Origin: Saprospiraceae bacterium
GTDB lineage: Bacteria; Bacteroidota; Bacteroidia; Chitinophagales; Saprospiraceae
DNA: 64,000 nucleotides
Direction: 5' to 3'
Assembly: GCA_958295895.1 (NCBI GenBank)
Contig: CATQHI010000002.1
Location: 310,001-374,000 of the forward strand
The translations under genes were made by a program, and so were the position numbers. Below the pieces are notes generated by a model, which ran no database searches, was not told where the DNA came from, and saw only the letters and a program-made list of their open reading frames with translations. Position 1 is the stretch's first letter. Every line of letters starts with the position of its first letter. Positions 1 to 64,000 of the stretch are shown here, in pieces.

Positions 1-353
1 CGGCCGTACTGGCGGGGAGCCATATCGACCACAATGAGTTTCTCGACGAGTGTGGGGTAGGTCAGCGCCGTCTGCATCGCCACCTTGCCACCCATGCTGT
101 GGCCCAGCAGGTGACAGCGGTCGATGGTGAGGGTTTCGAGGAGTTCGGCTACGTCCTGCGCCATGAGGGGGTAGGTCATCTCGTCGGCGTGAGGAGAGCG
201 GCCGTGGTTGCGTAGGTCTACGAGGATTACGGTGTAGTCGGAGGCCCCAGCGGCGGGCCAGGGTCTGCCAGTTGTCGAGGTTGCCGAATAGGCCGTGGAG
301 GATGACTAGGTGGGGGGCCCGGAGTCTCCGTAGGTTTTGTGGTTGAGCTGCAT
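1..353 (-). CDS. alpha/beta hydrolase (YbfF-like), 5' part, runs off window
   Basis: N-terminal part of an alpha/beta-hydrolase-fold esterase; the gene continues beyond the left edge. Starting from ATG at 353, the translation gives the oxyanion-hole region LHGLFGNLDNW, then DLRNHGRSPHADEMTYP, and the nucleophile elbow GHSMGGK. This order and wording resemble the YbfF esterase family. The frame changes by one base near 245-255 (a G/C run between LARRW and SDYT), so the gene as read is broken; I read this as a likely sequence error. Substrate cannot be told. Family confident, exact function not. Confidence 0.75.
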
Positions 354-363
354 GCTATAGGTT

Positions 364-440
364 TAACCACAGAGTCGCACAAAGTGGGGCACAGAGTACT
401 CGGTGTAACTCTGTGCGCTACTCCGTGCTACTCTGTGGTT
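364..440. repeat. palindromic ACCACAGAG-type intergenic repeat
   Basis: Imperfect inverted repeat: aaccacagagt at 364-374 pairs with actctgtggtt at 430-440, with further pairing of gcacagagt/actctgtgc inside. It sits between the hydrolase start and the MscS gene end. Similar arms occur at 37511-37580 and 46923-47003. It would fold as a long hairpin in RNA or single-stranded DNA. Confidence 0.7.
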
Positions 441-450
441 TCAATTTGCT

Positions 451-471
451 TTGCACCTGCGTCCCCGCCCC
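451..471 (+). repeat. dispersed 20-bp repeat, copy 1
   Basis: Copy of the window-wide repeat TTGCACCYGCGNCCCCGCCC, here with GT at the variable position. It lies 7 bases after the MscS stop codon, reading antisense to the repeat consensus on the gene's own strand. Confidence 0.8.
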
Positions 472-477
472 CCCTGC

Positions 478-1938
478 TTAGCCTCTTCTGCGGGTTTGAC
501 CGAGTGGCCATTCGAGGACTGGGTGGTGATGAGGCGGTCCAGACCCTTGCCCGCCACGGATCCAGAGGTCGCGCTGGGGGAAGGGAATCTCGACGCCGCG
601 CTCGCGGGAACATCTTATCAATGGCGAAGCGGACGTCGCTCTTGATGTCCTCGATGCGGATGAGGTCGCGCGACCAGAAGAGGACGTCGAAATCGAGGGA
701 GGAGTTGCCGAAGTCGATGAAGCGCACGATGGGCTTCGGGGTCTTCAGGATGCGGGCGTGCTCATCCACCACCTTGAAGAGGATCTCGCGCACCAGCTCG
801 GTATCGGAGCCGTAAGCCACACCCACCTTGACGTGAAAGCGGGCCTTGCGCTCCACGTGGCTCCAGTTGACGACGTTCTCGCCGATGAGCTTGGAGTTGG
901 GGACGAAGATGATGATGTCGTCGCGGGTCTCTACCGTAGCCGTGCGGGCACCGATTTTGCGCACCGTACCCACTTCATGATCGGCCACCTCCACCACATC
1001 GCCCCACCATGACGCTGCGCTCGAAGAGGATGATGACGCCGCAGATCAGGTCGTTGAAGGTCTGTTGTAGCCCGATACCGATACCTACTAAGAGTGCCGC
1101 CGCCCCCGTCCATAGTACCAGCAGGTCGAAGCCCGCCGCTTGCAGCACCAGCAGCACGCCGACCACGTAGACGAAGTAAGTGATAAGCCGATTGATGGCG
1201 TACTGGCTGCCCGTATCGACCTTCGAGCGGCGCGGTAGTAGGTTCCTAGGACCAGGTTAGTGATGGTCCATGAGCAACAGTCGCAGAAAGAGGAAGATGG
1301 CCGTTGGCCTGCGCCAGATTACCCAGCGTAATCAGGATACTGTCCTCGTTGATGGGCTCGCTAAAGGGATAGAGTACGTACTTACTCAGGCCCGTATCCT
1401 GTAGTATGATGAGGATGGCCAGGGTATACATCAGGGGGCGCACGGCCCGGAAGCGCTCCGTGGTGTCCCGCTCCGCGTCGCGGGTCTGCTGCGTGGCCGT
1501 ATTCTGTAGGTGCGTATGGTGGTAGCGCTGTACGAGCAGCTCCTCGATCAAAATATCGAGCACATTGGCCACGATGAAGGCCAGTAGCGCCCTTGACAAT
1601 CGTGCTGATGCGGTATGGTCAGGTACACCGGTGGCCCGTCCTCGGTCGAGGCCTGCTGGATGGGCTTCGTCGATGAAGGTGATGTCGAGTGTGAAGAATG
1701 CGTAGAATAGCAATGACCAGTAGGCTCACCAGCGAAAAGCGGATCACGGCCCGCACCCGGGTACGGTTCTTCTCCGACACCGACTCGCGGCCGTAGTACC
1801 AGGGCAGCACCTTGCGCAACAGCAGGGGAGTTCGCCCCCAGCAACAGGAAGGCCGCCAGGCCGATCAGCAGTAACTGATGGGCCGTGACCGTAAAGCCAT
1901 TCACGTCGAGCAGCAGGATGTCCCCGTAATCTGTTCAT
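478..1938 (-). pseudogene. MscS-family mechanosensitive ion channel, multiply frameshifted
   Basis: Small-conductance mechanosensitive channel of the inner membrane that opens under membrane tension. Joining frames gives an N-terminal TM segment (TAHQLLLIGLAAFLLLG), further TMs, then the pore and beta-domain: GIGIGLQQTFNDLICGVIIL, ERSVMVGD-VEVADHEVGTVRKIGARTATV and IIIFVPNSKLIGENVVNWS, and a C-terminal alpha/beta domain ending RERGVEIPFPQRDLWIR. At least seven frame changes occur (for example near 605, 1003, 1260-1290, 1700, 1830 and 1928). The conserved protein is intact in sense between breaks and no domain is missing, so sequence errors are likelier than decay. Start is the ATG at 1938; divergent from the adenine deaminase. 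Confidence 0.8.
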
Positions 1939-2023
1939 GGTCGGAGTAAAGTAAGCCGTCTTTTCCGCACGGGATGACAACCCCGCGGCACACCAGCCGT
2001 TGGCCCCAGCAAACGCCTCACGC

Positions 2024-3686
2024 ATGCAGGAGATCAAGGGCCGCTACGTCGATATCGACGCCCGCCAAATTTACGGCGCGGTACTGACCATCAACGCCGC
2101 CGGCCGCATCGAGCGTATCCAACGCGACCCCGAGCGTGACAAACGCGGCTGGTACGTCCTGCCCGGCTTCGTCGACGCCCACGTCCACATCGAATCTAGT
2201 ATGCTGCTGCCCGTAGAGTTTGCTAAACTGGCCGCCGTCCCACGGCACCGTAGCCACCGTCAGCGACCCCCACGAGATCGCCAATGTCATGGGCCTGAAG
2301 GGGGTGGAGTACATGCTCGACAACGCCCGCCACACCCCGCTATCCATCAAATTTCGGCGCCCCCTCCCTGCGTACCAGCTACCGGGGCGGAGACCGCAGG
2401 TGCTACGCTAGATAGCAAGAGCGTAGCCACCCTCCTCGCCCGCCCGGACATCCACTACCTCAGCGAGGTCATGAACTATCCCGGCGTACTCCCAAAAGGA
2501 CCCCGAGGTGATGGCCAAAATCGCCGCCCGCCCACGCTGCCGGTAAGGTCGTAGATGGACATGCCCCCGGCCTACGCGGAGCACAAGCCCAGGCCTACGC
2601 CGCCCGCCCGGCATCACCACCGACCACGAGTGCACCACCGCCGCCGAGGCCGCGATAAGCTGGCCGCCGGTATGAAGATCCTGATCCGCGAGGGCAGCGC
2701 CGCCCGCAACTACCGGGCTTTGGAAGAGCTTATCGACGAGTACCCCGACCGGCTCATGTTCTGCACCGACGACTGCCACCCCGACGACCTGCTGGCCGGC
2801 CACATCAACCGCCTGGTGATCCGGGCAGTACGCGGCGGGGCAACGACCTATACGATGTGCTACGCATCGCCTGCCGCAACCCCGTCGAGCACTACGGCCT
2901 CGATATCGGCCAGCTCCGCGAGGGCGACCGGGCCGACTTCATCCAGGTCGACGACCTACGCCACTTCGGCATCATGGCCACCTACGTCAACGGCCAAAAA
3001 AATCGCTCGCCGAGGCCGGTGCCAACCTCCTGCCCGACTACCGCCCCGAGCCCATCAATAATTTCCACTGTAGTCCGAAGACTCCGGAAGACTTCCGTGC
3101 CGCGCCCGGCCCAGCGGGGGGTAAAATCCGCGTCATCGAGGTCACGGACGGTGAGATCACCACCGGTGCCCTGACCCTTACCCCCGTACTTGACGCTGAG
3201 GCTCGCCCTGTGCCCGCCCCCGAGCGCGACCTCCTCAAAATTGTCGTAGTCAACCGCTACACCGATGCCCCGCCGGCCGTGGGCTTCGTCACAGGCATGA
3301 AGTTGCAGCGCGGTGCCATCGCCAGCAGCGTAGCCCACGATAGCCATAACATCGTCGCCGTAGGGGTGAGTGACGAGGACATCTGCCGCATGGTCAACGC
3401 CGTCATCGCCGAGCGTGGGGGTATTGCGGCCGGTCGCCATGAGTACCTGGAGGTGCTACCGCTGCCGGTAGCCGGTATTATGAGTTTAGATACGGGGCCC
3501 CGGGTGGCCGCGCGCTACGCAGAGCTAAGCGGTTTCGTGCGGCGTAAACTGCGGTGTGGCTTAGAAGCCCCATTTATGACGCTATCGTTTTTAGCGCTGC
3601 TCGTAATCCCAAAGCTTAAGCTGAGTGACCTGGGCGTTTTTGACGGGGAGGGATTCCGGCTGGTAGATCTGTGGGTCGAGGAATAG
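2024..3686 (+). pseudogene. ade: adenine deaminase, multiply frameshifted
   Basis: Amidohydrolase-superfamily enzyme converting adenine to hypoxanthine in purine salvage. Joined frames give the family's signature stretches in order: LPGFVDAHVHIESSMLLP (metal site), [59 protein letters not shown], and the C-terminal MTLSFLALLVIPKLKLSDLG. Total about 550 residues, the usual length. At least seven one-base frame changes are spread through the gene (near 2237, 2355, 2505, 2545, 2600, 2840, 2995). All conserved motifs survive in one frame or another, which argues for sequence errors. ATG 2024 is preferred to the TTG at 2000 because it begins the recognised fold. Confidence 0.85.
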
Positions 3687-3703
3687 ACCTGCGCTATACC
3701 TAA

Positions 3704-3762
3704 GTTAGACTCGTCTCGCAGGCATGACATGCGGCAGCTCTACCCGCGAAGCGGAGTCTAAC
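3704..3762. repeat. inverted repeat between ade and tRNA-Val
   Basis: Arms gttagactc (3704-3712) and gagtctaac (3754-3762) enclose a smaller palindrome, ccgcgaagcgg. It lies between two convergent genes, 17 bases after the ade stop, and may act as a transcription end or be a small repeat unit. Confidence 0.5.
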
Positions 3763-3765
3763 TGA

Positions 3766-3797
3766 AACGCCCCTTCGCTGCAAAGCGAAGAGGCGTT
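3766..3797 (-). terminator. hairpin downstream of tRNA-Val
   Basis: Near-perfect stem: aacgcc-c-cttcgct pairs with agcgaag-aggcgtt around a gcaa loop, starting six bases past the 3' end of the tRNA. No clear T-run follows, so intrinsic termination is only a guess; it could also protect or process the tRNA end. Confidence 0.4.
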
Positions 3798-3802
3798 GAA
3801 CG

Positions 3803-3877
3803 TGGGCAGTGAGGGGCTCGAACCCCCGACCCCCTCGGTGTAAACGAGGTGCTCTGAACCAACTGAGCTAACCGCCC
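3803..3877 (-). tRNA. tRNA-Val (anticodon TAC)
   Basis: On the minus strand the sequence folds as a full cloverleaf. The acceptor stem pairs gggcggt with actgccc, with A as discriminator. The D arm is agctcagttggttcagagc. The anticodon stem cctcg/cgagg has loop tttacac, giving anticodon TAC (Val). The T arm ggggg-ttcgagc-ccctc follows. CCA is not encoded. Confidence 0.95.
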
Positions 3878-3963
3878 TTTCCGGTAAGGGACCGCAAATA
3901 TACAGCCGGTCCCCACAACCGTGCAAGCGAGCCACAAACTTTTACGGATTCTTACGACTTAGC

Positions 3964-3983
3964 CTGCACCTGCGCCCCCGCCC
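3964..3983 (+). repeat. dispersed 20-bp repeat, copy 2
   Basis: Copy with CGCC at the variable part, located between tRNA-Val and the lipoprotein gene, directly upstream of the -7 box at 3992. Confidence 0.7.
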
Positions 3984-3991
3984 GAATGCAC

Positions 3992-3999
3992 TACCTTTG
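3992..3999 (+). promoter_or_regulatory. Bacteroidota -7 box of the lipoprotein gene
   Basis: TACCTTTG matches the Bacteroidota TAnnTTTG -7 element, 18 bases before the ATG at 4018. A convincing -33 TTG element is not seen. Confidence 0.6.
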
Positions 4000-4017
4000 T
4001 GGTCTGAACCGCTAGCC

Positions 4018-4503
4018 ATGAAAGCCCTGCCCTACCTCTTTTTCCTCCTGCTGCTGACTGCCTGCGGCAATGCCGACCAGGACGCCGCCGAGACCGCCCA
4101 GGAACAAGCCACCGTGGCCGCCCAGGAAGCCGCCTATAAGGCCATGATGGACGGCCACGACCGCGTCATGCCCATGATGGGTCGTATCACCCAGGCGCAG
4201 CGCACCATCACCGAGCAGCTCAGTGCCGGTGGGGTAAGTGACGATTACCGCGAGTTGCTCCTGGCCGCCAACGAGCAACTCGAGGACGCCAACGACGGCA
4301 TGATGAACTGGATGAACCGCATCCGCCCCCTCGACGAACTGCGGGAGGAAAACGAGGCCGATGAGGTCATGGACTACATCAGGGAGCAGACCCGCTCGAT
4401 CGCTGACGTAGAGGCCGACATCACCTCCAGCCTGGCCAACGCTAACGAGATTATCCAGGGCGATAATCACGTGCACGACGGTACGGAAGACCACGAGCAC
4501 TAG
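4018..4503 (+). CDS. small lipoprotein, uncharacterised
   Basis: A 161-residue protein of unknown function. The N-terminus MKALPYLFFLLLLTAC is a lipoprotein signal with lipobox LTAC, so it is probably anchored in the cell envelope. The mature part is acidic, Gln/Glu/Met-rich and predicted mostly helical (repeated heptad-like stretches around AAQEAAYKAMMDGHDRVMPMMG), ending in a His-rich tail (HVHDGTEDHEH) that could bind metal; that last point is a guess. ATG at 4018 is chosen because it starts the signal peptide and sits just after the -7 box. The SDR gene begins three bases after its stop. Confidence 0.8.
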   Translation: MKALPYLFFLLLLTACGNADQDAAETAQEQATVAAQEAAYKAMMDGHDRVMPMMGRITQAQRTITEQLSAGGVSDDYRELLLAANEQLEDANDGMMNWMNRIRPLDELREENEADEVMDYIREQTRSIADVEADITSSLANANEIIQGDNHVHDGTEDHEH

Positions 4504-4506
4504 TCC

Positions 4507-5283
4507 GTGGCTGACTACCGCATCCGGTCCCGCTTCGACCTTGCCGGCAAGGTGGCCATCATCACCGGCTCCTCAAAGGGAATCGGGGAGGCCATGGCGC
4601 GTGGCCTGGCTGAGTTCGGGGCCAGCGTAGTGATCAGCTCCCGCAACCAGGAGTCCGTCGATCAAGTCGCCGAGCAGTACCGCGCCGACGGCCTAGAAGC
4701 TACCGCCATCGCCTGCCACATCGGTGATGCCGACGACCGCAAGAAGCTCATCGAGCAAACCATCGTGCGCTACGGCCGCCTCGACATCCTGATCAACAAC
4801 GCGGCCACCAATCCCTACTTCGGTCCCGTCGAAGGCCTCACCGCCGCCGCCTACCAGAAGACCCTGGACGTCAACCTCACCGCCGCCCTGGAGCTCTCCA
4901 ACCTGGCCCTGCCGCACCTACGCGCCTCCGGTGCCGGCTGTGTCATACACATCAGCTCCGTAGAGGGGCTACACGCCAGTGCCAACTTTGCGGCCTACAA
5001 CGTCTCCAAGGCCGGTCTCATTATGCTAGGCAAGAGCCAGGCTACGGAGTGGGCCCGCGACAATGTCCGCGTCAACGTCATCTGCCCCGGCCTGGTCAAG
5101 ACCAAGCTCAGCCGCGCGCTTTGGGAAGACGGGGCCACAGAAAAGCAGATGAAAAAAATGATCCCGCTACGCCGCATGGCCACGCCCGATGAGGTAGCCG
5201 GCGTAGCGGTGTGGCTGGCGAGCCCGGCGGCGAGCTACGTGACGGGGAGTACGGTGGTGGTGGATGGGGGGTTAGTCGGGTAG
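4507..5283 (+). CDS. SDR-family NAD(P)-dependent oxidoreductase
   Basis: A 258-residue classical short-chain dehydrogenase/reductase. It has the cofactor motif TGSSKGIG (20-27), NNAA (97-100), a catalytic Ser near 150 and the YxxxK pair Y164/K168 in AAYNVSK, ending with the usual [11 protein letters not shown]. Overall it resembles the DHRS4/3-oxoacyl-ACP-reductase-like group, but the substrate cannot be told. Start is GTG at 4507, three bases after the lipoprotein stop, so the two are probably co-transcribed. Its 3' end overlaps that of the convergent lptB by 12 bases. Confidence 0.9.
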
Positions 5284-6018
5284 TTCCATCACCTTCCGCC
5301 GCAGCACGAAATTCTTCCCCAAGTACACCTTGCGCACCATCTCATCCGCCGCCAGCTCCTCGGCCGTGCCGGCTTTAAGGATGTCGCCCTCGAACATGAG
5401 GTAGGCCCGGTCCGTGATACTGAGGGTTTCCTGCACGTTGTGGTCCGTGATGAGGATGCCGATGTTCTTGGTTTTAAGCTTGGCGACGATGTACTGGATG
5501 TCCTCCACGGCGATGGGGTCAATGCCGGCGAAGGGCTCGTCGAGGAGGATGAAGCTCGGATCGGTGGCCAGGGCGCGGGCGATCTCGGTGCGCCGCCGCT
5601 CGCCGCCGCTGAGGGTGTCGCCGTGGCTTTTGCGCACTTTATGGAGGCTGAACTCATCGAGTAGGCTCTCTAGCTTATCGGCGCGCTCCCGCTTATTGAG
5701 GTCGGTCATCTCCAGGACGGCGTAGATGTTGTCCTCGACGCTGAGCTTGCGGAACACAGAGGGCTCTTGCGGTAAGTAGCCGATACCCCGCTGCGCCCGC
5801 TTATACATGGGGAGATCGGTGATGTCGTCGTCGTTGAGGTAGACGCGGCCCGCGTTGGGCTTGATGAAGCCGACGGTCATGTAGAAGGTGGTGGTTTTGC
5901 CGGCACCGTTCGGACCGAGCAGGCCGACGATGTCGCCGCGGTCGACGTGGATACTTACCCCCTTGACCACCGTGCGGCTGCCGTACTTTTTGACCAGATT
6001 TTCACTCTTCAGACGCAT
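5272..6018 (-). CDS. lptB: LPS export ABC transporter ATP-binding protein LptB
   Basis: ATPase of the LptB2FG transporter, which extracts lipopolysaccharide from the inner membrane for delivery to the outer membrane. It is 248 residues, the normal length. Walker [10 protein letters not shown] (35-43), Q-loop near 84 ([12 protein letters not shown] is typical of LptB), signature LSGGE (136-140), Walker [13 protein letters not shown] (156-167) and switch His in ITDHN are all present. It lies 17 bases downstream of htrA on the same strand, suggesting one envelope-biogenesis operon. Confidence 0.95.
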
Positions 6019-6035
6019 GCGGGGAGGTGGGTTCT

Positions 6036-7172
6036 ACTGTAGATCAATCTGTAGTTCGCGGTTTTTATTGTTGCGCACCACGCGAGTGCAAGTCGGTCGC
6101 CGGGGCGCGCCCGGCCGATGATCTCGGTCAGTTCGGGTAGGTCGCGGATGGGGCGGCCATCTACGGTGGTGATGAGGTCGTTGACTTCCAGTCCGCCCAG
6201 ATCGGCGGCGGCGCCCGGAAAGACGGCATCCACCAGTACGCCCTCGTTGTGGTCCCGTAGGCCCAGCCGCTCGATGTCGCTTTCGGTAAGTGTAGAGATC
6301 TCCACACCCAGCAGTGCCCGGTGGAAGCTACCGTAGGCGATGAGGTCATCGACGATGCGCTGCACCAGGTTGATTGGGATAGCGAAGCTATAGCCCTGAA
6401 AGCGACCCGTCTTGGAAGCAATGGCCGTGTTGATGCCCAGCAACCGCCCCTCGGCGTCAACCAGCGGACCACCACTATTGCCGGGATTCACGGCCGCGTC
6501 CGTCTGGATGAAACTCTCGATCGCATCCGGGTCGCGCAGGATGCTGAGGCTACGCCCCTTGGCACTTACGATCCCGGCCGTCACGGTACTGGTCAGTCCC
6601 AGCGGACTTCCTACCGCAAGCACCCACTGCCCTGGTTCGGCCTCGTCGGAGTCCGCTACCTCCAGAAAAGGTAGTCCCTCGGCCTCGACCTTTAGCACCG
6701 CCAGGTCGCTCTTCGGTTCCGTGCCGACGATCTCGGCGGTGAAGCGCTGCCGGTCGGCCGTAGTGACCACCACCCGGTCGGCGGCCTGCACTACGTGGTA
6801 GTTCGTGATGATGTAGCCGTCGGCGGAGTAGATCACGCCGGAGCCCTCTCCGCCCGTCGTCCCACTATTTTCCTCGCGCCCGAAGAGGGCCTTCACCGTT
6901 GCCCGGTCGCGGCCCAGCACCCGGGCATCTACGTGCACGACGGCCGGGGTGGCCAGGCGGGCGGCGGGGCGCAGGTCGAGCGTGGCGGTAGGCAGTGGTG
7001 GTAACGCAGCGGTACTGGGGAGCGGACTATCGGCCCAGTACAACGCTTCGTTGGGCCCCGCTCCGGTCAGGGTGTACGGTGCTACTTCCGACCGCCCATC
7101 CACCCACAGCACCACCGCCGCGGCCACAAGGCCACCCAGCACGGCAGAGAAAAGATGGGAGCGAAACTTCAT
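6036..7172 (-). CDS. HtrA/DegP-type periplasmic serine protease, frameshift near C-terminus
   Basis: Envelope-stress serine protease. From ATG 7172: an N-terminal membrane anchor (about residues 5-25), trypsin-like domain with catalytic H126 (TNYHVVQ), D156 (KSDLAVL) and S233 (NPGNSGGPL), then one PDZ domain (about 290-370). A one-base frame change near 6080 diverts the last 17 codons. Restoring it gives RNNKNRELQIDLQ and a stop at 6036, the usual HtrA ending; uncorrected, the frame reads on into lptB to 6009. The upstream in-frame ATG at 7298 is rejected since it lies before the anchor. It precedes lptB by 17 bases. Confidence 0.85.
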
Positions 7173-7242
7173 TGTTAGCAAGCAGGTAGCGGACGGACAC
7201 GGAGCAATTACCGTCCCAAAGTGAACAGGAGATACGCACAAA

Positions 7243-7917
7243 ATGGTTAACGCTTCCCGCACTTTCGGGCAATTCGCTATTTTCACCAGCGTTAGCACCT
7301 ACGCCTCGACCCTTTACCACACCCGCATTGTGACCGCCCAGCAACTCACCGACCTGCTCCAACCCGAGACCCCCCTGGAGGCCCGCTTCCTGGAGGATGC
7401 AGAGTTTCGCCGTGGGCTGATCTGGGGACTACCTCGCTACGGCCACCCCGAGGGCACGATCTGGCGTCACATCCTGGAGGTCAACCGTAACATCGACGCC
7501 CTGCCCGTAGAGCCCACCACCCGGCGTAAGCTGCGCACCATCTGCTGGGTCCACGACACCTTCAAGCACCTGGAGCACCGCGGTAGCCCCCGCGACTGGT
7601 CCAAGCACCACTCCATCTACGCCCGGCAGTTCCTGGCCCGCTTTATCGACGACCCGCTACTGCTCAATGTCGTCGAGCTCCACGATGAGGCCTACTATTG
7701 CTGGCGGCTAGCGCACTTGTACGGCAAGCTCAGTGAGTGCGAGCGGCGTATCGAGCGGCTGCGTAAGCGCGTGGGATCATACTGGCAGCTGTACTACCTC
7801 TTCTTCAAGTGCGATACCTCTACCGGTGACAAGAATCCTGCCCCCCTCCTTTGGTTCGAGCAGCATATGCGGGACATCGAGGTGGTCCACTTCGTCCGCG
7901 GCAAGGCTACCATTTAG
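7243..7917 (+). CDS. HD-domain hydrolase-like protein
   Basis: A protein of up to 224 residues with HD-superfamily features: WRHILEV, then WVHDTFKH (the His-Asp pair), SKHHSIYARQF and VELHDEAYYCW. These are spaced as in metal-dependent phosphohydrolases of the HD fold. The substrate is unknown. Two starts are possible: ATG 7243, preceded by an AGGAG, or GTG 7330 (VTAQQLTDLL), where the conserved-looking part begins; the first 29 residues look like non-conserved extension. It diverges from htrA. Confidence 0.75.
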   Translation: MVNASRTFGQFAIFTSVSTYASTLYHTRIVTAQQLTDLLQPETPLEARFLEDAEFRRGLIWGLPRYGHPEGTIWRHILEVNRNIDALPVEPTTRRKLRTICWVHDTFKHLEHRGSPRDWSKHHSIYARQFLARFIDDPLLLNVVELHDEAYYCWRLAHLYGKLSECERRIERLRKRVGSYWQLYYLFFKCDTSTGDKNPAPLLWFEQHMRDIEVVHFVRGKATI

Positions 7918-7919
7918 TT

Positions 7920-7939
7920 GGGCGGGGCCGCAGGTGCAA
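7920..7939 (-). repeat. dispersed 20-bp repeat, copy 3
   Basis: Exact consensus copy, two bases after the stop codon of the HD-domain gene and just before the stop of the convergent FG-GAP gene. Confidence 0.85.
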
Positions 7940-7941
7940 TA

Positions 7942-9648
7942 TCATTCGAGTGGGCGCAGCAACAGCACGGCGCGGTAAAGTCGATCGTCGTCCGCCCGGC
8001 CGGTCAGGTGACAGGTCGCGGCAGATAGTGGGGGTAGGGACACGGTAGTGACGGGACCCGCCTGCCTGAGTAGTAACCGTCCGTAAGCATCGTACAGGCG
8101 AACGTCGCTTAGCGCACGGCTAAGGTTGATGGTGCCGCCGTGCGAAGGGTTTGGATATACTGCCAGCGGCCGTACTACTGGCTCGTACGTAGCCGTAGTG
8201 CCGCTGGTGGTGACTACCGCGGCGGCACCCTCCGTAAGGTCGTACCGTACATCCGTGACCAGGCCGGGGTACGTACTCACCGCTCCGCCGGGCCAGTGCA
8301 CTACTACACTGTCGAGGGTCTCCGCGTTACCCAAGCCCAGGTGTAGTACCCGGTCGTGCTGACTGGCGAAGCTGCCCCCGGCGCGCACCTCAGCAACCTG
8401 CCGGTGGCCCTGCCCCGTCCATACGCTCACGTGGGCTCCGATAGCATCGCGGTTGCCGGTCGTGCCGGTGAGGCGCAGCTTGATCCAGTGGTGGTCGGTA
8501 TTAGGGGTCGCGTTGCGAAACAGTTCGCTGGCCTGCCCGCTGTTGGCGACAACGAGATCGGGCAAGCCGTCACCGTCGAAATCGGCGGTAGCCGCACCGT
8601 AGCCGCTCAAAGGGCTACAAATAATCGCGTCCGGTGTAGTTGCCGCCGAGAATGCCCCGTCGCCGTCGTTGTGGTAAAGGATGTTGTTGTAGCGCTGACC
8701 TCCCACGGCGAAGCTGGTCTCGTTGGCGACGTACAGGTCGGGGCGGCCGTCGAGGTCGTAGTCGAGCCAGGCGGTGCCCCAACCCATGCCCAGGTCATTG
8801 GTGCGGCTATCGAAGCCGAGCTCGCGAAAGGTACCGTCGCCCTGGTTTTGGAGCAGGAAGTTCTCGTAGAGATTAGTGACGTAAAGGTCGAAGTCGCCAT
8901 CGCCATCGTAGTCGGCGGCATCTACGCCCATGCCGTCGCCGACCACGTCCGTTCCGCTCGCGGCACTTACATCGGTAAAAATGCCATCACCCTGATTCTG
9001 GAGCAGTACGTTGGGCTGGTAGCCGTCGTGGACGAGGTAGAGGTCCTGGTCGCCGTCCTGATCGTAGTCGAAGGCTAGGGTACCCATGCCCAGCCCTGTT
9101 TCCGCTGCACCTGCGTTCGCGCCCACTTCTTCAAATTGGAGCTTGCCCAGGTTGCGGTACAACTGATTGGGGGCGTTGAGGCAGCTGAGGTAGAGGTCGA
9201 GCAGCCCATCGTTGTCGTAATCGAAGACGGAGCCGGCCTGCACCGGGGCGTCGAGGGTGATACCGCTACCGGCGGTGATGTCGACAAAGGTACCGCCCTG
9301 CTGCCGGAACAGTCTGCTGGGCTCGGACTTATTGCCGATGAAGACCTCCGGTACGCCGTCGTTGTCTAAATCGGCCCATAGGGAAAGCATGCTATTGCCG
9401 GCTGTAGCGAGCGGGCCTTGCTGACCTACCTCGGTGAAACTGCCGTGCCCGTCGTTATGGTACAACCGGTTGGGCCCGTCGAGGACGGAGAGGAACAGAT
9501 CGGGGGCACCATCCCCATCGTAGTCACATACCGATACCCCCCGTGCCCGCTGCTCCCCCGTGATCCCCGCCTGCTGGGCCACCTCCGAAAAGGGCTGCTG
9601 GGCCGTAAGCAGTAGAGGAAATACGGAAAGGATGAGTAGCGTACGCAT
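7942..9648 (-). CDS. CRTAC1-type FG-GAP/ASPIC-UnbV protein with T9SS sorting domain
   Basis: Secreted 568-residue protein. The signal peptide MRTLLILSVFPLLLTAQ is followed by about eight FG-GAP/VCBS calcium-binding repeats (DYDGDGAPDLFLS, DYDNDGLLDLYLS, DYDQDGDQDLYLV and so on) forming a beta-propeller. An ASPIC/UnbV domain follows (about 400-460, VVVHWPGGAVSTY), then a T9SS type A sorting domain beginning LAVYPNPSHGG and ending RAVLLLRP. This CRTAC1 layout is typical of secreted carbohydrate-associated proteins in this phylum. It starts 10 bases after the SusE/F-like gene and is the last gene of the sus operon. Confidence 0.9.
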   Translation of the reverse strand: MRTLLILSVFPLLLTAQQPFSEVAQQAGITGEQRARGVSVCDYDGDGAPDLFLSVLDGPNRLYHNDGHGSFTEVGQQGPLATAGNSMLSLWADLDNDGVPEVFIGNKSEPSRLFRQQGGTFVDITAGSGITLDAPVQAGSVFDYDNDGLLDLYLSCLNAPNQLYRNLGKLQFEEVGANAGAAETGLGMGTLAFDYDQDGDQDLYLVHDGYQPNVLLQNQGDGIFTDVSAASGTDVVGDGMGVDAADYDGDGDFDLYVTNLYENFLLQNQGDGTFRELGFDSRTNDLGMGWGTAWLDYDLDGRPDLYVANETSFAVGGQRYNNILYHNDGDGAFSAATTPDAIICSPLSGYGAATADFDGDGLPDLVVANSGQASELFRNATPNTDHHWIKLRLTGTTGNRDAIGAHVSVWTGQGHRQVAEVRAGGSFASQHDRVLHLGLGNAETLDSVVVHWPGGAVSTYPGLVTDVRYDLTEGAAAVVTTSGTTATYEPVVRPLAVYPNPSHGGTINLSRALSDVRLYDAYGRLLLRQAGPVTTVSLPPLSAATCHLTGRADDDRLYRAVLLLRPLE

Positions 9649-9658
9649 GGTAGGCAGC

Positions 9659-11245
9659 CTACTCGAAGCTGTAGATCAGGGTATTGACGTTGAAGGTGAC
9701 CGTATAGTCGCCGGGGGTGCTGGGAATATCACTGCCATTGTAGACAGCGGTATCGCTGGGGAATTCCGTGCCGCCCCAGTTGTAGTCAAAGCTGTCGTTG
9801 ACGCGGAACTTGACGGCTCCTTCCTTAAGGGTCACGTCGACGGTGTACTCGCCCAGGCTATCGGTGGCTACCATATTGACGTCGGTCTCCCAGCCGTTGA
9901 GGGCATTGCCAATGATGCCGATCTCGGCCGGCACGAAGGAGTAGGTGAGCCCCTCGGGGTCGAAGGTGACCAGGTAGGTCCCGGGGGTGACTGCGATGTC
10001 ACTACCCCCTACGACGGCGGTGCCCTCGGGGAAGTCCGAGCCGCCCCAGTTAAGATCGAAGCTATCATCGGCGCGGAACTTCACCGCCCCGTCCTTGAGC
10101 GCAATAACCGTCTGAAAGAAGCCCTGGTTATTGCGCTGCAGGTTCACATCGGTCGTCCAGGCACCGGGGGTCGCATTCCCGAGGATTCCGATTGAGGTGT
10201 ACGTGGGGCGCAGAAATTCAATGCTGTAGGCGAGTGTCCGGTCGTTAAAGGTCACGCTATAGATGCCCGCCTGGAGGCTATCGGCTACGGTGATGTTGCT
10301 GCCACCTACCTGGGCCACACCGTCGTTGTCGTCGTCCCCGTAGTTGGTGCCCTGGAAGTCGGGCATCTCGGCGAACTTAAACTGGTCGCCGGGGCTGAGC
10401 TCGATCTCGTCGAGCGACCAGGTATTATCGCCGGTGAGGTCTAGCTGGTACTCGCCGCCGGAGAAGGTATTAAAGGTACCGAGCAGGTACAGGCTCATGG
10501 TAGCGGAAGCGAAGGTCACCTGGGGGGCTACGGTATAGCTAAGGGTCTGGTCATTGAAGCGGATGTCGACTAGCCCGGAGGGGAAACCGCAGGCGGTGTT
10601 TTCGTTACCGCCGTTCTGGTTGGATTCCATAAAGCCGTCGCAGTCGCTATCACCCCAGTCTTCGCCACCAAATGCCGGGCCATCGACGAGTTTCCACTCG
10701 CCGCCCTGGAGGTCGACGCCCTCGATTTCCCACATATTGGGTCCTACTAAAGTCAACTGGTTGCTGGAGGGCTCCCAACCGTTGAAGGCACCGGCAATGT
10801 AGACGGCTTCCTCATTGGCGGGAAAGGGCAGGTTGCTGATCTCGAAGCTGAAGGACTGCTCGGTGGTCTGTCCCTTAGCGTCGGTGACACTGATGGTCAT
10901 ATTGTACACGCCTACGCCGAGATTGGCCGCACCAAACTCGGAGCCCTGGATGACCAGCGAGTCCTGAATACCGGAAAGCTGCCGGGTCACGGAGGTGATC
11001 TCGGTCATGGCCGAGTCCAGTAGGGTGACGGTAGCCGACTGCAGCGGTGAAACCGTCCCGTCAGCAAATGCGACGCGAATGTCGAAGTCACCGGCTACAA
11101 CCCGGCCGTCGGCCGAAGGAGTAGCGGAAAGGATGGAGGGGGGGAAGTCGGTGTTAGCGGCCACGTCGATCTGGTCGCGATCACAGCCGGTGGCGACTAG
11201 CAGCAAGAGCAGCAGCCAGCCGAGGAGTAGCTTAGGGAATTGCAT
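9659..11245 (-). CDS. SusE/SusF-type outer-membrane glycan-binding lipoprotein
   Basis: Surface lipoprotein, 528 residues. The signal MQFPKLLLGWLLLLLLVATGC carries a lipobox Cys at 21. An N-terminal Ig-like SusE domain (about 30-130) is followed by tandem SusF/SusE carbohydrate-binding modules. The last two are near-duplicates (KDGAVKFRADDSFDLNWGG and KEGAVKFRVNDSFDYNWGG), and earlier ones start VYIAGAFNGWEPS and LYLLGTFN. It lies 12 bases after susD in the same operon, where it would bind the glycan taken up by SusCD. Confidence 0.88.
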   Translation of the reverse strand: MQFPKLLLGWLLLLLLVATGCDRDQIDVAANTDFPPSILSATPSADGRVVAGDFDIRVAFADGTVSPLQSATVTLLDSAMTEITSVTRQLSGIQDSLVIQGSEFGAANLGVGVYNMTISVTDAKGQTTEQSFSFEISNLPFPANEEAVYIAGAFNGWEPSSNQLTLVGPNMWEIEGVDLQGGEWKLVDGPAFGGEDWGDSDCDGFMESNQNGGNENTACGFPSGLVDIRFNDQTLSYTVAPQVTFASATMSLYLLGTFNTFSGGEYQLDLTGDNTWSLDEIELSPGDQFKFAEMPDFQGTNYGDDDNDGVAQVGGSNITVADSLQAGIYSVTFNDRTLAYSIEFLRPTYTSIGILGNATPGAWTTDVNLQRNNQGFFQTVIALKDGAVKFRADDSFDLNWGGSDFPEGTAVVGGSDIAVTPGTYLVTFDPEGLTYSFVPAEIGIIGNALNGWETDVNMVATDSLGEYTVDVTLKEGAVKFRVNDSFDYNWGGTEFPSDTAVYNGSDIPSTPGDYTVTFNVNTLIYSFE

Positions 11246-11257
11246 CGGGGTGGGAGT

Positions 11258-12826
11258 TTAGTAGCCCTCGTTCTGGGTCAGGTTGGGGTTGGAGAGGAGC
11301 TCCGAGGAGGGAAGGGGGAACAGATTATAAATCGCGGAGGTGGTACGGCCCTCGGGCATGCCCCCCTTCCAGGGCCAGACGCCACTGGTGGTAAAGGCAT
11401 CGAAGCGGATGCGGTCGGTGCGGCGGTGACACTCCCAGTAGAGTTCGCGGCCGCGCTCGGCCAGGATAAAATCGAGGGTCAGCTCCGCGTCGCTGATATT
11501 ACCCCCGCTGCCGTTGTAGGCGCGCTGGCGGACCTCATTGACGAGTTCCAGCGCCCGCTCGCGGCTACCGCCGCCACCGCGCAGTACACTCTCGGCGTAC
11601 ATCAGGTAGGCATCGGCCAGGCGGAAAACGGGGAAATCGGTGTCAGCAAAGCCGGGGTCGCTACCGGGGGTACCGTCACTACGGATGTTGGTAAATTTCG
11701 GTACGGCGTAGCCCTGGGTAAATTCGGAGATGTTGCTGATCTCTAGGGATTGGCCGTTGGTGTAGAAGATGGCCCGTTCGTCGGTGGCCCCGGTGACGTC
11801 GGGGAAGAGGGAAACGAAGGCACTGGTGGTGCGCAGACCGGCCCAGCCTCCGTTGATGCCGTAGTCGGTCGGCTTCATCGACCCACCCACCGGGGCGTGG
11901 GTCAGGAAGGTAAGACCACCGTAGCTCTGGGTACGGTCTCCGTCGAAATTGACGGCAAAGATGAACTCGTCAAAGGTGTTGTTATCGGCCCCGAAGAGGT
12001 CGCGGTAGTTCTCGGCCAGGGAGTAGGCATCGGCATCCAAAAGTTTTTCCAGGGCAGCGGTGGCCTCGGCGTCGCGGGCCGTACCGGTGTACACCCGGGC
12101 GTTCTGAAACAGCTTAGCCTGGAGCATGTAGAGGGCACCGCGGTCCACCCGGCCGTACTCGGCGGCCCCCACCTCGGGCAACTGGCTTTCGATGGCCTCT
12201 AGCTCGGACACGAGGAAGTCAAATACCTCGGCCCGGCTACGCACGGTGGGCGGGGTATCGCCCAGGGCATCCTCCTCGGTGTAGAAAATCACGTCGCCGA
12301 ACATATCGATGCCGTGCCAGTAGGAAAACGCGCGCAGGAAACGAGCCTCGGCACGGAGCTCCTCGACCGTAGGCCGGAAGCCCTCCCGGATATTGCGGGC
12401 GTCGAGCCGCTCGGGGGTGGTTTCGCGCAGGAACTCATTGGCCAGGCTCACCTGGTAGAAGATGCGGTAGTACATGGCGCGGATGAACTGGTTGTCGCTC
12501 GTCCAGGTCTGAAACACTAATTCGGGCAGGCCGACGTCTCCCCAGGAGATGACAGCCTCCTCGGTGGGCAGTTCCTGCAGGTAGTAGAGCACCCGGATGT
12601 AGTTAGAGAAGCCCTCGTCGAGACTCTGAATATCGGAGGCACCGGCGGGTCCCTGCTGACCGGTGACGGCCAGGCCGGAATATATGCGCGCCAAAAAAGC
12701 CTCGTAGTTTTCTTCCTGGCTCAGGATGGTGTTGGGGTCTGCCCTATCCTGGGGAAGCAGGTCTAGATCGGTACAGGCGGTAAACCCGAGGCCGAGAAAG
12801 AGTAGAAGTAAGCTGCGTAGTGGCAT
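11258..12826 (-). CDS. RagB/SusD-family nutrient-uptake outer-membrane lipoprotein
   Basis: Glycan-capturing lid lipoprotein that pairs with the SusC transporter. It has 522 residues with a lipoprotein signal MPLRSLLLLFLGLGFTAC. The TPR-like SusD fold shows as LRAEARFLRAFSYWHGIDMFGDV and FPVFRLADAYLMYAESVLRGG, with the family's typical C-terminus NPNLTQNEGY. ATG 12826 is chosen because it starts the signal peptide; the longer frame to 12961 overlaps intergenic DNA and the susC end. It is 43 bases downstream of susC. Confidence 0.93.
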   Translation of the reverse strand: MPLRSLLLLFLGLGFTACTDLDLLPQDRADPNTILSQEENYEAFLARIYSGLAVTGQQGPAGASDIQSLDEGFSNYIRVLYYLQELPTEEAVISWGDVGLPELVFQTWTSDNQFIRAMYYRIFYQVSLANEFLRETTPERLDARNIREGFRPTVEELRAEARFLRAFSYWHGIDMFGDVIFYTEEDALGDTPPTVRSRAEVFDFLVSELEAIESQLPEVGAAEYGRVDRGALYMLQAKLFQNARVYTGTARDAEATAALEKLLDADAYSLAENYRDLFGADNNTFDEFIFAVNFDGDRTQSYGGLTFLTHAPVGGSMKPTDYGINGGWAGLRTTSAFVSLFPDVTGATDERAIFYTNGQSLEISNISEFTQGYAVPKFTNIRSDGTPGSDPGFADTDFPVFRLADAYLMYAESVLRGGGGSRERALELVNEVRQRAYNGSGGNISDAELTLDFILAERGRELYWECHRRTDRIRFDAFTTSGVWPWKGGMPEGRTTSAIYNLFPLPSSELLSNPNLTQNEGY

Positions 12827-12869
12827 GATGGATATACGTTGCCGCCGGGGTGGGCGGGTTGATGGAAGA

Positions 12870-15863
12870 TTAGAGGCCGATACGGGCACCGACGGTAAAG
12901 ATGCGGGCGCGGGGGAAGGGGGCGTTGTCGATGCCCGACTCCCCCTCGGGATCGTTACCACTGTAATTAGTCAACAGGAAAAGATTCTGGCCCGTAGCGT
13001 AGAGGCTCAGGTTCAGGTCGCCGCCGGATAGCGCGCCGAAGTCATAGCCCAGGGAGACGTTGTCGAGGCGTAGGAAGCTGCCGTTCTCCAGGTAGTAGTC
13101 GCTGAAGTACTGGGGGCGGTCGAAGCGGGTGTACACCGCGCTGGGGTGGATGTTAGAAACGTAACCGTTGTTGAGGTCGATGCGGCCGAGGTAGCCCCCG
13201 TTGGAGGAGGCATTGTTGTAGACGTAATTACCGATGGTGCCACGTAGGGTGAAGCCGAGGGTCAACTGGCGGTAGCGGGCGTTGGCGGTGAGGCCGACGA
13301 GCACGTCGGGCGCGCGCTTTTCGATGATGCGTCGGTCCTGGTCGTTGAGCAAGCCGTCCCCGTTGATATCGACGTACATATCGAGATTGTTGACCTCGCC
13401 ATCGTCGTTGTAGTCTACGCCGTCGCGTAGGGGCCGGCCATCCTCGCCGTACTTCTGCTCGTAGAGGTAGAAGGAGAAGGGGGCCTGCCCGACGCGGAGT
13501 ATCTGCACATTGTTACCGACTGCGCCTTCGATGCCGCCGACCTGGATGTCAGCGCTGCCGGAGCCGTCCAGCTTGGTAATCTCACTGTTGTTGTAGCTGA
13601 TGTTACCGGTGATGTCGAGGCCAAAATCGTCCCGGTCGTAGGCTACCCCACTCAGGGTAAGTTCCACGCCGCGGTTTTCCAGCGAGCCGATGTTAGTGGT
13701 CACTCGATCCGATAGATTGGTGCCGGCGGGTACGTTGACGGTGAAGAGCAGGTCGTTGGTAGTCTTTTGGTAGACTTCCAGAATACCGCTCAGGCGGTTG
13801 TTGAAGAAGCCGAAGTCGAGGCCGACGTTGAGGCTGGTGGTCTCCTCCCACTTCAGGTCGGCGTCGTAGGCGTTGGGGCGCACCGTGGAGACGAAGCGGT
13901 CGCCAAACTGGTACTGCGTACGCTGGTCGCTGAACTGGTAGACCGGCAGGTAGAGGTAGTCCCCGAAGTCCTGGTTACCCGTCACGCCGTAGCCGATGCG
14001 TAGTTTAAGGTCGGAGAAGGTGTTGCCGAGCCCGGCGGCGAAGTCCTCCTGGAGAATACGCCAGGCCAGGGCGGCCGACGGGAACATGCCCCAGCGCGTA
14101 TCCGGACCGAAGCGACTGGAGCCGTCGCGGCGCAGCGAGGCCGTCAGCAGGTACTTTTCGTTGATGTTGTAGTTGAGGCGGCCGAAGAAGGAGATTAGGC
14201 GATTTTCCACCACGGCATTGAAGCCGCGCAGGTCCTCGGCTACGCCCGGGTTGGCGGTACCGAAGGCGTCGGATTCTAGATCACGGCCGAGGAGCCGGGG
14301 GTTTTCGTTATTGAAGTCCTGGTAGGAGTAGCCCACCTGGAGGCTGGCGTTCTGGTTGCCAAAATCGCGGGCGTAGGTGAAGTAGGTATCGAAGAGCTTA
14401 CTGGTCCGCGTCTGGTTTGCGACTTCGAACTCCCCGCTGTAGCCATTGGCTGCGATGGTAGCGTAGGTGGTGGGTACGAAGCGGTCGGTGCGGCCGGTAT
14501 TCACGTCGAAGCCAACGATGGCTTTGTAGGTCAGCCCCGGGAGCAGGTCGTCGAAGTTGTACTCCAGGTCCAGGTTACCGATGCCCCGGTAGGCCTGGCC
14601 GCCGTTGGTGATCTGCTCGGTAGAGCTGACGGGGTTGCGGGGAGCCAGGGAGAGGCCGTACTCGTTGTAGCCGGCGTAGGTGGTGTTAGCGGGGTCGCGC
14701 ACCGCCTGAGTAGGGTCAAAGGCAAGTGCCGCACCGATGGCACCCGGATCGTAGCTGTTGTTTTCGTTGGCCCCCTTGATGCTGGCAGCTACGGTCAGCT
14801 TATCGTCGAAGATGCGCTGGCTGAAGTTGAGGTTAAGGCTGATGCGCTCGGTTTCCGCGCCCCGGATGACGCCCTCCAGTTTTTGGTAGCCGGCCGAGAG
14901 GCGGTAGGTATTGGTCTCGCCGCCCCCGCTCACGCTCAGGTTGTGCTGGGTACCGTAGGCGGTCCGGGTCAGCTCGTCGAACCAGTTGGTACTGGCATTG
15001 CCGAGGTTACCGAGGCGGTCGGGGGCGGCGAAGGTGACCACGTCGCGAAAGGCGGCCGCATCGAGGTTCTGCTGCCGGTTGATCACGCTAGACACCGTGC
15101 CCTCCCCGCGGTAGCTGATGCGGGGCGCGCCGGACTGGCCCTTCTTCGTAGTGATGAGGATCACGCCGTTCGCCCCCCGCGAGCCGTAAATGGCCGCCGC
15201 CGAGGCGTCCTTGAGTACCGTCATATTGGCGATATCGTCCGGATTGAGGAAGTTGAGGGCGCTGCGGCTACCAGACACTGCATTGTTGGAGATGGGTACG
15301 CCGTCGATGACGTAGAGCGGATTGTTGCTGGCATTGATCGAGGTACCGCCGCGGATGCGTACGGTGGGGCCCTCCCCCGGGTTACTGCCCGACCCGCTGG
15401 AGATATTCACCCCCGCCACCTTACCGGCAATGAGGTTAGTGGGCGAGACGATGGCCCCCCGGTTGAAGGTTTCGTCGTCGATGGTGGCTACCGAACCGGT
15501 CAGATCCTCCTTCTTTACCGCGCCGTAGCCCACCACGACCACCTCGTCCAGCAATTGCCCCGGGGCCAGGGCCAGGTCGATGACCGTGCGGCCGTCGATG
15601 TCCTGGGTCAGGGTGGGGTAGCCCGTATAGCTGAACTGTAGCTGGGTGACGCCCTCGGGTACGGCTAGGGAGTAGGTGCCGTCGAAATCGGTCACCGTGC
15701 CCGTAGAGGTGCCCACAGCCAGGATGCTGGCCCCAATGAGCGGCTCGCTGGTTTCCTGATCGGTCAGGGTGCCGCTGACGGTCACCTGGGCGGTCAGTGA
15801 TAGCGCCACTACGCTAGCCAACAAGAACAGCACGGTACGTAGCGAGGAGAAGCTTGGTTTCAT
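12870..15863 (-). CDS. SusC/RagA-family TonB-linked outer-membrane transporter
   Basis: TonB-dependent outer-membrane channel of 997 residues for oligosaccharide or peptide import. Signal peptide ending SLTAQ, a carboxypeptidase-D-like regulatory domain (VSGTLTDQETSEPLIGASI), a TonB-box/plug region with the SusC hallmarks VVVGYGAVKKEDLTGSV and IRGGTSINASNNPLYVIDGVP, then the beta-barrel ending FTVGARIGL. ATG 15863 starts the signal. It heads the operon susC-susD-susE/F-CRTAC1. No glycoside hydrolase is attached, so the substrate is unknown. Confidence 0.95.
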   Translation of the reverse strand: MKPSFSSLRTVLFLLASVVALSLTAQVTVSGTLTDQETSEPLIGASILAVGTSTGTVTDFDGTYSLAVPEGVTQLQFSYTGYPTLTQDIDGRTVIDLALAPGQLLDEVVVVGYGAVKKEDLTGSVATIDDETFNRGAIVSPTNLIAGKVAGVNISSGSGSNPGEGPTVRIRGGTSINASNNPLYVIDGVPISNNAVSGSRSALNFLNPDDIANMTVLKDASAAAIYGSRGANGVILITTKKGQSGAPRISYRGEGTVSSVINRQQNLDAAAFRDVVTFAAPDRLGNLGNASTNWFDELTRTAYGTQHNLSVSGGGETNTYRLSAGYQKLEGVIRGAETERISLNLNFSQRIFDDKLTVAASIKGANENNSYDPGAIGAALAFDPTQAVRDPANTTYAGYNEYGLSLAPRNPVSSTEQITNGGQAYRGIGNLDLEYNFDDLLPGLTYKAIVGFDVNTGRTDRFVPTTYATIAANGYSGEFEVANQTRTSKLFDTYFTYARDFGNQNASLQVGYSYQDFNNENPRLLGRDLESDAFGTANPGVAEDLRGFNAVVENRLISFFGRLNYNINEKYLLTASLRRDGSSRFGPDTRWGMFPSAALAWRILQEDFAAGLGNTFSDLKLRIGYGVTGNQDFGDYLYLPVYQFSDQRTQYQFGDRFVSTVRPNAYDADLKWEETTSLNVGLDFGFFNNRLSGILEVYQKTTNDLLFTVNVPAGTNLSDRVTTNIGSLENRGVELTLSGVAYDRDDFGLDITGNISYNNSEITKLDGSGSADIQVGGIEGAVGNNVQILRVGQAPFSFYLYEQKYGEDGRPLRDGVDYNDDGEVNNLDMYVDINGDGLLNDQDRRIIEKRAPDVLVGLTANARYRQLTLGFTLRGTIGNYVYNNASSNGGYLGRIDLNNGYVSNIHPSAVYTRFDRPQYFSDYYLENGSFLRLDNVSLGYDFGALSGGDLNLSLYATGQNLFLLTNYSGNDPEGESGIDNAPFPRARIFTVGARIGL

Positions 15864-16001
15864 AAGTATATGCTGGGTTAGTCGGACAAAAATTTGGCAG
15901 CACGCCACCAAAAAGTGCGCGAATATCGGTGTTTAAAGTACAGCACCCTCTATCGAGTTGTGACAAATTCTCCCAAATAGGCTTGCCCCTTACCAAACAG
16001 T

Positions 16002-16022
16002 TTGCACCCGCGGCCCCGCCCC
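16002..16022 (+). repeat. dispersed 20-bp repeat, copy 4
   Basis: CCCGCGG variant of the repeat, 11 bases beyond the stop of the SpoIIM-type gene and upstream of susC. Confidence 0.85.
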
Positions 16023-16033
16023 GGGTGGGTATC

Positions 16034-18004
16034 TTACTCCCGCTCCAAGCCCTTTAACCGCCGTTTGCCGCCTAACCCCGCAATTAGCTCCCGCAGCTCC
16101 TCCGCCGACTCCACCTCCCGCAGGCTACCCAGTTGGAGGCAAAAGGCTACGGCCCAGGTGCAAAATACCAGCCCGAAGAGGAAGTAATAACTGAAGGCCT
16201 GCAGCATCACATTGCGCGCATCGATGGTGCGCTCGTCGGTGTAGACCACCCAGTCGAGAAAGGTGAATAGGTAGCTACCGACCACGGTATCCAGGAGATA
16301 CATGAGGGGAAAAGCGACCAGAATAATGACGGCGAATAGCGCATAAGTGCCCGGCACGTTGGTGTACACCAGCCGAAAGGTCTGCTTCACCGATACCCCT
16401 CCGACGTAGCCCCCTACTGCCAGGGTCAGCAGAAAGGGAAAGCATAAAAATACGAGCAGCGCCACCGCCGTACCACCAAAGGCCAGACACAGCGCCAGCA
16501 GCCCGCTTACCGTCAGTAGATGCAACTCCCGCCGCCAGGAAAAAGCGGGCCGCAGCAGATCCGTACGCGCGTACACCAGACTCAGTGCCAGCCGAAACAG
16601 GGCGTAAAAGCCCAGGGCCACCAGCACGCTAAACGACAGGGCCCGCCCCTGCCCAAAGGAGCTCGTGAGCTCGAAGATGTTCTCGAAGTCCCCCAGGAAA
16701 TAGGCCGCGAACTGGTAGCGATATTCCGCCGCCCCCCCGAAGGCGAACGAGAGCGCACAGTAGGCCAGGGCGATCAGGGCCGTCCCCCCCAGCAACCGCC
16801 CCAGCCCGCTGCGTAGCACCCCGAAGGTGTGGGTGAGCTGCTCGCCGACCGAGCGGATGTCGCCGAAGCGGTAGGGGCCCGTCTGACTGGCTACTGGCTC
16901 CCGGTCATCGCTACCTGAGCTTTCCTTACGGCTCACCACGGCCCGGGGGTAGATCACGTAGTACCAGACGATGAACACGAAGCACAGCAGAATAAGCACG
17001 AAGCGCACCCCATCCGGCAGCTCCGTATGCCGCGTCACGTAGCCCTCCAGGAAGCCCGCCACCACGAAAAGCGGCACCGTACCCAGCATGATTTTGAGCC
17101 CCGCCCGCGCCGAGCGGCCGAAGGACTGCACCCGCGTAAGCGTGCCGGGAAAGAGCAGGCCCGCCCCCATCGTGAGCCCCGCCCCGCCGGCGATGACGAT
17201 GCTGCTGATCTCCAGCGCCCCGTGGATCCAGATTGTCAGTAGGCTCTCCCGAAACACTCCCCCGCCCGAGCCAAGATAGACCAGGGCGGCAAAAACCCGT
17301 TCCAATCCGTCGCCCCCGGCGGTCAGTACCCAACTTAGGCCCCGCAGCAGCCAGCCGGTGGCCGGGCTCACCTCCAGGGCATTGTAGTCCCCCTGCGCAA
17401 AGAAGAAGTACTGAAATACCCCCAACATCACCCCAGTCCGTACCAGAAACACCACCGTGCCCACGCAGAAGAAGGCTCCGGCGATGAAGGTGAGAAAGGC
17501 CACCAGCAGGTTATTGAGGGTGATGTGGACCGACATGCCCAGCTCGTCCATTGACTTGTATACCGCCATGGGGTCGTCATTGGCGATATTGGCCTCGGTC
17601 ATGCGCACGTAGTCGGGCCCCAGGATCGTCTCGGCAAACACCGGATCGATGCGGTAGCTCAGCATCCCGATCAGCATGGAAAGCACGAAGATCACCAGGG
17701 CGATGAAGAGCGGTCGTCGGCTGGCATAGACCACCCGCGGCAGCTCGTCGGTCCAGAAGGTGAAAAACTTACTTAGCTCGCCCCGCCGCCCCCGGTACAC
17801 CTGCAGGAAGGTGCGCTGGGCCAGCCCGTTGAGGTACACCCGCACGGAGCGATTGGGGTAGAAGGTGCGCGAGAGCGATAGGTCGTCGGTGGTATCGACG
17901 TAGAGGCGGGTGAGCAGGTTGGGGTCCTGATCGGTCCGCTCCAGGCTCTGCTCGTAGCGGGCCCACTTCTCCTTATTGCGTTCGATGAAGTCGGTCTCCC
18001 GCAC
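16034..18004 (-). CDS. SpoIIM-family (stage II sporulation protein M-like) membrane protein
   Basis: A 656-residue multi-pass membrane protein. The N-terminal half fits the SpoIIM family: a soluble start (YEQSLERTDQDP), then TM segments with FIAGAFFCVGTVVFLVRTGVMLGVFQYFF and IHGALEISSIVIAGGAGLTMG. A C-terminal half of 5-6 more TM segments is less conserved. Non-sporulating Bacteroidota carry such proteins, where their role is not known. The start is GTG at 18004, whose G is the last base of the upstream gene's TAG stop, so translation is probably coupled to the SPOR-like lipoprotein. Confidence 0.8.
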   Translation of the reverse strand: MRETDFIERNKEKWARYEQSLERTDQDPNLLTRLYVDTTDDLSLSRTFYPNRSVRVYLNGLAQRTFLQVYRGRRGELSKFFTFWTDELPRVVYASRRPLFIALVIFVLSMLIGMLSYRIDPVFAETILGPDYVRMTEANIANDDPMAVYKSMDELGMSVHITLNNLLVAFLTFIAGAFFCVGTVVFLVRTGVMLGVFQYFFFAQGDYNALEVSPATGWLLRGLSWVLTAGGDGLERVFAALVYLGSGGGVFRESLLTIWIHGALEISSIVIAGGAGLTMGAGLLFPGTLTRVQSFGRSARAGLKIMLGTVPLFVVAGFLEGYVTRHTELPDGVRFVLILLCFVFIVWYYVIYPRAVVSRKESSGSDDREPVASQTGPYRFGDIRSVGEQLTHTFGVLRSGLGRLLGGTALIALAYCALSFAFGGAAEYRYQFAAYFLGDFENIFELTSSFGQGRALSFSVLVALGFYALFRLALSLVYARTDLLRPAFSWRRELHLLTVSGLLALCLAFGGTAVALLVFLCFPFLLTLAVGGYVGGVSVKQTFRLVYTNVPGTYALFAVIILVAFPLMYLLDTVVGSYLFTFLDWVVYTDERTIDARNVMLQAFSYYFLFGLVFCTWAVAFCLQLGSLREVESAEELRELIAGLGGKRRLKGLERE

Positions 18005-18639
18005 TAGTTCTGTCCTGAGAGCCGCAGGGCCTCCTGCACGTCAATGCGCTGCCCGTCGTTCATGGCCACCACGAAGGCGCCGGTCACGCCCATCTTCTGG
18101 AGCCGGTCGCGCAGGTTGGCGGCGTTTTGATAAGTGCGAAAACGGCTCACTACCACTTTTTGCATGCCGTTCTGGTCGGTCAGGTCCAGAGCATCGCCGG
18201 TGGCTAGATCGCCCTGCACTTTATTCTGCTCCTGGGCGTAGGCGCCGAGCTGTACCTGGAAGATCACGCCCTGTACCTGGGCGACCGGCTCGTCGGTAAT
18301 CATTTCCTGAACGGGTTGTTGATTGGCCTCCAGACTAGCTACCTGATCGCGCAGGCTCTGGATCTCCTGGTAGGCCTGCTGGGCGCTCTCCTCGGCCGTG
18401 GCCAGTTGATTTTGCACCTCGCCCTGCTGGCTCTCGTAGCTGCTCAGTTGCTGCCGTAGGGTGGTCATTTCGCTCTGGCTGCGCTCGCAGTCCTCCACGA
18501 AGTCACGCAGCGCGGCGGGGTTTTCGCGGTACTCGGCGGCGCGGGCACTGTAATCGGTACCGTCTTCACCCACCACGGGGGCTATTTTGGGGGAGCAGGC
18601 AGCGAGGAGTAGCAGGAGGAGGAGGGGGAGGAAGCGCAT
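18004..18639 (-). CDS. lipoprotein with coiled coil and SPOR-like domain
   Basis: A 211-residue envelope protein. MRFLPLLLLLLLAAC is a lipoprotein signal (lipobox LAAC). Residues about 45-110 form a coiled coil (ERSQSEMTTLRQQL, QLATAEESAQQAYQE). The C-terminus about 125-200 reads like a SPOR peptidoglycan-binding fold: IFQVQLGAYAQ, then VVVSRFRTYQNAANLRDRLQKMG and AFVVAMNDGQRI. It would tie the outer membrane to peptidoglycan; that is inference from the domain. It precedes, with a 1-base overlap, the SpoIIM-type gene. Confidence 0.78.
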   Translation of the reverse strand: MRFLPLLLLLLLAACSPKIAPVVGEDGTDYSARAAEYRENPAALRDFVEDCERSQSEMTTLRQQLSSYESQQGEVQNQLATAEESAQQAYQEIQSLRDQVASLEANQQPVQEMITDEPVAQVQGVIFQVQLGAYAQEQNKVQGDLATGDALDLTDQNGMQKVVVSRFRTYQNAANLRDRLQKMGVTGAFVVAMNDGQRIDVQEALRLSGQN

Positions 18640-18847
18640 GAGAGAGGGGGCGTTGTTGGGTTGGTGAGTTGTTGCGGAGCCGTCGTGGGAGGTGTGAGTG
18701 AGGCTGCGTCATCTGGGGTAGGGGCCCTAGATGTAAGCTCAGGTGCGAAGTTAAACGAGAAGTGTGAGATATACGGTATGCCCCTCACGCACCTAAGCTC
18801 ACTTCCACTTCTTTATTTAGACTACGTACAGATAACGAAACCCGACG

Positions 18848-18855
18848 TATCTTTG
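18848..18855 (+). promoter_or_regulatory. Bacteroidota -7 box upstream of feoA
   Basis: TATCTTTG fits TAnnTTTG and ends 32 bases before the feoA ATG. The surrounding 18640-18847 holds no gene; I see no Fur-box-like palindrome I would defend. Confidence 0.55.
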
Positions 18856-18887
18856 TCCCGTTATCTCATCGACCAACTGCCTCTGCC

Positions 18888-19121
18888 ATGCCCTTCCCCC
18901 GCTCCGCTGCTGCATCCCTCTTTAAGGCCGGCCAGTCCGGCACCATCGAGCGCTTCACGAACGAGGGGCTGGAGGGGAAGTTGCTGGACATCGGGGTGCG
19001 GCCGGGATCACGCTTACGGGTGGTGCGGAAGTCGCCCTTCGGGGGGAGCTGGTACGTAAAAATCGATCGACAGTGCCTGGCGTTGCGCAAGAAAGAGCTG
19101 GCATGCATCATGGTCAAGTAA
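18888..19121 (+). CDS. feoA: ferrous iron transport protein FeoA
   Basis: Small cytosolic SH3-like accessory protein of the Feo ferrous-iron importer, 77 residues, the usual size. The FeoA pattern is visible: AGQSGTIERF, LEGKLLDIGVRPGSRLRVVRKSPFGG and a final IDRQCLALRKKELACIMV. It overlaps feoB by 19 bases, indicating coupled translation. Confidence 0.92.
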   Translation: MPFPRSAAASLFKAGQSGTIERFTNEGLEGKLLDIGVRPGSRLRVVRKSPFGGSWYVKIDRQCLALRKKELACIMVK

Positions 19122-21238
19122 CGGCCACGCCCGTTGTCGGCCTGGTCGGAAACCCCAATAGCGGGAAGTCCTCCCTATTTAATCTGCTGACCGGTCTGCG
19201 GCAGCGCATCGGCAATTTCCCCGGCGTGACGGTGGAGAAAAAAGCCGGTATGCTCACTCTGCCCGGCCTACCCACCGTAGAGCTGATCGACTTTCCCGGG
19301 GCCTATAGCTGCTATCCGACGAGCCTCGACGAGCGGTTGGTCGTACAGGAGCTGACCAATCCCGAAGGCGATCTTTTCCCGGATGCGATCATCTACGTGG
19401 CCGACATCACGAAGCTAGACAAGCACCTGCTGCTGTTCACCCAACTGCGGGACCTGGACCTGCCGATGATTTTGGTGCTGAATATGGCCGACCTGATGGA
19501 TGCCGATGGGCTCACAGTCGACCTAGCCAAGCTGAGTCAGGAGCTGGGCGTACCGGTGCTGGCCGTAAGCAGCCGGGAGAATCGCGGTATCGGGGAGTTG
19601 AAGACCACCATCGCAGACCTGCTGCGCTCCCCGGAGAACTTCCGGCCCGAGCACCCCTTTTACGAGCCCGGGGCCAGTGCCCGTGACGTACTCTCCGAAC
19701 TGCGCCGCGAGCTACCCGCCCGCAACGACTACCACGCCCTACTACTTACCCACCACGCCCCCTGGCTCAAGCACATACCCGAACAGCTGCGACACAAGGT
19801 GCAGAACGCCCGGGTCAGCCACGGTTTTCACAGCCTCCGGGCCCAGGTGGAGGAGACCATGGACCGCTACAACACCTTCGAGCCCATCGTAAAGCAGACG
19901 GTGCGGCATGCGGGGGATGGCGACTCGCTGAGCGACCGCATCGATACGGTGGTGACGCATCCGCTTTTCGGGCCCATTCTATTCATCGCCCTGATGCTGC
20001 TGCTTTTTCAAGCGCTGTTCGCCTGGGCGAGCGTACCGATGGACCTGATCGAGCTGATCTTCGGCACCCTTGGGGAGGCTATTCGGGAGAACTTACCTGC
20101 GGGTTGGTTCACGGATTTGCTGGTGGACGGCATCGTGGCCGGGCTGGGGGGTGTGCTGGTCTTCGTGCCGCAGATAGCGATCCTATTCTTCTTTATTGCC
20201 ATCCTCGAGGAAGTGGGCTACCTGGCCCGGGCGGCCTATATGTTCGATAGCCTGATGCAACGCTTCGGGCTCAACGGGCGCTCGGTGGTCGCCCTGATCA
20301 GCGGGCACGCCTGCGCCATCCCGGCCATCATGAGTACCCGCACGATTGCTAACTGGAAGGAGCGGCTGCTGACCATTCTGGTGACGCCACTGACCTCCTG
20401 CTCGGCGCGTATCCCCGTGTACGTGATCCTGATTTCCTTCGCCGTACCGCCGGTGGCCTACTTTGATGGCCTAATTGGGCTACAGGGACTAGCCTTCGCG
20501 GGGCTCTATTTTCTGGGCATCCTGGGCGCGATGCTCTCGGCGCTGGTCTTTAAGTGGATACTAAAGACTCCAGATCGCAGCTTCCTCATGCTGGAGCTAC
20601 CGGAGTATCGCACCCCCGTGTGGCGCAACGTAGCCACCACCGTGTACCAGAAGTCTAAGACCTTCGTTGTGGAGGCGGGTAAGATCATTCTCATCATCAG
20701 CATCATCCTGTGGGCCGCCTCGACCTACGGCCCCCGCGAGAGTATGGCCGCGGCGGAAGTACAGGCGCAGGAGCAGGCCGTAGCCCGGCAGCTTTCCGAC
20801 GAAGAGACGGCCGACGTACTGGCCTCGGAGCGGCTTGAGGCCAGCTACGCCGGTCACCTCGGCAAGTTCATCGAGCCGGTGATCGCGCCCCTTGGCTATG
20901 ACTGGAAGATCGGCATCGCGCTACTCACCAGCTTTGCCGCCCGGGAGGTGTTCGTGGGTACGATGGCCACGATCTATAGCGTGGGGAGTACGGACGACGA
21001 GTTCCGTATCCGCGAGCGGCTGGCCGAGGAACGCAACCCGGTGACCGGACAGCCTGTGTACAACCGAGCTACGGCCTGGAGTCTACTTATTTTCTACGTG
21101 TTTGCGATGATGTGCATGTCGACCCTGGCGGTGACCAAGCGGGAGACGAATAGCTGGAAATGGCCCCTGGTGCAGTTCGTGTTCATGACGGCGATTGCCT
21201 ACGGGGGGGCTATGCTGGTGTACCAACTGCTGAGCTAA
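19103..21238 (+). CDS. feoB: ferrous iron transporter FeoB
   Basis: Inner-membrane Fe(II) transporter with an N-terminal G domain, 711 residues. G1 GNPNSGKSS (about 16-24), G2 PGVTVEKK, G3 DFPGAYS, G4 LNMADLMD and G5 VSSREN are present. A helical spacer and the membrane part with the two Gate motifs follow (GLGGVLVFVPQIAILFFFIA; LTSFAAREVFVGTMATIY) and the CSARIPVYVI segment. ATG 19103, inside the feoA end, is used; the alternative TTG at 19073 would only extend the overlap. Confidence 0.95.
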   Translation: MHHGQVTATPVVGLVGNPNSGKSSLFNLLTGLRQRIGNFPGVTVEKKAGMLTLPGLPTVELIDFPGAYSCYPTSLDERLVVQELTNPEGDLFPDAIIYVADITKLDKHLLLFTQLRDLDLPMILVLNMADLMDADGLTVDLAKLSQELGVPVLAVSSRENRGIGELKTTIADLLRSPENFRPEHPFYEPGASARDVLSELRRELPARNDYHALLLTHHAPWLKHIPEQLRHKVQNARVSHGFHSLRAQVEETMDRYNTFEPIVKQTVRHAGDGDSLSDRIDTVVTHPLFGPILFIALMLLLFQALFAWASVPMDLIELIFGTLGEAIRENLPAGWFTDLLVDGIVAGLGGVLVFVPQIAILFFFIAILEEVGYLARAAYMFDSLMQRFGLNGRSVVALISGHACAIPAIMSTRTIANWKERLLTILVTPLTSCSARIPVYVILISFAVPPVAYFDGLIGLQGLAFAGLYFLGILGAMLSALVFKWILKTPDRSFLMLELPEYRTPVWRNVATTVYQKSKTFVVEAGKIILIISIILWAASTYGPRESMAAAEVQAQEQAVARQLSDEETADVLASERLEASYAGHLGKFIEPVIAPLGYDWKIGIALLTSFAAREVFVGTMATIYSVGSTDDEFRIRERLAEERNPVTGQPVYNRATAWSLLIFYVFAMMCMSTLAVTKRETNSWKWPLVQFVFMTAIAYGGAMLVYQLLS

Positions 21239-21257
21239 TGATCTACCCCGGGGCATG

Positions 21258-21265
21258 TACCTTTG
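21258..21265 (+). promoter_or_regulatory. Bacteroidota -7 box upstream of the DUF4271 gene
   Basis: TACCTTTG, 20 bases after the feoB stop and 21 bases before the TTG start at 21287. It supports a separate promoter and the short leader implied by that start. Confidence 0.6.
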
Positions 21266-21286
21266 CCGGACTGATCCACCCCCCTT

Positions 21287-22186
21287 TTGCGGTACCTACT
21301 CCCCCTCTGCTGGATACTTATACTGTCGGTCCGTCTTCTGGGACAGGATGCGGCGCAGAACCCCTTCGAGCTTACCGAGCGGCTACCGGCTGAGGTGCGG
21401 GCTGCCCGGGCACGTACCGAGGGGACGGGTAATCCCTTCGATATTTACCCCGGCGCTCCACCCGTTGAGCCGGCCAGCGCGCCGCAGGCCGTGCGGGGTC
21501 CGGTCGTGATCGAGCCCGCGGCCGGTGGATCGGCGGGCGGCAACTCAGCGGAGGTCATCTTCATTCACCTGCTACTGCTGCTTACCCTGGCTAGTTTGTG
21601 GGTGCTCTTCCGTAACCTGCTGCTTCAGTGTCTATCGGCCACCTTCAACGACAACGTCATGACGCAGCTCTACCGGCGGCGGTCGGGGGGGCAGGTGGGG
21701 GCACTGTGGCTCTGCTACCTCTTTTTCCTTCTTTCGGCGGGGTTCTTCCTGTACCTTCTGACCGCCTTTTTTGAGCTTGATCTCGGCCTGGGACTGTGGG
21801 GAAGCTGGCTGACCTTTACGCTGATCGTGGCCTCGGCCGTCGGTATCAAGTTCTTCGTGCTGGGGGTGCTGGGCCGCGTCTATCCCCTACGAAAGGAGCT
21901 GAGTCAGTACGTCTTTGCGCTGATGGTGTTCTCTATTCTCACGGGGCTGTTGCTGGTACCGGTCAACCTGCTGGTGAGCTACGCGCCGCAACCCCTGCGG
22001 CCCTACTTTCTGTACGGGGGGTTAGGGCTCCTCGTACTGGTTTATCTACTGCATTTACTGCGGGGGCTGTTCATCGCCAACCGCTACGTGGGGCGTCGAC
22101 CCCTGCATTTTTTGTTATATATTTGCACCATTGAAATTGCCCCGCTTCTGTTAGTCTACCGCTATTTGAGCAGCACCCTGGCCTGA
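21287..22186 (+). CDS. DUF4271 integral membrane protein
   Basis: A 299-residue protein with a signal-like N-terminus (RYLLPLCWILILSVRLLGQ), a Pro/Ala-rich linker and six to seven TM segments starting about residue 90 (VIFIHLLLLLTLASLWVLF; FFLLSAGFFLYLLTAFF). Its ending (YICTIEIAPLLLVYRYL) matches DUF4271, a Bacteroidota family of unknown function usually found next to hemD, as it is here. The start must be TTG at 21287, because no ATG precedes the hydrophobic N-terminus and a -7 box lies just upstream. Confidence 0.85.
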   Translation: MRYLLPLCWILILSVRLLGQDAAQNPFELTERLPAEVRAARARTEGTGNPFDIYPGAPPVEPASAPQAVRGPVVIEPAAGGSAGGNSAEVIFIHLLLLLTLASLWVLFRNLLLQCLSATFNDNVMTQLYRRRSGGQVGALWLCYLFFLLSAGFFLYLLTAFFELDLGLGLWGSWLTFTLIVASAVGIKFFVLGVLGRVYPLRKELSQYVFALMVFSILTGLLLVPVNLLVSYAPQPLRPYFLYGGLGLLVLVYLLHLLRGLFIANRYVGRRPLHFLLYICTIEIAPLLLVYRYLSSTLA

Positions 22187-22230
22187 GTGCACGCCCCTTT
22201 GAACTCACCAGCACACAAACATTCTTGCCC

Positions 22231-23010
22231 ATGGCGGCCGAAAGTCAACTTCTCCAGGATACGTATAAGCCCGTCCGTACCGTCCTGGTCTCCCAGCCCG
22301 AACCCGAGCGCAGCCCCTTCGCCAAGCTCGAAGAAAAGTACGGCCTGCAGATCGACTGGCGCCCCTTCATCGAGGTCAAGGGACTGACCGAAAAGGAATT
22401 CCGCAAGGAGCGGGTGCGGCCGGACGAGTACTCGGCCATCATCTTCACCTCTAAGCTAGCCATCGAGCACTTCTTCCGCCTGTGTAAGGCCCTGCGCATC
22501 GAGATGAGCCAGGAGACGAAGTACTACTGCATGACGGAGGCCATCGCCAACTACCTACAGAAGTTCATCGTATACCGCAAGCGCAAAGTCTTCTTCGGCC
22601 AGCGCACCATTCAGGACCTCGGGCCCACCCTGAAGAAACACCGCAGCAAGGAGAAGTTTCTCCTGCCCACCGGCAACCTCGGCTCCGAGTTCGTCTCCCA
22701 GTACCTGGAGGAAAATAACTTCGCCTGGACGCCCGCCCTGATGTACCGCACTGTCTCGGCCGACCTAAGCGATCTGGAGGACGTCTTCTACGACGTTATC
22801 ATCTTCTACAGCCCCCTGGGAATTGATTCTCTCTACGAGAACTTCCCCGAGTTCAAGCAAAAGGACACCCGCCTGGCTGTTGCCGGTCGCAAAACCACGG
22901 CCGCCGTCGAGAAGCACGGCCTCACCGTACATATTGCGCCCAACCCCCCTCAGGTACCCAGCATGGGTATGGCCCTGGAGCACTACCTCAAAAAGAGTAA
23001 CCCGAAGTAG
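22231..23010 (+). CDS. hemD: uroporphyrinogen-III synthase
   Basis: Closes hydroxymethylbilane to uroporphyrinogen III in haem and sirohaem synthesis. It has 259 residues, the usual HEM4 size, with YSAIIFTSKLAIEHFFRLC in the first lobe, LLPTGNLGSEFVSQYLE at the hinge and YDVIIFYSPLGIDSL with FPEFKQKDTRLAVAGRKTTAAVEKHG in the second. ATG 22231 is preferred over the TTG two codons upstream. It follows the DUF4271 gene by 44 bases and abuts the Nudix gene. Confidence 0.9.
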   Translation: MAAESQLLQDTYKPVRTVLVSQPEPERSPFAKLEEKYGLQIDWRPFIEVKGLTEKEFRKERVRPDEYSAIIFTSKLAIEHFFRLCKALRIEMSQETKYYCMTEAIANYLQKFIVYRKRKVFFGQRTIQDLGPTLKKHRSKEKFLLPTGNLGSEFVSQYLEENNFAWTPALMYRTVSADLSDLEDVFYDVIIFYSPLGIDSLYENFPEFKQKDTRLAVAGRKTTAAVEKHGLTVHIAPNPPQVPSMGMALEHYLKKSNPK

Positions 23011-23652
23011 ATGACCTCCGCCGATGACGGAGGGCAGGTCTACCTAGAACGGATACGTGCGCGCCTTCAGGCAGGTGATCTACCCGGCTATGCCGCCCAG
23101 GAAGTGATGGGGCACGAGCTACGGCAGGAATACTCCGCCGCGCCCCCCACCGCCCGGGCTGCCTCGGTGCTCGCGCTCATCTACCCCGTTCGTGACATTC
23201 ACCACCTGCTATTCATCCAGCGTACCAGCCCACCCGGCGACCGGCACGGGGGCCAGATCTCCTTTCCCGGCGGCTCGGCTGATCCGGGCGATAAGAGTGC
23301 GGCGGAAACGGCCCTGCGGGAGGCGGAAGAAGAGGTCGGCATCGACCCTAAAAGAGTAGAACTGCTAGGGGAGCTCACCCCGCTGTACATTCCAGTCAGT
23401 AACTTCTTAGTGAATCCCTTCGTGGGTTACCTACCGGAGCGGCCCGCCTTCACCCTCCAGATTAGTGAGGTAGCGCGGGTGCTGGAGCTGCCCCTGGCCG
23501 GCTTCTTCGGCGAGGGCGTGGTGACACGGCGGGATAAGAAGCTTTACAATGGATTGCTGCTCAGGGACGTCCCCCACTGGCTGGTGAGCGGCGAGGCCAT
23601 CTGGGGGGCCACGGCGATGATGGTGGGGGAGTTAGTAGCAATTGGCCGCTAG
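23011..23652 (+). CDS. Nudix hydrolase, CoA pyrophosphatase-like
   Basis: A 213-residue Nudix enzyme. The box is at 87-111 (GGSADPGDKSAAETALREAEEEVG), preceded by LLFIQRTSPPGDRHGGQISFPGG, the extra upstream motif typical of the NudL/YeaB coenzyme A pyrophosphatase group. It would hydrolyse CoA or a related nucleoside diphosphate derivative; the group is clear, the substrate inferred. Its ATG follows the hemD stop with no gap, and its 3' end overlaps the convergent small gene of the Doc unit by 4 bases. Confidence 0.9.
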   Translation: MTSADDGGQVYLERIRARLQAGDLPGYAAQEVMGHELRQEYSAAPPTARAASVLALIYPVRDIHHLLFIQRTSPPGDRHGGQISFPGGSADPGDKSAAETALREAEEEVGIDPKRVELLGELTPLYIPVSNFLVNPFVGYLPERPAFTLQISEVARVLELPLAGFFGEGVVTRRDKKLYNGLLLRDVPHWLVSGEAIWGATAMMVGELVAIGR

Positions 23653-23867
23653 GCGAAGCCCCGGAAGAAATCCGCTAGGATCGCCAGGTCGGATTCCACC
23701 TCCGCACGCAGCTTATCCCCCTCGGTCGGCTCCCGCTCCAGGGTACCGGCGGCCTGCATCTCATCGCGCACCTCGCGCAGTACGGCGAAGAACGCCTGGG
23801 GGTCTTCCTCCAGTAAGGTGCGGATGGTGGTTTTGAGTTCGGCGCGGGTGACGGGGCGGGGAGTCAT
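23649..23867 (-). CDS. small charged protein, third gene of the Doc unit
   Basis: A 72-residue protein, MTPRPVTRAELKTTIRTLL onwards, that I do not recognise. It is acidic, Glu/Arg-rich and probably all helical. Its ATG overlaps the Doc toxin stop (ATGA), so it is translationally coupled and belongs to the same transcript. In size and composition it resembles the antitoxin at the other end of the unit, so a second antitoxin or a modulator is possible; this is inference. ATG 23867 is preferred over the GTG at 23897 because of the overlap. Confidence 0.65.
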   Translation of the reverse strand: MTPRPVTRAELKTTIRTLLEEDPQAFFAVLREVRDEMQAAGTLEREPTEGDKLRAEVESDLAILADFFRGFA

Positions 23868-24316
23868 GATTGGGAGATGATGTTTTGGGCGAACCACTGC
23901 TGGCAGGCGGGGAGGGGAACGGTACCGGAGGCTACTTCTAGGGTGAATTGATAGAGAATTTCATCGTGTCCTCCCTGCTCGTCTGGTAACATTCGTCCTT
24001 CAAACTCGACCCGAACCAGCTCCTGCTTCAACCAGTACCTATTGCGTAGTAGAAAGGCCAGTGCACCAGTAAGACCGGTACGCTTATTACCATCCTGGAA
24101 GATATGATTACTGATGATATTGAATAGATAGAGTCCGGCTTTGTCGGAGATAGTTGGATATAAAGGTTCTCCGAACATCTCAGCCTGCACCGTTTCTACC
24201 AGGTATTCTAGTGCCTCGCCGTGTAGTAGATTGTTAGGAGGCACGAAGTTTCCTCCGTGTCGCTTCACCGTGAGCTTGTTCAGATCAATCAACTCACCTG
24301 CGGTCAAATATTTCAT
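23864..24316 (-). CDS. doc: Fic/Doc-family toxin (death-on-curing type)
   Basis: A 150-residue Fic-domain toxin. The core motif HIFQDGNKRTGLTGALAFL (71-89) matches Doc's HxFxDGNKR, and the N-terminal YLTAGELIDLNKLTV and EYLVETVQAE match the death-on-curing family, which phosphorylates EF-Tu in the P1 prototype. It starts at ATG 24316, overlapping the TGA of the upstream antitoxin (TGATG), the usual antitoxin-toxin coupling. Base composition is less GC-rich than the neighbours, consistent with transfer. Confidence 0.88.
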   Translation of the reverse strand: MKYLTAGELIDLNKLTVKRHGGNFVPPNNLLHGEALEYLVETVQAEMFGEPLYPTISDKAGLYLFNIISNHIFQDGNKRTGLTGALAFLLRNRYWLKQELVRVEFEGRMLPDEQGGHDEILYQFTLEVASGTVPLPACQQWFAQNIISQS

Positions 24317-24504
24317 CACGCCAAGGCCTTAAGTACTTTATCGTATCGATTAAATATGTGTGCAGCAAGTTCATGGATGTCTGCATCTTCCGCTACTACG
24401 GGTGGCACAGGTTGCGCCTCAGCAGCTAGTCTGGCCAGTTCCTGGCGTACTACTTCACGAATGAGGGTCTCTAACTCCTGCTTGTCCTGAGTCGATAGTG
24501 ACAT
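24316..24504 (-). CDS. antitoxin of the Doc system
   Basis: A 62-residue protein preceding and overlapping the toxin. N-terminal helices (STQDKQELETLIREVVRQEL) are followed by a Pro-rich linker and a C-terminal helix HIFNRYDKVLKALA. Such a helix at the antitoxin C-terminus is the part that caps the Fic active site in Phd/Doc-type pairs; the assignment rests on position and this pattern. ATG 24504 is the natural start; the longer frame to 24807 runs inside the rhomboid gene. Confidence 0.72.
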   Translation of the reverse strand: MSLSTQDKQELETLIREVVRQELARLAAEAQPVPPVVAEDADIHELAAHIFNRYDKVLKALA

Positions 24505-24613
24505 GGCGGTGTGATTTAGGTTGAGTTTCAAAACCAACGCCCGCCGCTTTCCCAAAGTTCCTTGGCGTACCCCTGCTGACGCTGACCCCGCCCCGCCTCC
24601 AATCCCCCGCCCC

Positions 24614-25303
24614 CTAAAACGTAATATCGTCCCGAGAGACATACCCCTCCGAATGCCGCGGAATGTGGTGCGTAGCCCGAAAATAAAAGCCGGCCACGAC
24701 GCCGAAGACGAAACCACCGATGTGTGCCCACCAGGCAATACCCGTGCCCGCTGAATCCTGCAGACTCGCAAAACCGGCCGTAGACTGCTGGTAAAACCAG
24801 AAGCCAAGAAAGAGAATAGCCGGTATGTTGACCCGGAAAAAGAAAAAATAACCCCGCACGCGCGACTTAGGGAAGAGCACCAGGTAAGCCCCCATCACCG
24901 CCGAGAGTGCCCCGCTGGCCCCGACCGCCGGGATTGGACTGCCCGCATTGAAGTAGATATGCACCAGCCCCGCCGCGATACCCCCCAGCAGGTAGAACAC
25001 GACGAATTTGACGTTACCGATGGTGGCCTCGATGTTGTCGGCGAAGATCCACAGGTAGAGCATGTTGCCCAGTAGGTGCAGCCAGCCGCCGTGGAGGAAC
25101 ATACTGCTGAGCAGCGTCAGGTACCCCTCGCCGGCCTCGATGCGCGCCGGGATCGTACCCCAGTCGTATACGAACTGCTCGCCCGCCTCCGGCCCCAGGC
25201 TGGCCTGGTACACGAACACGAGCACGTTGAGGGCGATGAGGCCGTAGGAAAAGTGGGGGCGGTGACCGCCGCGGACCTGATCGTCGCCGGTGGGGAAAAA
25301 CAT
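24614..25303 (-). CDS. rhomboid-family intramembrane serine protease
   Basis: A 229-residue membrane protein with six TM segments. The catalytic Ser lies in GASGALS after an HGGWLHLLGNMLYLWIFADNIE segment (loop 1 and TM2, typical His/Asn), and the catalytic His in WWAHIGGFVFG. It cleaves substrates within the membrane; substrates unknown. The 109 bases to the next start hold a degenerate copy of the dispersed repeat (about 24575-24596). Confidence 0.92.
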   Translation of the reverse strand: MFFPTGDDQVRGGHRPHFSYGLIALNVLVFVYQASLGPEAGEQFVYDWGTIPARIEAGEGYLTLLSSMFLHGGWLHLLGNMLYLWIFADNIEATIGNVKFVVFYLLGGIAAGLVHIYFNAGSPIPAVGASGALSAVMGAYLVLFPKSRVRGYFFFFRVNIPAILFLGFWFYQQSTAGFASLQDSAGTGIAWWAHIGGFVFGVVAGFYFRATHHIPRHSEGYVSRDDITF

Positions 25304-25307
25304 AGGG

Positions 25308-25346
25308 ATTTACGATGTGCAATTTACGATGTACGCTGTACGATTT
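25308..25346. repeat. TTTACGATGT direct repeats
   Basis: The 11-mer atttacgatgt occurs at 25308-25318 and again at 25322-25332, followed by a variant acgctgtacgattt. It lies between two minus-strand genes. Short tandem arrays of this wording are a common intergenic repeat type in Bacteroidota. Confidence 0.6.
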
Positions 25347-25402
25347 GGCTACCGCACGTTGTAGTATCCCATCAACTAGTCAGGGGGTGGAAGGTTCCGC
25401 AG

Positions 25403-26845
25403 CTACTTGGCGGCCTCGTAGGTCATCTTCACCAGGCGCAGTCGGTTGCGGTACTCGCTGGGCAGTACGAGCTCGTTGCTGGCTACCTGGATACCGTCAC
25501 GAAAGCGGAGGCGGAGCTCCAGGTCGCGGGTATTGAAAAGGCTATTGCGGTCGAACTCACCGCGGCCGTTGAGCACGTACTCACTCACCGTGTTCTCGAA
25601 GCGGATCTCGTCGTTGAAGAGGAAGCGCAGCTTGGAGGGGCTTTCGAGCAAAAAGAAGCTGGAGTAGACGCCGCCGTCGTCCTGGCTGTACTGCTTCTTG
25701 TGCATGATGTTGCTCCAGTGGGGGCTGCCGTCTGGGTTGACCGCGAAGACCACGATCTCGTCGTAGTGGTAATCGACCAGCGGCCGGCCGCTGTAGGTGT
25801 TGAGGAGCTGATTCTGAATGGCGCCGCCGCGGCGCTGGAGCTGGCGATCGCGCTCGGTGATCATGACCATGCCACCATCGCGCCGCAACATGGCATCGCG
25901 CACGGTAAGGTCGTTGATACCGGGATTGCGCTTACTGTACTTCTTACCCTCCACGTTCTTCACCAGGTTGACGGGGAAGCGTTGGAAGCTCGGCCGCTGC
26001 GTGCTGGCCCCCGGGTCGATGGTGACGAAGAAGTAGCCCTCAGCCCGCACGAAGTCCTTGGTGGAGTAGAGCCCGCCGGCCGTCAGGTGCCGGTTTAGGT
26101 TATCGTACTTAAAGAAAACGTCGTAGGTGAGGCTGTCCCCCAGGTTGACGTCGATCATGCCGGTCTGCCCGCCGTTGGCCGCATGGGTGTACACCTCGTA
26201 GCGGTGCTCCTTGCGCCGGCTCTTGAAGTTGTCGCGCTCCACCACGAAGTACATATCGCCGGCGTTACTGATCTCAGCCTGCAGAAAATCTTCTCCGTAG
26301 AAGAATTTATCCGGTGAGAGCTCGCTGTCGTAGAGCAATTGCATGCTATCCAGGTCCACGGCCAGGTAGCGGGCCTTGCTCTGCTGCTCGACCATCAGTA
26401 GCAGCAGCTTGGTATCGTCTTCGGAGCGCGACACCTTATCCTCGGGGGTTGTAGCGAAGAGCCCAAAGTCGACCAGCGTCACACTATCCTGCAGGTTGCC
26501 GGCCGGGTTGTAGCGATCGAGTTGGAGGTGGTTGCGCCCCCCGTCGCGGTAGAGGTACAGGAGGTGGAATCCGGTGCCGTCCTGCTGGGCCACGGCGTCG
26601 AGCATACGGATGTTACGGCCGCGCAGTTCCAGGTCTTTCTCCCAGGTTTGGTTCATGCTACGGCCGTAGGCGGTCAGCAGGTGCTTGTTCTCGCGGTCCT
26701 GTAGGAGGAGGACCTGTCCGCCGAGCTTCCCGATCAGGCTATACTCGGTATCGTTGCGCATGGTGAGCTCGTCACTCACGGTCAGCACTTGGGCGCGGAC
26801 GCAGGTGCAGGCTAGGAGGACAAGGGCGATCAGTACGTGGCGCAT
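25403..26845 (-). CDS. secreted protein of unknown function
   Basis: A 480-residue protein with a clear signal peptide (MRHVLIALVLLACTCVRAQ). The mature part has repeated beta-strand-like units with Asp/Asn turns (LYDSELSPDKFFYGEDF, DVFFKYDNLNRHLTAGGLYS, DEIVVFAVNPDGSPHWS) and could be a beta-propeller, but I recognise no family. No sorting domain or lipobox is seen, so it is probably periplasmic. Not obviously in an operon with the rhomboid gene (99 bases apart). Confidence 0.75.
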   Translation of the reverse strand: MRHVLIALVLLACTCVRAQVLTVSDELTMRNDTEYSLIGKLGGQVLLLQDRENKHLLTAYGRSMNQTWEKDLELRGRNIRMLDAVAQQDGTGFHLLYLYRDGGRNHLQLDRYNPAGNLQDSVTLVDFGLFATTPEDKVSRSEDDTKLLLLMVEQQSKARYLAVDLDSMQLLYDSELSPDKFFYGEDFLQAEISNAGDMYFVVERDNFKSRRKEHRYEVYTHAANGGQTGMIDVNLGDSLTYDVFFKYDNLNRHLTAGGLYSTKDFVRAEGYFFVTIDPGASTQRPSFQRFPVNLVKNVEGKKYSKRNPGINDLTVRDAMLRRDGGMVMITERDRQLQRRGGAIQNQLLNTYSGRPLVDYHYDEIVVFAVNPDGSPHWSNIMHKKQYSQDDGGVYSSFFLLESPSKLRFLFNDEIRFENTVSEYVLNGRGEFDRNSLFNTRDLELRLRFRDGIQVASNELVLPSEYRNRLRLVKMTYEAAK

Positions 26846-26956
26846 GGGGGTGGCGGGTTGCGGAATGTTGGGGGTCGTCTACCGACTTCTCTTCCAGTCT
26901 TAACGCATAAGGTACGGACTGGGTCGGAGGGTGAGGGGTTGATTTTGGCGGGGGGC

Positions 26957-27000
26957 TTGCGGAAGGCGTTGCGTCCGGTTGCGGAAGGCCTTACGTCCGG
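26957..27000. repeat. 22-bp tandem duplication
   Basis: Two adjacent 22-base units, each starting ttgcggaaggc and ending cgtccgg, differ at two positions. They directly precede the hairpins at 26995 and 27037. Confidence 0.75.
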
Positions 27001-27012
27001 CTAGCGCCGGAC
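26995..27012. repeat. perfect 7-bp hairpin gtccggc-tagc-gccggac
   Basis: A perfect stem overlapping the end of the tandem duplication; together with the next hairpin it forms one compact structured intergenic block. Confidence 0.6.
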
Positions 27013-27036
27013 TGCAGACCTTCCTAGGCTAGGGCT

Positions 27037-27081
27037 CCCCTTCCAGGGAAGCACTTCTCACCCCCTGTCCCTGGAAGGGCC
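27037..27081. repeat. REP-like hairpin related to the RAYT element ends
   Basis: Arms ccccttccaggga (27037-27049) and tccctggaagggcc (27068-27081) form the same stem seen at 51411-51454 and, split, at the two ends of the transposase element (53788-53800; 54381-54393). Confidence 0.75.
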
Positions 27082-27098
27082 CCGCTGCTGCGCCGCCA

Positions 27099-27668
27099 TC
27101 AGTGCCGCCCGTCCATATTCACTGCACCCGCGGCCCCGCCCCCTGACAACACCTCCACCACCTCCACCGCCGCCTCATCCTCCAAGCCCAGGCCGAAGGA
27201 GCGCGACTTACCCCTATAACTAAACTGCACCTTACCCGGCCCCACGCCCCAGACCGACCACTTGCTATTAGCACTAAAAAAGTCCGTCTTGACCGGGCGG
27301 AAGCGGATGTTTTTGACCTCATCGCGGTCGTAGGTCTGCGTAGGACCGAGACCAAAAACGGTACGCTGCAACGACAACTCCGTGGCGGAAAGCGTGACGA
27401 TCTCGCGGCCGAAGTAGCCCCACAGCAGTACGCCGAGCACGAACAGGCCGCCGGCCATCCAGAGCAGAAACCACAGGAGGAGGAAGCCATCGAGTACTGC
27501 GTAGCCGCCGCTACCGAAGCCGATGTTGCCCAGCGCACTCATGGCCCCCCGCAGGCCGAAGTACCAGGCCACGAGCCAGAGCAGGCCGCCGATGAGCAGG
27601 TAGCGGTGCTTGGGGGTGGGCAGCTCGAGGCGGGTGACGCCGGGGGAAAGGGTGGAGGTATGCAGCAT
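27099..27668 (-). CDS. two-TM membrane protein, PH-like
   Basis: A 189-residue protein with two TM segments (YLLIGGLLWLVAWYFGLRG; VLDGFLLLWFLLWMAGGLFVLGVLL), then a cytosolic beta-rich domain (IVTLSATELSLQRTVFGLG, DEVKNIRFRP) resembling bacterial PH domains. Function unknown. The C-terminus includes the dispersed repeat, read as GGGAAGA, 8 residues before the stop. It diverges from the next gene, whose -7 box lies 5 bases beyond its start. Confidence 0.7.
   Translation of the reverse strand: MLHTSTLSPGVTRLELPTPKHRYLLIGGLLWLVAWYFGLRGAMSALGNIGFGSGGYAVLDGFLLLWFLLWMAGGLFVLGVLLWGYFGREIVTLSATELSLQRTVFGLGPTQTYDRDEVKNIRFRPVKTDFFSANSKWSVWGVGPGKVQFSYRGKSRSFGLGLEDEAAVEVVEVLSGGGAAGAVNMDGRH
27122..27142 (+). 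repeat. dispersed 20-bp repeat, copy 5
   Basis: Inside the C-terminal codons of the membrane-protein gene, read there as Gly-Gly-Gly-Ala-Ala-Gly-Ala. Confidence 0.85.
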
Positions 27669-27672
27669 GCAG

Positions 27673-27680
27673 TAACTTTG
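27673..27680 (+). promoter_or_regulatory. Bacteroidota -7 box
   Basis: TAACTTTG in the divergent gap, 60 bases before the ATG at 27741. Confidence 0.6.
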
Positions 27681-27740
27681 GTACGGATCAAACAGCCCCG
27701 AGGGCTACAATGCTCGGTGAGCGGCAGATTAAGCGTGCGG

Positions 27741-28637
27741 ATGCGGTGGACAGTGATGGCGCTACTACTAGTATGCCTGGGGCAACTCACCGGTCAGGAC
27801 TTCGCCTGGTGGAACGCCGTACACGACTGGGACGGCACCACCCCCTGGCCCAACTACATCACCCTCACGCCGGCCTTCCTGGGGCCGAACGCCCTGCCGG
27901 TGCCGGAGGTGCGCAACGGGCGGCTACGTTCAACCACTATGCTGCAACTGGCGGGCGAAGCACACTTTAGCCGGGGAGACGATACCCAGAACGCCTGGCT
28001 GGACCTTAACCTGCCGCTGTTCTCCGATCGCGCGAGTATCTCCCTGCAGTACGTGCCGCTGGAGTACTACCGCATGGACATAGCGACCCGCGACCTGCGC
28101 GCCGCCCGCGACTTCGACGGCCGGGGCACGGCTTCGGGCGATATCTACCTGGGCACCCACATCCAGCTACTGCGCGACCACGCCCGCTGGCCGGACGTGC
28201 TACTGACCTTCACCCTGCGCACCGCCTCCGGCAACCGCCTCTCAGCAGCCCGCTTTACGGATACGCCGGGCTACTACTTCGACGTGTCGGTGGGTAAGTC
28301 GTATGTAGTGACGGAGCGGGTGAGTCTACGCCCCCACCTGATGCTGGGCTTCTACGCCTGGCAGACCTACCGCAATGACTACTTTCAGAACGACGCGCTG
28401 CTTTACGGCGTGGGGGTGGATCTGGAACTCGATAAAATGATCGTGACTACCGCCCTAGGCGGCTACAGCGGTTACATCGGGCAGGGCGATCGGCCACTGG
28501 TGTACCGCCTGGGGGTGGAGACGCGGCGGGGTACACGGGTGGAGTACCTAGGGCGGGTGGAATGGGGGCTGCGGGACTTTCCGTACCGGTCGCTACGGCT
28601 TGGAGTGGGGCTGCGGTTGTGGAACGAGAAGCCTTAA
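27741..28637 (+). CDS. outer-membrane beta-barrel-like secreted protein
   Basis: A 298-residue protein with signal peptide MRWTVMALLLVCLGQLTGQ. The rest alternates amphipathic strands (TMLQLAGEAHFSRG, ISLQYVPLEYYRMD, RPHLMLGFYAWQTYRND, TTALGGYSGYIGQG) and ends LRLGVGLRLW, as in outer-membrane barrels. No family recognised. ATG 27741 is chosen because it starts the signal and follows the -7 box; the longer frame from 27606 would overlap the divergent gene. Confidence 0.75.
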   Translation: MRWTVMALLLVCLGQLTGQDFAWWNAVHDWDGTTPWPNYITLTPAFLGPNALPVPEVRNGRLRSTTMLQLAGEAHFSRGDDTQNAWLDLNLPLFSDRASISLQYVPLEYYRMDIATRDLRAARDFDGRGTASGDIYLGTHIQLLRDHARWPDVLLTFTLRTASGNRLSAARFTDTPGYYFDVSVGKSYVVTERVSLRPHLMLGFYAWQTYRNDYFQNDALLYGVGVDLELDKMIVTTALGGYSGYIGQGDRPLVYRLGVETRRGTRVEYLGRVEWGLRDFPYRSLRLGVGLRLWNEKP

Positions 28638-28673
28638 CTTAGCGTTACCCACTGTAGCAAAATTCAACCCGCC

Positions 28674-28979
28674 ATGTCCATCAGTATCGATCAACTAAAG
28701 CGCCGCATCATCGAGCTGGTCACCCATACGGAGGATCGGGAGCAACTCGATCGGGTATACGGGAGCCTTTCCGGACGCGAAAAGCGCTCGGTGGAGGAGT
28801 TGCGCAAGGAGTTGTTTGCTTCGGAGGGGTTGAAAATTGGCCCGGCACCTTCCCTGGATGAGTTATTTCAGAAACAGGAGGTCAATATTTTACCTTATGA
28901 TGTAATAACTACTCTTGTTAATGAAGCGGAGTTAGACACTGACCCCTCTCTGGAAAAATTGCTAAATGCGCTAGACTAA
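28674..28979 (+). CDS. antitoxin-like partner of the PIN toxin
   Basis: A 101-residue protein, helical and charged (SISIDQLKRRIIELVTHTEDREQLDRVYGSL), directly upstream of a PIN-domain toxin with a 2-base gap. I see no classical AbrB or RHH fold, so the antitoxin role is inferred from position and size. The second half is markedly AT-richer than its surroundings. A TAACTTAG at 28635-28642 may be its -7 box. Confidence 0.68.
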   Translation: MSISIDQLKRRIIELVTHTEDREQLDRVYGSLSGREKRSVEELRKELFASEGLKIGPAPSLDELFQKQEVNILPYDVITTLVNEAELDTDPSLEKLLNALD

Positions 28980-28981
28980 GG

Positions 28982-29431
28982 ATGGAGTATTTACTAGACA
29001 CCAACATCCTACTTACGTATAGCAGGAACAACGCCGTATCAAAGGCTATCGAGGAACAATATCAGCTCTTTAGGGGCACTCACCGTTTAGTTATTTCTAT
29101 AGTTACGCTGGGGGAGCTTGATGCACTTACAAAAAATTTTAACCTCGGGGCGAAGCGACAGGTACTAATAGAAGGTCTGCTGGGGTCAGTCGCCGTGGCA
29201 GGAATCGAGTACGATGAAGTGATCGCAGCCTACGGAGACATCGACGCCTACAGCCAGGGAAAACTTCCCAACCCAGGCCCCTTCACCGCACGCAATATGG
29301 GTAAGAACGATATCTGGATCGCCGCCACCGCCCACGTCTACGAACTCACGCTACTGACCGCCGATCAGGACTTCGCCCATCTGGCAGACACCTACATCGA
29401 TCTGCAACAGGTCAACCTAAGCAGCCTCTAA
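28982..29431 (+). CDS. PIN-domain toxin (VapC-like RNase)
   Basis: A 149-residue PIN nuclease. The acidic metal-binding residues are in place: D6 in LLDTNIL, E45 in TLGELDAL, D110 in MGKNDIWIAA and D128 in LTADQDF. VapC-type toxins cut specific RNAs such as tRNA; the target here is unknown. It follows the antitoxin-like gene closely, and its 3' end overlaps that of the convergent GH1 gene by 15 bases. Confidence 0.88.
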   Translation: MEYLLDTNILLTYSRNNAVSKAIEEQYQLFRGTHRLVISIVTLGELDALTKNFNLGAKRQVLIEGLLGSVAVAGIEYDEVIAAYGDIDAYSQGKLPNPGPFTARNMGKNDIWIAATAHVYELTLLTADQDFAHLADTYIDLQQVNLSSL

Positions 29432-30811
29432 CCCACTGCGCCCCACCACTCCCGCATACCACCGCGCCGAGTCCTTCACCGTCCGCTCCAGGGTGTCGAA
29501 ATCTACGTGTACCATCCCGAAGCGCTTGTCGTAGCCGCTGGCCCACTCGAAGTTATCCATGAGCGACCAGACGAAGTAGCCCCGCACGTCCGCCCCCCGC
29601 TCGATGGCCTCGTGTACGGCACCGAGGTAGCCCTCCAGGAAAGCGGTACGGCGCGGATCGGCACACTTACCGTCCACTACCACGTCCGGCGTAGCGCAGC
29701 CGTTTTCGGTGATGTAAATCGGTGGATTACCGTACCGTTCGCTGATCCACAGCAGTAGCTCGCGCAGTCCCCAGGGCACCACCGGCCACTGCATGTCGGT
29801 CAGCTCCCAGTTGGGATCGGCCGTCAGCGCCACCCGCTGGTCGGCAAATACCCCGGCATTGGCGTATACGTAGTTTTCTACCTCCTGCCCTTCCGGCACC
29901 TCGGCCGCGTACATGGTGTTGTAGTGGTTCAGCCCGAAAAAGTCGGAGCTACCGGTGATCAGTTCTTTTTCCTCCGCTGTGAACTCGGGCAGCCGGTCCC
30001 CCACCCGCTCGCGCATCACTGCCGGATAGTCCCCTTTATAGATCGGATCGGTAAACCAGGCCAGGAAGAACTCCAGCGAGCGCTGGGCGGCGGCGCGGTC
30101 CTCCGGGGTGTCGGTTTTCGGGTGGCGCCAGTCGCAGTTGTTGGTCATGCCAATCACCCCGCCCTGCTCCGCCTTGAACTCCTCCCGGTACACTTTCGCC
30201 GCCTTCGCGTGAGCTAGGATCAGGTGGTGGGCTACCCGATAGGGCTCACTATCCGAGGTCCGCCCCGGCGCGAACACCCCATCGTGAAAGCCCAGCATGG
30301 CGATCACCCAACTCTCATTCAGCGTGATCCAGTGCTTCACCCGGTCGCCAAAGTGCGCGAAACAAATCCGCGCGTAGGCAGCGAAGTAATCGGTCGTCTT
30401 CCGCCCCAGCCAGCCGTCGTGCTCCAGCTGTAGGGCCGCCGGCATATCCCAGTGGTGCAGCGTCACCCAGGGCGTGATGCTGTGGGCGAGTAGCTCGTCG
30501 ATCAGCTCACTGTAGAAGTCGATCCCCGCCTGGTTCACCTCCCCCATTCCGTCGGGCTGGATGCGCGTCCACAGAATGCTGAAACGGTAGGCCTTCAGTC
30601 CCAGCTCCGCCATTAGCTTAATATCGTCCCGGAAGCGGTGGTAGTGGTCGCAGGCTACGTCGCCATTCTCGCCGCGGGCCGTCTTGCCGGGCGTATGGGC
30701 GAAGACGTCCCAGATGTGTAGCCCCTTACCGCCGGCCTGCCAGGCGCCCTCGATCTGGTAGGCGGAGGTGGCGGTGCCCCAGGCGAAGTTGGGGGGGAAG
30801 GTGCGTGACAT
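29417..30811 (-). CDS. GH1 beta-glucosidase
   Basis: Retaining glycoside hydrolase family 1 enzyme of 464 residues, normal length. N-terminal FAWGTATSAYQIEGA, acid/base E166 in TLNES, nucleophile E369 in ITENG, and the C-terminal SLMDNFEWASGYDKRFGMVHVDF are all standard. It probably releases glucose or a related sugar from beta-linked oligosaccharides. No signal peptide, so cytoplasmic. Divergent from the TonB-linked receptor gene. Confidence 0.95.
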   Translation of the reverse strand: MSRTFPPNFAWGTATSAYQIEGAWQAGGKGLHIWDVFAHTPGKTARGENGDVACDHYHRFRDDIKLMAELGLKAYRFSILWTRIQPDGMGEVNQAGIDFYSELIDELLAHSITPWVTLHHWDMPAALQLEHDGWLGRKTTDYFAAYARICFAHFGDRVKHWITLNESWVIAMLGFHDGVFAPGRTSDSEPYRVAHHLILAHAKAAKVYREEFKAEQGGVIGMTNNCDWRHPKTDTPEDRAAAQRSLEFFLAWFTDPIYKGDYPAVMRERVGDRLPEFTAEEKELITGSSDFFGLNHYNTMYAAEVPEGQEVENYVYANAGVFADQRVALTADPNWELTDMQWPVVPWGLRELLLWISERYGNPPIYITENGCATPDVVVDGKCADPRRTAFLEGYLGAVHEAIERGADVRGYFVWSLMDNFEWASGYDKRFGMVHVDFDTLERTVKDSARWYAGVVGRSGLEAA

Positions 30812-30843
30812 GGCGTAGTGATTTTTGGGGCGGCAAGATAAGC

Positions 30844-30851
30844 TACCTTTA
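30844..30851 (+). promoter_or_regulatory. possible -7 box of the receptor gene
   Basis: TACCTTTA, one mismatch from TAnnTTTG, ends 7 bases before the ATG at 30859; if used, the transcript would be nearly leaderless. Confidence 0.35.
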
Positions 30852-30858
30852 AACCCCT

Positions 30859-33371
30859 ATGCGCCTTACCCTACTCCTCCTACTATCATCACTAGTTTGC
30901 AACGCTCAGTCTACCGTCACCCTCACCGGCCAGGTGCTGGATGAGTCCGGTACGGGTGTGGGATACGCCACCCTCAGCCTCCTGGATGCGGCAGATTCCA
31001 CCCTTCTCTCGGGCGGGGTCGCGGGTGCTGACGGCAGATGGGAGGTGGCCGGGGTGCGGGTGGGCCAGCGCGTCCTCCTTTCGGCCAGTTTCGTAGGCTA
31101 CGCTACCGTTTATCTGCCGGCCCTTACGGTGGAGCGTCGCCCGTCACCAGTAACCCTGCACCTGCGCACCGCCGCCCAGGTATTAGAAGAGGTGGAGGTA
31201 AGGGGCAAAAAACTGACCGATCTGCACCGAGTCGATAGACAGGTATTTGACGCTCAGCAGTTTGAAAACGCACGGGGCGGTACGGCGACCGATGTGCTGC
31301 GCAACCTACCGGCTGTATCCGTAGCCGCCGACGGCAACATATCGGTGCGGGGCAGCAACGGCTTTCAGCTGGTGATCGACGGCAAACCCACCCAGGGCGA
31401 CCCCCTGAGCCTGCTGGCCCAACTGCCGGCCAATGCCATCGAATCGGTGGAGTTCATCACCTCCCCCTCGGCCAGGTACGACCCCGACGGCAAGGGCGGT
31501 ATCCTCAACATCCGTACCCGCCGCGGTAGTCTCAACGGCTGGACGCTCACCGCCAACGGTAGCCCAGGCCTCCCCAGCGTGCGCAACTACGGCAACGCCG
31601 ACCACCCCCCGCCGCGACGGGGCCGACGTGACGGTGGGCTACCGCGACGCTGACTGGGACTATACTCTGGGCCTCAGCTACCTGCGCGACGACCTGGCCG
31701 GTCGCCGGGAGGGCTACGTGAACACCTACCGCGATGGCATCCTGACGGAACTGCCCTCCGACGGCGAGCGCAGCTTCGACCGCGAGAACTACTCGGCACG
31801 GCTGGCCGTGACCCGTAGACTCTCGGACCGGCAGCAACTCAGCGCGGGGGTCTACGCCGGTAAACGCACCCAGTTTCGTACGGCCAACATCCTGTACACC
31901 AACCAGCGGCGGACGCGGATTTCCCCGGCCGACTTCCTGGGCCCCCAGGCCTACTACGCCCGGTACCTGGCTACCGGCGACGCACTTACCGATGGCGGCG
32001 AGGTGGTCAGCAACGCCACCTTTTTCAACGAGAACCTGCGGGTGCGGCGGGGGTGATTTCTACATTGCCTCCCTCGATTATGCCCTTTCCTTCACCGATG
32101 CCAGTACGCTGACCCTGAGCGGACTGTACGAGCGTACCGTGCTGGGCGGGCCGACCGATAACCGCATCCTCTCCTGGCCCGGTCTGCGCGATACCCTACA
32201 ACTACAGCGCAATGACAACGATAACCCGCTCGACGGCCTACGCTTACGGGCCGACTACAGCCGTCCGCTCGGTGCCCTGACTTGGGAAAGCGGCTACCAG
32301 TACCGCTACCTAAAACACCCGGGGGACTTTTCCTACCTGGATCAGGACATGGCGACCGGGCGCTTCGTGGTCAATCCGGAGTTCACCAACGGCATCCTAC
32401 TGCGGCGCGACATCCACTCGGTATACAGTCAGGTGAGCGGCACCCGGGATAAACTGGAGTACAGCGGCGGCCTGCGCCTGGAGTACTTCGACCGCGGCGT
32501 GACGCTGGACCGACCGGATACCACCTACCGGCTGGATCGCTTCAATCTCTTCCCGTCGGTAAATCTGCGGTATGCCCTAAGTGATGGCCTGGCCCTGAAG
32601 GCGGGCTACAGCCGGCGCATCGAGCGTACGACCACCTTCAAGATGACGCCCTTCCCCGAGCGGGAGCACAACGAGACCCTGGAGCAGGGCGACGCCGAGC
32701 TGCTGCCGGAACTCATTGACGCGCTGGAGCTGGGCGTGGCCGGCAACTGGGGGGATAACTCCGCCTTTGCCAATGTTTACTACCGGCAGGTGGATAATGT
32801 GATCAACCGGGTCAATACGGTGTACAACGACACTATTCTTAACCGCATTTACACCAACGCCGGGGACGCACGGGCAGTCGGACTGGAGCTAGGTACGACG
32901 CTTTACCCGACCACCAATTGGCAGCTAACCCTGAGCGGTAACGTATATAATTACCGCATCAAGGGTCGGCTCTTCGATGCCCCGGTGGATCGGTCTACCA
33001 CGGTGTACGCCATCAGCGCCCGTACGGACGTGTCCTTCACCCGTACCTTTAGCGGGCAGCTCGGCATCGACTACCTCTCGGAGCGGGTCACGGCCCAGGG
33101 GGAGGACAGTGAGTTCTTCAGTCCCTACCTGTCGCTAAAAAAGGAGTTCCCCAAGCGGCGGGTATCGGTGCTCTTTCAGTGGCAAAATATCGGTCTGGGG
33201 CTCTGGGATGCCAACGCCCAGCGTATCACCACGCAAACGGCTGAATTCTTTACTACGACTAATTACATCTACGAAACGGACATCCTGCGGCTGGCGGCCA
33301 GCTACCGCTTCACCCGGGGGCGTCGGGAGGGTAAGTTGTTGGACAGTGAGTTCGGCGGGCGGGAATTCTAG
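30859..33371 (+). pseudogene. outer-membrane beta-barrel receptor (TonB-plug type), two frameshifts
   Basis: About 836 residues when frames are joined. Signal MRLTLLLLLSSLVCNAQ, a carboxypeptidase-regulatory-like domain (LTGQVLDESGTGVGYATLSLL), a plug region (ATDVLRNLPAVSVAADGNISVRG; VIDGKPTQGDPLSLL; SARYDPDGKGGILNI) and a long beta-barrel, as in the outer_membrane beta-barrel family 3 proteins. Frames change in a C6 run near 31603 and at a G5 run near 32050; both look like homopolymer errors. Residues LLSGGVAGADG carry a copy of the dispersed repeat. Confidence 0.82.
31011..31029 (-). repeat. dispersed repeat, variant copy
   Basis: Same variant (gggcggggtcgcgggtgct) as at 53692, inside the receptor gene and read as GGVAGA. 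Confidence 0.65.
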
Positions 33372-33399
33372 AACAGTGCCCCCTCCGTATCTTCCCCCC

Positions 33400-34929
33400 G
33401 TGAAGTACCCCATCGGCATCCAGGATTTCCGCACCCTCCGCGAGGGGGGCTATGCCTACGTGGACAAGACCGAGCACATTCACCGCCTACTGACCACCGG
33501 CAAGTACTACTTCTTCAGCCGGCCGCGCCGCTTCGGCAAGTCGTTGACGGTGGCTACGATGAACGAGCTGTATTCGGGGAGCGAGGAGCTCTTCGAGGGG
33601 CTCTGGGTGAAGGACCACTGGGATTTTACGGCCATGCGGCGGCCGGTGGTGTGGCTAAAGTTCTCCAGTAGTGGGTTTAGGACGCAGGGATTGGAAGCTG
33701 CGCTGCACAACCTACTCAATGATGCGGCCGAATCTCATGGTGTCGAGCTACCGGACACCAGTTTCGATCGTAAGTTTCAGTTTCTGCTGAAAAAGCTATC
33801 GGCAAACGGTCGGGTAGTGCTGCTCATTGATGAGTATGATAAGCCCATCATTGATTACCTCGACGACCTACCGCGCGCGGAGGCTAACCGGGAACAGCTG
33901 AAAAGCTTTTACTCCATCGTCAAGGATAGCGATCCCTACCTGGAACTGGTCTTCATCACCGGCGTATCGGCCTTCAGCAAGGTGAGCATCTTTTCGGAAC
34001 TGAATAATATCCGGAATATCTCCCTGGACGCAGCCGTCAATTCCCTGGTCGGTATCTCCGAAACTGAACTCGGCACCTACTTCGCCGAACCGTTGCGGGA
34101 TGTGGACCGAAAGTTATTGCGTAAGTGGTACAACGGTTACTCCTGGACGGGCGAAGAGACGGTCTACAACCCCTATTCGCTCCTGACTTTCCTATCCACT
34201 AAACGCTACGCCAATTATTGGTTTGAGACGGGTACGCCTACCTTCCTGATCAAGGCGCTCCGGGAGCAGGGCCGCTATGATATCCGTAGGGCGATCGGTA
34301 TACCAACCAGCCTGGTTAGTTTCGACATCGAGCACCTGGATCCCATCACCGTCTTGTTCCAAACGGGCTACCTTACGGTAACTAAGGTGCTACAGGGGGA
34401 GCGGCCTATATGCTCGACTACCCCTAATCTCGAAGTGCGGCACTCCCTACAGCGTCACATATTACGTAGCTACCAAACGGCTACTTTTGAGGACCCTAGC
34501 ATACGTGTTTTCGCCTACAACATGCGCTCGAACAGTACGACCTTCCTGCCGTAATTAATATCATCAACGCTACCCTAGCCAGCGTACCGTACGACCTCTG
34601 GCAGCGGGATGAGCACATCTTCCACGCCCTCGTCCACCTCACCTTCAGTCTGCTCGGGGCTTACATCAAATCAGAGGTCCACACCGCCCCGCGGTCGCTG
34701 CGATGCCCTGGTCGAAACCGACGAATATGTCTACGTCTTCGAGTTCAAGGTGGACAGCACGGCGGCGGCCGCCCTGGCCCAGATCACGGAGCGGGGCTAC
34801 CTAGCGCCCTACGCCGACGACCCCCGGGAGCAGGTGGCTGTCGGCGTCAACTTCAGCACCGCCACCCGGCAGGTCGACGACTGGAGCACGAACGTATCTT
34901 CACCGCCGCACTGACACTACTCCCTGAAT
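33400..34929 (+). pseudogene. AAA-ATPase-like / PD-(D/E)XK nuclease family protein, frameshifted
   Basis: Reads as the AAA-ATPase-like family with a C-terminal nuclease-like domain, very common and often multicopy in Bacteroidota. It opens KYPIGIQDFRTLREGGYAYVDKT, then the P-loop-like FSRPRRFGKSLT, VVLLIDEYDKPIIDYL (Walker B-like) and, after frame changes, YVYVFEFKVDSTAAAALAQI (nuclease-type core). Start is GTG 33400. Frames change near 34520, 34690 (C run) and 34890; restoring the last gives an end at 34929 overlapping the next ATG. The central part is less GC-rich than its neighbours. Role unknown. Confidence 0.78.
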
Positions 34930-37467
34930 GACCGCTTCGCGCCACCTAGCTTTCCTCGCCTTCCTCCTCCTACTTTGCACCAGCGTACGCGCCCAGAATG
35001 TGACGCCCCCCTCGGCCTTCCTGCCGCACGCGCTGGGCGAGACCTTTACGCCCCACTACATGCTTGTGGACTACTACCAACTAGTAGCCCAGGAGAGCCC
35101 CCGCGTGATGCTAGAGCAGTATGGGACAACGAACGAGGACCGCCCCCTGCTGCTGGCATACGTCTCTACACCGGAAAACCTGGCCCGCCTGGAGCAGATC
35201 CGCGAGAATAACCTGCGGCGCGCCGGACTGCTGGAAGGCACCACCGTCCCCGCCCTTGACGACATCGCCATCGTCTGGCTCAGCTACAGCGTACACGGCA
35301 ACGAGGCGGCCGGCTCCGAGGCCAGTATGGGGGTGCTCTACGATCTGGCCGACCGGATAATGCCCAGACCGGCGAGTGGCTCCAGAACGTGGTCGTACTG
35401 ATGGACCCCAGCGAGAACCCCCGACGGCTACAACCGCTATACGAACTGGTTCCGGCAGGTGCAAAATAAGGACGTGAACGCCGACATGGCCACCCCGCGA
35501 GCACCAGGAGCCCTGGCCCGGCGGCCGCGTGAACCACTACATGTTCGACCTCAACCGCGACTGGGCCTGGCAGACGCAGACCGAAAGCCGGCAGCGCCTC
35601 GTGAAGTACCACACAGTGGATGCCGCACATCCACGCCGACGTGCACGAGCAGGGCTACACCTCACCGTACTACTTCGCGCCGGCCGCCGCCCCTTTTCAC
35701 GAGTACATCACCGACTGGCAGGGCAACTTTCAGACCGAGATCGGGCAGAACCACGCCAAGTATTTTGACCGCAACGGCTGGCTGTACTTTACACGGGAGC
35801 GCTTTGACCTACTCTACCCCAGCTACGGCGATACTTACCCACCTTCAACGGGGCCATCGGCATGACCTACGAGCAGGGCGGGGGTAGCCGCGGCGGACGG
35901 GCCATCGCGCTGCCCACCGGCGATACCCTCACGCTCTACGACCGGGTGGCCCACCACCGGGCGACCTCGCTGAGTACGGTAGAGATTGCTTCGCGGGAGG
36001 CTGACCGGCTCACCGTGGAATTCGCCAATTACTTCGCCAATGCTACCCGCAATCCGCAGGGGCAGTACAAGACCTACGTGATCAGCGGCAGCAACTCGCC
36101 GGGTAAGCTACGGGCACTTACTACGCTGCTCGACCGCAACGGAATCCAGTACAGCCGCGCTACCAGCGAGCGGGACTACGAAGGCTACGACTACACCACC
36201 GGCCAGAGTGGCAAGACGCGGGCGGCGGCCGGGGACCTTATCATCTCCGCCTACCAGCCCCGCGCGGTGCTCACACCAGGTGCTCTTCGACCCCTCGGCG
36301 GTGGTGGAGGATTCGGTGACCTACGACATCACGGCCTGGTCGCTGCCGGCTGCCTACGGGCTGCAGACCTACGCCAGCACCGACCGGCTCGACCTGGACA
36401 CCGAGCCCTACGAGCTGCCTGCCTACACCGATCCGCTGGCGGAGGTAGACATTGCCACCTGCCTACGCCTTTGCCCTACCCTGGGAGGGGATGAATACGG
36501 CCCGCTACCTGGCCGAGCTGCTGCGGGCGGGCATCCAGGTGCGGACGTCCACGGCGGCATTCACCTTCGGCGAGCGGGAGTTTCCGGCCGGTACCCTGGT
36601 GGTGAACCGGGGGGATAACCGGGTGACGGAGGGCTTCACGGAGAAGCTACGCCGTATTACGCGGGAGCACGAGGCCAATGTATCGGTACTAGAGACCGGC
36701 TTTAGCACCAACGTCGGCGGTGACCTGGGCGGCAGCAACTTCGAGCTGGTCACGGCCCCGAAGGTAGCTACCGTGAGCGGCGAGGGAGTGTACAACAATG
36801 AGTTCGGCCAGGTCTGGTACTACTTCGAGCAGGAGCTGGAGTATCCGGTGAGCGTGTTCCACCGCGAGGATATGGGCAGCATGTTTGGGGGCGACTACGA
36901 CGTGCTAGTGCTGGCCGAGGGCCGCTACAATTTCACCGATAGTGAGCTAGAATCCCTGACTGGCTGGGTACGCGACGGGGGCAAGCTCATCAGCCTAGGC
37001 GCAGCCAACGGCAGTCTGGCGGGTAAGGAGGGTTTCGGCCTCAAGGACAAGGAGCCGGCCGATACCCTCTCCGAGGCCGCCAAGCAGGAGAAGTTGCTAC
37101 TGCCCTACGCCGGTCAGGAGCGCCGCTTTATTGCCGGCTACATCCCCGGGGCCATCATCGACGTGGAGCTGGACGAGACCCATCCACTGAGTTTTGGCAT
37201 CGGCCCGCGCTACGCCTCGCTCAAAACTTCAGATGATGCGTATGCCTATTTGGAAGACGGCTGGAACGTCGGTAGGATTCGGGCGGGGACGCAGGTGCAA
37301 GGGTTTGTGGGCAACGAGGCCTACGGAAAGATACAGGAGACCCTCAACTTCGGGGTGGAGCCTATGGGGCGGGGTGAGGTGGTGTATCTGGTGGACAACC
37401 CGCTGTTTCGGGCATTCTGGGAGGAGGGAAGTTTCTGTTTGCTAATGCGTTGTTTCAGGTGCAGTAG
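34928..37467 (+). pseudogene. M14-family zinc carboxypeptidase, multiply frameshifted
   Basis: Secreted peptidase of about 845 residues when frames are joined. Signal MTASRHLAFLAFLLLLCTSVRAQ; peptidase domain with the zinc ligands of SVHGNEAAGSEAS, then [36 protein letters not shown] and MTYEQGG (catalytic Glu region); a C-terminal region (FGIGPRYASLKTSDDAYAYL) typical of these large M14 proteins. At least seven one-base frame changes (near 35345, 35405, 35500, 35620, 35840, 36280, 36460 and 37430). Restoring the last gives the ending FANALFQVQ and stop at 37467. Confidence 0.85.
37281..37300 (-). repeat. dispersed 20-bp repeat, copy in M14 gene
   Basis: Perfect copy of the 451-471 variant inside the M14 gene, but in a different frame from most genic copies: read as RAGTQVQ. 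Confidence 0.8.
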
Positions 37468-37510
37468 CGAATGTCTCATAAGCGCTGCGCGCTTACTTGC
37501 CATAGGGTTC

Positions 37511-37580
37511 ACCACGGATTAATCACAGATTTTGAGCGCCAGTGGCGCTTCTGTCATGATATCTGTGCCTAATCTGTGGT
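37511..37580. repeat. palindromic repeat, ACCACRGATTA type
   Basis: Nested inverted repeats: accacggatta/taatctgtggt outside, cacagat/atctgtg next, and agcgcc-agt-ggcgct at the tip. It lies between the M14 and HD genes and is related in wording to the elements at 364-440 and 46923-47003. Confidence 0.72.
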
Positions 37581-37708
37581 TCAACTTAGCGCAGTCAGAG
37601 GCTGCATTTTACTGGCGGCTCTGCTCGGGCCAGAGGCCACTCGACCTTAGAGAACTTGGGGGCCGAACAATCCTGTTGTATTTCATGCTTTTGCAGTACC
37701 GGCGCGCC

Positions 37709-37729
37709 CCGCACCTGCGACCCCGCCCC
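37709..37729 (+). repeat. dispersed 20-bp repeat, intergenic copy
   Basis: Variant with CGACC, ending 10 bases before the ATG of the HD-domain gene. Confidence 0.78.
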
Positions 37730-37739
37730 ACCCACCACC

Positions 37740-38957
37740 ATGGAGAAAAAGCAGAAGATCCTCAACGATCCGTCTACGGCTTTATCAGTATCCCGTACGG
37801 CGTGCTGTTTGACCTGGTGGAGCACCCCTACTTTCAGCGGCTGCGCAACATCAAGCAGGTGAGCCTGACGCACTACGTGTACCCGGGGGCCCTGCACACC
37901 CGCTTTCACCATGCGCTGGGGGGCTCTGCACCTGATGCAGCAGGCGGTGATGAGTCTGCGCGAAAAGGGAGCAATGATCGATGAGGGGGAGGCCGAAGCG
38001 GTGATGATTGCCATCCTACTGCACGACATCGGCCACGGGCCCTTCTCGCATACGCTGGAGAATACGCTAATCGATGCCCACCACGAGGAGCTGAGTCTAC
38101 TGTTCATGCAACGACTCAACGAGGAGTTCGGGGGCAGGCTGGAGCTGGCCATTAAGGTATTCCGCGGGGAGTATGAGAAGCACTTCCTGCACCAGCTGGT
38201 GAGCGGACAGCTCGATATGGACCGGCTCGACTACCTCAACCGCGACAGCTACTTCACCGGGGTGGCCGAGGGCGTGGTGGGCTCCGAGCGCATCATCAAG
38301 ATGCTCAACGTGATTGACGACCGGCTTGTGGTGGAGCAGAAGGGCATCTACAGCGTGGAGCGCTTCCTGACCAGCCGCCGCATCATGTACTGGCAGGTGT
38401 ACCTGCACAAGACGGTGGTGGCCGCCGAGCAGATGCTGCGTCTCTGCCTACAGCGGGCCCGCGCCTTAGCCACGGCTGGAGCACTCCCCTGGGCGCCACC
38501 CTCACTGGCCTACTTCCTACGCCACCACATCACGCGCAGGGATTTCTACGCCCGGCGCAACGAGCTACTAGACTGCTTCGCCGCCCTCGACGATACCGAC
38601 ATCAGCACCGCCGTCAAGGCCTGGCAGCAGCACCCTGACCCCTTACTGAGCTACCTGAGCTACGGGCTGGTCAATCGCCGGCTTTTCCGCCTGGAGTTCA
38701 GCGACACATCCTTCTCCGCAGACTACGTAGCCGGCATCGAACGCACGCTCGCCCGGAGCAGTAAGGTGCCGAGCGACATGGCCGCCCAGCTCATCATCCG
38801 CGGCAAGGAATCCAACAGCGCCTACACCACCCAGCAGGAGGAGATCATGATCTGCCGCAAGGATAATACGGTGGTACCGATGTCGCAGCTGAGCGATTTT
38901 GGGATTACACCGCGGGTGTTTGTGAAGTACTTTCTTTGTTATCCGAAGGAGGTGTAG
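37740..38957 (+). pseudogene. HD-domain phosphohydrolase (dGTPase-like), two frameshifts
   Basis: About 405 residues when frames are joined: MEKKQKILNDPVYGFISIP, PYFQRLRNIKQVSLTHYVYPGALHTRFHHALG, ILLHDIGHGPFSHTLE (HD motif), DMDRLDYLNRDSYFTG and a divergent C-terminal half. This matches the HD hydrolases related to dGTP triphosphohydrolase. Frames change near 37772 (one base short) and at a G6 run at 37920. The conserved reading on both sides points to sequence errors. From 37911 to the end the frame is open. Confidence 0.85.
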
Positions 38958-38997
38958 TAAGGGGGTAGTAGGTAGTGAGTAGTAGGTAGGCGGGCGT

Positions 38998-39031
38998 GGG
39001 AGGCGTGAAAGTAGCACATGCCACGCCTCCC
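38998..39031. terminator. hairpin between convergent HD gene and gltX
   Basis: Arms gggaggcgtg (38998-39007) and cacgcctccc (39022-39031) sit between two gene ends. A run of gtagtaggtagt-like repeats precedes it and a partly complementary tacctgcta follows. It probably ends transcription from both sides. Confidence 0.5.
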
Positions 39032-39032
39032 C

Positions 39033-40574
39033 CTATTCCCTACCTGCTAACTCCTCCATAGCCTCATACCCCACCCCCAGCCGCGCCACCGTCTCCTCCT
39101 GCCCCACCGTTTCCAGGATGGCGAAGGCGTCCGGTCCGTTCGTGGTGCCGCTGACGGCCAGGCGGAGTACGGGGAGGACGGCGCCGAAGCCGAGGTTATG
39201 CTCCTTCATGAAAGCGACGGTGGCGGCTTTGATCTTTGCGGCCTCCCACTCGGGTAGCGCGGCGAGGCGGTCGCGCAGCTCCTCGAAGGCGGGGCGCTGC
39301 TCGGACTTCCACTTCTTGCGGGCCATCTTCTCGTCGGTGATGCCGACGCGCTCGGTGAAGTAGCGGCCCTGGGGGTAGAACTCCTCTAGTGTATGCACCC
39401 GCTCCTTGAGTAGGCCGGCGATGCGGGTGGCCTGTGCGGTGGTGATGGCCCGGCCGTGGTCGGCAAACTGCTGTTGCACCAGGGGGGCAAGCTCGTCGTC
39501 CGCGCTGGCGATGAGGTACTGCTGGTTGTACCACCGGGCTTTTTCGAAGTCGTACTGGGCCCCGCTCTTGTTGATGCGGTCGAGGTCGAAGGCCTCCACC
39601 AGCTCCGGCAGACTGAAGATCTCCTGCTCCGTGCCCGGGTTCCAGCCTAGAAAGGCCAGGAAGTTAATGGTGGACTGGGGCAGGAAGCCGGCCTCGCGGA
39701 AACCCATGAGCTTCTCCTCCGTACTATCGGGCTTCCAGTCGAGGGGGAAGACGGGGATACCGAGCTGCTGGCCGTCGCGCTTGCTGAGCTTGCCCTTGCC
39801 GTTAGGCTTAAGTAGGAGGGGAAGGTGGGCAAACTCGGGCATGGTCTTCTCCCAGCCAAAGGCCCGGTACAGCAGCACGTGCAGGGCGGTGCTGGGTAGC
39901 CACTCCTCGCCGCGGATGACGTGGCTGATCGCCATGAGGTGATCGTCGACCACGTTGGCCAGGTGGTAGGTGGGCAGTCCGTCGGCCTTCATCAGCACCT
40001 TGTCGTCGACCTCCTCGCTCTGGAAGGCTACGTCGCCGCGCACGATGTCGCGGATGTGGACGGTCTGGCCGGGGTCTACCCGTAGACGCACGACGTAGGG
40101 GGTATCTTGGTCGAGTAGGCGTTGGGTTTCCTCCTTGCCCAGGCTCAGGCTGTTGCGCATGCCCTCGCGGGTAGAAGCGTCGTAGCGGAAATTGTGGTTG
40201 CCGGCAGCCTTTTCGTCCGCGCGGCGCTGCTCGAGCGCGGCCTCAGTATCGAAAGCGTAGTAGGCCTGGCCGGCGTCGAGTAGGTGCTGGGTGTACTTGC
40301 GGTAGGTATCGCGGCGCTCGCTCTGGCGGTAGGGACCGTGACCTCCTCCGATGCCGGGGCCTTCGTCGGGCGTAATGCCGGCCCAGTTCAGGGACTCTAG
40401 GATGTACTCTTCGGCCCCCGGTACGTAGCGTTTTTGGTCCGTGTCCTCGATACGCAGGATGAAGGTACCCCCCCGCTGGCGGGCATAGAGGTAGTTGTAC
40501 AGTGCGGTGCGTAGTCCGCCGATGTGTAGGGCACCAGTGGGGGAGGGAGCGAAGCGTACACGAACGGTAGACAT
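39033..40574 (-). CDS. gltX: glutamyl-tRNA synthetase
   Basis: Class I aminoacyl-tRNA synthetase charging tRNA-Glu, 513 residues. HIGH-type motif in [20 protein letters not shown] (8-27) and KMSKS-type KLSKRDG (about 260) are present, with [14 protein letters not shown] and [19 protein letters not shown] between. The C-terminal anticodon-binding domain is complete. Start ATG 40574; a -7 box lies about 114 bases upstream. Confidence 0.96.
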
Positions 40575-40687
40575 GGCAATGTAATTAAGCAGACACCGAG
40601 GGGAAAATAATATTTGGACAAGCAGCGGAACCTACCACAAAAACGTTTAGGAAGTACCTGAAATACCGGCTCGTCAAGTAATGAACG

Positions 40688-40695
40688 CAAAGGTA
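40688..40695 (-). promoter_or_regulatory. -7 box upstream of gltX
   Basis: TACCTTTG on the minus strand, leaving a leader of roughly 105 bases before the gltX ATG. The leader has no structure I can assign. Confidence 0.5.
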
Positions 40696-40741
40696 ATTCA
40701 GCCCCACCAATGAGCTATTCCCCCCCAACGCCCTTAGCCCG

Positions 40742-41413
40742 ATGTACCTCATCAAAACACCGCGGGTAATTCAGAAGCTGTTCCCCACCTTTCACTGGCG
40801 GGTCGACCGCCCCATGGCCCGGCCCACCCTTTACCTAACCTTCGACGACGGGCCCATCCCGCAGCTCACTCCCTGGGTGCTGGACCAGCTTGCACAGTAC
40901 GATGCTAAGGCTACCTTTTTCTGCGTCGGCAACAACGTGCGCCGCTACCCCGCCGTGCTCCAACAGGTCATCGACGCCGGCCACACCGTGGGCAACCACA
41001 CCATGCACCACCTTGACGGTTGGAAGACGGACAACGTCCCCTACTTCCACGATGTACGCCACTGCGCTAAGCAACTCAAAACCCCCCTCTTCCGTCCCCC
41101 CTACGGCCGGCTCAAGCCCAGCCAGGTACAATTCCTCCAGCGCCACTACGAGATCGTGATGTGGGATGTGCTGAGCGGCGATTTCGACCCTGAGCTCACG
41201 GCCGACGACTGCTACGATAATGTCATCGAAAACGCCCGCCCCGGCAGCATCGTGGTGATGCACGATAGCCTGAAGGCGGAGGAGAAGGTGCGGGAGATCC
41301 TACCGCGGCTACTGGCCTACTACAGTGAGCGTGGGTATGCCTTTGACCGGCTTACCGCTAAGCTGGTGGTCTCGCCCGGTCCGATGGTTGATGTGCAGCT
41401 TAAGACCGCTTAA
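40742..41413 (+). CDS. polysaccharide deacetylase family protein (NodB domain)
   Basis: A 223-residue NodB-domain hydrolase (carbohydrate esterase 4) that removes acetyl groups from N-acetylated sugars such as peptidoglycan or chitin-like polymers. Motif 1 TFDDGP (33-38), motif 2 HTVGNHTMHH with metal His at 86 and 90, motif 3 RPPYGR, then MWDVLSGDFD and IVVMHDS are all present. There is no signal peptide, and a short N-terminal segment (MYLIKTPRVIQKLFP) precedes the domain. Substrate unknown. Confidence 0.93.
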   Translation: MYLIKTPRVIQKLFPTFHWRVDRPMARPTLYLTFDDGPIPQLTPWVLDQLAQYDAKATFFCVGNNVRRYPAVLQQVIDAGHTVGNHTMHHLDGWKTDNVPYFHDVRHCAKQLKTPLFRPPYGRLKPSQVQFLQRHYEIVMWDVLSGDFDPELTADDCYDNVIENARPGSIVVMHDSLKAEEKVREILPRLLAYYSERGYAFDRLTAKLVVSPGPMVDVQLKTA

Positions 41414-41448
41414 CCATAGATACTGAACTAAATAAGTGCCAACCATAT

Positions 41449-42927
41449 TCAGCGGTCAGTAGAGGCCAGGCGGTCCAAGCCAGCCTTAGCCAGCATGTGC
41501 AGGCCCGTCCGGTACTCCGCCGGGTCGATGCCCAGGCAGGTCTGGAAATATTTCCGCGCCGCTACACTATTCCCCCGCTTCTCCTCCAGCAGCCCCGCCT
41601 GTAGCGCCGCATTACAGGCATAGAAGGCCGGATTATCCCGCCCTAGCGTGATCGTGCGCGCGTAAAACGACAGCGCCCCGGCATAATCCTTCAGTCCCCC
41701 CAGTACCCGCCCGGTGCGGTAGCGGTGCTCGAGTTGCTCGTCGGGGGTAAGGGCAGCCAGTGCAATGCCATCTAGCTCAGTACGGGCGCGGGCGAAGTAG
41801 CCACCGTCGAATAGCAAACGGGCTCGGAGGAGACCAAGGTGAGGTGCTCGGTCGCCGGCCGCCTCCCGGGCCGCACTCTCATCGCCTCCCGCCCGGCTGC
41901 CCCCGCTGATCTCGGCCATCGTTCGGTGGTAGCGGTCAATATTCCCCTCTAGTAAGTACGACCAGGCGATCTTCTGTATGGCCTCCTCCCGGAAGTGGCG
42001 GCCGGCGTAGCGCAGTAGGAAGGACTGAAAGTGGATGCGCGCCTGCGGATTGAGGTTACGCAGTTTAGCCTGTCCGAGCAGGAAGTCAAGGTAGGGAAAG
42101 TCGGCCGTGCCGCCTCCCCGTTGCTGCCGTTCGAGCAGGACGATAGCCTCAGCGTTGCGGTCGGTGCGCATGGCCAGGGCGGCGAGTACGAAGCAGTGCA
42201 GGTTGTTGGTGGCGGGGTGCAGGGCGAGCTGCTTTACGCTACGGTAGGCCTCCTCCGGCTCATCGGCTAGGTGCAGCTCCATGAAGGCGTAGAGCACCTG
42301 GGTTTCCAGGTGGAATGGGTTGGTGGTATTAGCCAGCGCCAGCAGTAGTTCCTTCCGTCCTTCGGCAATGGTGCCGCTTAGGGAGGAAAATAGCTCTACG
42401 CCCCACTTGTACTGCGGCGGGATGGCCCCTACGGCGGCGTGTAGTAGTCCTAAGTCTTTGTACGTCAGGGCGAAGTCGGGAAACAGTTTTGCGTTGTCCC
42501 GCAACTCCTTGTGGGCCCGATTGAGGTGGCGGAAGGCGGCCAGGTGACGCTCGAAGCGCAGGTCGATCAGGCTGCGGTGTAGGCGGGCCTCGGCCAGGGC
42601 ATAGCGGTAGTAGGGGGAGGTTTGATCACCCTGCTCAAGCATCGCTACACGCTGGTCAAAGCGTTCGGCCAGGAGTCCATCCAGACTCTCATCGCCACTT
42701 AGGTACAGGCGGAAGAAATCCACATAGCTCTCCAGGTGGTAAGCGGCTAGGTTACGGGGCTCGGTTTGCTTCAGGCGGGTGATGCCAGCTTGGGCCAGGT
42801 CGAGCTCCAGGCGCATCACGTTGGCGTAGATAACTTCGGCTTCGGGAGAAAATACGTAATCGAATTCCGTTGCACTTCCAGCGGCCCCGCCCCAAATTAG
42901 CCCGCACAGCAAGAGCAGTTCACGCAT
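41449..42927 (-). CDS. TPR-repeat secreted protein
   Basis: A 492-residue, helical protein with tetratricopeptide-like repeats throughout ([43 protein letters not shown], and at the end [35 protein letters not shown]). The N-terminus [20 protein letters not shown] looks like a signal peptide, and its end is encoded by a variant copy of the dispersed repeat. Partner unknown. Its start overlaps the stop of the pterin dehydratase gene by 8 bases, so the two are coupled. Confidence 0.82.
42870..42893 (+). repeat. dispersed repeat, 3-base-longer variant
   Basis: Same flanks (ttgcac ... cggccccgcccc) with three extra bases, keeping frame; encodes GGAAGSA in the signal-peptide region of the TPR protein. 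Confidence 0.6.
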
Positions 42928-43165
42928 AGCGCGTGAAGATACGGTCGATGCGTTCGGCGAGTTTACGGTCCTTGTCGGTCACGGTGTTGCCGGCGTCGTG
43001 GGTCGTCAGGTCGATCGTCACGCGATTGTACACGTTCATCCAGTTGGGGTGGTGGTTAGCGGCCTCGGCGGCGAAGGCAACCTCGGTCATGAAGGCAAAC
43101 GCCTGCCGGAAATCGGCAAACTCAAAGTCGCGATGCAGGGCATCGTTTTCGTGGGTCCAGGGCAT
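42920..43165 (-). CDS. pterin-4a-carbinolamine dehydratase
   Basis: An 81-residue PCD/DCoH family enzyme that dehydrates 4a-hydroxytetrahydrobiopterin. The central motif [20 protein letters not shown] matches the family's [E/H]-HHPxW-x-NVYN-x-V signature, and the C-terminus [15 protein letters not shown] is typical. The N-terminus is slightly shorter than in larger homologues. No phenylalanine hydroxylase is seen nearby. Overlaps the TPR gene by 8 bases. Confidence 0.92.
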
Positions 43166-43192
43166 GGGCTACAGCTTTCCCGTCTAACGTCA

Positions 43193-43212
43193 GGGCGGGG
43201 CCGCAGGTGCAA
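43193..43212 (-). repeat. dispersed 20-bp repeat, exact copy
   Basis: Exact consensus copy between two minus-strand genes, 6 bases past the stop of the gene at 43219. Confidence 0.85.
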
Positions 43213-43218
43213 CGCACG

Positions 43219-43467
43219 TTAATTGTTCCGCAGTGCTTCGATTAACTCTGACTTACTCATTTTAGAGCGCCCCTCGAGTCCGACCTGCTTTGCCTCGTCG
43301 TAAAGTTCCTGCTTGGTCCGGTCTTCGTAGTTGCTGGCCCTACCGCCCTTCTTGCCGGCATCCGGGGTATTGGCGATGCGCGCGGCCTTCTGCTTGCTCA
43401 TCCCCTCATCGCGCAGGGCCTCGTACTTATCGTCGTCCTTGATGGTGGGTCCGTGATCCTTGGCCAT
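43219..43467 (-). CDS. DUF7218/Rho_N-type small protein
   Basis: An 82-residue, highly charged protein. It begins MAKDHGPTIKDDDKYEALRD, continues GMSKQKAARIANTP and GGRASNYEDRT, and ends with a Rho-N/SAP-like helix pair (QELYDEAKQVGLEGRSKMSKSELIEALRN). I recognise this as the widespread family annotated as DUF7218 or Rho termination factor N-terminal domain protein. Function unknown; stress-related nucleic-acid binding is often suspected but not shown here. Confidence 0.85.
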   Translation of the reverse strand: MAKDHGPTIKDDDKYEALRDEGMSKQKAARIANTPDAGKKGGRASNYEDRTKQELYDEAKQVGLEGRSKMSKSELIEALRNN

Positions 43468-43528
43468 GGCATTTCTTTCTGCTAACTCCCGTTTTCATTT
43501 GGAAGTTTGGGCAGGGCCGCTTTGACGG

Positions 43529-45325
43529 TTACCGAGCGTACTTACCCACCACCTCACCGGCGGCCAGTACGTGCCCCTGCATCGCCTCCAAGAGTTCCGC
43601 CCGGCTGGCTCCGAAAGGCAGCTCCAGCTCCGTATCCAGCGCGAATACCTGAAAGTGATACGGGTGAGCGGGATCGCCCTTAGGGGGCCGGGGACCGTAG
43701 TACCCCAGCGATCCATAATCGTTCGGGCCCTGTAGCGCTCCCTTGATTCCTGGCACGGTAGGTCCGCCGGGGGTGGCCTCGGCTAACTCCATCTTATCGG
43801 CTGGCAGGTTGTAGAGCGACCAGTGAAGGAAGGGAGGATTCAGCGGTACGGCCGGGTCCTCCATCAGTACGACGAAGCTTTGCGTGCCCTCCGGTGCGCC
43901 GCTCCAGGCTAGCGGGGGTGAGATATTTTCCTGCTCCGCGGCGTAGCGGTTAGGGAGGGTAGACCCCTCCGTAAAGGCACTGCTACCTACGCTGAGCTGG
44001 GTGGAACCTTCGGTGAGTTGCGTAGCCAGGGAATCCGGCGTGTCGGCGGCCTCGGTAGGCGCCGCGATGCCGGTCATGCGTACGTTGGCTCCATCTTCGT
44101 TGGTTGGTTTGCCGGGGTTGTTTGCACCTGCGGCCCCGCCCCCTTCGGCGTAGCTGACCCGGTAGATCACGCCGTTGGTGTCGTCGGTGAAGAGTAGGGA
44201 GCCGTCACTGGTTTCGGCCAGTCCGCAGAGCCGGCCGCGGTGGCCCCATTCGTCGCCTTCCTGGGTCACGAAGCCCTGTACGAAGGGTTCGAAGGCAGCC
44301 GGCTCACCGTTTTCGAAGTGAATGCGCACTACCTCGTAGCCGGAGGGGGGCTGGCGGTTCCAGCTGCCGCGCATGGCAATGTAGGCATCCCCCCGGTAGT
44401 CGGCGGGAAAGCTGCTGCCCCGGTAGTACGCGAGCTGCATGGGCGCGGCGTGGGGGGTATACAGTCCAATGGCCTCGGCGCTCTGAGCCTTCCAGTCCTC
44501 CATGGTGATGCCGTCGGGGGGATAGTCAGCGGGGTTGTACTTGCCGTCGGCGTAGACGTAGGGCCAGCCGTAGGCATTGCCCTTTACGATTTGGTTGAGT
44601 TCCTCGTGCTGCTCGTTGTCGCCGAGCCAGTCGATACCGTGGTCCATGCCGTAGAGCTTGCCGCTGCCGGGCGCGAAGCCGTAGCCGATGGTATTGCGCA
44701 GGCCGGAGGCGTAGATGCTCCGGCTGCTGCCATCGGGTGCGATGCGGAGCATGGTGGCGTTCTCGGGGTTGGGCTCGGCGCAGGCGTTGCAGGTGGAGCC
44801 GGCGGTGAGGTAGAGGTGCTTATCGGGGCCGACCACGACCATGCGGTTGGGGTGCTGACCGCCGTCGGGCAGGTCGTCAAGCAGTAGGGTGAGGGTATCC
44901 AGGCTGCCATCGGACTTGATCTTGGTCATGTACAGGTCCTTGATCGTGGTCAGGTACATGGTATCGCCCGTGATGGCGATGCCGTGCATGCCGGGTCGGT
45001 TGGCTACGACGCGCTGCTCGTCGGCCGTGCCGTCGCCGTCGGTGTCGCGCAGCAGCATGACGTCGCCGAGCTTGCGGCGGGTGACGTAGACGGTGCCGTC
45101 TTCCGCCACGGCCAGCATACGGGGGTTTTCCAGCTCGCGGGCGAAGACGTTCACGGTAAAGCCTTCCGGTACCCGCAGTACGGAGAGATCATCGGCAGCC
45201 GGGGGTAGTTGTTGGGGTTCTACGACGTGGCCGACTACTTCTACGTTGGCGGTCTTTACGTCGGGTCCCTGTGCGTAGAGCAGGGTGGTGAGGAGGAGTA
45301 GGGGGAGGGTTAGGGGCTTAAGCAT
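43529..45325 (-). CDS. PQQ-type sugar/sorbosone dehydrogenase fused to a PEBP (YbhB-like) domain
   Basis: Secreted fusion of 598 residues. After the signal MLKPLTLPLLLLTTLLYAQ, residues about 40-395 form a six-bladed propeller of the glucose/sorbosone dehydrogenase type (PEGFTVNVFARELENPRMLAV, GMHGIAI, NRMVVVGPDKHLYLTAG, ASGLRNTIGYGFAPGSGKLYG, YIAMRGSWNRQPPSGYEVVRI). A Gly/Ala linker encoded by the dispersed repeat and a Thr/Ser-rich stretch follow. Residues about 440-598 are a phosphatidylethanolamine-binding-protein domain (ISPPLAWSGAPEGTQSFVVLMEDP, HWSLYNLPA, YYGPRPPKGDPAHPYHFQVFALD). Substrate not known. Confidence 0.9.
   Translation of the reverse strand: MLKPLTLPLLLLTTLLYAQGPDVKTANVEVVGHVVEPQQLPPAADDLSVLRVPEGFTVNVFARELENPRMLAVAEDGTVYVTRRKLGDVMLLRDTDGDGTADEQRVVANRPGMHGIAITGDTMYLTTIKDLYMTKIKSDGSLDTLTLLLDDLPDGGQHPNRMVVVGPDKHLYLTAGSTCNACAEPNPENATMLRIAPDGSSRSIYASGLRNTIGYGFAPGSGKLYGMDHGIDWLGDNEQHEELNQIVKGNAYGWPYVYADGKYNPADYPPDGITMEDWKAQSAEAIGLYTPHAAPMQLAYYRGSSFPADYRGDAYIAMRGSWNRQPPSGYEVVRIHFENGEPAAFEPFVQGFVTQEGDEWGHRGRLCGLAETSDGSLLFTDDTNGVIYRVSYAEGGGAAGANNPGKPTNEDGANVRMTGIAAPTEAADTPDSLATQLTEGSTQLSVGSSAFTEGSTLPNRYAAEQENISPPLAWSGAPEGTQSFVVLMEDPAVPLNPPFLHWSLYNLPADKMELAEATPGGPTVPGIKGALQGPNDYGSLGYYGPRPPKGDPAHPYHFQVFALDTELELPFGASRAELLEAMQGHVLAAGEVVGKYAR
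44122..44142 (+). repeat. dispersed 20-bp repeat at a domain junction
   Basis: Exact consensus copy, encoding GGGAAGA at the boundary between the dehydrogenase and the linker to the PEBP domain. Confidence 0.88.
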
Positions 45326-45449
45326 CGGGTCGGTAGTTAGGAGTAGGTCGGTTTTTCCTTAACCCGGGATAAAAATGCGGTGTTCGGGCCGGGCGGAAGG
45401 CAGCTGATCACCATAGGTCGAGGCGTTGCACGCCGAGCGCTTGGGGTAG

Positions 45450-45457
45450 TACCTTAG
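45450..45457 (+). promoter_or_regulatory. possible -7 box of the GH43-like gene
   Basis: TACCTTAG, near TAnnTTTG, 23 bases before the ATG at 45481; a TTG at 45425 could be the -33 element. Confidence 0.4.
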
Positions 45458-45480
45458 CTACCTACCAGTTTCCCACGATC

Positions 45481-46911
45481 ATGCGCCTGCTTCCTTTACT
45501 CCTCATCCTATTCACCCTACCCCTCGCCGCCCAGCAGCTCAACATCGACAATAGCCTACCCCGCCTCACCGTAGAAGGGGATACCGTCGACGCCCACGAC
45601 GGCCGCATCATATTGTTCGAAGACACCTACTACTGGTACGGCACCAGCTACGGCACCACCAACGGCTTCACCACCGCCAACCACTACGTCGTCTACAGCT
45701 CGCCGGATATGAAAAGCTGGACCAGGGAAGGCCGCCTGCTCCCCGACCAGCCCGAGGGCGTGTACTACCGGCCCCATGTCATCTACAATGCGGCAAATGA
45801 CAACTATGTGCTCTGGTACAACTGGTACCCTCAGCTCTGGGACGGACAGTTCGGCGTAGCCACCAGCCCCACCCCCACCGGCCCCTTTACCATCGTGAAT
45901 GACGACGTGCAGATGTTCCGCTCCGAGGTGGGCCTGGGCGACTTCGGCCTCTTCGTCGATGCCGACAGCACCGCTTACATCAGCTACAATACCATCCAGA
46001 ACCACCAGGTCAGCATCGAGCGGCTGAGTGACGACTACCTCTCCTCCACCCAGGAGAACGGCGGCATCATCGCCGAGCACAGCGAGGCCGGCTCCCAGTT
46101 CAAGCGCGACGGTAAGTACTACCTGCTTACCGACGTTACCTGCTGCTTCTGCAATTACGGCTCCGGCGCCCGCGTCTACGTCTCCGACCACCCCACGGAG
46201 GGCTATACCCTGACCACCAACATCAACCGCTACCCCGGCCGGCCCGCCCTAGTCCTGACTGACGGCGTGACTACCGGCACGAGCTACGAGACCCTGGCCA
46301 CCAACGATACCCTGCCCCAGAGCCTCGTTGCCCTGCACCCGCGTCCCCGCCCCCTTAACCAACTGACGCTCAGTGTATTCACCGGCAACCGCCCCGAGAA
46401 CTGCGGCGACGTGAGTAACCCCCGCGTACACCCCGAGATCGGCACGCCCGAATTTACTGTGTCGTACTGGGACTTCGATCACTGGCAGGAGGTAGATTCC
46501 CTCAAGGTAGAGCGAAACGGAACGGCCCTCCGGCAAACCCTCCACATGACCTTCGCACCGGTCGCCAGCACCCGCATCAAGCTTACGCCCCGCCCCGGCT
46601 ACCCCTTCCCCGCCATCTACCCCACCGAACTCACTGCCGGGGACGCAGATGCGGAGAACGAGCTTCAAGTCTACGTGACGGGCCACGACATCCCCCAGCC
46701 CCCGATCGTGCCCGCCCAGCAGGCCTACGTGATGGAGCTGCCGACCGCGGAGGGCACCGCGTACATCTGGATGGGCGATCTGTGGGGCTCGGCCTCCGAT
46801 AATGTGAAGGGGCATGACTACCCGTACTGGAGTGCGCCGCTGGAGTTTCTGGAGGATGGGTCGATTCTGCCACTGGAGTGGGCGGATACTTGGAGCGTGG
46901 ACCCTGAGTGA
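45481..46911 (+). CDS. GH43-like secreted glycoside hydrolase
   Basis: Secreted enzyme of 476 residues. After the signal MRLLPLLLILFTLPLAAQ, a five-bladed propeller of the GH43/GH117-like type is visible: VDAHDGRIILFEDTYYWYGTSYG, VYSSPDMKSWTREGRLL, RPHVIYNAANDNYVLWYN and FVDADSTAYISYN. A C-terminal segment ends VMELPTAEGTAYIWMGDLWG and WSAPLEFLEDGSILPLEW. It resembles the galactan-active GH43 group, but the sugar is inferred. Between residues about 260 and 400 lies an inserted beta-rich region whose start carries the dispersed repeat (ALHPRPRPL). Confidence 0.82.
   Translation: MRLLPLLLILFTLPLAAQQLNIDNSLPRLTVEGDTVDAHDGRIILFEDTYYWYGTSYGTTNGFTTANHYVVYSSPDMKSWTREGRLLPDQPEGVYYRPHVIYNAANDNYVLWYNWYPQLWDGQFGVATSPTPTGPFTIVNDDVQMFRSEVGLGDFGLFVDADSTAYISYNTIQNHQVSIERLSDDYLSSTQENGGIIAEHSEAGSQFKRDGKYYLLTDVTCCFCNYGSGARVYVSDHPTEGYTLTTNINRYPGRPALVLTDGVTTGTSYETLATNDTLPQSLVALHPRPRPLNQLTLSVFTGNRPENCGDVSNPRVHPEIGTPEFTVSYWDFDHWQEVDSLKVERNGTALRQTLHMTFAPVASTRIKLTPRPGYPFPAIYPTELTAGDADAENELQVYVTGHDIPQPPIVPAQQAYVMELPTAEGTAYIWMGDLWGSASDNVKGHDYPYWSAPLEFLEDGSILPLEWADTWSVDPE
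46333..46353 (+). repeat. dispersed repeat inside GH43-like gene
   Basis: CCCGCGT variant, on the gene's own strand in the reverse sense to most genic copies, read as LHPRPRP. Confidence 0.78.
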
Positions 46912-46922
46912 TAATAATAGAC

Positions 46923-47003
46923 AACCACAGAGGGCGCAGTGAATCGCAGAGACACGTCACACATGCGGAACCACCTCTGCGTCTCTCCACGTCCTCTGCG
47001 GTT
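46923..47003. repeat. palindromic ACCACAGAG-type repeat
   Basis: Arms aaccacagagg (46923-46933) and cctctgcggtt (46993-47003), with inner pairing of cgcagag/ctctgcg. It fills the gap between two convergent gene ends and may also act as a terminator. Confidence 0.72.
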
Positions 47004-47025
47004 CAATAAATTTACGCCGCAGGCG

Positions 47026-48417
47026 CTACAACGGAGTAGGCAACTGCGCGCCCATATCCGCCAGCCGAGTCTTCAGCAACTGCTCCAGCTCCCGCGTCTT
47101 CTCCGGCTCCGATCCACTCAAATCCGTAGTCTCGCCTGGGTCAGCAGCCAGGTCGAAGAGCATCGAGCGCTCCGTTTCGTAGTCGTATACTAGCTTCAAA
47201 TTACCCTGCCGCAGCGAGCTAGCCGGCTTGCCCCCCTGTGGACTATAGTGGGGGAAGTGCCAGATCAGCAGCCGGTCCGTGGTCGCATCGCCGAAGAGGG
47301 GAGACATGCCGGCGGGGTCCTGAAGGGCGGGGAAGATATCCTCCCCCACCACCGGCGTATCGCTCACCTGGCCGGCGGAGATGCGGGCGGGCCAGCGCAC
47401 GATCAGGGGTACCCGAGTGCCGCCTTCGTAAAGGTACCCCTTGCCGGCGCGTAGGGGGCCGTTGTCGGTGGGTGGGGTGTGGGCGGCGAAGGCGGGCACC
47501 TCCTCGACGCTAAGACCGCCGTTGTCGGAGGTGAGCACGACCAGGGTGTTTTCGGTGAGACCGAGGGTCTCGAGGCGGTCTAGGATGCGGCCGACGTTCT
47601 GGTCGATGGCGTCGACCATGGCGGCGTAGACGATGTCGGGAAAGCTATCGTTGGGGCTGGCGGCGCGCTTCTGGCGGTACTTTTCGATGAGCTCCTCCTT
47701 GCCCATGATGGGCACGTGGGGGGCATAGTAGTTGAGGTTGACGAAAAAGCTGCTGTCCCGGTGGGCGTCAATGTAGTCGAGGGCGCGGTCGGTGAGGACG
47801 TCCGTGAGGTAGTCGCCGGGCTTGGCGCTGTCCTTCAGTTTCTGGTGCTGGTTGGGGGGGAAGAAGGGGTAGAAAAAGCTCTGCGGCAGCCCGTTGGCCC
47901 CGGCTCCAATGGTGTAGTCGAAGCCCTGAAACTGCGGCTGAAACTCCCCGCCGCCCAGGTGCCACTTGCCGATGTAGGCGGTGCCGTAGCCTCGCTCCCG
48001 GAATACCTCCCCCGTCGTGCGGAAGCTCAGGGCGAGCTGCTGGGCAATGGGCGGGGTACGGAGCTGCTGCCCCGGTCGCGGGGGGCCGTTGCCGTGGATG
48101 TGCTCGGTGATGTTGGTCGCTACGGGGGTCAGGCCGGTGAGTAGCGAGCTACGCGACGGACTACAGATCGCCGCGGCCGCGTACCCGTTCGTGAAGCGGA
48201 TACCGGCGGCGGCCAGCCGGTCCAGGTTGGGAGTTTCGATGAAGTCGCTGCCGTAGCTAGCCAGGTCGAACCAGCCCAGGTCGTCGGCCACGATGAGCAC
48301 TACGTTGGGCGGTCGGTCGGTGGGGGAAACCACTCCGCCCCCGGTGACGTCGTCATCGGAGGCGGAGCAGCCCAGTAGCAGAAGGCCTAACAGGGATAGG
48401 AGGTAGCAGCGCGTCAT
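47026..48417 (-). CDS. type I sulfatase, lipoprotein
   Basis: Hydrolyses a sulfate ester, probably on a polysaccharide or glycoside. It has 463 residues with a lipoprotein signal (LLLLGC, Cys 17). The catalytic motif CSPSRSSLLTG has Cys85, to be converted to formylglycine; metal-site D45/D46 are in VLIVADDLGWF; YIGKWHLGG, TLVVLTSDNGG and the C-terminal RQGNLKLVYDYE are typical of family S1. No formylglycine-generating enzyme is in the window. It starts 15 bases after the preceding T9SS gene's stop, so the two are co-transcribed. Confidence 0.93.
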   Translation of the reverse strand: MTRCYLLSLLGLLLLGCSASDDDVTGGGVVSPTDRPPNVVLIVADDLGWFDLASYGSDFIETPNLDRLAAAGIRFTNGYAAAAICSPSRSSLLTGLTPVATNITEHIHGNGPPRPGQQLRTPPIAQQLALSFRTTGEVFRERGYGTAYIGKWHLGGGEFQPQFQGFDYTIGAGANGLPQSFFYPFFPPNQHQKLKDSAKPGDYLTDVLTDRALDYIDAHRDSSFFVNLNYYAPHVPIMGKEELIEKYRQKRAASPNDSFPDIVYAAMVDAIDQNVGRILDRLETLGLTENTLVVLTSDNGGLSVEEVPAFAAHTPPTDNGPLRAGKGYLYEGGTRVPLIVRWPARISAGQVSDTPVVGEDIFPALQDPAGMSPLFGDATTDRLLIWHFPHYSPQGGKPASSLRQGNLKLVYDYETERSMLFDLAADPGETTDLSGSEPEKTRELEQLLKTRLADMGAQLPTPL

Positions 48418-48432
48418 GCCACCTAAGGTAGG

Positions 48433-51228
48433 CTAACGACCGCGCAGAACTATCCGGTGCTGTCCGGTCTGCCCGGTAGCGGGGTCCTCTACGCGCAGCA
48501 GGTACACGCCGGCGGGGTAGGTGCCTACGGCCAGCCGGAGCTCTCCGGTGAAGGGGGTGCTGAGCAGTTGACGCCCCGTGGCGTCGACCAGGCGAGCCCG
48601 CAGCGCAGTCGACTGCGAGTACCGCAGTTGCAGCCAGGGGCCGGCGGGGTTGGGGTAGACCTGCAGGGTACCGTCCAGTACGGCGGTGGCCGTGGAGGTG
48701 GTCTTTTCCATGATACCGTCGCAGTTCTCATCTACGTCGTTGTCGGCGATCTCCTTGGCACCGGGGAATACGGTGGGGTCATTGTCGTCGCAGTCTATCC
48801 AGAAGTACGTGCCATCGCTATCCTTATCCAGATCCTCTACGATGGTGGAGACCACGGTATTAGTGATCACCGGGCGGTTAAAGTCGAAGAAGATACCGGC
48901 GGTGTTCTCGATGCGGGTGAAGTCGGGTAGGTCCTCCTTAGGTTTGATGTCAAAGACCACGAAGCCCTGGCTAGCCGTAGCCGATACGGAACTATCGACC
49001 AGTTCGATCCCGGGGAAGTCGACGGTCAGCAGGCCATTTTCCGATAGCGTGAATTCGTAGGGGTGACTGGCGTGAATGGGCAGCAGGGTAGTCCAGTCCA
49101 GGTGCTCCGACAACTGGTCCTCGATGCGCACCGCGAAGGCCGTATCGTTGCCCATATTCTCGAAGCGGATGCGGTAGCGCAGGGTCTCGTCGGCCTGGGT
49201 GTAGTTGCTGTTAGTGTCGTCGGGACGGTAGGGAAGCACGGACTTGTCGTTGGGGTCGACGGCGCAGCGGAGTACGGTACGGTAATCGACGCTATCGGTG
49301 ACGGTTGCCTCCCCGGAAAAGCTTGCACCTGCGGCCCCGCCCAGGATGATGGTATCACCGGCAAAGTCCTCGTTGGGCAGCTGCAGCTTCATGGAGTTGT
49401 GGTAGGACTCACCGGGCTGTAGGGTATCGAAGGTGAAGGTGATGGTATTGTCGGTAAGGGTGACCGAGTCGCGGGCCACGGAGATGAAGCTGACGTTGTC
49501 CTGTAGCCTGACCGTAGCGGTACCGGCCAGGGGCAGACAGCCGTCGTTGCGTACCGTGATCCAGAAGGGGGCCTTGGTGTTGCAGCGCACGCGGCCAGCA
49601 TTGAAGTAGAGGGTCAGGTCGGCCGCTCCGTCCTCCAGGGCGTAGCCGAAGTCGATGTCTTCGTACTCGTCGGTGGGCACCGTGATGGTGTAGCTATCGG
49701 CGGCAGTGGTACGGGCGTAGCAGTCGGGCTTGTGGGCGGTAACGGTATAGGTTTCGCCGTCGATCACGGCCAGGGCGTAGTTGCCCTCGTCGTCGGTGGT
49801 GAGGAACTCCTTCGTTTCGGGCCCCTCGATGGTCACGAGCAGGTTAGCAATACCGGGCTCATCGGCGTCCTGGGTGCCGTTCCCGTTTTCGTCCGCGAAG
49901 GCGGTGCCGTGCAGGGTACGCTGGTCATCGATGGTGAGGTAGTGGAGCTGTTCACCGCGGCCATCGACCCGGGCGGCAAAGTACAGGCGATTACCGATGG
50001 TGGCCAGGGGCGGGTTGGGCCCTACCAGGTTAAAGTCGGCGGCCACCTCCTGAAGGTCGTCGTTACGGGGGTCAAAGAGGTACACCGGGTGATGGTCGCT
50101 CGTGATGGCCAGGTAGTTGCCTAGGCGGACGGTCTGGGCGGGGCCGCGGGTGCTAATCTTTTGGAGGGTGGCCGCATCGCGGGTGCCGGCGCGAGTTCCG
50201 TCGGTGAGGACGATCTTCCAAATGCCTTGTTCGGTGCGGCGGTAGAAGAGGGCTTCATTATCATCGATGCGGGTCACTCGGGGGATGGGGATAGCGGAGT
50301 GGTCATCTACGCCGGTCCATTGTAGGTATTCTGCCTGGCCGGTGTTATAGTTTACGGCAAACACGCCGCCGCTAGTATCACTGCCGATAAGGGCAAAGGG
50401 CAACGCAACGGAGGTATTGGTTGCCAGGCTAGCCTGTAGTTCGGGACCGATAGCGGTAGGGGTGATGAACTCCAGCGTAGGATATAGATCATGGATGGAA
50501 TAGGTGCTATGACGGACTATCGTATGATCACCCACCCGCTCGAAGGTCAGTGCCCGCTCACTTTCACGTTCACCGAGGTCATTGACCTCCCCCGTAGCGG
50601 GATCATAGGTAGCGGGCCCGACGCTGGTGCCCTGGGCGTGGGCGAAGTACACTAGCTTACCGTCGGTCACCACATTGGTGGTGTCCGGGTAGTCGCTATT
50701 GGCGATTACATCGGAGACTACGATCTTGCTTTGCTCCGTGGCAGGGTTGGACTCGATGAGCTGGACGGTTTGTACCTCGTTATCCCCTACTTTCTGGTAG
50801 CGTAGGGCGTAGAGTTTGCTATTGACGAGCACCGGTGTAGTATGGTAGTACTTGGAATTTTCCAGCAGCGGAAACTCCAGTAGCTCAGGCACCGGTATGA
50901 TGGCGTCGACGACGATGTTGTAGCGCTCATCGTCCGTAGCGTAGTGGAAGTAGTAGGTATCGCCGACGTTACCTAGCAACTCGATACCGTCGCGCAGTCC
51001 CACCCCGCCCTGAAAGCTAAAGGTGGACTCGGCCGAGCCATTGGAGAGGTAGTTCACATCGCCCTCGGTGGCCCAGTAGATGCGGCTGCCGATGGGGGCG
51101 AGCTCGAGGATCTTGGTCCCGGGGTCGTCGGGGTTGACATCGAGGAAATCGAGCTGGTAGGGGATCGTCTGCGCGCCGACAAAGAAGGGCAGCAGGAGGG
51201 GAAGGGCAAGGAGGTAAAACTTCATCAA
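48433..51228 (-). CDS. large T9SS-secreted multidomain protein
   Basis: A 931-residue surface protein. Signal MMKFYLLALPLLLPFFVGAQ; an N-terminal region (about 20-440) of beta-propeller type with ELWxxDGT-like units (KIVLTDGTRAGTRDA; GNRLYFAARVDGRGEQLHY). A SdrD B-like domain about 445-510 (GTAFADENGNGTQDADEPGIANL) and DUF11-like Ig domains (YRIRFENMGNDTAFAVRIED) follow. A MopE-like calcium segment (WIDCDDNDPTVFPGAKEI) and a type A sorting domain (LQVYPNPAGPW to GVYLLRVEDP) close it. Two dispersed-repeat copies lie inside. Ligand unknown; it precedes the sulfatase. Confidence 0.88.
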   Translation of the reverse strand: MMKFYLLALPLLLPFFVGAQTIPYQLDFLDVNPDDPGTKILELAPIGSRIYWATEGDVNYLSNGSAESTFSFQGGVGLRDGIELLGNVGDTYYFHYATDDERYNIVVDAIIPVPELLEFPLLENSKYYHTTPVLVNSKLYALRYQKVGDNEVQTVQLIESNPATEQSKIVVSDVIANSDYPDTTNVVTDGKLVYFAHAQGTSVGPATYDPATGEVNDLGERESERALTFERVGDHTIVRHSTYSIHDLYPTLEFITPTAIGPELQASLATNTSVALPFALIGSDTSGGVFAVNYNTGQAEYLQWTGVDDHSAIPIPRVTRIDDNEALFYRRTEQGIWKIVLTDGTRAGTRDAATLQKISTRGPAQTVRLGNYLAITSDHHPVYLFDPRNDDLQEVAADFNLVGPNPPLATIGNRLYFAARVDGRGEQLHYLTIDDQRTLHGTAFADENGNGTQDADEPGIANLLVTIEGPETKEFLTTDDEGNYALAVIDGETYTVTAHKPDCYARTTAADSYTITVPTDEYEDIDFGYALEDGAADLTLYFNAGRVRCNTKAPFWITVRNDGCLPLAGTATVRLQDNVSFISVARDSVTLTDNTITFTFDTLQPGESYHNSMKLQLPNEDFAGDTIILGGAAGASFSGEATVTDSVDYRTVLRCAVDPNDKSVLPYRPDDTNSNYTQADETLRYRIRFENMGNDTAFAVRIEDQLSEHLDWTTLLPIHASHPYEFTLSENGLLTVDFPGIELVDSSVSATASQGFVVFDIKPKEDLPDFTRIENTAGIFFDFNRPVITNTVVSTIVEDLDKDSDGTYFWIDCDDNDPTVFPGAKEIADNDVDENCDGIMEKTTSTATAVLDGTLQVYPNPAGPWLQLRYSQSTALRARLVDATGRQLLSTPFTGELRLAVGTYPAGVYLLRVEDPATGQTGQHRIVLRGR
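49323..49342 (+). repeat. dispersed 20-bp repeat in the T9SS gene
   Basis: Exact consensus copy, read as GGAAGA within an Ig-like domain. Confidence 0.85.
50136..50154 (-). repeat. dispersed repeat, second copy in the T9SS gene
   Basis: CCGCGGG variant, in the opposite orientation to the copy at 49323 of the same gene; read as STRGPAQ. Confidence 0.75.
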
Positions 51229-51355
51229 TAGATGGTGGTGGGGTCGATAAATGAGTGCCGGTGAGGAGGATAAGGCCGGGTAAAAACCTGGTTTATCACC
51301 GTGAATGATTGGCGTGGGTATAGAACGTTGGGGTGGGGGGATTATTGGGTGGGGG

Positions 51356-51490
51356 AGCGCGGGGCCCTTGCGTGCCTGCGGCGCGCTACGGACCCCGCTG
51401 GGTTAGGGCGCCCCTTCCAGGGACGGGCGGTACCACGTGTTTCCCTGGAAGGGGAACCCTACCTCGGGTAGGCTACTAGGCCTACCCGAG
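51356..51490. mobile_element. transposase-less derivative of the RAYT element
   Basis: About 135 bases in an otherwise gene-free gap (51229-51529). The left 69 bases match the left end of the transposase element at 53733-53800 with about ten differences. The right part (51442-51490) matches its right end at 54381-54428. It folds into two hairpins: ccccttccaggga/tccctggaagggg and ctcgggtaggc/gcctacccgag. This looks like a non-autonomous unit mobilised by the nearby transposase. Confidence 0.78.
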
Positions 51491-51529
51491 AATTGGTGGA
51501 CAGCAAAGCCCCCTTGAATAAAAAGCACA

Positions 51530-53164
51530 CTACTCCGTAACCTCCTCCAGCACCTCCTGATTACACTGCCCCCCCGAATTCTCCAACCACTTACTGAACT
51601 CCTCCAGTGCAGCACTATCAGCCTGCGTAATACGCTCGTCGTGGCGGTGCAGCGCAGTGTACTTGATCTCGGCGTAGCTCTCTACGACCGTAGCTGTGCC
51701 GTTCGTCTCTAACGCTTGGTATAGGTGCCAGCGGAGGGAGCCGGAGCGGTAGCGTTTGTTGCGTAGTTTGAGCAGGCGCTTCCGTAATTCCCCAACGTGC
51801 TCGGGATCGATCTCGTAACGGTTGCGGATTAGCAGCATGCCCCCGGGATCTTCGCCCTCCCCCGCCGGGACGTGCAGCTCGGGGTACTGGGTGAAAGCCT
51901 CCAAGTCGGCCCCCTTGGCCTGATCGAGGGGGAAGCGGCGTCCGATAACGGCAGTCACAAGGCAAACGCCGGCGGCTACGAAGTGGGCCGTGGCTAGGGA
52001 AAGCGTATCGGCCAGCCAGCCCCAAAGGGCACTGCCCAGCGCTAGGCTCAGCCCCATCGCCATGAAGTAGTAGGCCATGCCCCGCACCCCGAACCACTTC
52101 GGCAGGGCGTACTGGGCCGAGGAGATCAGCGAGGTGAAGGCCAGTTGCCAGCACACACCGGCCAGCGCGCAGGCCGGGTACGCCCAGGCCGGGGCGGGGG
52201 CCAGGGCCAGTCCGACCAGGCAGCCGCCGAAAAGTACACTGGTGAGTACGGTAAGCCGATTGCTTCCACCGATCCAGGCGGCAATTTCATCGTAGGCCAG
52301 TCCACTGACTACCGCCCCGATACCGACGGCTCCTACCAGGTAGCCGTACAGACTTGCATCCCCACTGAGCTGCTCCTTGGCCACCAACGGCAGCAGGGCC
52401 CACAGTGCGCCCGCCCCCATAAAGAACAGGATAGCCCGCAGTACGCTATTGTACAGCGCCGGGGTATACCGCAGGAACCGCAGGCTATCCCCCATTGCAA
52501 ACTGGAACACCCGCGGCGGCATATTGCCGTCGCGGTGCCGGTCGTCGGACCAAAAAAAGATCACCGCCACCACCGCCGCGAAGCTCACCGCGTCGATCCA
52601 GAAGGGCAGGGCCATACCGTAGGCCGTGATCAGCCAGCCACACAGGATGGGCCCGATGGCCCGCGCCGAGTTGAAGCTGATGCCCCCGATGGACATGGCC
52701 GTACTCAGCCGGTCGCGGGCCACCAACTGGGGAATGACCGCCGTGATGAGGGGCGCTGAGATAGCCGTCCCAACTCCGTTAAGCAGCGTAAAAGCCAGCA
52801 GCCACTCCGCCGTCGCCAGCTCCCCCTGCACCAGGTAGGCAAACACCGCATTCACCGCGATGAGCGCCGACTGGGTGATCAGCAGGATGCGGCGGCGGTC
52901 GCCCAGGTCACCCAGCGTACCCGCGGGCACGGCCAGCAGCACCAGGGGCAGTAGGTTAGCGGTTTGTACCAGGCTTACGCTCAGTGCGCTTCCCCCCAGG
53001 TCGGTCATGAGCCAGCCGGCCGCCACATTGAACAGCCAGGTGCCCGTATTCGATACGAAGGCCGCCCCGACGAAGAGCAGGAAGAAGGCATTGCGCCAGG
53101 GGGAGGGGGAGGGCATGGGAAGGGCAACCGTGGGGGTGGGGAGAAGGTTTAGGGTGCCCTTCAC
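51530..53164 (-). CDS. MFS transporter with C-terminal monooxygenase-like domain
   Basis: A 544-residue inner-membrane exporter of the MFS_3 (EntS-like) group, with about 12 TM segments (FLLFVGAAFVSNTGTWLFNVAAGWLMTD; DRLSTAMSIGGISFNSARAIGP). From about residue 425 a soluble domain follows (MLLIRNRYEIDPEHVGELRKR; LRWHLYQALE; VESYAEIKYTALHRHDERIT) that resembles the antibiotic-biosynthesis-monooxygenase fold often attached to such transporters. The start GTG 53164 overlaps the GNAT stop (GTGA), implying coupled translation; ATG 53116 is the alternative. Substrate unknown. Confidence 0.87.
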   Translation of the reverse strand: MKGTLNLLPTPTVALPMPSPSPWRNAFFLLFVGAAFVSNTGTWLFNVAAGWLMTDLGGSALSVSLVQTANLLPLVLLAVPAGTLGDLGDRRRILLITQSALIAVNAVFAYLVQGELATAEWLLAFTLLNGVGTAISAPLITAVIPQLVARDRLSTAMSIGGISFNSARAIGPILCGWLITAYGMALPFWIDAVSFAAVVAVIFFWSDDRHRDGNMPPRVFQFAMGDSLRFLRYTPALYNSVLRAILFFMGAGALWALLPLVAKEQLSGDASLYGYLVGAVGIGAVVSGLAYDEIAAWIGGSNRLTVLTSVLFGGCLVGLALAPAPAWAYPACALAGVCWQLAFTSLISSAQYALPKWFGVRGMAYYFMAMGLSLALGSALWGWLADTLSLATAHFVAAGVCLVTAVIGRRFPLDQAKGADLEAFTQYPELHVPAGEGEDPGGMLLIRNRYEIDPEHVGELRKRLLKLRNKRYRSGSLRWHLYQALETNGTATVVESYAEIKYTALHRHDERITQADSAALEEFSKWLENSGGQCNQEVLEEVTE

Positions 53165-53691
53165 TCGAGTAAAGTACCAGCCCGCCAGTGCATACTCGTA
53201 GCCGCCACCCCCTCCGGTCCCGTCCCCGGCATATGATGCCGCTCCGACCGCCCTACCCTACCACCGAGGCGTTCATAGACGGTTCTAGCGCGGGTGTTGC
53301 TGTCTAGTACCCACAAGTATAGCTTATCACTCTGGCCCTCCGCGAGCGTAAGTCGCGCCGTAGCCTGCGCCAGTTGCTTCCCCAGTCCCGTTCTCTGTTG
53401 ATTGGCGCGCACGTGCAGGTTATCGAGCAGGGTTCCGTCTGTGGGGTCGTGGTCGAGAAAGAGGCAACTAAAGCCAAGTAATTCCCCGTTCTCATCTTCT
53501 GCGAGCAGCACGCGCAACCCGGGGGCGGGGTGGGCGAAGCGCTCGGTCCACACGGCAAGGCGTTCGGCGGGGACCTCCTGCTGGAGATAGGTCGCTGACA
53601 TAGCGTCGGTGTAGTTCTCCTGCCAGCTGCGGGCGTGGAGGGCGGCGATGCGGGGGGCGTCTTGGGGGGTGGCTGGGCGGAGGGGGGGCAT
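53161..53691 (-). CDS. GNAT-family N-acetyltransferase
   Basis: A 176-residue acetyltransferase. N-terminal LRPATPQDAPRIAALHARSWQENY, then LLGFSCLFLDHDP and LDNLHVRANQQRTGLGKQLAQA (acetyl-CoA loop QxxGxG/A as QRTGLG) and LYLWVLDSNTRARTVYERLGG are standard. The substrate is unknown. It is the first gene of a two-gene unit with the MFS exporter (GTGA overlap), which suggests a joint role in modifying and exporting a compound; this is inference. A dispersed-repeat copy abuts its start codon. Confidence 0.9.
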   Translation of the reverse strand: MPPLRPATPQDAPRIAALHARSWQENYTDAMSATYLQQEVPAERLAVWTERFAHPAPGLRVLLAEDENGELLGFSCLFLDHDPTDGTLLDNLHVRANQQRTGLGKQLAQATARLTLAEGQSDKLYLWVLDSNTRARTVYERLGGRVGRSERHHMPGTGPEGVAATSMHWRAGTLLE

Positions 53692-53710
53692 GGGCGGGGT
53701 CGCGGGTGCT
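53692..53710 (-). repeat. dispersed repeat, variant abutting a start codon
   Basis: gggcggggtcgcgggtgct, the same variant as at 31011, directly upstream of the GNAT ATG with no gap. Confidence 0.68.
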
Positions 53711-53732
53711 GGGAACGTCGGATAGGCGCAGA

Positions 53733-54428
53733 TCGCGGGGTCCTTGCGCGCCTGCGGCGCACTATGAACCCCGCTAAGTTAGGGCGCCCCTTCCAGGGAC
53801 GTGTTATCCGGATCAACCTCAAACAACCACCGCTCCTCGTACGCCACCCCGTACGCATCCAGCAACCGCCGAAACTCCTGCTGGAAACTCATTTTCGCCC
53901 TATCCTTATATCCCTCCACACTACCGTAGTGGTGCAGCTTCTGCCGCGCGACATACTGCTGTATCCCCTCCATATTCCGGTAATCCACTGAAAAGGACGC
54001 ATAGCCATTCTGCCAGTAAAAGACCGTACACCCCTGCTTCTTCATCCAGTGCGAGCTGTCGGTCTTGATGGTTTCCAGTACGCTAGCGATCGACTTCGTA
54101 GCCGGCAGACTATGCACAAGATGCACATGATCCAGCACCCCACCAATACCAAACACCCGACAGCCCGCAGCCCGCAACCGTGCATCCAAAAACTGATACA
54201 AGTCCTGCTCCCACCGCGGCAGGATCCACGGCTTTCGATACTTCGTACTAAAGGTGGTATGGACAATAATTCGAGTATACGACTGCGGCATAATTTTTTA
54301 CCGCGATCTACCATCGATACTCCATAAAATCAAATCTACTAGATCACCCTCCCCCCTCCGTAGACAAACACCCCCCACGTCCCTGGAAGGGGCGCCCTCC
54401 CTCGGGTAGGCTCCCAGGCCTACCCGAG
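53733..54428. mobile_element. IS200-like / RAYT element with hairpin ends
   Basis: About 700 bases carrying one transposase gene. The left end (53733-53800) and the right end (54379-54428) recur fused at 51356-51490. The right end contains the perfect hairpin ctcgggtaggc/gcctacccgag, and the stem sequence ccccttccaggga is split between the two ends. The left end overlaps the last codons of the transposase. Exact boundaries are uncertain. Confidence 0.75.
53779..54291 (-). CDS. REP-associated / IS200-like tyrosine transposase
   Basis: A 170-residue Y1 transposase (HUH superfamily), which nicks single-stranded DNA at hairpin-marked sites. The HUH motif is HVH in LDHVHLVHSLP (55-57) and the catalytic tyrosine is probably Y113 in IQQYVARQKLHH; SYTRIIVHTTFSTKYRKPW at the start and SVDYRNMEGI are typical. 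The last codons (SLEGAP) are encoded by the element's own left hairpin half. The gene is AT-richer than its surroundings and appears intact, so possibly active. Confidence 0.9.
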   Translation of the reverse strand: MPQSYTRIIVHTTFSTKYRKPWILPRWEQDLYQFLDARLRAAGCRVFGIGGVLDHVHLVHSLPATKSIASVLETIKTDSSHWMKKQGCTVFYWQNGYASFSVDYRNMEGIQQYVARQKLHHYGSVEGYKDRAKMSFQQEFRRLLDAYGVAYEERWLFEVDPDNTSLEGAP

Positions 54429-54430
54429 CT

Positions 54431-54496
54431 TACGACGGCTGCTTCCACGACGGCTACCATGACGGCCTCCACAACCGCTACCCCAACCGATTCCAC
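54431..54496. repeat. degenerate 12-15-bp tandem repeat beside the RAYT element
   Basis: Successive units of the type ctaccatgacgg, cctccacaaccg and ctaccccaaccg follow the right end of the element; no frame is open across them in the genes around. Confidence 0.5.
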
Positions 54497-54501
54497 ATTC
54501 A

Positions 54502-54522
54502 TCGCACCCGCGGCCCCGCCCC
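54502..54522 (+). repeat. dispersed 20-bp repeat, intergenic copy
   Basis: CCCGCGG variant, 10 bases beyond the stop of the Gfo/Idh/MocA gene. Confidence 0.83.
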
Positions 54523-54532
54523 TTGGTATCCC

Positions 54533-55882
54533 CTAAAACACCCGATACTCCCCCGCCAAGTACCCATTAGCCTCCCCCTCCGCAAACCGCCCCGCCTCCG
54601 CCTCCCAGTGCAGCGTCTGCCCCGGAAACCGACCGGCAATCGTGCCCAGCAGGATCACCTCGGTAAGCCGCGCCCCGTAGCTGAAGGGAGCCGTAGTTTG
54701 CCCCTTACCCAGACAGGCATCGACAAACTGGTGGTAGTGCTTCGGACTCTCCGTCTCGTAGTTGCGAATAACCTCGCCAAGCTCCAAATCTGCGGCGGCG
54801 GTGGCGATCTCTTCACTAATGTCCTGGTACTGCCCGTCCACGATCAGCCGCGGCTCCTGCATGAAGTGCGGCAGGAGCAGGCGGCCCCGCTCGCCGATGA
54901 ACATGGCCCCCTGATCGGGTAGCTCATCGCCATCGGGTAGCTCCAGTTCAGGATGGGTGTCGGGAGCGCCGGGCCCGTCCGACCAGACCCACGTCATCCG
55001 CTCCGCCGTATACTCCGTGCCGGGAAACTCGTAGGTGACCACGTTATGCTCCGGAAAGCCGTAGCCGGTTGGCGGACGGCATTCGTTGCGCACCGTCAGC
55101 GGCACGTCCAGCCCCAGGGCATTGTAGGGCGTATCGAAGATGTGTACTCCCATATCACCCAGGGTGCCGCAGCCGTAGTCCATGATCTGCCGCCACTTGC
55201 CGGGGTGGTAACGGTCCTCAGCGTAGGGCCGCTCGGGGGCGGTGCCGAGCCAGAGGTTCCAGTTCAGGCCCGCGGGTACGGGATCGGCCTCGGTGGGCGG
55301 CGCTCCGTCATAGCCCCAGTTCTTGGGCGACCAGGCCCGCACGGTGCTCACCTTACCGATGATGCCCGACTGCACCAGCTGGGTACCCACCCGGTAGTCG
55401 TAAAAGCTGTGTACCTGAATGCCCATCTGCGTCACCAGCTTGCGGTCACCGGACACGCGGGCCAGCTCGCGGGCCTCGCTCACGTGGTGGGTCAGCGGCT
55501 TCTGGCAGTACACGGGCTTGTCCATACCCATGGCCAGCAGGGCGGCCGGGGCGTGGGTGTGGTCGGGGGTGGAGACCAGCACGGCGTCAATCTCCTCACC
55601 CAGCTCGTCGAGCATCGTGCGGTAGTCGGCAAAGGTGCGCGCCTGTGGGTGCAGGGCCTGGGCGGTGGCCAGCGCCGTAGCATCGACGTCGCAGAGTGCC
55701 ACTACCTCCACGGCGGGGTGGGAGGAGATGGCCTTCATATCCTCCATGCCCTGGTAGCCTACGCCGATGTGGGCGGTGCGCAGGCGATCTTTGCCCGCAG
55801 CGGCACCCTTGGTGGTACAGTTCGGTAGCACGGCGGCGGCGGCCAGCAGCGCACTTCCCTGAATGAATTTCCTTCGTTGCAC
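54533..55882 (-). CDS. Gfo/Idh/MocA-family oxidoreductase, Tat-type signal
   Basis: A 449-residue NAD(P)-dependent oxidoreductase. The N-terminus MQRRKFIQGSALLAAAAVLPNC has a twin-arginine signal, so it is exported folded. The Rossmann part follows (TAHIGVGYQGMEDMKAI; VVALCDVDATALATA; VLVSTPDHTHAPAAL; VYCQKPLTHHVSEAREL with the family EKP-type lysine as QKP), then the C-terminal domain (YGCGTLGDMGVHIFDTPYNAL). Such exported enzymes act on sugars. It sits 12 bases after the DUF1080 gene, an association common in sugar-degrading loci. Confidence 0.93.
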   Translation of the reverse strand: MQRRKFIQGSALLAAAAVLPNCTTKGAAAGKDRLRTAHIGVGYQGMEDMKAISSHPAVEVVALCDVDATALATAQALHPQARTFADYRTMLDELGEEIDAVLVSTPDHTHAPAALLAMGMDKPVYCQKPLTHHVSEARELARVSGDRKLVTQMGIQVHSFYDYRVGTQLVQSGIIGKVSTVRAWSPKNWGYDGAPPTEADPVPAGLNWNLWLGTAPERPYAEDRYHPGKWRQIMDYGCGTLGDMGVHIFDTPYNALGLDVPLTVRNECRPPTGYGFPEHNVVTYEFPGTEYTAERMTWVWSDGPGAPDTHPELELPDGDELPDQGAMFIGERGRLLLPHFMQEPRLIVDGQYQDISEEIATAAADLELGEVIRNYETESPKHYHQFVDACLGKGQTTAPFSYGARLTEVILLGTIAGRFPGQTLHWEAEAGRFAEGEANGYLAGEYRVF

Positions 55883-55894
55883 GATCGTTTGGTT

Positions 55895-56707
55895 TTAAAG
55901 CTCGCGAATGCGAATGTTGCGAAACCACAGCGGACTGCCGTGGTCCTGTAAAGTAATGTAGCCCGAGCGGAACTTCCCGTAGTCCGGCATATCCTTCCAC
56001 TTCCCGGAGTTACGCTTTTGCTCCCATTCTTCCGACCAGGGCACGAAGCTGAGGAGTAGCTCCCCGTTCAGCCAGTGCTCGGCCCGCTCGGGGGTGAATA
56101 CGATGCGGCTGCTGTTCCACTCCCCGGCTGGATTAAGCTTCTTCTTCGCCGGGTCGGGGGTGTGCATCGCGTAGTCGGCCCCCGTACGCTGCCAGTCCTG
56201 CAACTGCTCCGGGTGCTCCACCCCGAATTGGCTGTTGTAGCCCGTCAGGTCATGGATCGCCGCGTAGCCCTCGTCGTCAATCAGCTGGTACTCGGGGGCG
56301 ATGTTTGAGGGGGCGTCGTAGCCCTCCTGCACGTGGTACAGTACGCCACTGTTGCCACCCTCCGGGATCTTCCAGTCCCACTCCAGCTCGAAGTTGGCGA
56401 ACTCGCGGTCACCGTAGAGAATGTCCTTACCGCCGGTATAGTCCTGCTCCAATTCGACCTCGGTATCAAAGAGCAGCATGCTATCGCGGGCCACCCAGCC
56501 GGGGGGCAGGGTCTCGGCGTTGTAGCCCCGCCAGCCATCGGTAGTGGTGCCGTCAAAGAGCGCGATCCACTCCCCTACAGACTGGGTAGTATCGGCGGCT
56601 ACTGCGGTATCGTCGGTCGCAGCAGGGCGCGTATCCGCATCGTTTCCGCAGCCCGTTAGGCATACGGCCAGCGCGGCACAACTTAGTATAAATAGAAGAT
56701 CCTTCAT
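55895..56707 (-). CDS. DUF1080 (3-keto-disaccharide hydrolase-type) lipoprotein
   Basis: A 270-residue lipoprotein with a signal ending CLTGC. The DUF1080 jelly-roll is clear: WIALFDGTTTDGWRGYN, FANFELEWDWKIPEGGNSGVLYHVQEG, EYQLIDDEGY, NSSRIVFTPERAEHWLNGELL, SGYITLQDHGSPLWFRNIRIREL. The family is known as 3-keto-disaccharide hydrolases, acting with oxidoreductases of the Gfo/Idh/MocA type on keto-sugars, as the neighbour suggests. ATG 56707 begins the signal; GTG/ATG starts 2-3 codons upstream are alternatives. Confidence 0.9.
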   Translation of the reverse strand: MKDLLFILSCAALAVCLTGCGNDADTRPAATDDTAVAADTTQSVGEWIALFDGTTTDGWRGYNAETLPPGWVARDSMLLFDTEVELEQDYTGGKDILYGDREFANFELEWDWKIPEGGNSGVLYHVQEGYDAPSNIAPEYQLIDDEGYAAIHDLTGYNSQFGVEHPEQLQDWQRTGADYAMHTPDPAKKKLNPAGEWNSSRIVFTPERAEHWLNGELLLSFVPWSEEWEQKRNSGKWKDMPDYGKFRSGYITLQDHGSPLWFRNIRIREL

Positions 56708-56729
56708 CGACATCACGGCATTTTAGATG

Positions 56730-56808
56730 CACTGCTATACATGGCCCGTTCTCCCTCTCCTTTGGAGAGGGCCGGGGAGAGGAAAAACTAGGGCCATGTA
56801 TAGCAGTG
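56730..56808. repeat. MITE-like element with 18-bp perfect inverted repeats
   Basis: Arms cactgctatacatggccc (56730-56747) and its exact complement (56791-56808) enclose 43 bases that contain a second perfect stem, ccctctcc-ttt-ggagaggg. It lies in the divergent gap before the rhamnosidase. The inner wording is a widespread Bacteroidota intergenic hairpin. Confidence 0.8.
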
Positions 56809-56895
56809 TAGCATTTAGTAAAACCCGGGTAAGATAACAACCCCCCGCCAGTACCCACCATACGCCGTACTTTATACCCCATCAACTCCTCCCCC

Positions 56896-59233
56896 ATGCG
56901 GCTGCTGCTGGTTCTGCTCTTCGGTTACAGCCTGTGTGCTATGGCCCAATCTACGTCCCCGGACTGGACCGAGCGCCCCTGGCCCGCCGCCTGGATCACT
57001 GCATCCTGCGCCCCCGCCACCGACTTTGCCGTGGTGCACTTCCGCCGGAGTTTTGATCTCTCTATTCTACCCGATAGCCTGCCCGTCATGGTCTCGGCCG
57101 ACAACCGCTACCAGCTCTTCGTCAACGGCCAGCGCGTAGGCATGGGACCGGCCCGCAGCGACCGCCTGCACTGGCGCTACGAGACTTACGACTTGTTACC
57201 CCATCTACAGCCCGGCCTCAATACGATCACCGCTACGGTCTGGAATTACGGTATCGACCGGCCGTGGTCGCAGGAGAGCTACCGCACGGCCTTTCTGTTG
57301 CAACCCCGGGGGAAGGACTTTGCGGAGCTACGTACCGATGCTACCTGGTCCACCCGCTGTGACGAGGCCTACTCCCCCATCACCGGCTCCCGCGAGCGCC
57401 TGGGCACCTACATCGTGGCCGGCCCCCAACTGCGTATTGACGGCAACAAACTGGGCGGGGGCGCAGGTGCCATGCAAGTAGAAGAGGCGGCCGTATCTCT
57501 CCTGCAGGCCAATCCACGCGGCACGGGCACGGAAATGTACTGGCCATTAGTCCCGCGCCAAATCCCCCCGCTGGAACTTCGCCTACTCCCCCCACCACAA
57601 GTGATTCAAGGCAACCAGCGCGTGGGGGCCTTCGCCGATACCCTACTACCGGCCGGCACCCGCGATAGCTTCCTGCTCGATATGGGACAGCTGACGAACG
57701 CCTTCTTTAAGTGGCAGACTACTGGGGGCGCCGGGGCAAAGCTCACCATCACCTACGCCGAGAGCCTCTTTGAGTCTGACGGCGGCAAGGGGCACCGCGA
57801 CAGCATCGCCGGCAAGCACATCCGCGGGGTATACGACGAGTACCTGACGGCGGGGGATGAGCGGACCTATACCACCCTCTGGTTCCGCACCGCCCGCTAC
57901 CTGCAGGTGAGCTACGAGACGGCCGACGAGCCCCTACAACTGCGCGGTTTGGAAGTCGAGGAGATCGCCTATCCTTTCCAGGAGGTGGGCAGCTTTAGCA
58001 GTCCGGACGGGGAGCGCCGCATCGGTGATATACTCGAGGTAGGTTGGCGGACCGCCCGGCTCTGCGCCCAGGAGACCTACGTGGACTGCCCCTACTACGA
58101 GCAGCTGCAGTACGTGGGGGATACGCGGATCCAGGCGCTGATCAGTCTGTACGTAAGTGGAGATGCCCGGCTGATGCGTAAGGCCATCGAACTCTTCGAC
58201 GACAGCCGCATGGCCGAGGGACTGACCATGAGCCGCTACCCCGATCATACCGGACAGGTCATCCCACCCTACTCCCTGATGTGGGTGATGATGGTCTACG
58301 ACTACCTCATGCACACCGGCGATGCGGCCTTCGTACGCGAGCGGCTGGATGGGGTACGAGCCGTACTCGACTGGTACCGCCGCCACGAGCTACCGAACGG
58401 TCTCGTGGGCCCCACCCCCTACTGGAACTACGTCGACTGGACCCCCGAGTGGCCCTGGAATAGTGAACTGCGCATCGGCGGGGTGCCGCCGCTGGAGGGG
58501 GGCAGTGCGATCATCAGCGGACAGTACGCGATGGCGCTACGGGCCGCGGGAGAGGTCTTTGCTGCCTTAGATCTTACGGAGGATGCTGAAAAGTACGCTG
58601 ACCGAGCTACGGCGGTTACTGGTGCCATTCAGGCTTTGTGCTGGGATGCGGAGCGGGGGCTGCTGCGCGATACGCCGGAGGGTACCACCTACAGTCAGCA
58701 CGCCAACATCATGGGCATTCTCAACGACGGGCTGCCGGTGCCGAAGGAGGAGGTGCTGGAGCGCGTGTTAGAGGACACTACGCTCACCCAGTCGTCCGCC
58801 TACTTCGATTTCTACCTCGCCGAGGCCTTGCGGGCTGCCAGGCGGGGCCGATCTATACCCCGCCTTTCTGGACCAGTGGCGCGGCTACCTCGATCAGGGC
58901 TTCACCACCTACCCCGAAAAACCCGGCGAGACGCGGTCGGACTGCCACGCCTGGAGCAGCAGTCCCAATTATCACCTGCCCTCCCTACTGGCGGGTATTC
59001 GTCCGGCCGCGCCGGGTTTTACCACAGTGAGCATTCAGCCGGCGGAAGTAGCAGACTTTGGTTACACGGCCGTAGTGCCTACGCCGCGGGGAAAGATCCG
59101 GGTGACGTGCGAGCCCCGCCCAGAGAGTGACAGGCCTCGGTACACGGTGGTGCTGCCGGAGGGCGTGGTGGGGGAGTTCATGGGCTGGGGCCTAAGGGAG
59201 TCTCTGGGGGCGGGGGAGCGGGTGGTGGAATGA
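56896..59233 (+). CDS. GH78-type alpha-L-rhamnosidase, one frameshift
   Basis: Secreted glycoside hydrolase of about 778 residues releasing terminal L-rhamnose. Signal MRLLLVLLFGYSLCAMAQ; N-terminal beta domains (FVNGQRVGMGPARSDRLHWRYETYDL); the (alpha/alpha)6 barrel with CAQETYVDCPYYEQLQYVGDTRIQ (the GH78 acid motif), YPDHTGQVIPPYSLMWVMMV and WNYVDWTPEWPW. A C-terminal beta domain carries TRSDCHAWSSSPNYHLPSLLAGIRP once the frame is restored. One base is gained near 58840; uncorrected, the frame ends at 59130. The dispersed repeat (GGGAGA) lies at codons 186-191. Confidence 0.9.
57453..57470 (-). repeat. dispersed repeat, variant in the rhamnosidase gene
   Basis: gggcgggggcgcaggtgc, truncated by two bases, read as GGGAGA between two beta domains. 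Confidence 0.6.
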
Positions 59234-59282
59234 GTTAAGTTTATTTAGTCACCAAAAAATTAGCTTTTACCGGATAAATAGT

Positions 59283-59290
59283 TAAATTTG
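59283..59290 (+). promoter_or_regulatory. -7 box in the 59.2-59.45 kb gap
   Basis: TAAATTTG matches TAnnTTTG but lies 164 bases before the next ATG. The gap (59234-59453) also holds a C12 run at 59358-59369; nothing else in it can be assigned. Confidence 0.45.
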
Positions 59291-59453
59291 TTTGGCACCC
59301 CACCTTTTTTTCCCGTTTCGGTTTCCGCGCTTGCCACGGAATCGGGTGCAGAGCCGCCCCCCCCCCCGACTTAGCCCTAGTTGTAAGTTATTTTCTAACC
59401 GGCCCCCCTGTGACACGAGCTGTCTACGGGCGTGGCGCTGACCGTACAACTAG

Positions 59454-61328
59454 ATGAATGCCCGTACCGCTACCCTATTTTCCCTATTCCCGCTCTCCTT
59501 CTTGCTTGCCATTAGCCCTGCGGCCCACGCCCAACCGGCGCTCGGCGATCCCATCTTCGAGGAAGATTTCCGTGGCGGCAACAAGCTTGACGACTGGTTT
59601 ATCACTGGTCTGGACTGGCTTTTCGGTGCTCAGCTAGCAGGAGTCGATGACTTAGGCTACGCAATTAAGCCCCGCAGGGTGGCCAATGGTCAACCCATAA
59701 TAACGAGGCGGGCTTTCTCCAATACCTCGTATGTGCTAGAGACCAGCGCTTACGGATTTAAGCAGACGTACCAGCGTGAGCTGCGCTTCACCTTCGGGCA
59801 GGCAGATCCGGAGGTAAACCGGGGCTACTCCCTGCGCTACCTCCCCGCCTCGGTAGGTAGTGGCGGTAGCAGCCTTACGCTGGGCTTCAGTGAGGATAAC
59901 TTCTTCGACCTCACCGTACTGGACCGAAAGGTCATCAACCTGAATGACGAGCAGCTCTACCGCTTTCAAATCGCGCGGTACCAGAATGGGCTGATCGAGG
60001 TCTACCTGGATCAGGGCAATGGGTACCCTGCCACCCCCGTTCTGCAGGCCGTAGACACCACAGTGGCTCAGCTCGGTCACTTCGGCTGGGGCGTATACAC
60101 CCAAACCGCCGGGGCGGATTTCTACGTCTTCTCCGCAAATGCTTACGAAACTACCTCCGAAAAGATTTTGAGTCCGGGAGATGATCTGATCGAGCGACTG
60201 GAGGTAGCCAGCCCCCACCCCTCCTACACCGTAGCCAAGCTCACCGTAGGCGATACCTACTACACCGACCGGAGCTACGTCATCACCTCCCTGCCGGCCT
60301 ACCTCCAGGGAGCCTCCTTCGTCCTGCCGACTAATGCCGATAAGACGGAGACCTCCCCCGACTACCTCCGGATATTCGCGCGCAAACCGGTCGTCGCCTA
60401 CGTCGCCTACGATCCCCGGGCCAGCCGTATGCCCGCCTGGCTCAGCGCGGAGGCCGGCTGGACCATGACCCCCGACCGCATCGGCACCACCGACCCGGGC
60501 ACCCGTTACCTTGATGTGTACACGAAGGTCTTTCCGGCCGGCGAGTTCTCCCCCATCGTACTGGGCGGAACCCTAGCCGATCCGGCCAATGGTGCCCAGA
60601 CCAACTACCTCACCGCCCTCGTCGGCCTCCCCGAGCAGCTCGCCTACGAGGCGGAGGAGGCCAGTCTATTGGGAGCAGCCGTAGCTACCGATCACCCCGG
60701 CTACAGCGGCACCGGTTTCGTCGACTTTCTGGATGAGGGCGGGCCGGAGTACATCGACTGGGTCATCGATATTCCCAGCTCCGGCACCTACGCCCTCGAA
60801 TTCGTGATGGCCCAGGGGGATACCACGGGCCCCCGCCCCGTACGGATCTCCGTGGACGGCAACACTCTCCTCGAAAAAGACCTCTGCCCCCGCAATGGCT
60901 GGAATACCTGGAACACGGTAGTCCCCGCCGCCACCACCCGCCTCTACGGCGTAGGTCGCCACCGGGTGACCATGGAGACCCTCGGCAGTAGCGGTCCGAA
61001 TGTGGACCTACTGGTGGTCAAGGCCGTCGATGCCGCGACTACCGCCGGGGCGGTTGCCCAAGTTCAAATGGCGGAAGTAAGGACGCCTGCGCCAGACCCG
61101 GAACGCATGGAATTGTACCCCAACCCCACCGACGGACGGGTGACCATCACCTACGGCAGTCCGACGGCCCAGATCACCGTGTTCGACGTCGGAGGACGGT
61201 TAGTGCGGACCATCAGTAGCGCCGGCGGGCGGACGAACCTGGAAACCTTCGGCCTCTCACCGGGGGTGTACGTAGTGAGTCTTCAGGGGGAGCGGGGTAG
61301 GGTGCAGGAGCGGCTGGTGGTGCAGTAA
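59454..61328 (+). CDS. T9SS-secreted protein with carbohydrate-binding-like domain
   Basis: A 624-residue secreted protein. Signal ending AAHAQ; an N-terminal concanavalin-like jelly roll (about 33-200, IFEEDFRGGNKLDDWFITG; FTFGQADPEVNRGYSLRYLP); a middle domain; a CBM6/35-like domain about 400-525 (AYEAEEASLLGAAVATDHPGYSG, GFVDFLDEGGPEYIDWVID); and a T9SS type A sorting domain (MELYPNPTDGRVTI to GVYVVSLQGERG). It probably binds a polysaccharide at the cell surface; no catalytic site is recognised. Confidence 0.87.
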   Translation: MNARTATLFSLFPLSFLLAISPAAHAQPALGDPIFEEDFRGGNKLDDWFITGLDWLFGAQLAGVDDLGYAIKPRRVANGQPIITRRAFSNTSYVLETSAYGFKQTYQRELRFTFGQADPEVNRGYSLRYLPASVGSGGSSLTLGFSEDNFFDLTVLDRKVINLNDEQLYRFQIARYQNGLIEVYLDQGNGYPATPVLQAVDTTVAQLGHFGWGVYTQTAGADFYVFSANAYETTSEKILSPGDDLIERLEVASPHPSYTVAKLTVGDTYYTDRSYVITSLPAYLQGASFVLPTNADKTETSPDYLRIFARKPVVAYVAYDPRASRMPAWLSAEAGWTMTPDRIGTTDPGTRYLDVYTKVFPAGEFSPIVLGGTLADPANGAQTNYLTALVGLPEQLAYEAEEASLLGAAVATDHPGYSGTGFVDFLDEGGPEYIDWVIDIPSSGTYALEFVMAQGDTTGPRPVRISVDGNTLLEKDLCPRNGWNTWNTVVPAATTRLYGVGRHRVTMETLGSSGPNVDLLVVKAVDAATTAGAVAQVQMAEVRTPAPDPERMELYPNPTDGRVTITYGSPTAQITVFDVGGRLVRTISSAGGRTNLETFGLSPGVYVVSLQGERGRVQERLVVQ

Positions 61329-61347
61329 CCACGCTTAGAGATGCATT

Positions 61348-61366
61348 TTATCTGGTTTCGAGATAA
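61348..61366 (+). terminator. weak hairpin after the T9SS gene
   Basis: ttatct-ggtttcg-agataa followed by tcatttt, 20 bases after the stop codon; short stem, so low confidence. Confidence 0.3.
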
Positions 61367-61452
61367 TCATTTTAGGTTACGTACTTGTAGAACGCCTCCA
61401 ATCATCCTATCTTGTCGCTACCTGAGCTAGCCGCCCCGCCACACCCTATTGC

Positions 61453-64000
61453 ATGACATTTTTTACCCGTGATCTTGCTAAGCTACTTGGCCTGGCCCTT
61501 ATTTTCATCCTATTCCAGCCCCTTGCCGCCCAGGAAAGCATCTCCTTCGAGCCGGCCTTTCCGGAGCTGCGCTTTGCTTTTCCCGTAGAGATACAACAAG
61601 CGGGGGATGGGAGTGACCGCCTCTTCGTGGTGGAGCAGGCCGGTAGGATCAAGGTGTTTGCGAATGAGCAGACCACCGGCTCCGCCCAGACCTTCCTGGA
61701 CATTACCAACATCGTGAGCTTCTCGAGCGGGCAGGAGATCGGGCTACTTGGACTGGCCTTTCACCCGCAGTATGCCTCCAATGGCTACTTCTACGTCTAC
61801 CACACCCGGCAGAGTCAGGTGAGCGGAATCAATGTAGAGTTGGTGCTGGCTCGGTACCAGGTGAGTGCAAATAATCCCAATCGGGCTAACCCCGCCTCAC
61901 GCCTCGACATCTTCAGCTTCGACAAAAACCAGAACAACTCCAACCACAACGGCGGCAAGATCGCCTTCGGACCCGATGGCTACCTCTACGCCTCACTCGG
62001 TGACGGCGGCGGCGGTGGCGATCCCCAGGGTAATGCGCAGAACCTGAACACGATATTCGGCAGCATCCTACGCATCGACGTCGATGTCGACGGCAGCAAC
62101 CCCCTGGAGACTAATCCGGACCTACCGAATGGCAACTACGAAATCCCCGCCGATAACCCCCGCCGGGGCCGCAGCGGACTGGACGAGCTCTACGCCTGGG
62201 GACTGCGCAATACCTGGAAATTTTCCTTCGATCGAATCAGCGGTCGGCTCTGGGGCGGCGATGTAGGGCAGGGAGAATTCGAGGAGATTAACCTGCTCGA
62301 GCGGGGTGGCAACTACGGCTGGAACCGCTTCGAGGCCAACAGTACATTCAGGAGCTCGACCGCACTGGTCACTACGCCCGACCGCAAGCCTGTCTACGCT
62401 TACAATCACAACAACGGGGATGTGTCCATCACACTGGGGCAGGTGTACCGGGGTCGGCTAACCAATCCTGCTATTAGGGACAAACTCATTTTCGGCGATT
62501 ACGTAAGTGGCAGGGTATGGGCACTGAGCTACAATGCGGCAAGTGGAGTAAGCTCCGCCCAACTACTCTTTAGAACGGACGGCCAGAACGTGTCGAGTTT
62601 CGGCCAGGATGAGTCCGGAGAGCTATACTTCAGTGGTTACGGCCAGTCGGCCCAGCTCTACCGCTTCGTCGATGAGGACGCGCCCGAGCCTACGACCACC
62701 GCCGTTAACGGCATCGGCAGCTGGGAGGCGCTCGCCGGAGGCATCGACGGGACGGTGGAGGCCGTAGTGGTCAACGGCAGTACAGTGTACGCGGCCGGTG
62801 ATTTTACGACCGCCGGGGGTAATAGCGCCGGCAACATCGCGGTGTACACCAAGGCTCAGGGCTGGAAGGCCCTCTCTACGGGCTCTAACGGCAAGATCAG
62901 CGCCCTGGCCCTCGGTGCTAGCGGACAGCTCTACGCCGGCGGTGACTTTACGACCATCGGTGGGGTGAGCGCCCGCAACATTGCGGTGTGGAACGGAAGC
63001 ACGTGGCGTGCCCTAGGCGCGGGTACGGACGGTCCCGTCCTGGCCCTTGGGGTCGGTAGCGGCGGTGAGCTCTATGCGGGTGGGCCCTTCGCCACCGCCG
63101 GAGGTCGGGCCGTCAACAATATTGCCCGGTGGAACGGCAGCTGGTCGGCCCTGACCGATTCAGGCACGGGGGTGGCCGGAACTAACAACGAGGTCCGCTC
63201 GATTGCCACCGACGAAAACGGCCTACTCTACGTCGGCGGTAACTTCGCCAGTGCGGGGGGCAAGACAGCCAACCGCATTGCCACCTTCAACGGCAGCAGC
63301 TGGGGTACTCTGGGCCAGGGGACTAGCGGCTTCGTGCAGGCCATTGCGGTCACTCCGACCTCCATTTATATCGGGGGCAACTTTGCCATCGCCGGCAACC
63401 GTACGGTGAACCGCATTGCGCGCTGGGGCCGGTCCGGTGGTGGGTGGCAGTCCCTGGGCGGCGGCGTCAGCGGTAACGTTAATGCACTGGTCTACAACGG
63501 GGACTACCTGTACGCCGGAGGCAACTTCGAAACGGCGGCCAGTGATGCGACCCAACGTTTTATCGTCAAGAACATCGCCCGCTGGAGCCCCACAAGCGGA
63601 TGGGAGGCACTCGGTACCGGCAAGGAGGTCGGCACCGACAATCAAATCAACGCCCTCGGGCTTGCGGCGAATGGCACGGACCTGTTCGCCGGTGGCAGTT
63701 TCGTAGAGGCGGGCGCTACGGAGGCGGCCGGTATTGCCCGGTGGACGGATGCATTCCCGATCGGCATCGTGGACGGGGCCACCTACGAGATGGAGCCCCA
63801 GCACAATACCAGTTTACGGCTGGACGTAAGGGGGGCCTCCACCGCCAATAGCACACCAGTCCTCGGCTGGGTCAGGAACGGCAACGCCAACCAGCAGTGG
63901 AAATTTATCAGTCGAGGCGACGGCGTGTACGAGATCGAACCCCGGCACGCCCCCGGTAAGCGCCTCGACGTCGCCGGCGCCAGCACGGCCACCAATACCG
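61453..64000 (+). CDS. PQQ-type sugar dehydrogenase with propeller repeats and ricin-like domain, runs off window
   Basis: Open frame of at least 849 codons, cut by the window end. Signal MTFFTRDLAKLLGLALIFILF to PLAAQ; a glucose/sorbosone dehydrogenase domain about 30-400 (QQAGDGSDRLFVVEQAGRIKV, LLGLAFHPQYASNGYFYVYH, NHNGGKIAFGPDGYLYASLGDGG, AWGLRNTWKFSFDR). About eight propeller-like units of about 45 residues follow (LYAGGDFTTIGGVSARNIAVWNG; LYVGGNFASAGGKTANRIATF), then a ricin-type trefoil beginning YEMEPQHNTSLRLDVRG and repeated at YEIEPRHAPGKRLDVAG. A T9SS tail probably lies beyond the edge. Confidence 0.88.
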   Translation, partial: MTFFTRDLAKLLGLALIFILFQPLAAQESISFEPAFPELRFAFPVEIQQAGDGSDRLFVVEQAGRIKVFANEQTTGSAQTFLDITNIVSFSSGQEIGLLGLAFHPQYASNGYFYVYHTRQSQVSGINVELVLARYQVSANNPNRANPASRLDIFSFDKNQNNSNHNGGKIAFGPDGYLYASLGDGGGGGDPQGNAQNLNTIFGSILRIDVDVDGSNPLETNPDLPNGNYEIPADNPRRGRSGLDELYAWGLRNTWKFSFDRISGRLWGGDVGQGEFEEINLLERGGNYGWNRFEANSTFRSSTALVTTPDRKPVYAYNHNNGDVSITLGQVYRGRLTNPAIRDKLIFGDYVSGRVWALSYNAASGVSSAQLLFRTDGQNVSSFGQDESGELYFSGYGQSAQLYRFVDEDAPEPTTTAVNGIGSWEALAGGIDGTVEAVVVNGSTVYAAGDFTTAGGNSAGNIAVYTKAQGWKALSTGSNGKISALALGASGQLYAGGDFTTIGGVSARNIAVWNGSTWRALGAGTDGPVLALGVGSGGELYAGGPFATAGGRAVNNIARWNGSWSALTDSGTGVAGTNNEVRSIATDENGLLYVGGNFASAGGKTANRIATFNGSSWGTLGQGTSGFVQAIAVTPTSIYIGGNFAIAGNRTVNRIARWGRSGGGWQSLGGGVSGNVNALVYNGDYLYAGGNFETAASDATQRFIVKNIARWSPTSGWEALGTGKEVGTDNQINALGLAANGTDLFAGGSFVEAGATEAAGIARWTDAFPIGIVDGATYEMEPQHNTSLRLDVRGASTANSTPVLGWVRNGNANQQWKFISRGDGVYEIEPRHAPGKRLDVAGASTATNT

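Follow-up and report, generated by a model that had tools for sequence, protein, structure and literature searches.

The 64-kb window, that is, the whole 64,000-nt stretch of DNA analysed here, contains a dispersed word with the consensus TTGCACCYGCGNCCCCGCCC. At up to three mismatches it has 19 matches, 11 on the plus strand and 8 on the minus strand, against 0.10 on average, and never more than one, in 100 dinucleotide shuffles of the window (Table 1). This bears out the first-pass annotation, which had described a 20-bp repeat in at least 16 copies, recurring beyond chance. Sixteen of its 18 listed positions are among the 19 matches. The variant at 42870 falls outside them and holds a copy-like string, TTGCACTTCCAGCGGCCCCGCCC, with extra bases; near 24575, where a degenerate copy had been placed, there is none. 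The matches at 9105, 26791 and 34975, all three weaker, are new to the list.

Table 1 Matches to the word in the window, with gene positions from our own gene caller.
Feature	Position	Strand	Context
Copy, exact	451..470	+	inside gene 428-997(-), on the opposite strand
Copy, 1 mismatch	3964..3983	+	intergenic, 34 bp before start 4018
Copy, exact	7920..7939	-	flanked at 2 bp on either side by convergent stops
Weak copy, 3 mismatches, new	9105..9124	+	inside gene 7942-9648(-)
Copy, exact	16002..16021	+	12 bp from stop of 16034-18004(-)
Copy, 2 mismatches, CCGC spelling, new	26791..26810	-	contributes codons to a signal-peptide-like stretch (LLACTCVRAQ)
Copy, 1 mismatch	27122..27141	+	inside gene 27099-27668(-)
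Copy, 2 mismatches	31011..31030	-	inside gene 30934-31653(+)
Weak copy, 3 mismatches, new	34975..34994	+	in a signal-peptide-like stretch (translation by eye)
Copy, exact	37281..37300	-	inside gene 36491-37522(+)
Copy, 2 mismatches	37709..37728	+	intergenic
Copy, exact	43193..43212	-	intergenic, 27 bp after 42920-43165(-), 6 bp before 43219-43467(-)
Copy, exact	44122..44141	+	inside gene 43529-45325(-)
Copy, 1 mismatch	46333..46352	+	inside gene 45481-46911(+)
Copy, exact	49323..49342	+	inside gene 48433-51225(-)
Copy, 1 mismatch	50136..50155	-	inside gene 48433-51225(-)
Copy, 2 mismatches	53692..53711	-	adjoins start of 53161-53691(-)
Copy, 1 mismatch	54502..54521	+	11 bp from stop of 54533-55882(-)
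Copy, 1 mismatch	57453..57472	-	inside gene 56896-59130(+)

As had been noted from the letters of the window, several copies lie next to a stop (7920, 16002, 54502) or a start (53692), the word is non-palindromic, and the copies share no flanks: in the window's own genome conservation beyond the 20 bases is weak, and clearest for a C that precedes the 18-base core by four bases.

Counting the word across the genome had been proposed as a check. The window's own genome (G000, 4.77 Mb) holds 546 exact 18-base cores, 256 forward and 290 reverse, and the mirrored control none. The word is genome-wide, which rules out a cluster confined to the window; the shuffles and the mirrored control likewise rule out chance and base composition as its source.

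Among 398 genomes of the family, the word stands out solely in the window's own genus (21 genomes), probably Neolewinella; the 377 others have at most 12 copies each, and their controls up to 14. The label 'Lewinella-type' given earlier agrees with gltX, for which the nearest named relatives, each at 78% identity, are those of Neolewinella litorea and Lewinella sp. IMCC34183. De novo searches returned no similar word from 40-60 kb of each of seven genomes from other genera, or from about 21 kb of each of two named outside relatives; these searches have little power, a 60-kb piece of G000 giving a best z of 5.6, below some words of G001 and G023 (6.5-6.7).

Some form of the word is present in all 21 genomes of the genus, at a density of about 1-3 copies per 10 kb. 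Eighteen carry the common form, in 284-1514 copies against 6-112 for the mirrored control (≤1 mismatch). G130 and G137 have another and G128 a third: their own spellings reach 673 copies (control 2), 302 (control 1) and 510 (control 0), respectively, which rules out a loss of the word in these three. Further dialects, many derived from 8-120 kb and few sites, are GCACCTGCGG-CCCCGCCC in G000, GCWCC in G006 and G132, CCGC in several clade-B genomes and GGCAGC in G127. In a tree of one gene, that of ComEC, G130 pairs with G137 and shares its spelling, as G006 does with G132 (both GCTCC); G000 pairs with G125, and their spellings seem different, on only four G125 sites. Profile alignment finds nothing beyond chance between the G128 word and the other words (p 0.36-0.94) or between those of G130 and G120 (p 0.12-0.24). 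By eye, CATTGC..CT..G of G128 lies in the same register as C.TTGC..CT..G.

Species that spell the word differently carry copies at matching locations, for the most part oriented alike. From G132 to G006, 35 of 38 sites are kept (3.2 expected); from G130 to G000, 16 of 27 (3.8 expected), 14 of them in the same orientation; and in the weakest pair, G000 to G137, 4 of 11 (1.2 expected). For the G128 word, none of 13 gene pairs in the orthology test contains it. A site alignment of G000 with two relatives covered 23 of 30 sites: at 13 both relatives carry the word, one is partial and four are not alignable. At three more (117029, 229935 and 255369), all inside called genes, the word is absent from both relatives without any gap; the last two (228828 and 239411) lie in stretches longer than the word that both relatives lack.

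Since the three coding sites align gap-free without the word, its gain or loss is by substitution wherever the alignment allowed a judgement. A short mobile or inserted repeat, similar to REP, BIME or MITE elements, would account for the dispersal and for the two sites in missing stretches. It is scarcely credible for a non-palindromic word with no common flanks, and as a general origin mobile insertion is contradicted by the gapless sites and by the places kept across species with different spellings.

Per base pair, the word is 4.2- to 15.3-fold in excess in intergenic DNA in all eight genomes counted, three of which have only 8-13 copies. Copies inside genes (189 of the pooled 402) lean slightly against the gene, 77 in the same and 112 in the opposite orientation (p = 0.013), with no preference in any single genome tested (27 and 36 in G000, p = 0.31). 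Upstream copies are mostly gene-oriented (102:31 pooled), at no fixed distance from the start. This upstream bias is weaker in G128 (13:7), where the word is not C-rich, and so may merely reflect avoidance of G-rich leaders. The two orientation biases are what one would expect of a transcription or mRNA signal, be it promoter-linked, a terminator or a processing site; the many in-gene copies without preference in any one genome, the weaker bias in G128 and the variable distance to starts make it highly improbable. The mRNA processing site suggested at first pass finds no support, and on the near-balanced in-gene orientations a signal at the RNA level was rejected.

Copies in the same orientation shun each other within about 3 kb and those in opposite orientations do not, an observation that is new here. 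Same-orientation pairs number 3 below 1 kb, 11 at 1-2 kb and 15 at 2-3 kb, with 34 expected in each interval, and beyond 6 kb they run at 1.05-1.13 times expectation; opposite pairs number 49, 35 and 34 against the same 34. The rule holds for the G128 word, with 3 same and 19 opposite pairs below 3 kb. A gene-context bias is ruled out as its source: a null that keeps the context fails to reproduce it. Divergent pairs below 1 kb are in excess (35), and convergent pairs (14, 19 and 16 in the three intervals) stay near the expected 17 or so. Simple polar uptake starting from the word was rejected, for it should, by reasoning, leave too few convergent pairs, and there is no such shortage.

It is this spacing rule that keeps a Chi-like polar site in contention, as an unlikely but serious alternative in which a DNA-end-processing helicase-nuclease would be switched by the word when arriving from one side. 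Cover would then be needed separately for the two directions, so a nearby copy in the same orientation would be of little use and an opposite copy would be independent; such a site predicts the rule, also for the different word of G128. Known Chi sites have 5-9 bases, however, whereas this word has 18-20 and about 21-27 bits of information, and its spelling shifts between related species, which is hard to reconcile with a nuclease serving hundreds of sites. The intergenic excess also speaks against it, as does the lack of a net strand bias over long stretches: on the two main contigs the strands are mixed, 29:28 and 41:55, in a genome whose GC skew is too weak as a replication-strand marker to show polarity. 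An all-plus bias of G120 contig 1 was discarded, 80 kb having 7 forward and 7 reverse copies.

The same mixing of strands, in stretches of up to 490 kb that make up about 18% of the window's own genome, does not support the earlier suggestion of a chromosome-organising motif, either replication-polar or regionally clustered. Spacing is somewhat more even than random in three of four stretches (CV 0.68-0.81 against 0.95-0.98; 0.94 against 0.97 in the fourth). This evenness, the genome-wide presence and the positions kept across species would suit a word bound by a nucleoid or chromosome-organising protein, with protein and sites evolving together. We hold this improbable: neither polarity nor regional clustering is seen in the stretches examined, such a protein would seem to offer no drive behind the re-spelling of hundreds of selected sites, and phages carry the word.

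A phage group has the word at host density. This counts against uptake, as foreign DNA is expected to be without the word, and agrees with a Chi-like site, which would help a phage against end degradation. A 71-kb segment of G000 that G006 lacks at the corresponding locus is not poor in the word either. The density of this GC-rich word is 0.4 per 10 kb at 48% GC (5 windows) and 2.0 at 60% (105 windows). A viral scan with a short pattern gave mostly single matches among the matches listed. In two motif-poor islands of G000 the genes, read by eye, are not clearly mobile. The existence of the phage group and the orientation-dependent spacing over a kilobase range would also be compatible with a gene transfer agent or transducing phage that packages from the word, the word spreading by its own transfer. 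Eight phage proteins have no tblastn match in 2.4 Mb from the 21 genus genomes and one MAG, and we consider such packaging quite improbable.

Of the roles offered at first pass, the mRNA and chromosome-organising ones lack support, the Chi-like one is retained as the lesser candidate, and a DNA-uptake-type role fits best, because of the genus restriction, the dialects, the origin by substitution and the intergenic excess. Judged from sequence, the word most likely marks DNA as "self" for uptake or repair. We give an even chance to the motif acting as a self-DNA signal of the same type as DNA uptake sequences, spread by biased recombination. A putative surface or envelope receptor would bind the word, so that fragments bearing it would be favoured for import through ComEC. 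The word would build up at dispensable places because alleles carrying it would recombine into the population more often, and it would track the specificity of the receptor as that drifts.

A ComEC profile matches in all 21 genus genomes, but also in 10 of 14 control genomes, so its presence adds little to this uptake reading. The type IV pilin signature (N_methyl, a profile of only 27 positions) is found in none of the 21 and in 8 of 14 controls. The PilB/PilT profile (T2SSE) barely reaches its cut-off in 11 of 21 genomes, with partial matches throughout; the one match read, that of G000, is a ClpB-type ATPase. With no pilin signature and only partial matches here, no machinery of the sort that reads known uptake words turned up: the 21 genomes yield neither the minor-pilin receptor nor the type IV pilus that characterize uptake sequences. 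DUF5689, a Riemerella surface protein family, occurs in one of the 21, G128.

The same-orientation avoidance also counts against uptake, since an orientation-blind process does not predict it; the simplest uptake model leaves the avoidance within about 3 kb unexplained. More tentatively, the sequences could reflect a polar self-DNA system of Bacteroidota, in which a machine free of type IV pili would bind the word in one orientation and service about 3 kb by import or end-processing, separately for each orientation. The specificity of its receptor would drift so fast that species of a single genus have given hundreds of sites new spellings where they stood, and the group's phages would be tagged too.

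The only uptake-word systems known to us are those of Neisseriaceae and Pasteurellaceae, in which uptake is by type IV pili, and we know of no such DNA self-tag in other members of Bacteroidota. No title or abstract describes uptake words in Bacteroidota or Lewinella, in a literature largely without subscription journals and without bioRxiv preprints. A many-dialect word in a genus of this phylum with no pilin signature found would be an independent case of uptake words. Its dialects are ready material for finding a new receptor by dialect-protein co-variation, and for asking whether biased transfer is what spreads such words; for polarity, the same-orientation spacing rule provides a quantitative lead.

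Unlike the DUS of Neisseriaceae, which have 10-12 bases, this word has 18-20, at about 1-3 copies per 10 kb and in another phylum, with no type IV pilin signature found and with same-orientation avoidance. It resembles them in its very many copies, its dialects and its non-coding excess: in the text available for DUS, one Neisseria genome has about 1900 copies, dialects follow the species tree (PMC3630211) and non-coding DNA holds more DUS than expected (PMC1939737). With the USS of Pasteurellaceae it shares a long motif, fairly even spacing and no chromosome-wide orientation bias, as far as the accessible portions of the sources describe them (PMC1939737, PMC7811141); it differs in that no type IV pilus parts were found. 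Uptake by H. influenzae is, in the part available, reported as independent of orientation (PMC1939737), whereas orientation affects the spacing of this word. Riemerella anatipestifer, also of the Bacteroidota, is transformed with the involvement of ComEC and is reported to have transformation genes without known competence kin, and the accessible text names no type IV pilus or uptake word (PMC8459023); its DUF5689 family was not found in 20 of the 21 genomes here. A polar site such as Chi (RecBCD/AddAB) would give the spacing rule, but this word is longer, varies by species and has no strand bias along contigs. Unlike KOPS or matS, it shows no polarity towards the terminus or clustering there in stretches of up to 490 kb, and unlike REP, BIME or MITE elements it is neither palindromic nor an inserted unit. 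With DUS and USS it has in common an extreme genome-wide excess on both strands, restriction to a clade, dialects and an origin by substitution.

The 20-base word of the window is a genuine repeat: at up to three mismatches it has 19 matches, eight of them on the minus strand, against 0.10 in dinucleotide shuffles. Sixteen of the 18 places listed in the first-pass annotation hold, while those at 42870 and 24575 fail; three weaker copies lie beyond its list. The recurrence that it envisaged extends to the whole of the window's own genome (G000; 4.77 Mb searched, 35 contigs), where the 18-base core GCACCNGCGNCCCCGCCC is matched exactly 546 times, 256 forward and 290 reverse, against none for a mirrored control. 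Of the 398 genomes of the family, none stands out except the 21 of the own genus, probably Neolewinella. The other 377 have at most 12 matches each, with controls reaching 14. By gltX, Neolewinella litorea and Lewinella sp. IMCC34183 come closest among named genomes (78% identity); MAG Co_bin.246 (67%) has three copies in 17.9 kb.

At up to one mismatch, 18 of the 21 genus genomes contain 284-1514 matches, against 6-112 in controls. Counts of this common form are low in G137 (59 vs 16), G128 (10 vs 3) and G130 (6 vs 7), which use other spellings according to de novo word counts and profiles. G130 and G137 share CTTTTTACCTGCGCTCCGCCGC, whose 15-base core is found, with up to one mismatch, 673 and 302 times (controls 2 and 1), and 1-122 times in the remaining 19 genomes. 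The spelling of G128 is CAYTGCTACTTTGNNAGYC; TTGCTACTTTGNNAG is matched exactly 510 times there (control 0) and no more than three times in each of the 397 other genomes of the family. The remaining genomes vary around C..YGCACCYGCGNCCSCGCCC, with GCTCC in G132 and part of G006, CCGC in several genomes of a subgroup, clade B, GGCAGC in G127 (9 sites) and GCACCGG in G125 (4 sites). With a profile threshold giving about 10% false calls, the density is 2.1-3.0 per 10 kb in G000, G006, G132, G120, G116, G126 and G130, 3.25 in G128 and 4.25 in G137 (40 kb). The ComEC tree pairs G130 with G137, G006 with G132, and G000 with G125, the last pair seeming to differ in spelling (4 G125 sites). G128 sits alone on a long branch of unsure placement, and its profile resembles the other spellings no more than by chance (p 0.36-0.94). 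Separately, the stretches of G006 and G132 (L051-L058, L295-L312) contain dispersed palindrome-like families that are species-specific, for example around CTCGTCCGCCGA/GTCGGCCGAC in G006 and ACCGTCCAACGG in G132.

The spellings change while the places persist. Most of G000 contig 2 is collinear with contig 3 of G006 and contig 1 of G132, the identity being about 77%. Seven of 30 sites on the G000 contig lack a mapped homologous stretch in these relatives and 23 were aligned; at 13 of the latter, both relatives clearly have the word, often in another spelling. At three sites the word is absent from both without any gap; gain and loss are indistinguishable there because G006 and G132 are sisters. 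The rest comprise one partial word, two sites in gaps exceeding the word length and four not alignable. With species profiles, homologous stretches hold the word above expectation in every species pair: 35/38 from G132 to G006 (3.2 expected), 19/31 from G000 to G006 (3.1), 16/27 from G130 to G000 (3.8; 14 in the same orientation), 8/9 from G137 to G130 (0.7) and, the fewest, 4/11 from G000 to G137 (1.2). In conserved gene gaps between G130 and other species, the word occurs on both sides 24 times, with identical orientation in all 24, on one side 13 and 11 times and on neither 262 times (odds ratio 44, for non-independent pairs drawn from several species). Shared places and gapless absences together indicate that substitution creates or removes the word and that its spelling changes in place, G128 having had no homologous site to compare.

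By our own gene caller, the word is 4.2-15.3 times commoner per base between genes than within in 8/8 genomes (6.5 in G128), three of which rest on 8-13 copies. Inside genes, no single genome has a significant orientation bias (G000 27:36, p = 0.31); pooled over genomes, 112 copies run against the gene and 77 with it (p = 0.013). Immediately upstream of genes, copies mostly share the gene's orientation (102:31 pooled), a bias that is significant in G000, the G006-like group and G130/G137, but in neither clade B nor G128; this may be mere avoidance of G-rich leaders. Signal peptides may be a place inside genes that tolerates the word.

Coordinates of individual features (G000, the window's own genome; L, numbered loci)
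Sequence	Position	Strand	Feature
Window	26791-26810	-	CCGC or near-CCGC copy, in-frame signal-peptide end LLACTCVRAQ
Window	34975-34994	+	CCGC or near-CCGC copy, in-frame signal-peptide end LLCTSVRAQ (translated by eye)
Phage locus L233	11702-12562		Contains a CCGC or near-CCGC copy, in-frame signal-peptide end LTLCTCVRAQ
Window	51355-51425		Second repeat, ~71 bases, unrelated to the word, mostly intergenic
Window	53731-53801		Same repeat, 89% identity to 51355-51425
Window	26981-27051		Same repeat, 61% identity to 51355-51425
G000 contig 2	117029		Gapless absence in G006 and G132; called gene
G000 contig 2	229935		Gapless absence in G006 and G132; called gene
G000 contig 2	255369		Gapless absence in G006 and G132; called gene
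G000 contig 2	~153300-224700		~71 kb missing from this place in G006; normal motif density
G128 contig 115	8691-10592		Three DUF5689 matches (L379-L381), one 708-residue frame

Neighbouring copies in the same orientation avoid each other. The 21 genus genomes and Co_bin.246 contributed 2.4 Mb with 402 sites, 158 of which belong to G000. Same-orientation pairs among them number 3, 11 and 15 at <1, 1-2 and 2-3 kb, against 34 expected in each bin, then reach 0.8 of expectation at 3-6 kb and 1.05-1.13 beyond. Opposite pairs number 49, 35 and 34 in the same three bins (34 expected), and stay at 0.94-1.73 of expectation throughout. Gene-context orientation bias was rejected as the cause, a null preserving it failing in the six bins below 3 kb (P 0.000-0.030, 400 simulations). 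Same:opposite pairs below 3 kb are 16:48 in G000, 0:17 in clade B with Co_bin.246, 3:19 in G128, 2:12 in G006, 6:14 in G130, 1:4 in G132, 1:2 in G137 and 0:2 in the rest, some groups sharing homologous sites. Among the 100 G128 matches listed, partly overlapping the G128 stretches of the spacing set, they are 1:11, 0:5 and 5:4 in the three bins. Despite its different sequence, the G128 word thus largely follows the spacing rule of the others, which speaks for a shared function.

This rule is predicted by a Chi-like polar end-processing site and not by orientation-blind uptake; we nonetheless regard a Chi-like site as rather unlikely. An uptake word spread by transfer bias would be expected to show all of the following together: confinement to one genus, some 500 copies, dialects, sites re-spelled in concert where they stand, change by substitution and enrichment between genes. 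We give this putative reading, made from genome sequences, an even chance. Under either reading, it is likely that the site is polar and is recognised on DNA.

Phages also carry the word. A long pattern found 47 stretches in viral contigs, a few resembling simple repeats (L223, L281), against three for a near-mirrored, somewhat stricter control. One related group accounts for 23 of the 47, with a terminase and head protease in L245; having been found through the word, it gives no measure of commonness in phages, and its host is putative. Pieces of one 38.7 kb contig (L388, L391, L398) hold seven copies at up to one mismatch, about the host density. Copies in these, L245, L218, L387 and relatives lie either between genes or, within them, on the opposite strand. 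In Pasteurellaceae prophages, gain of uptake words is taken as a sign of co-evolution (PMC7371117), and to that extent phage carriage is compatible with uptake.

As to uptake machinery, ComEC is present in 21/21 genus genomes, and a type IV pilin signature was found in 0/21 (control 8/14). Matches to the PilB/PilT profile occur in 20/21 but are partial, 11 barely reaching the cut-off; that in G000 was rejected, the protein being a ClpB-type ATPase. Riemerella, of the same phylum, transforms via ComEC, DprA, ComF and RecA, together with four proteins that have no known relatives among competence proteins (PMC8459023); the four include the DUF5689 family, matched here in 1/21 genus genomes (G128). 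Since the known reading machinery was not found in the genus genomes and the likeness comes from sequence, we do not class the word as a DUS; in its behaviour, it would nevertheless be like one.
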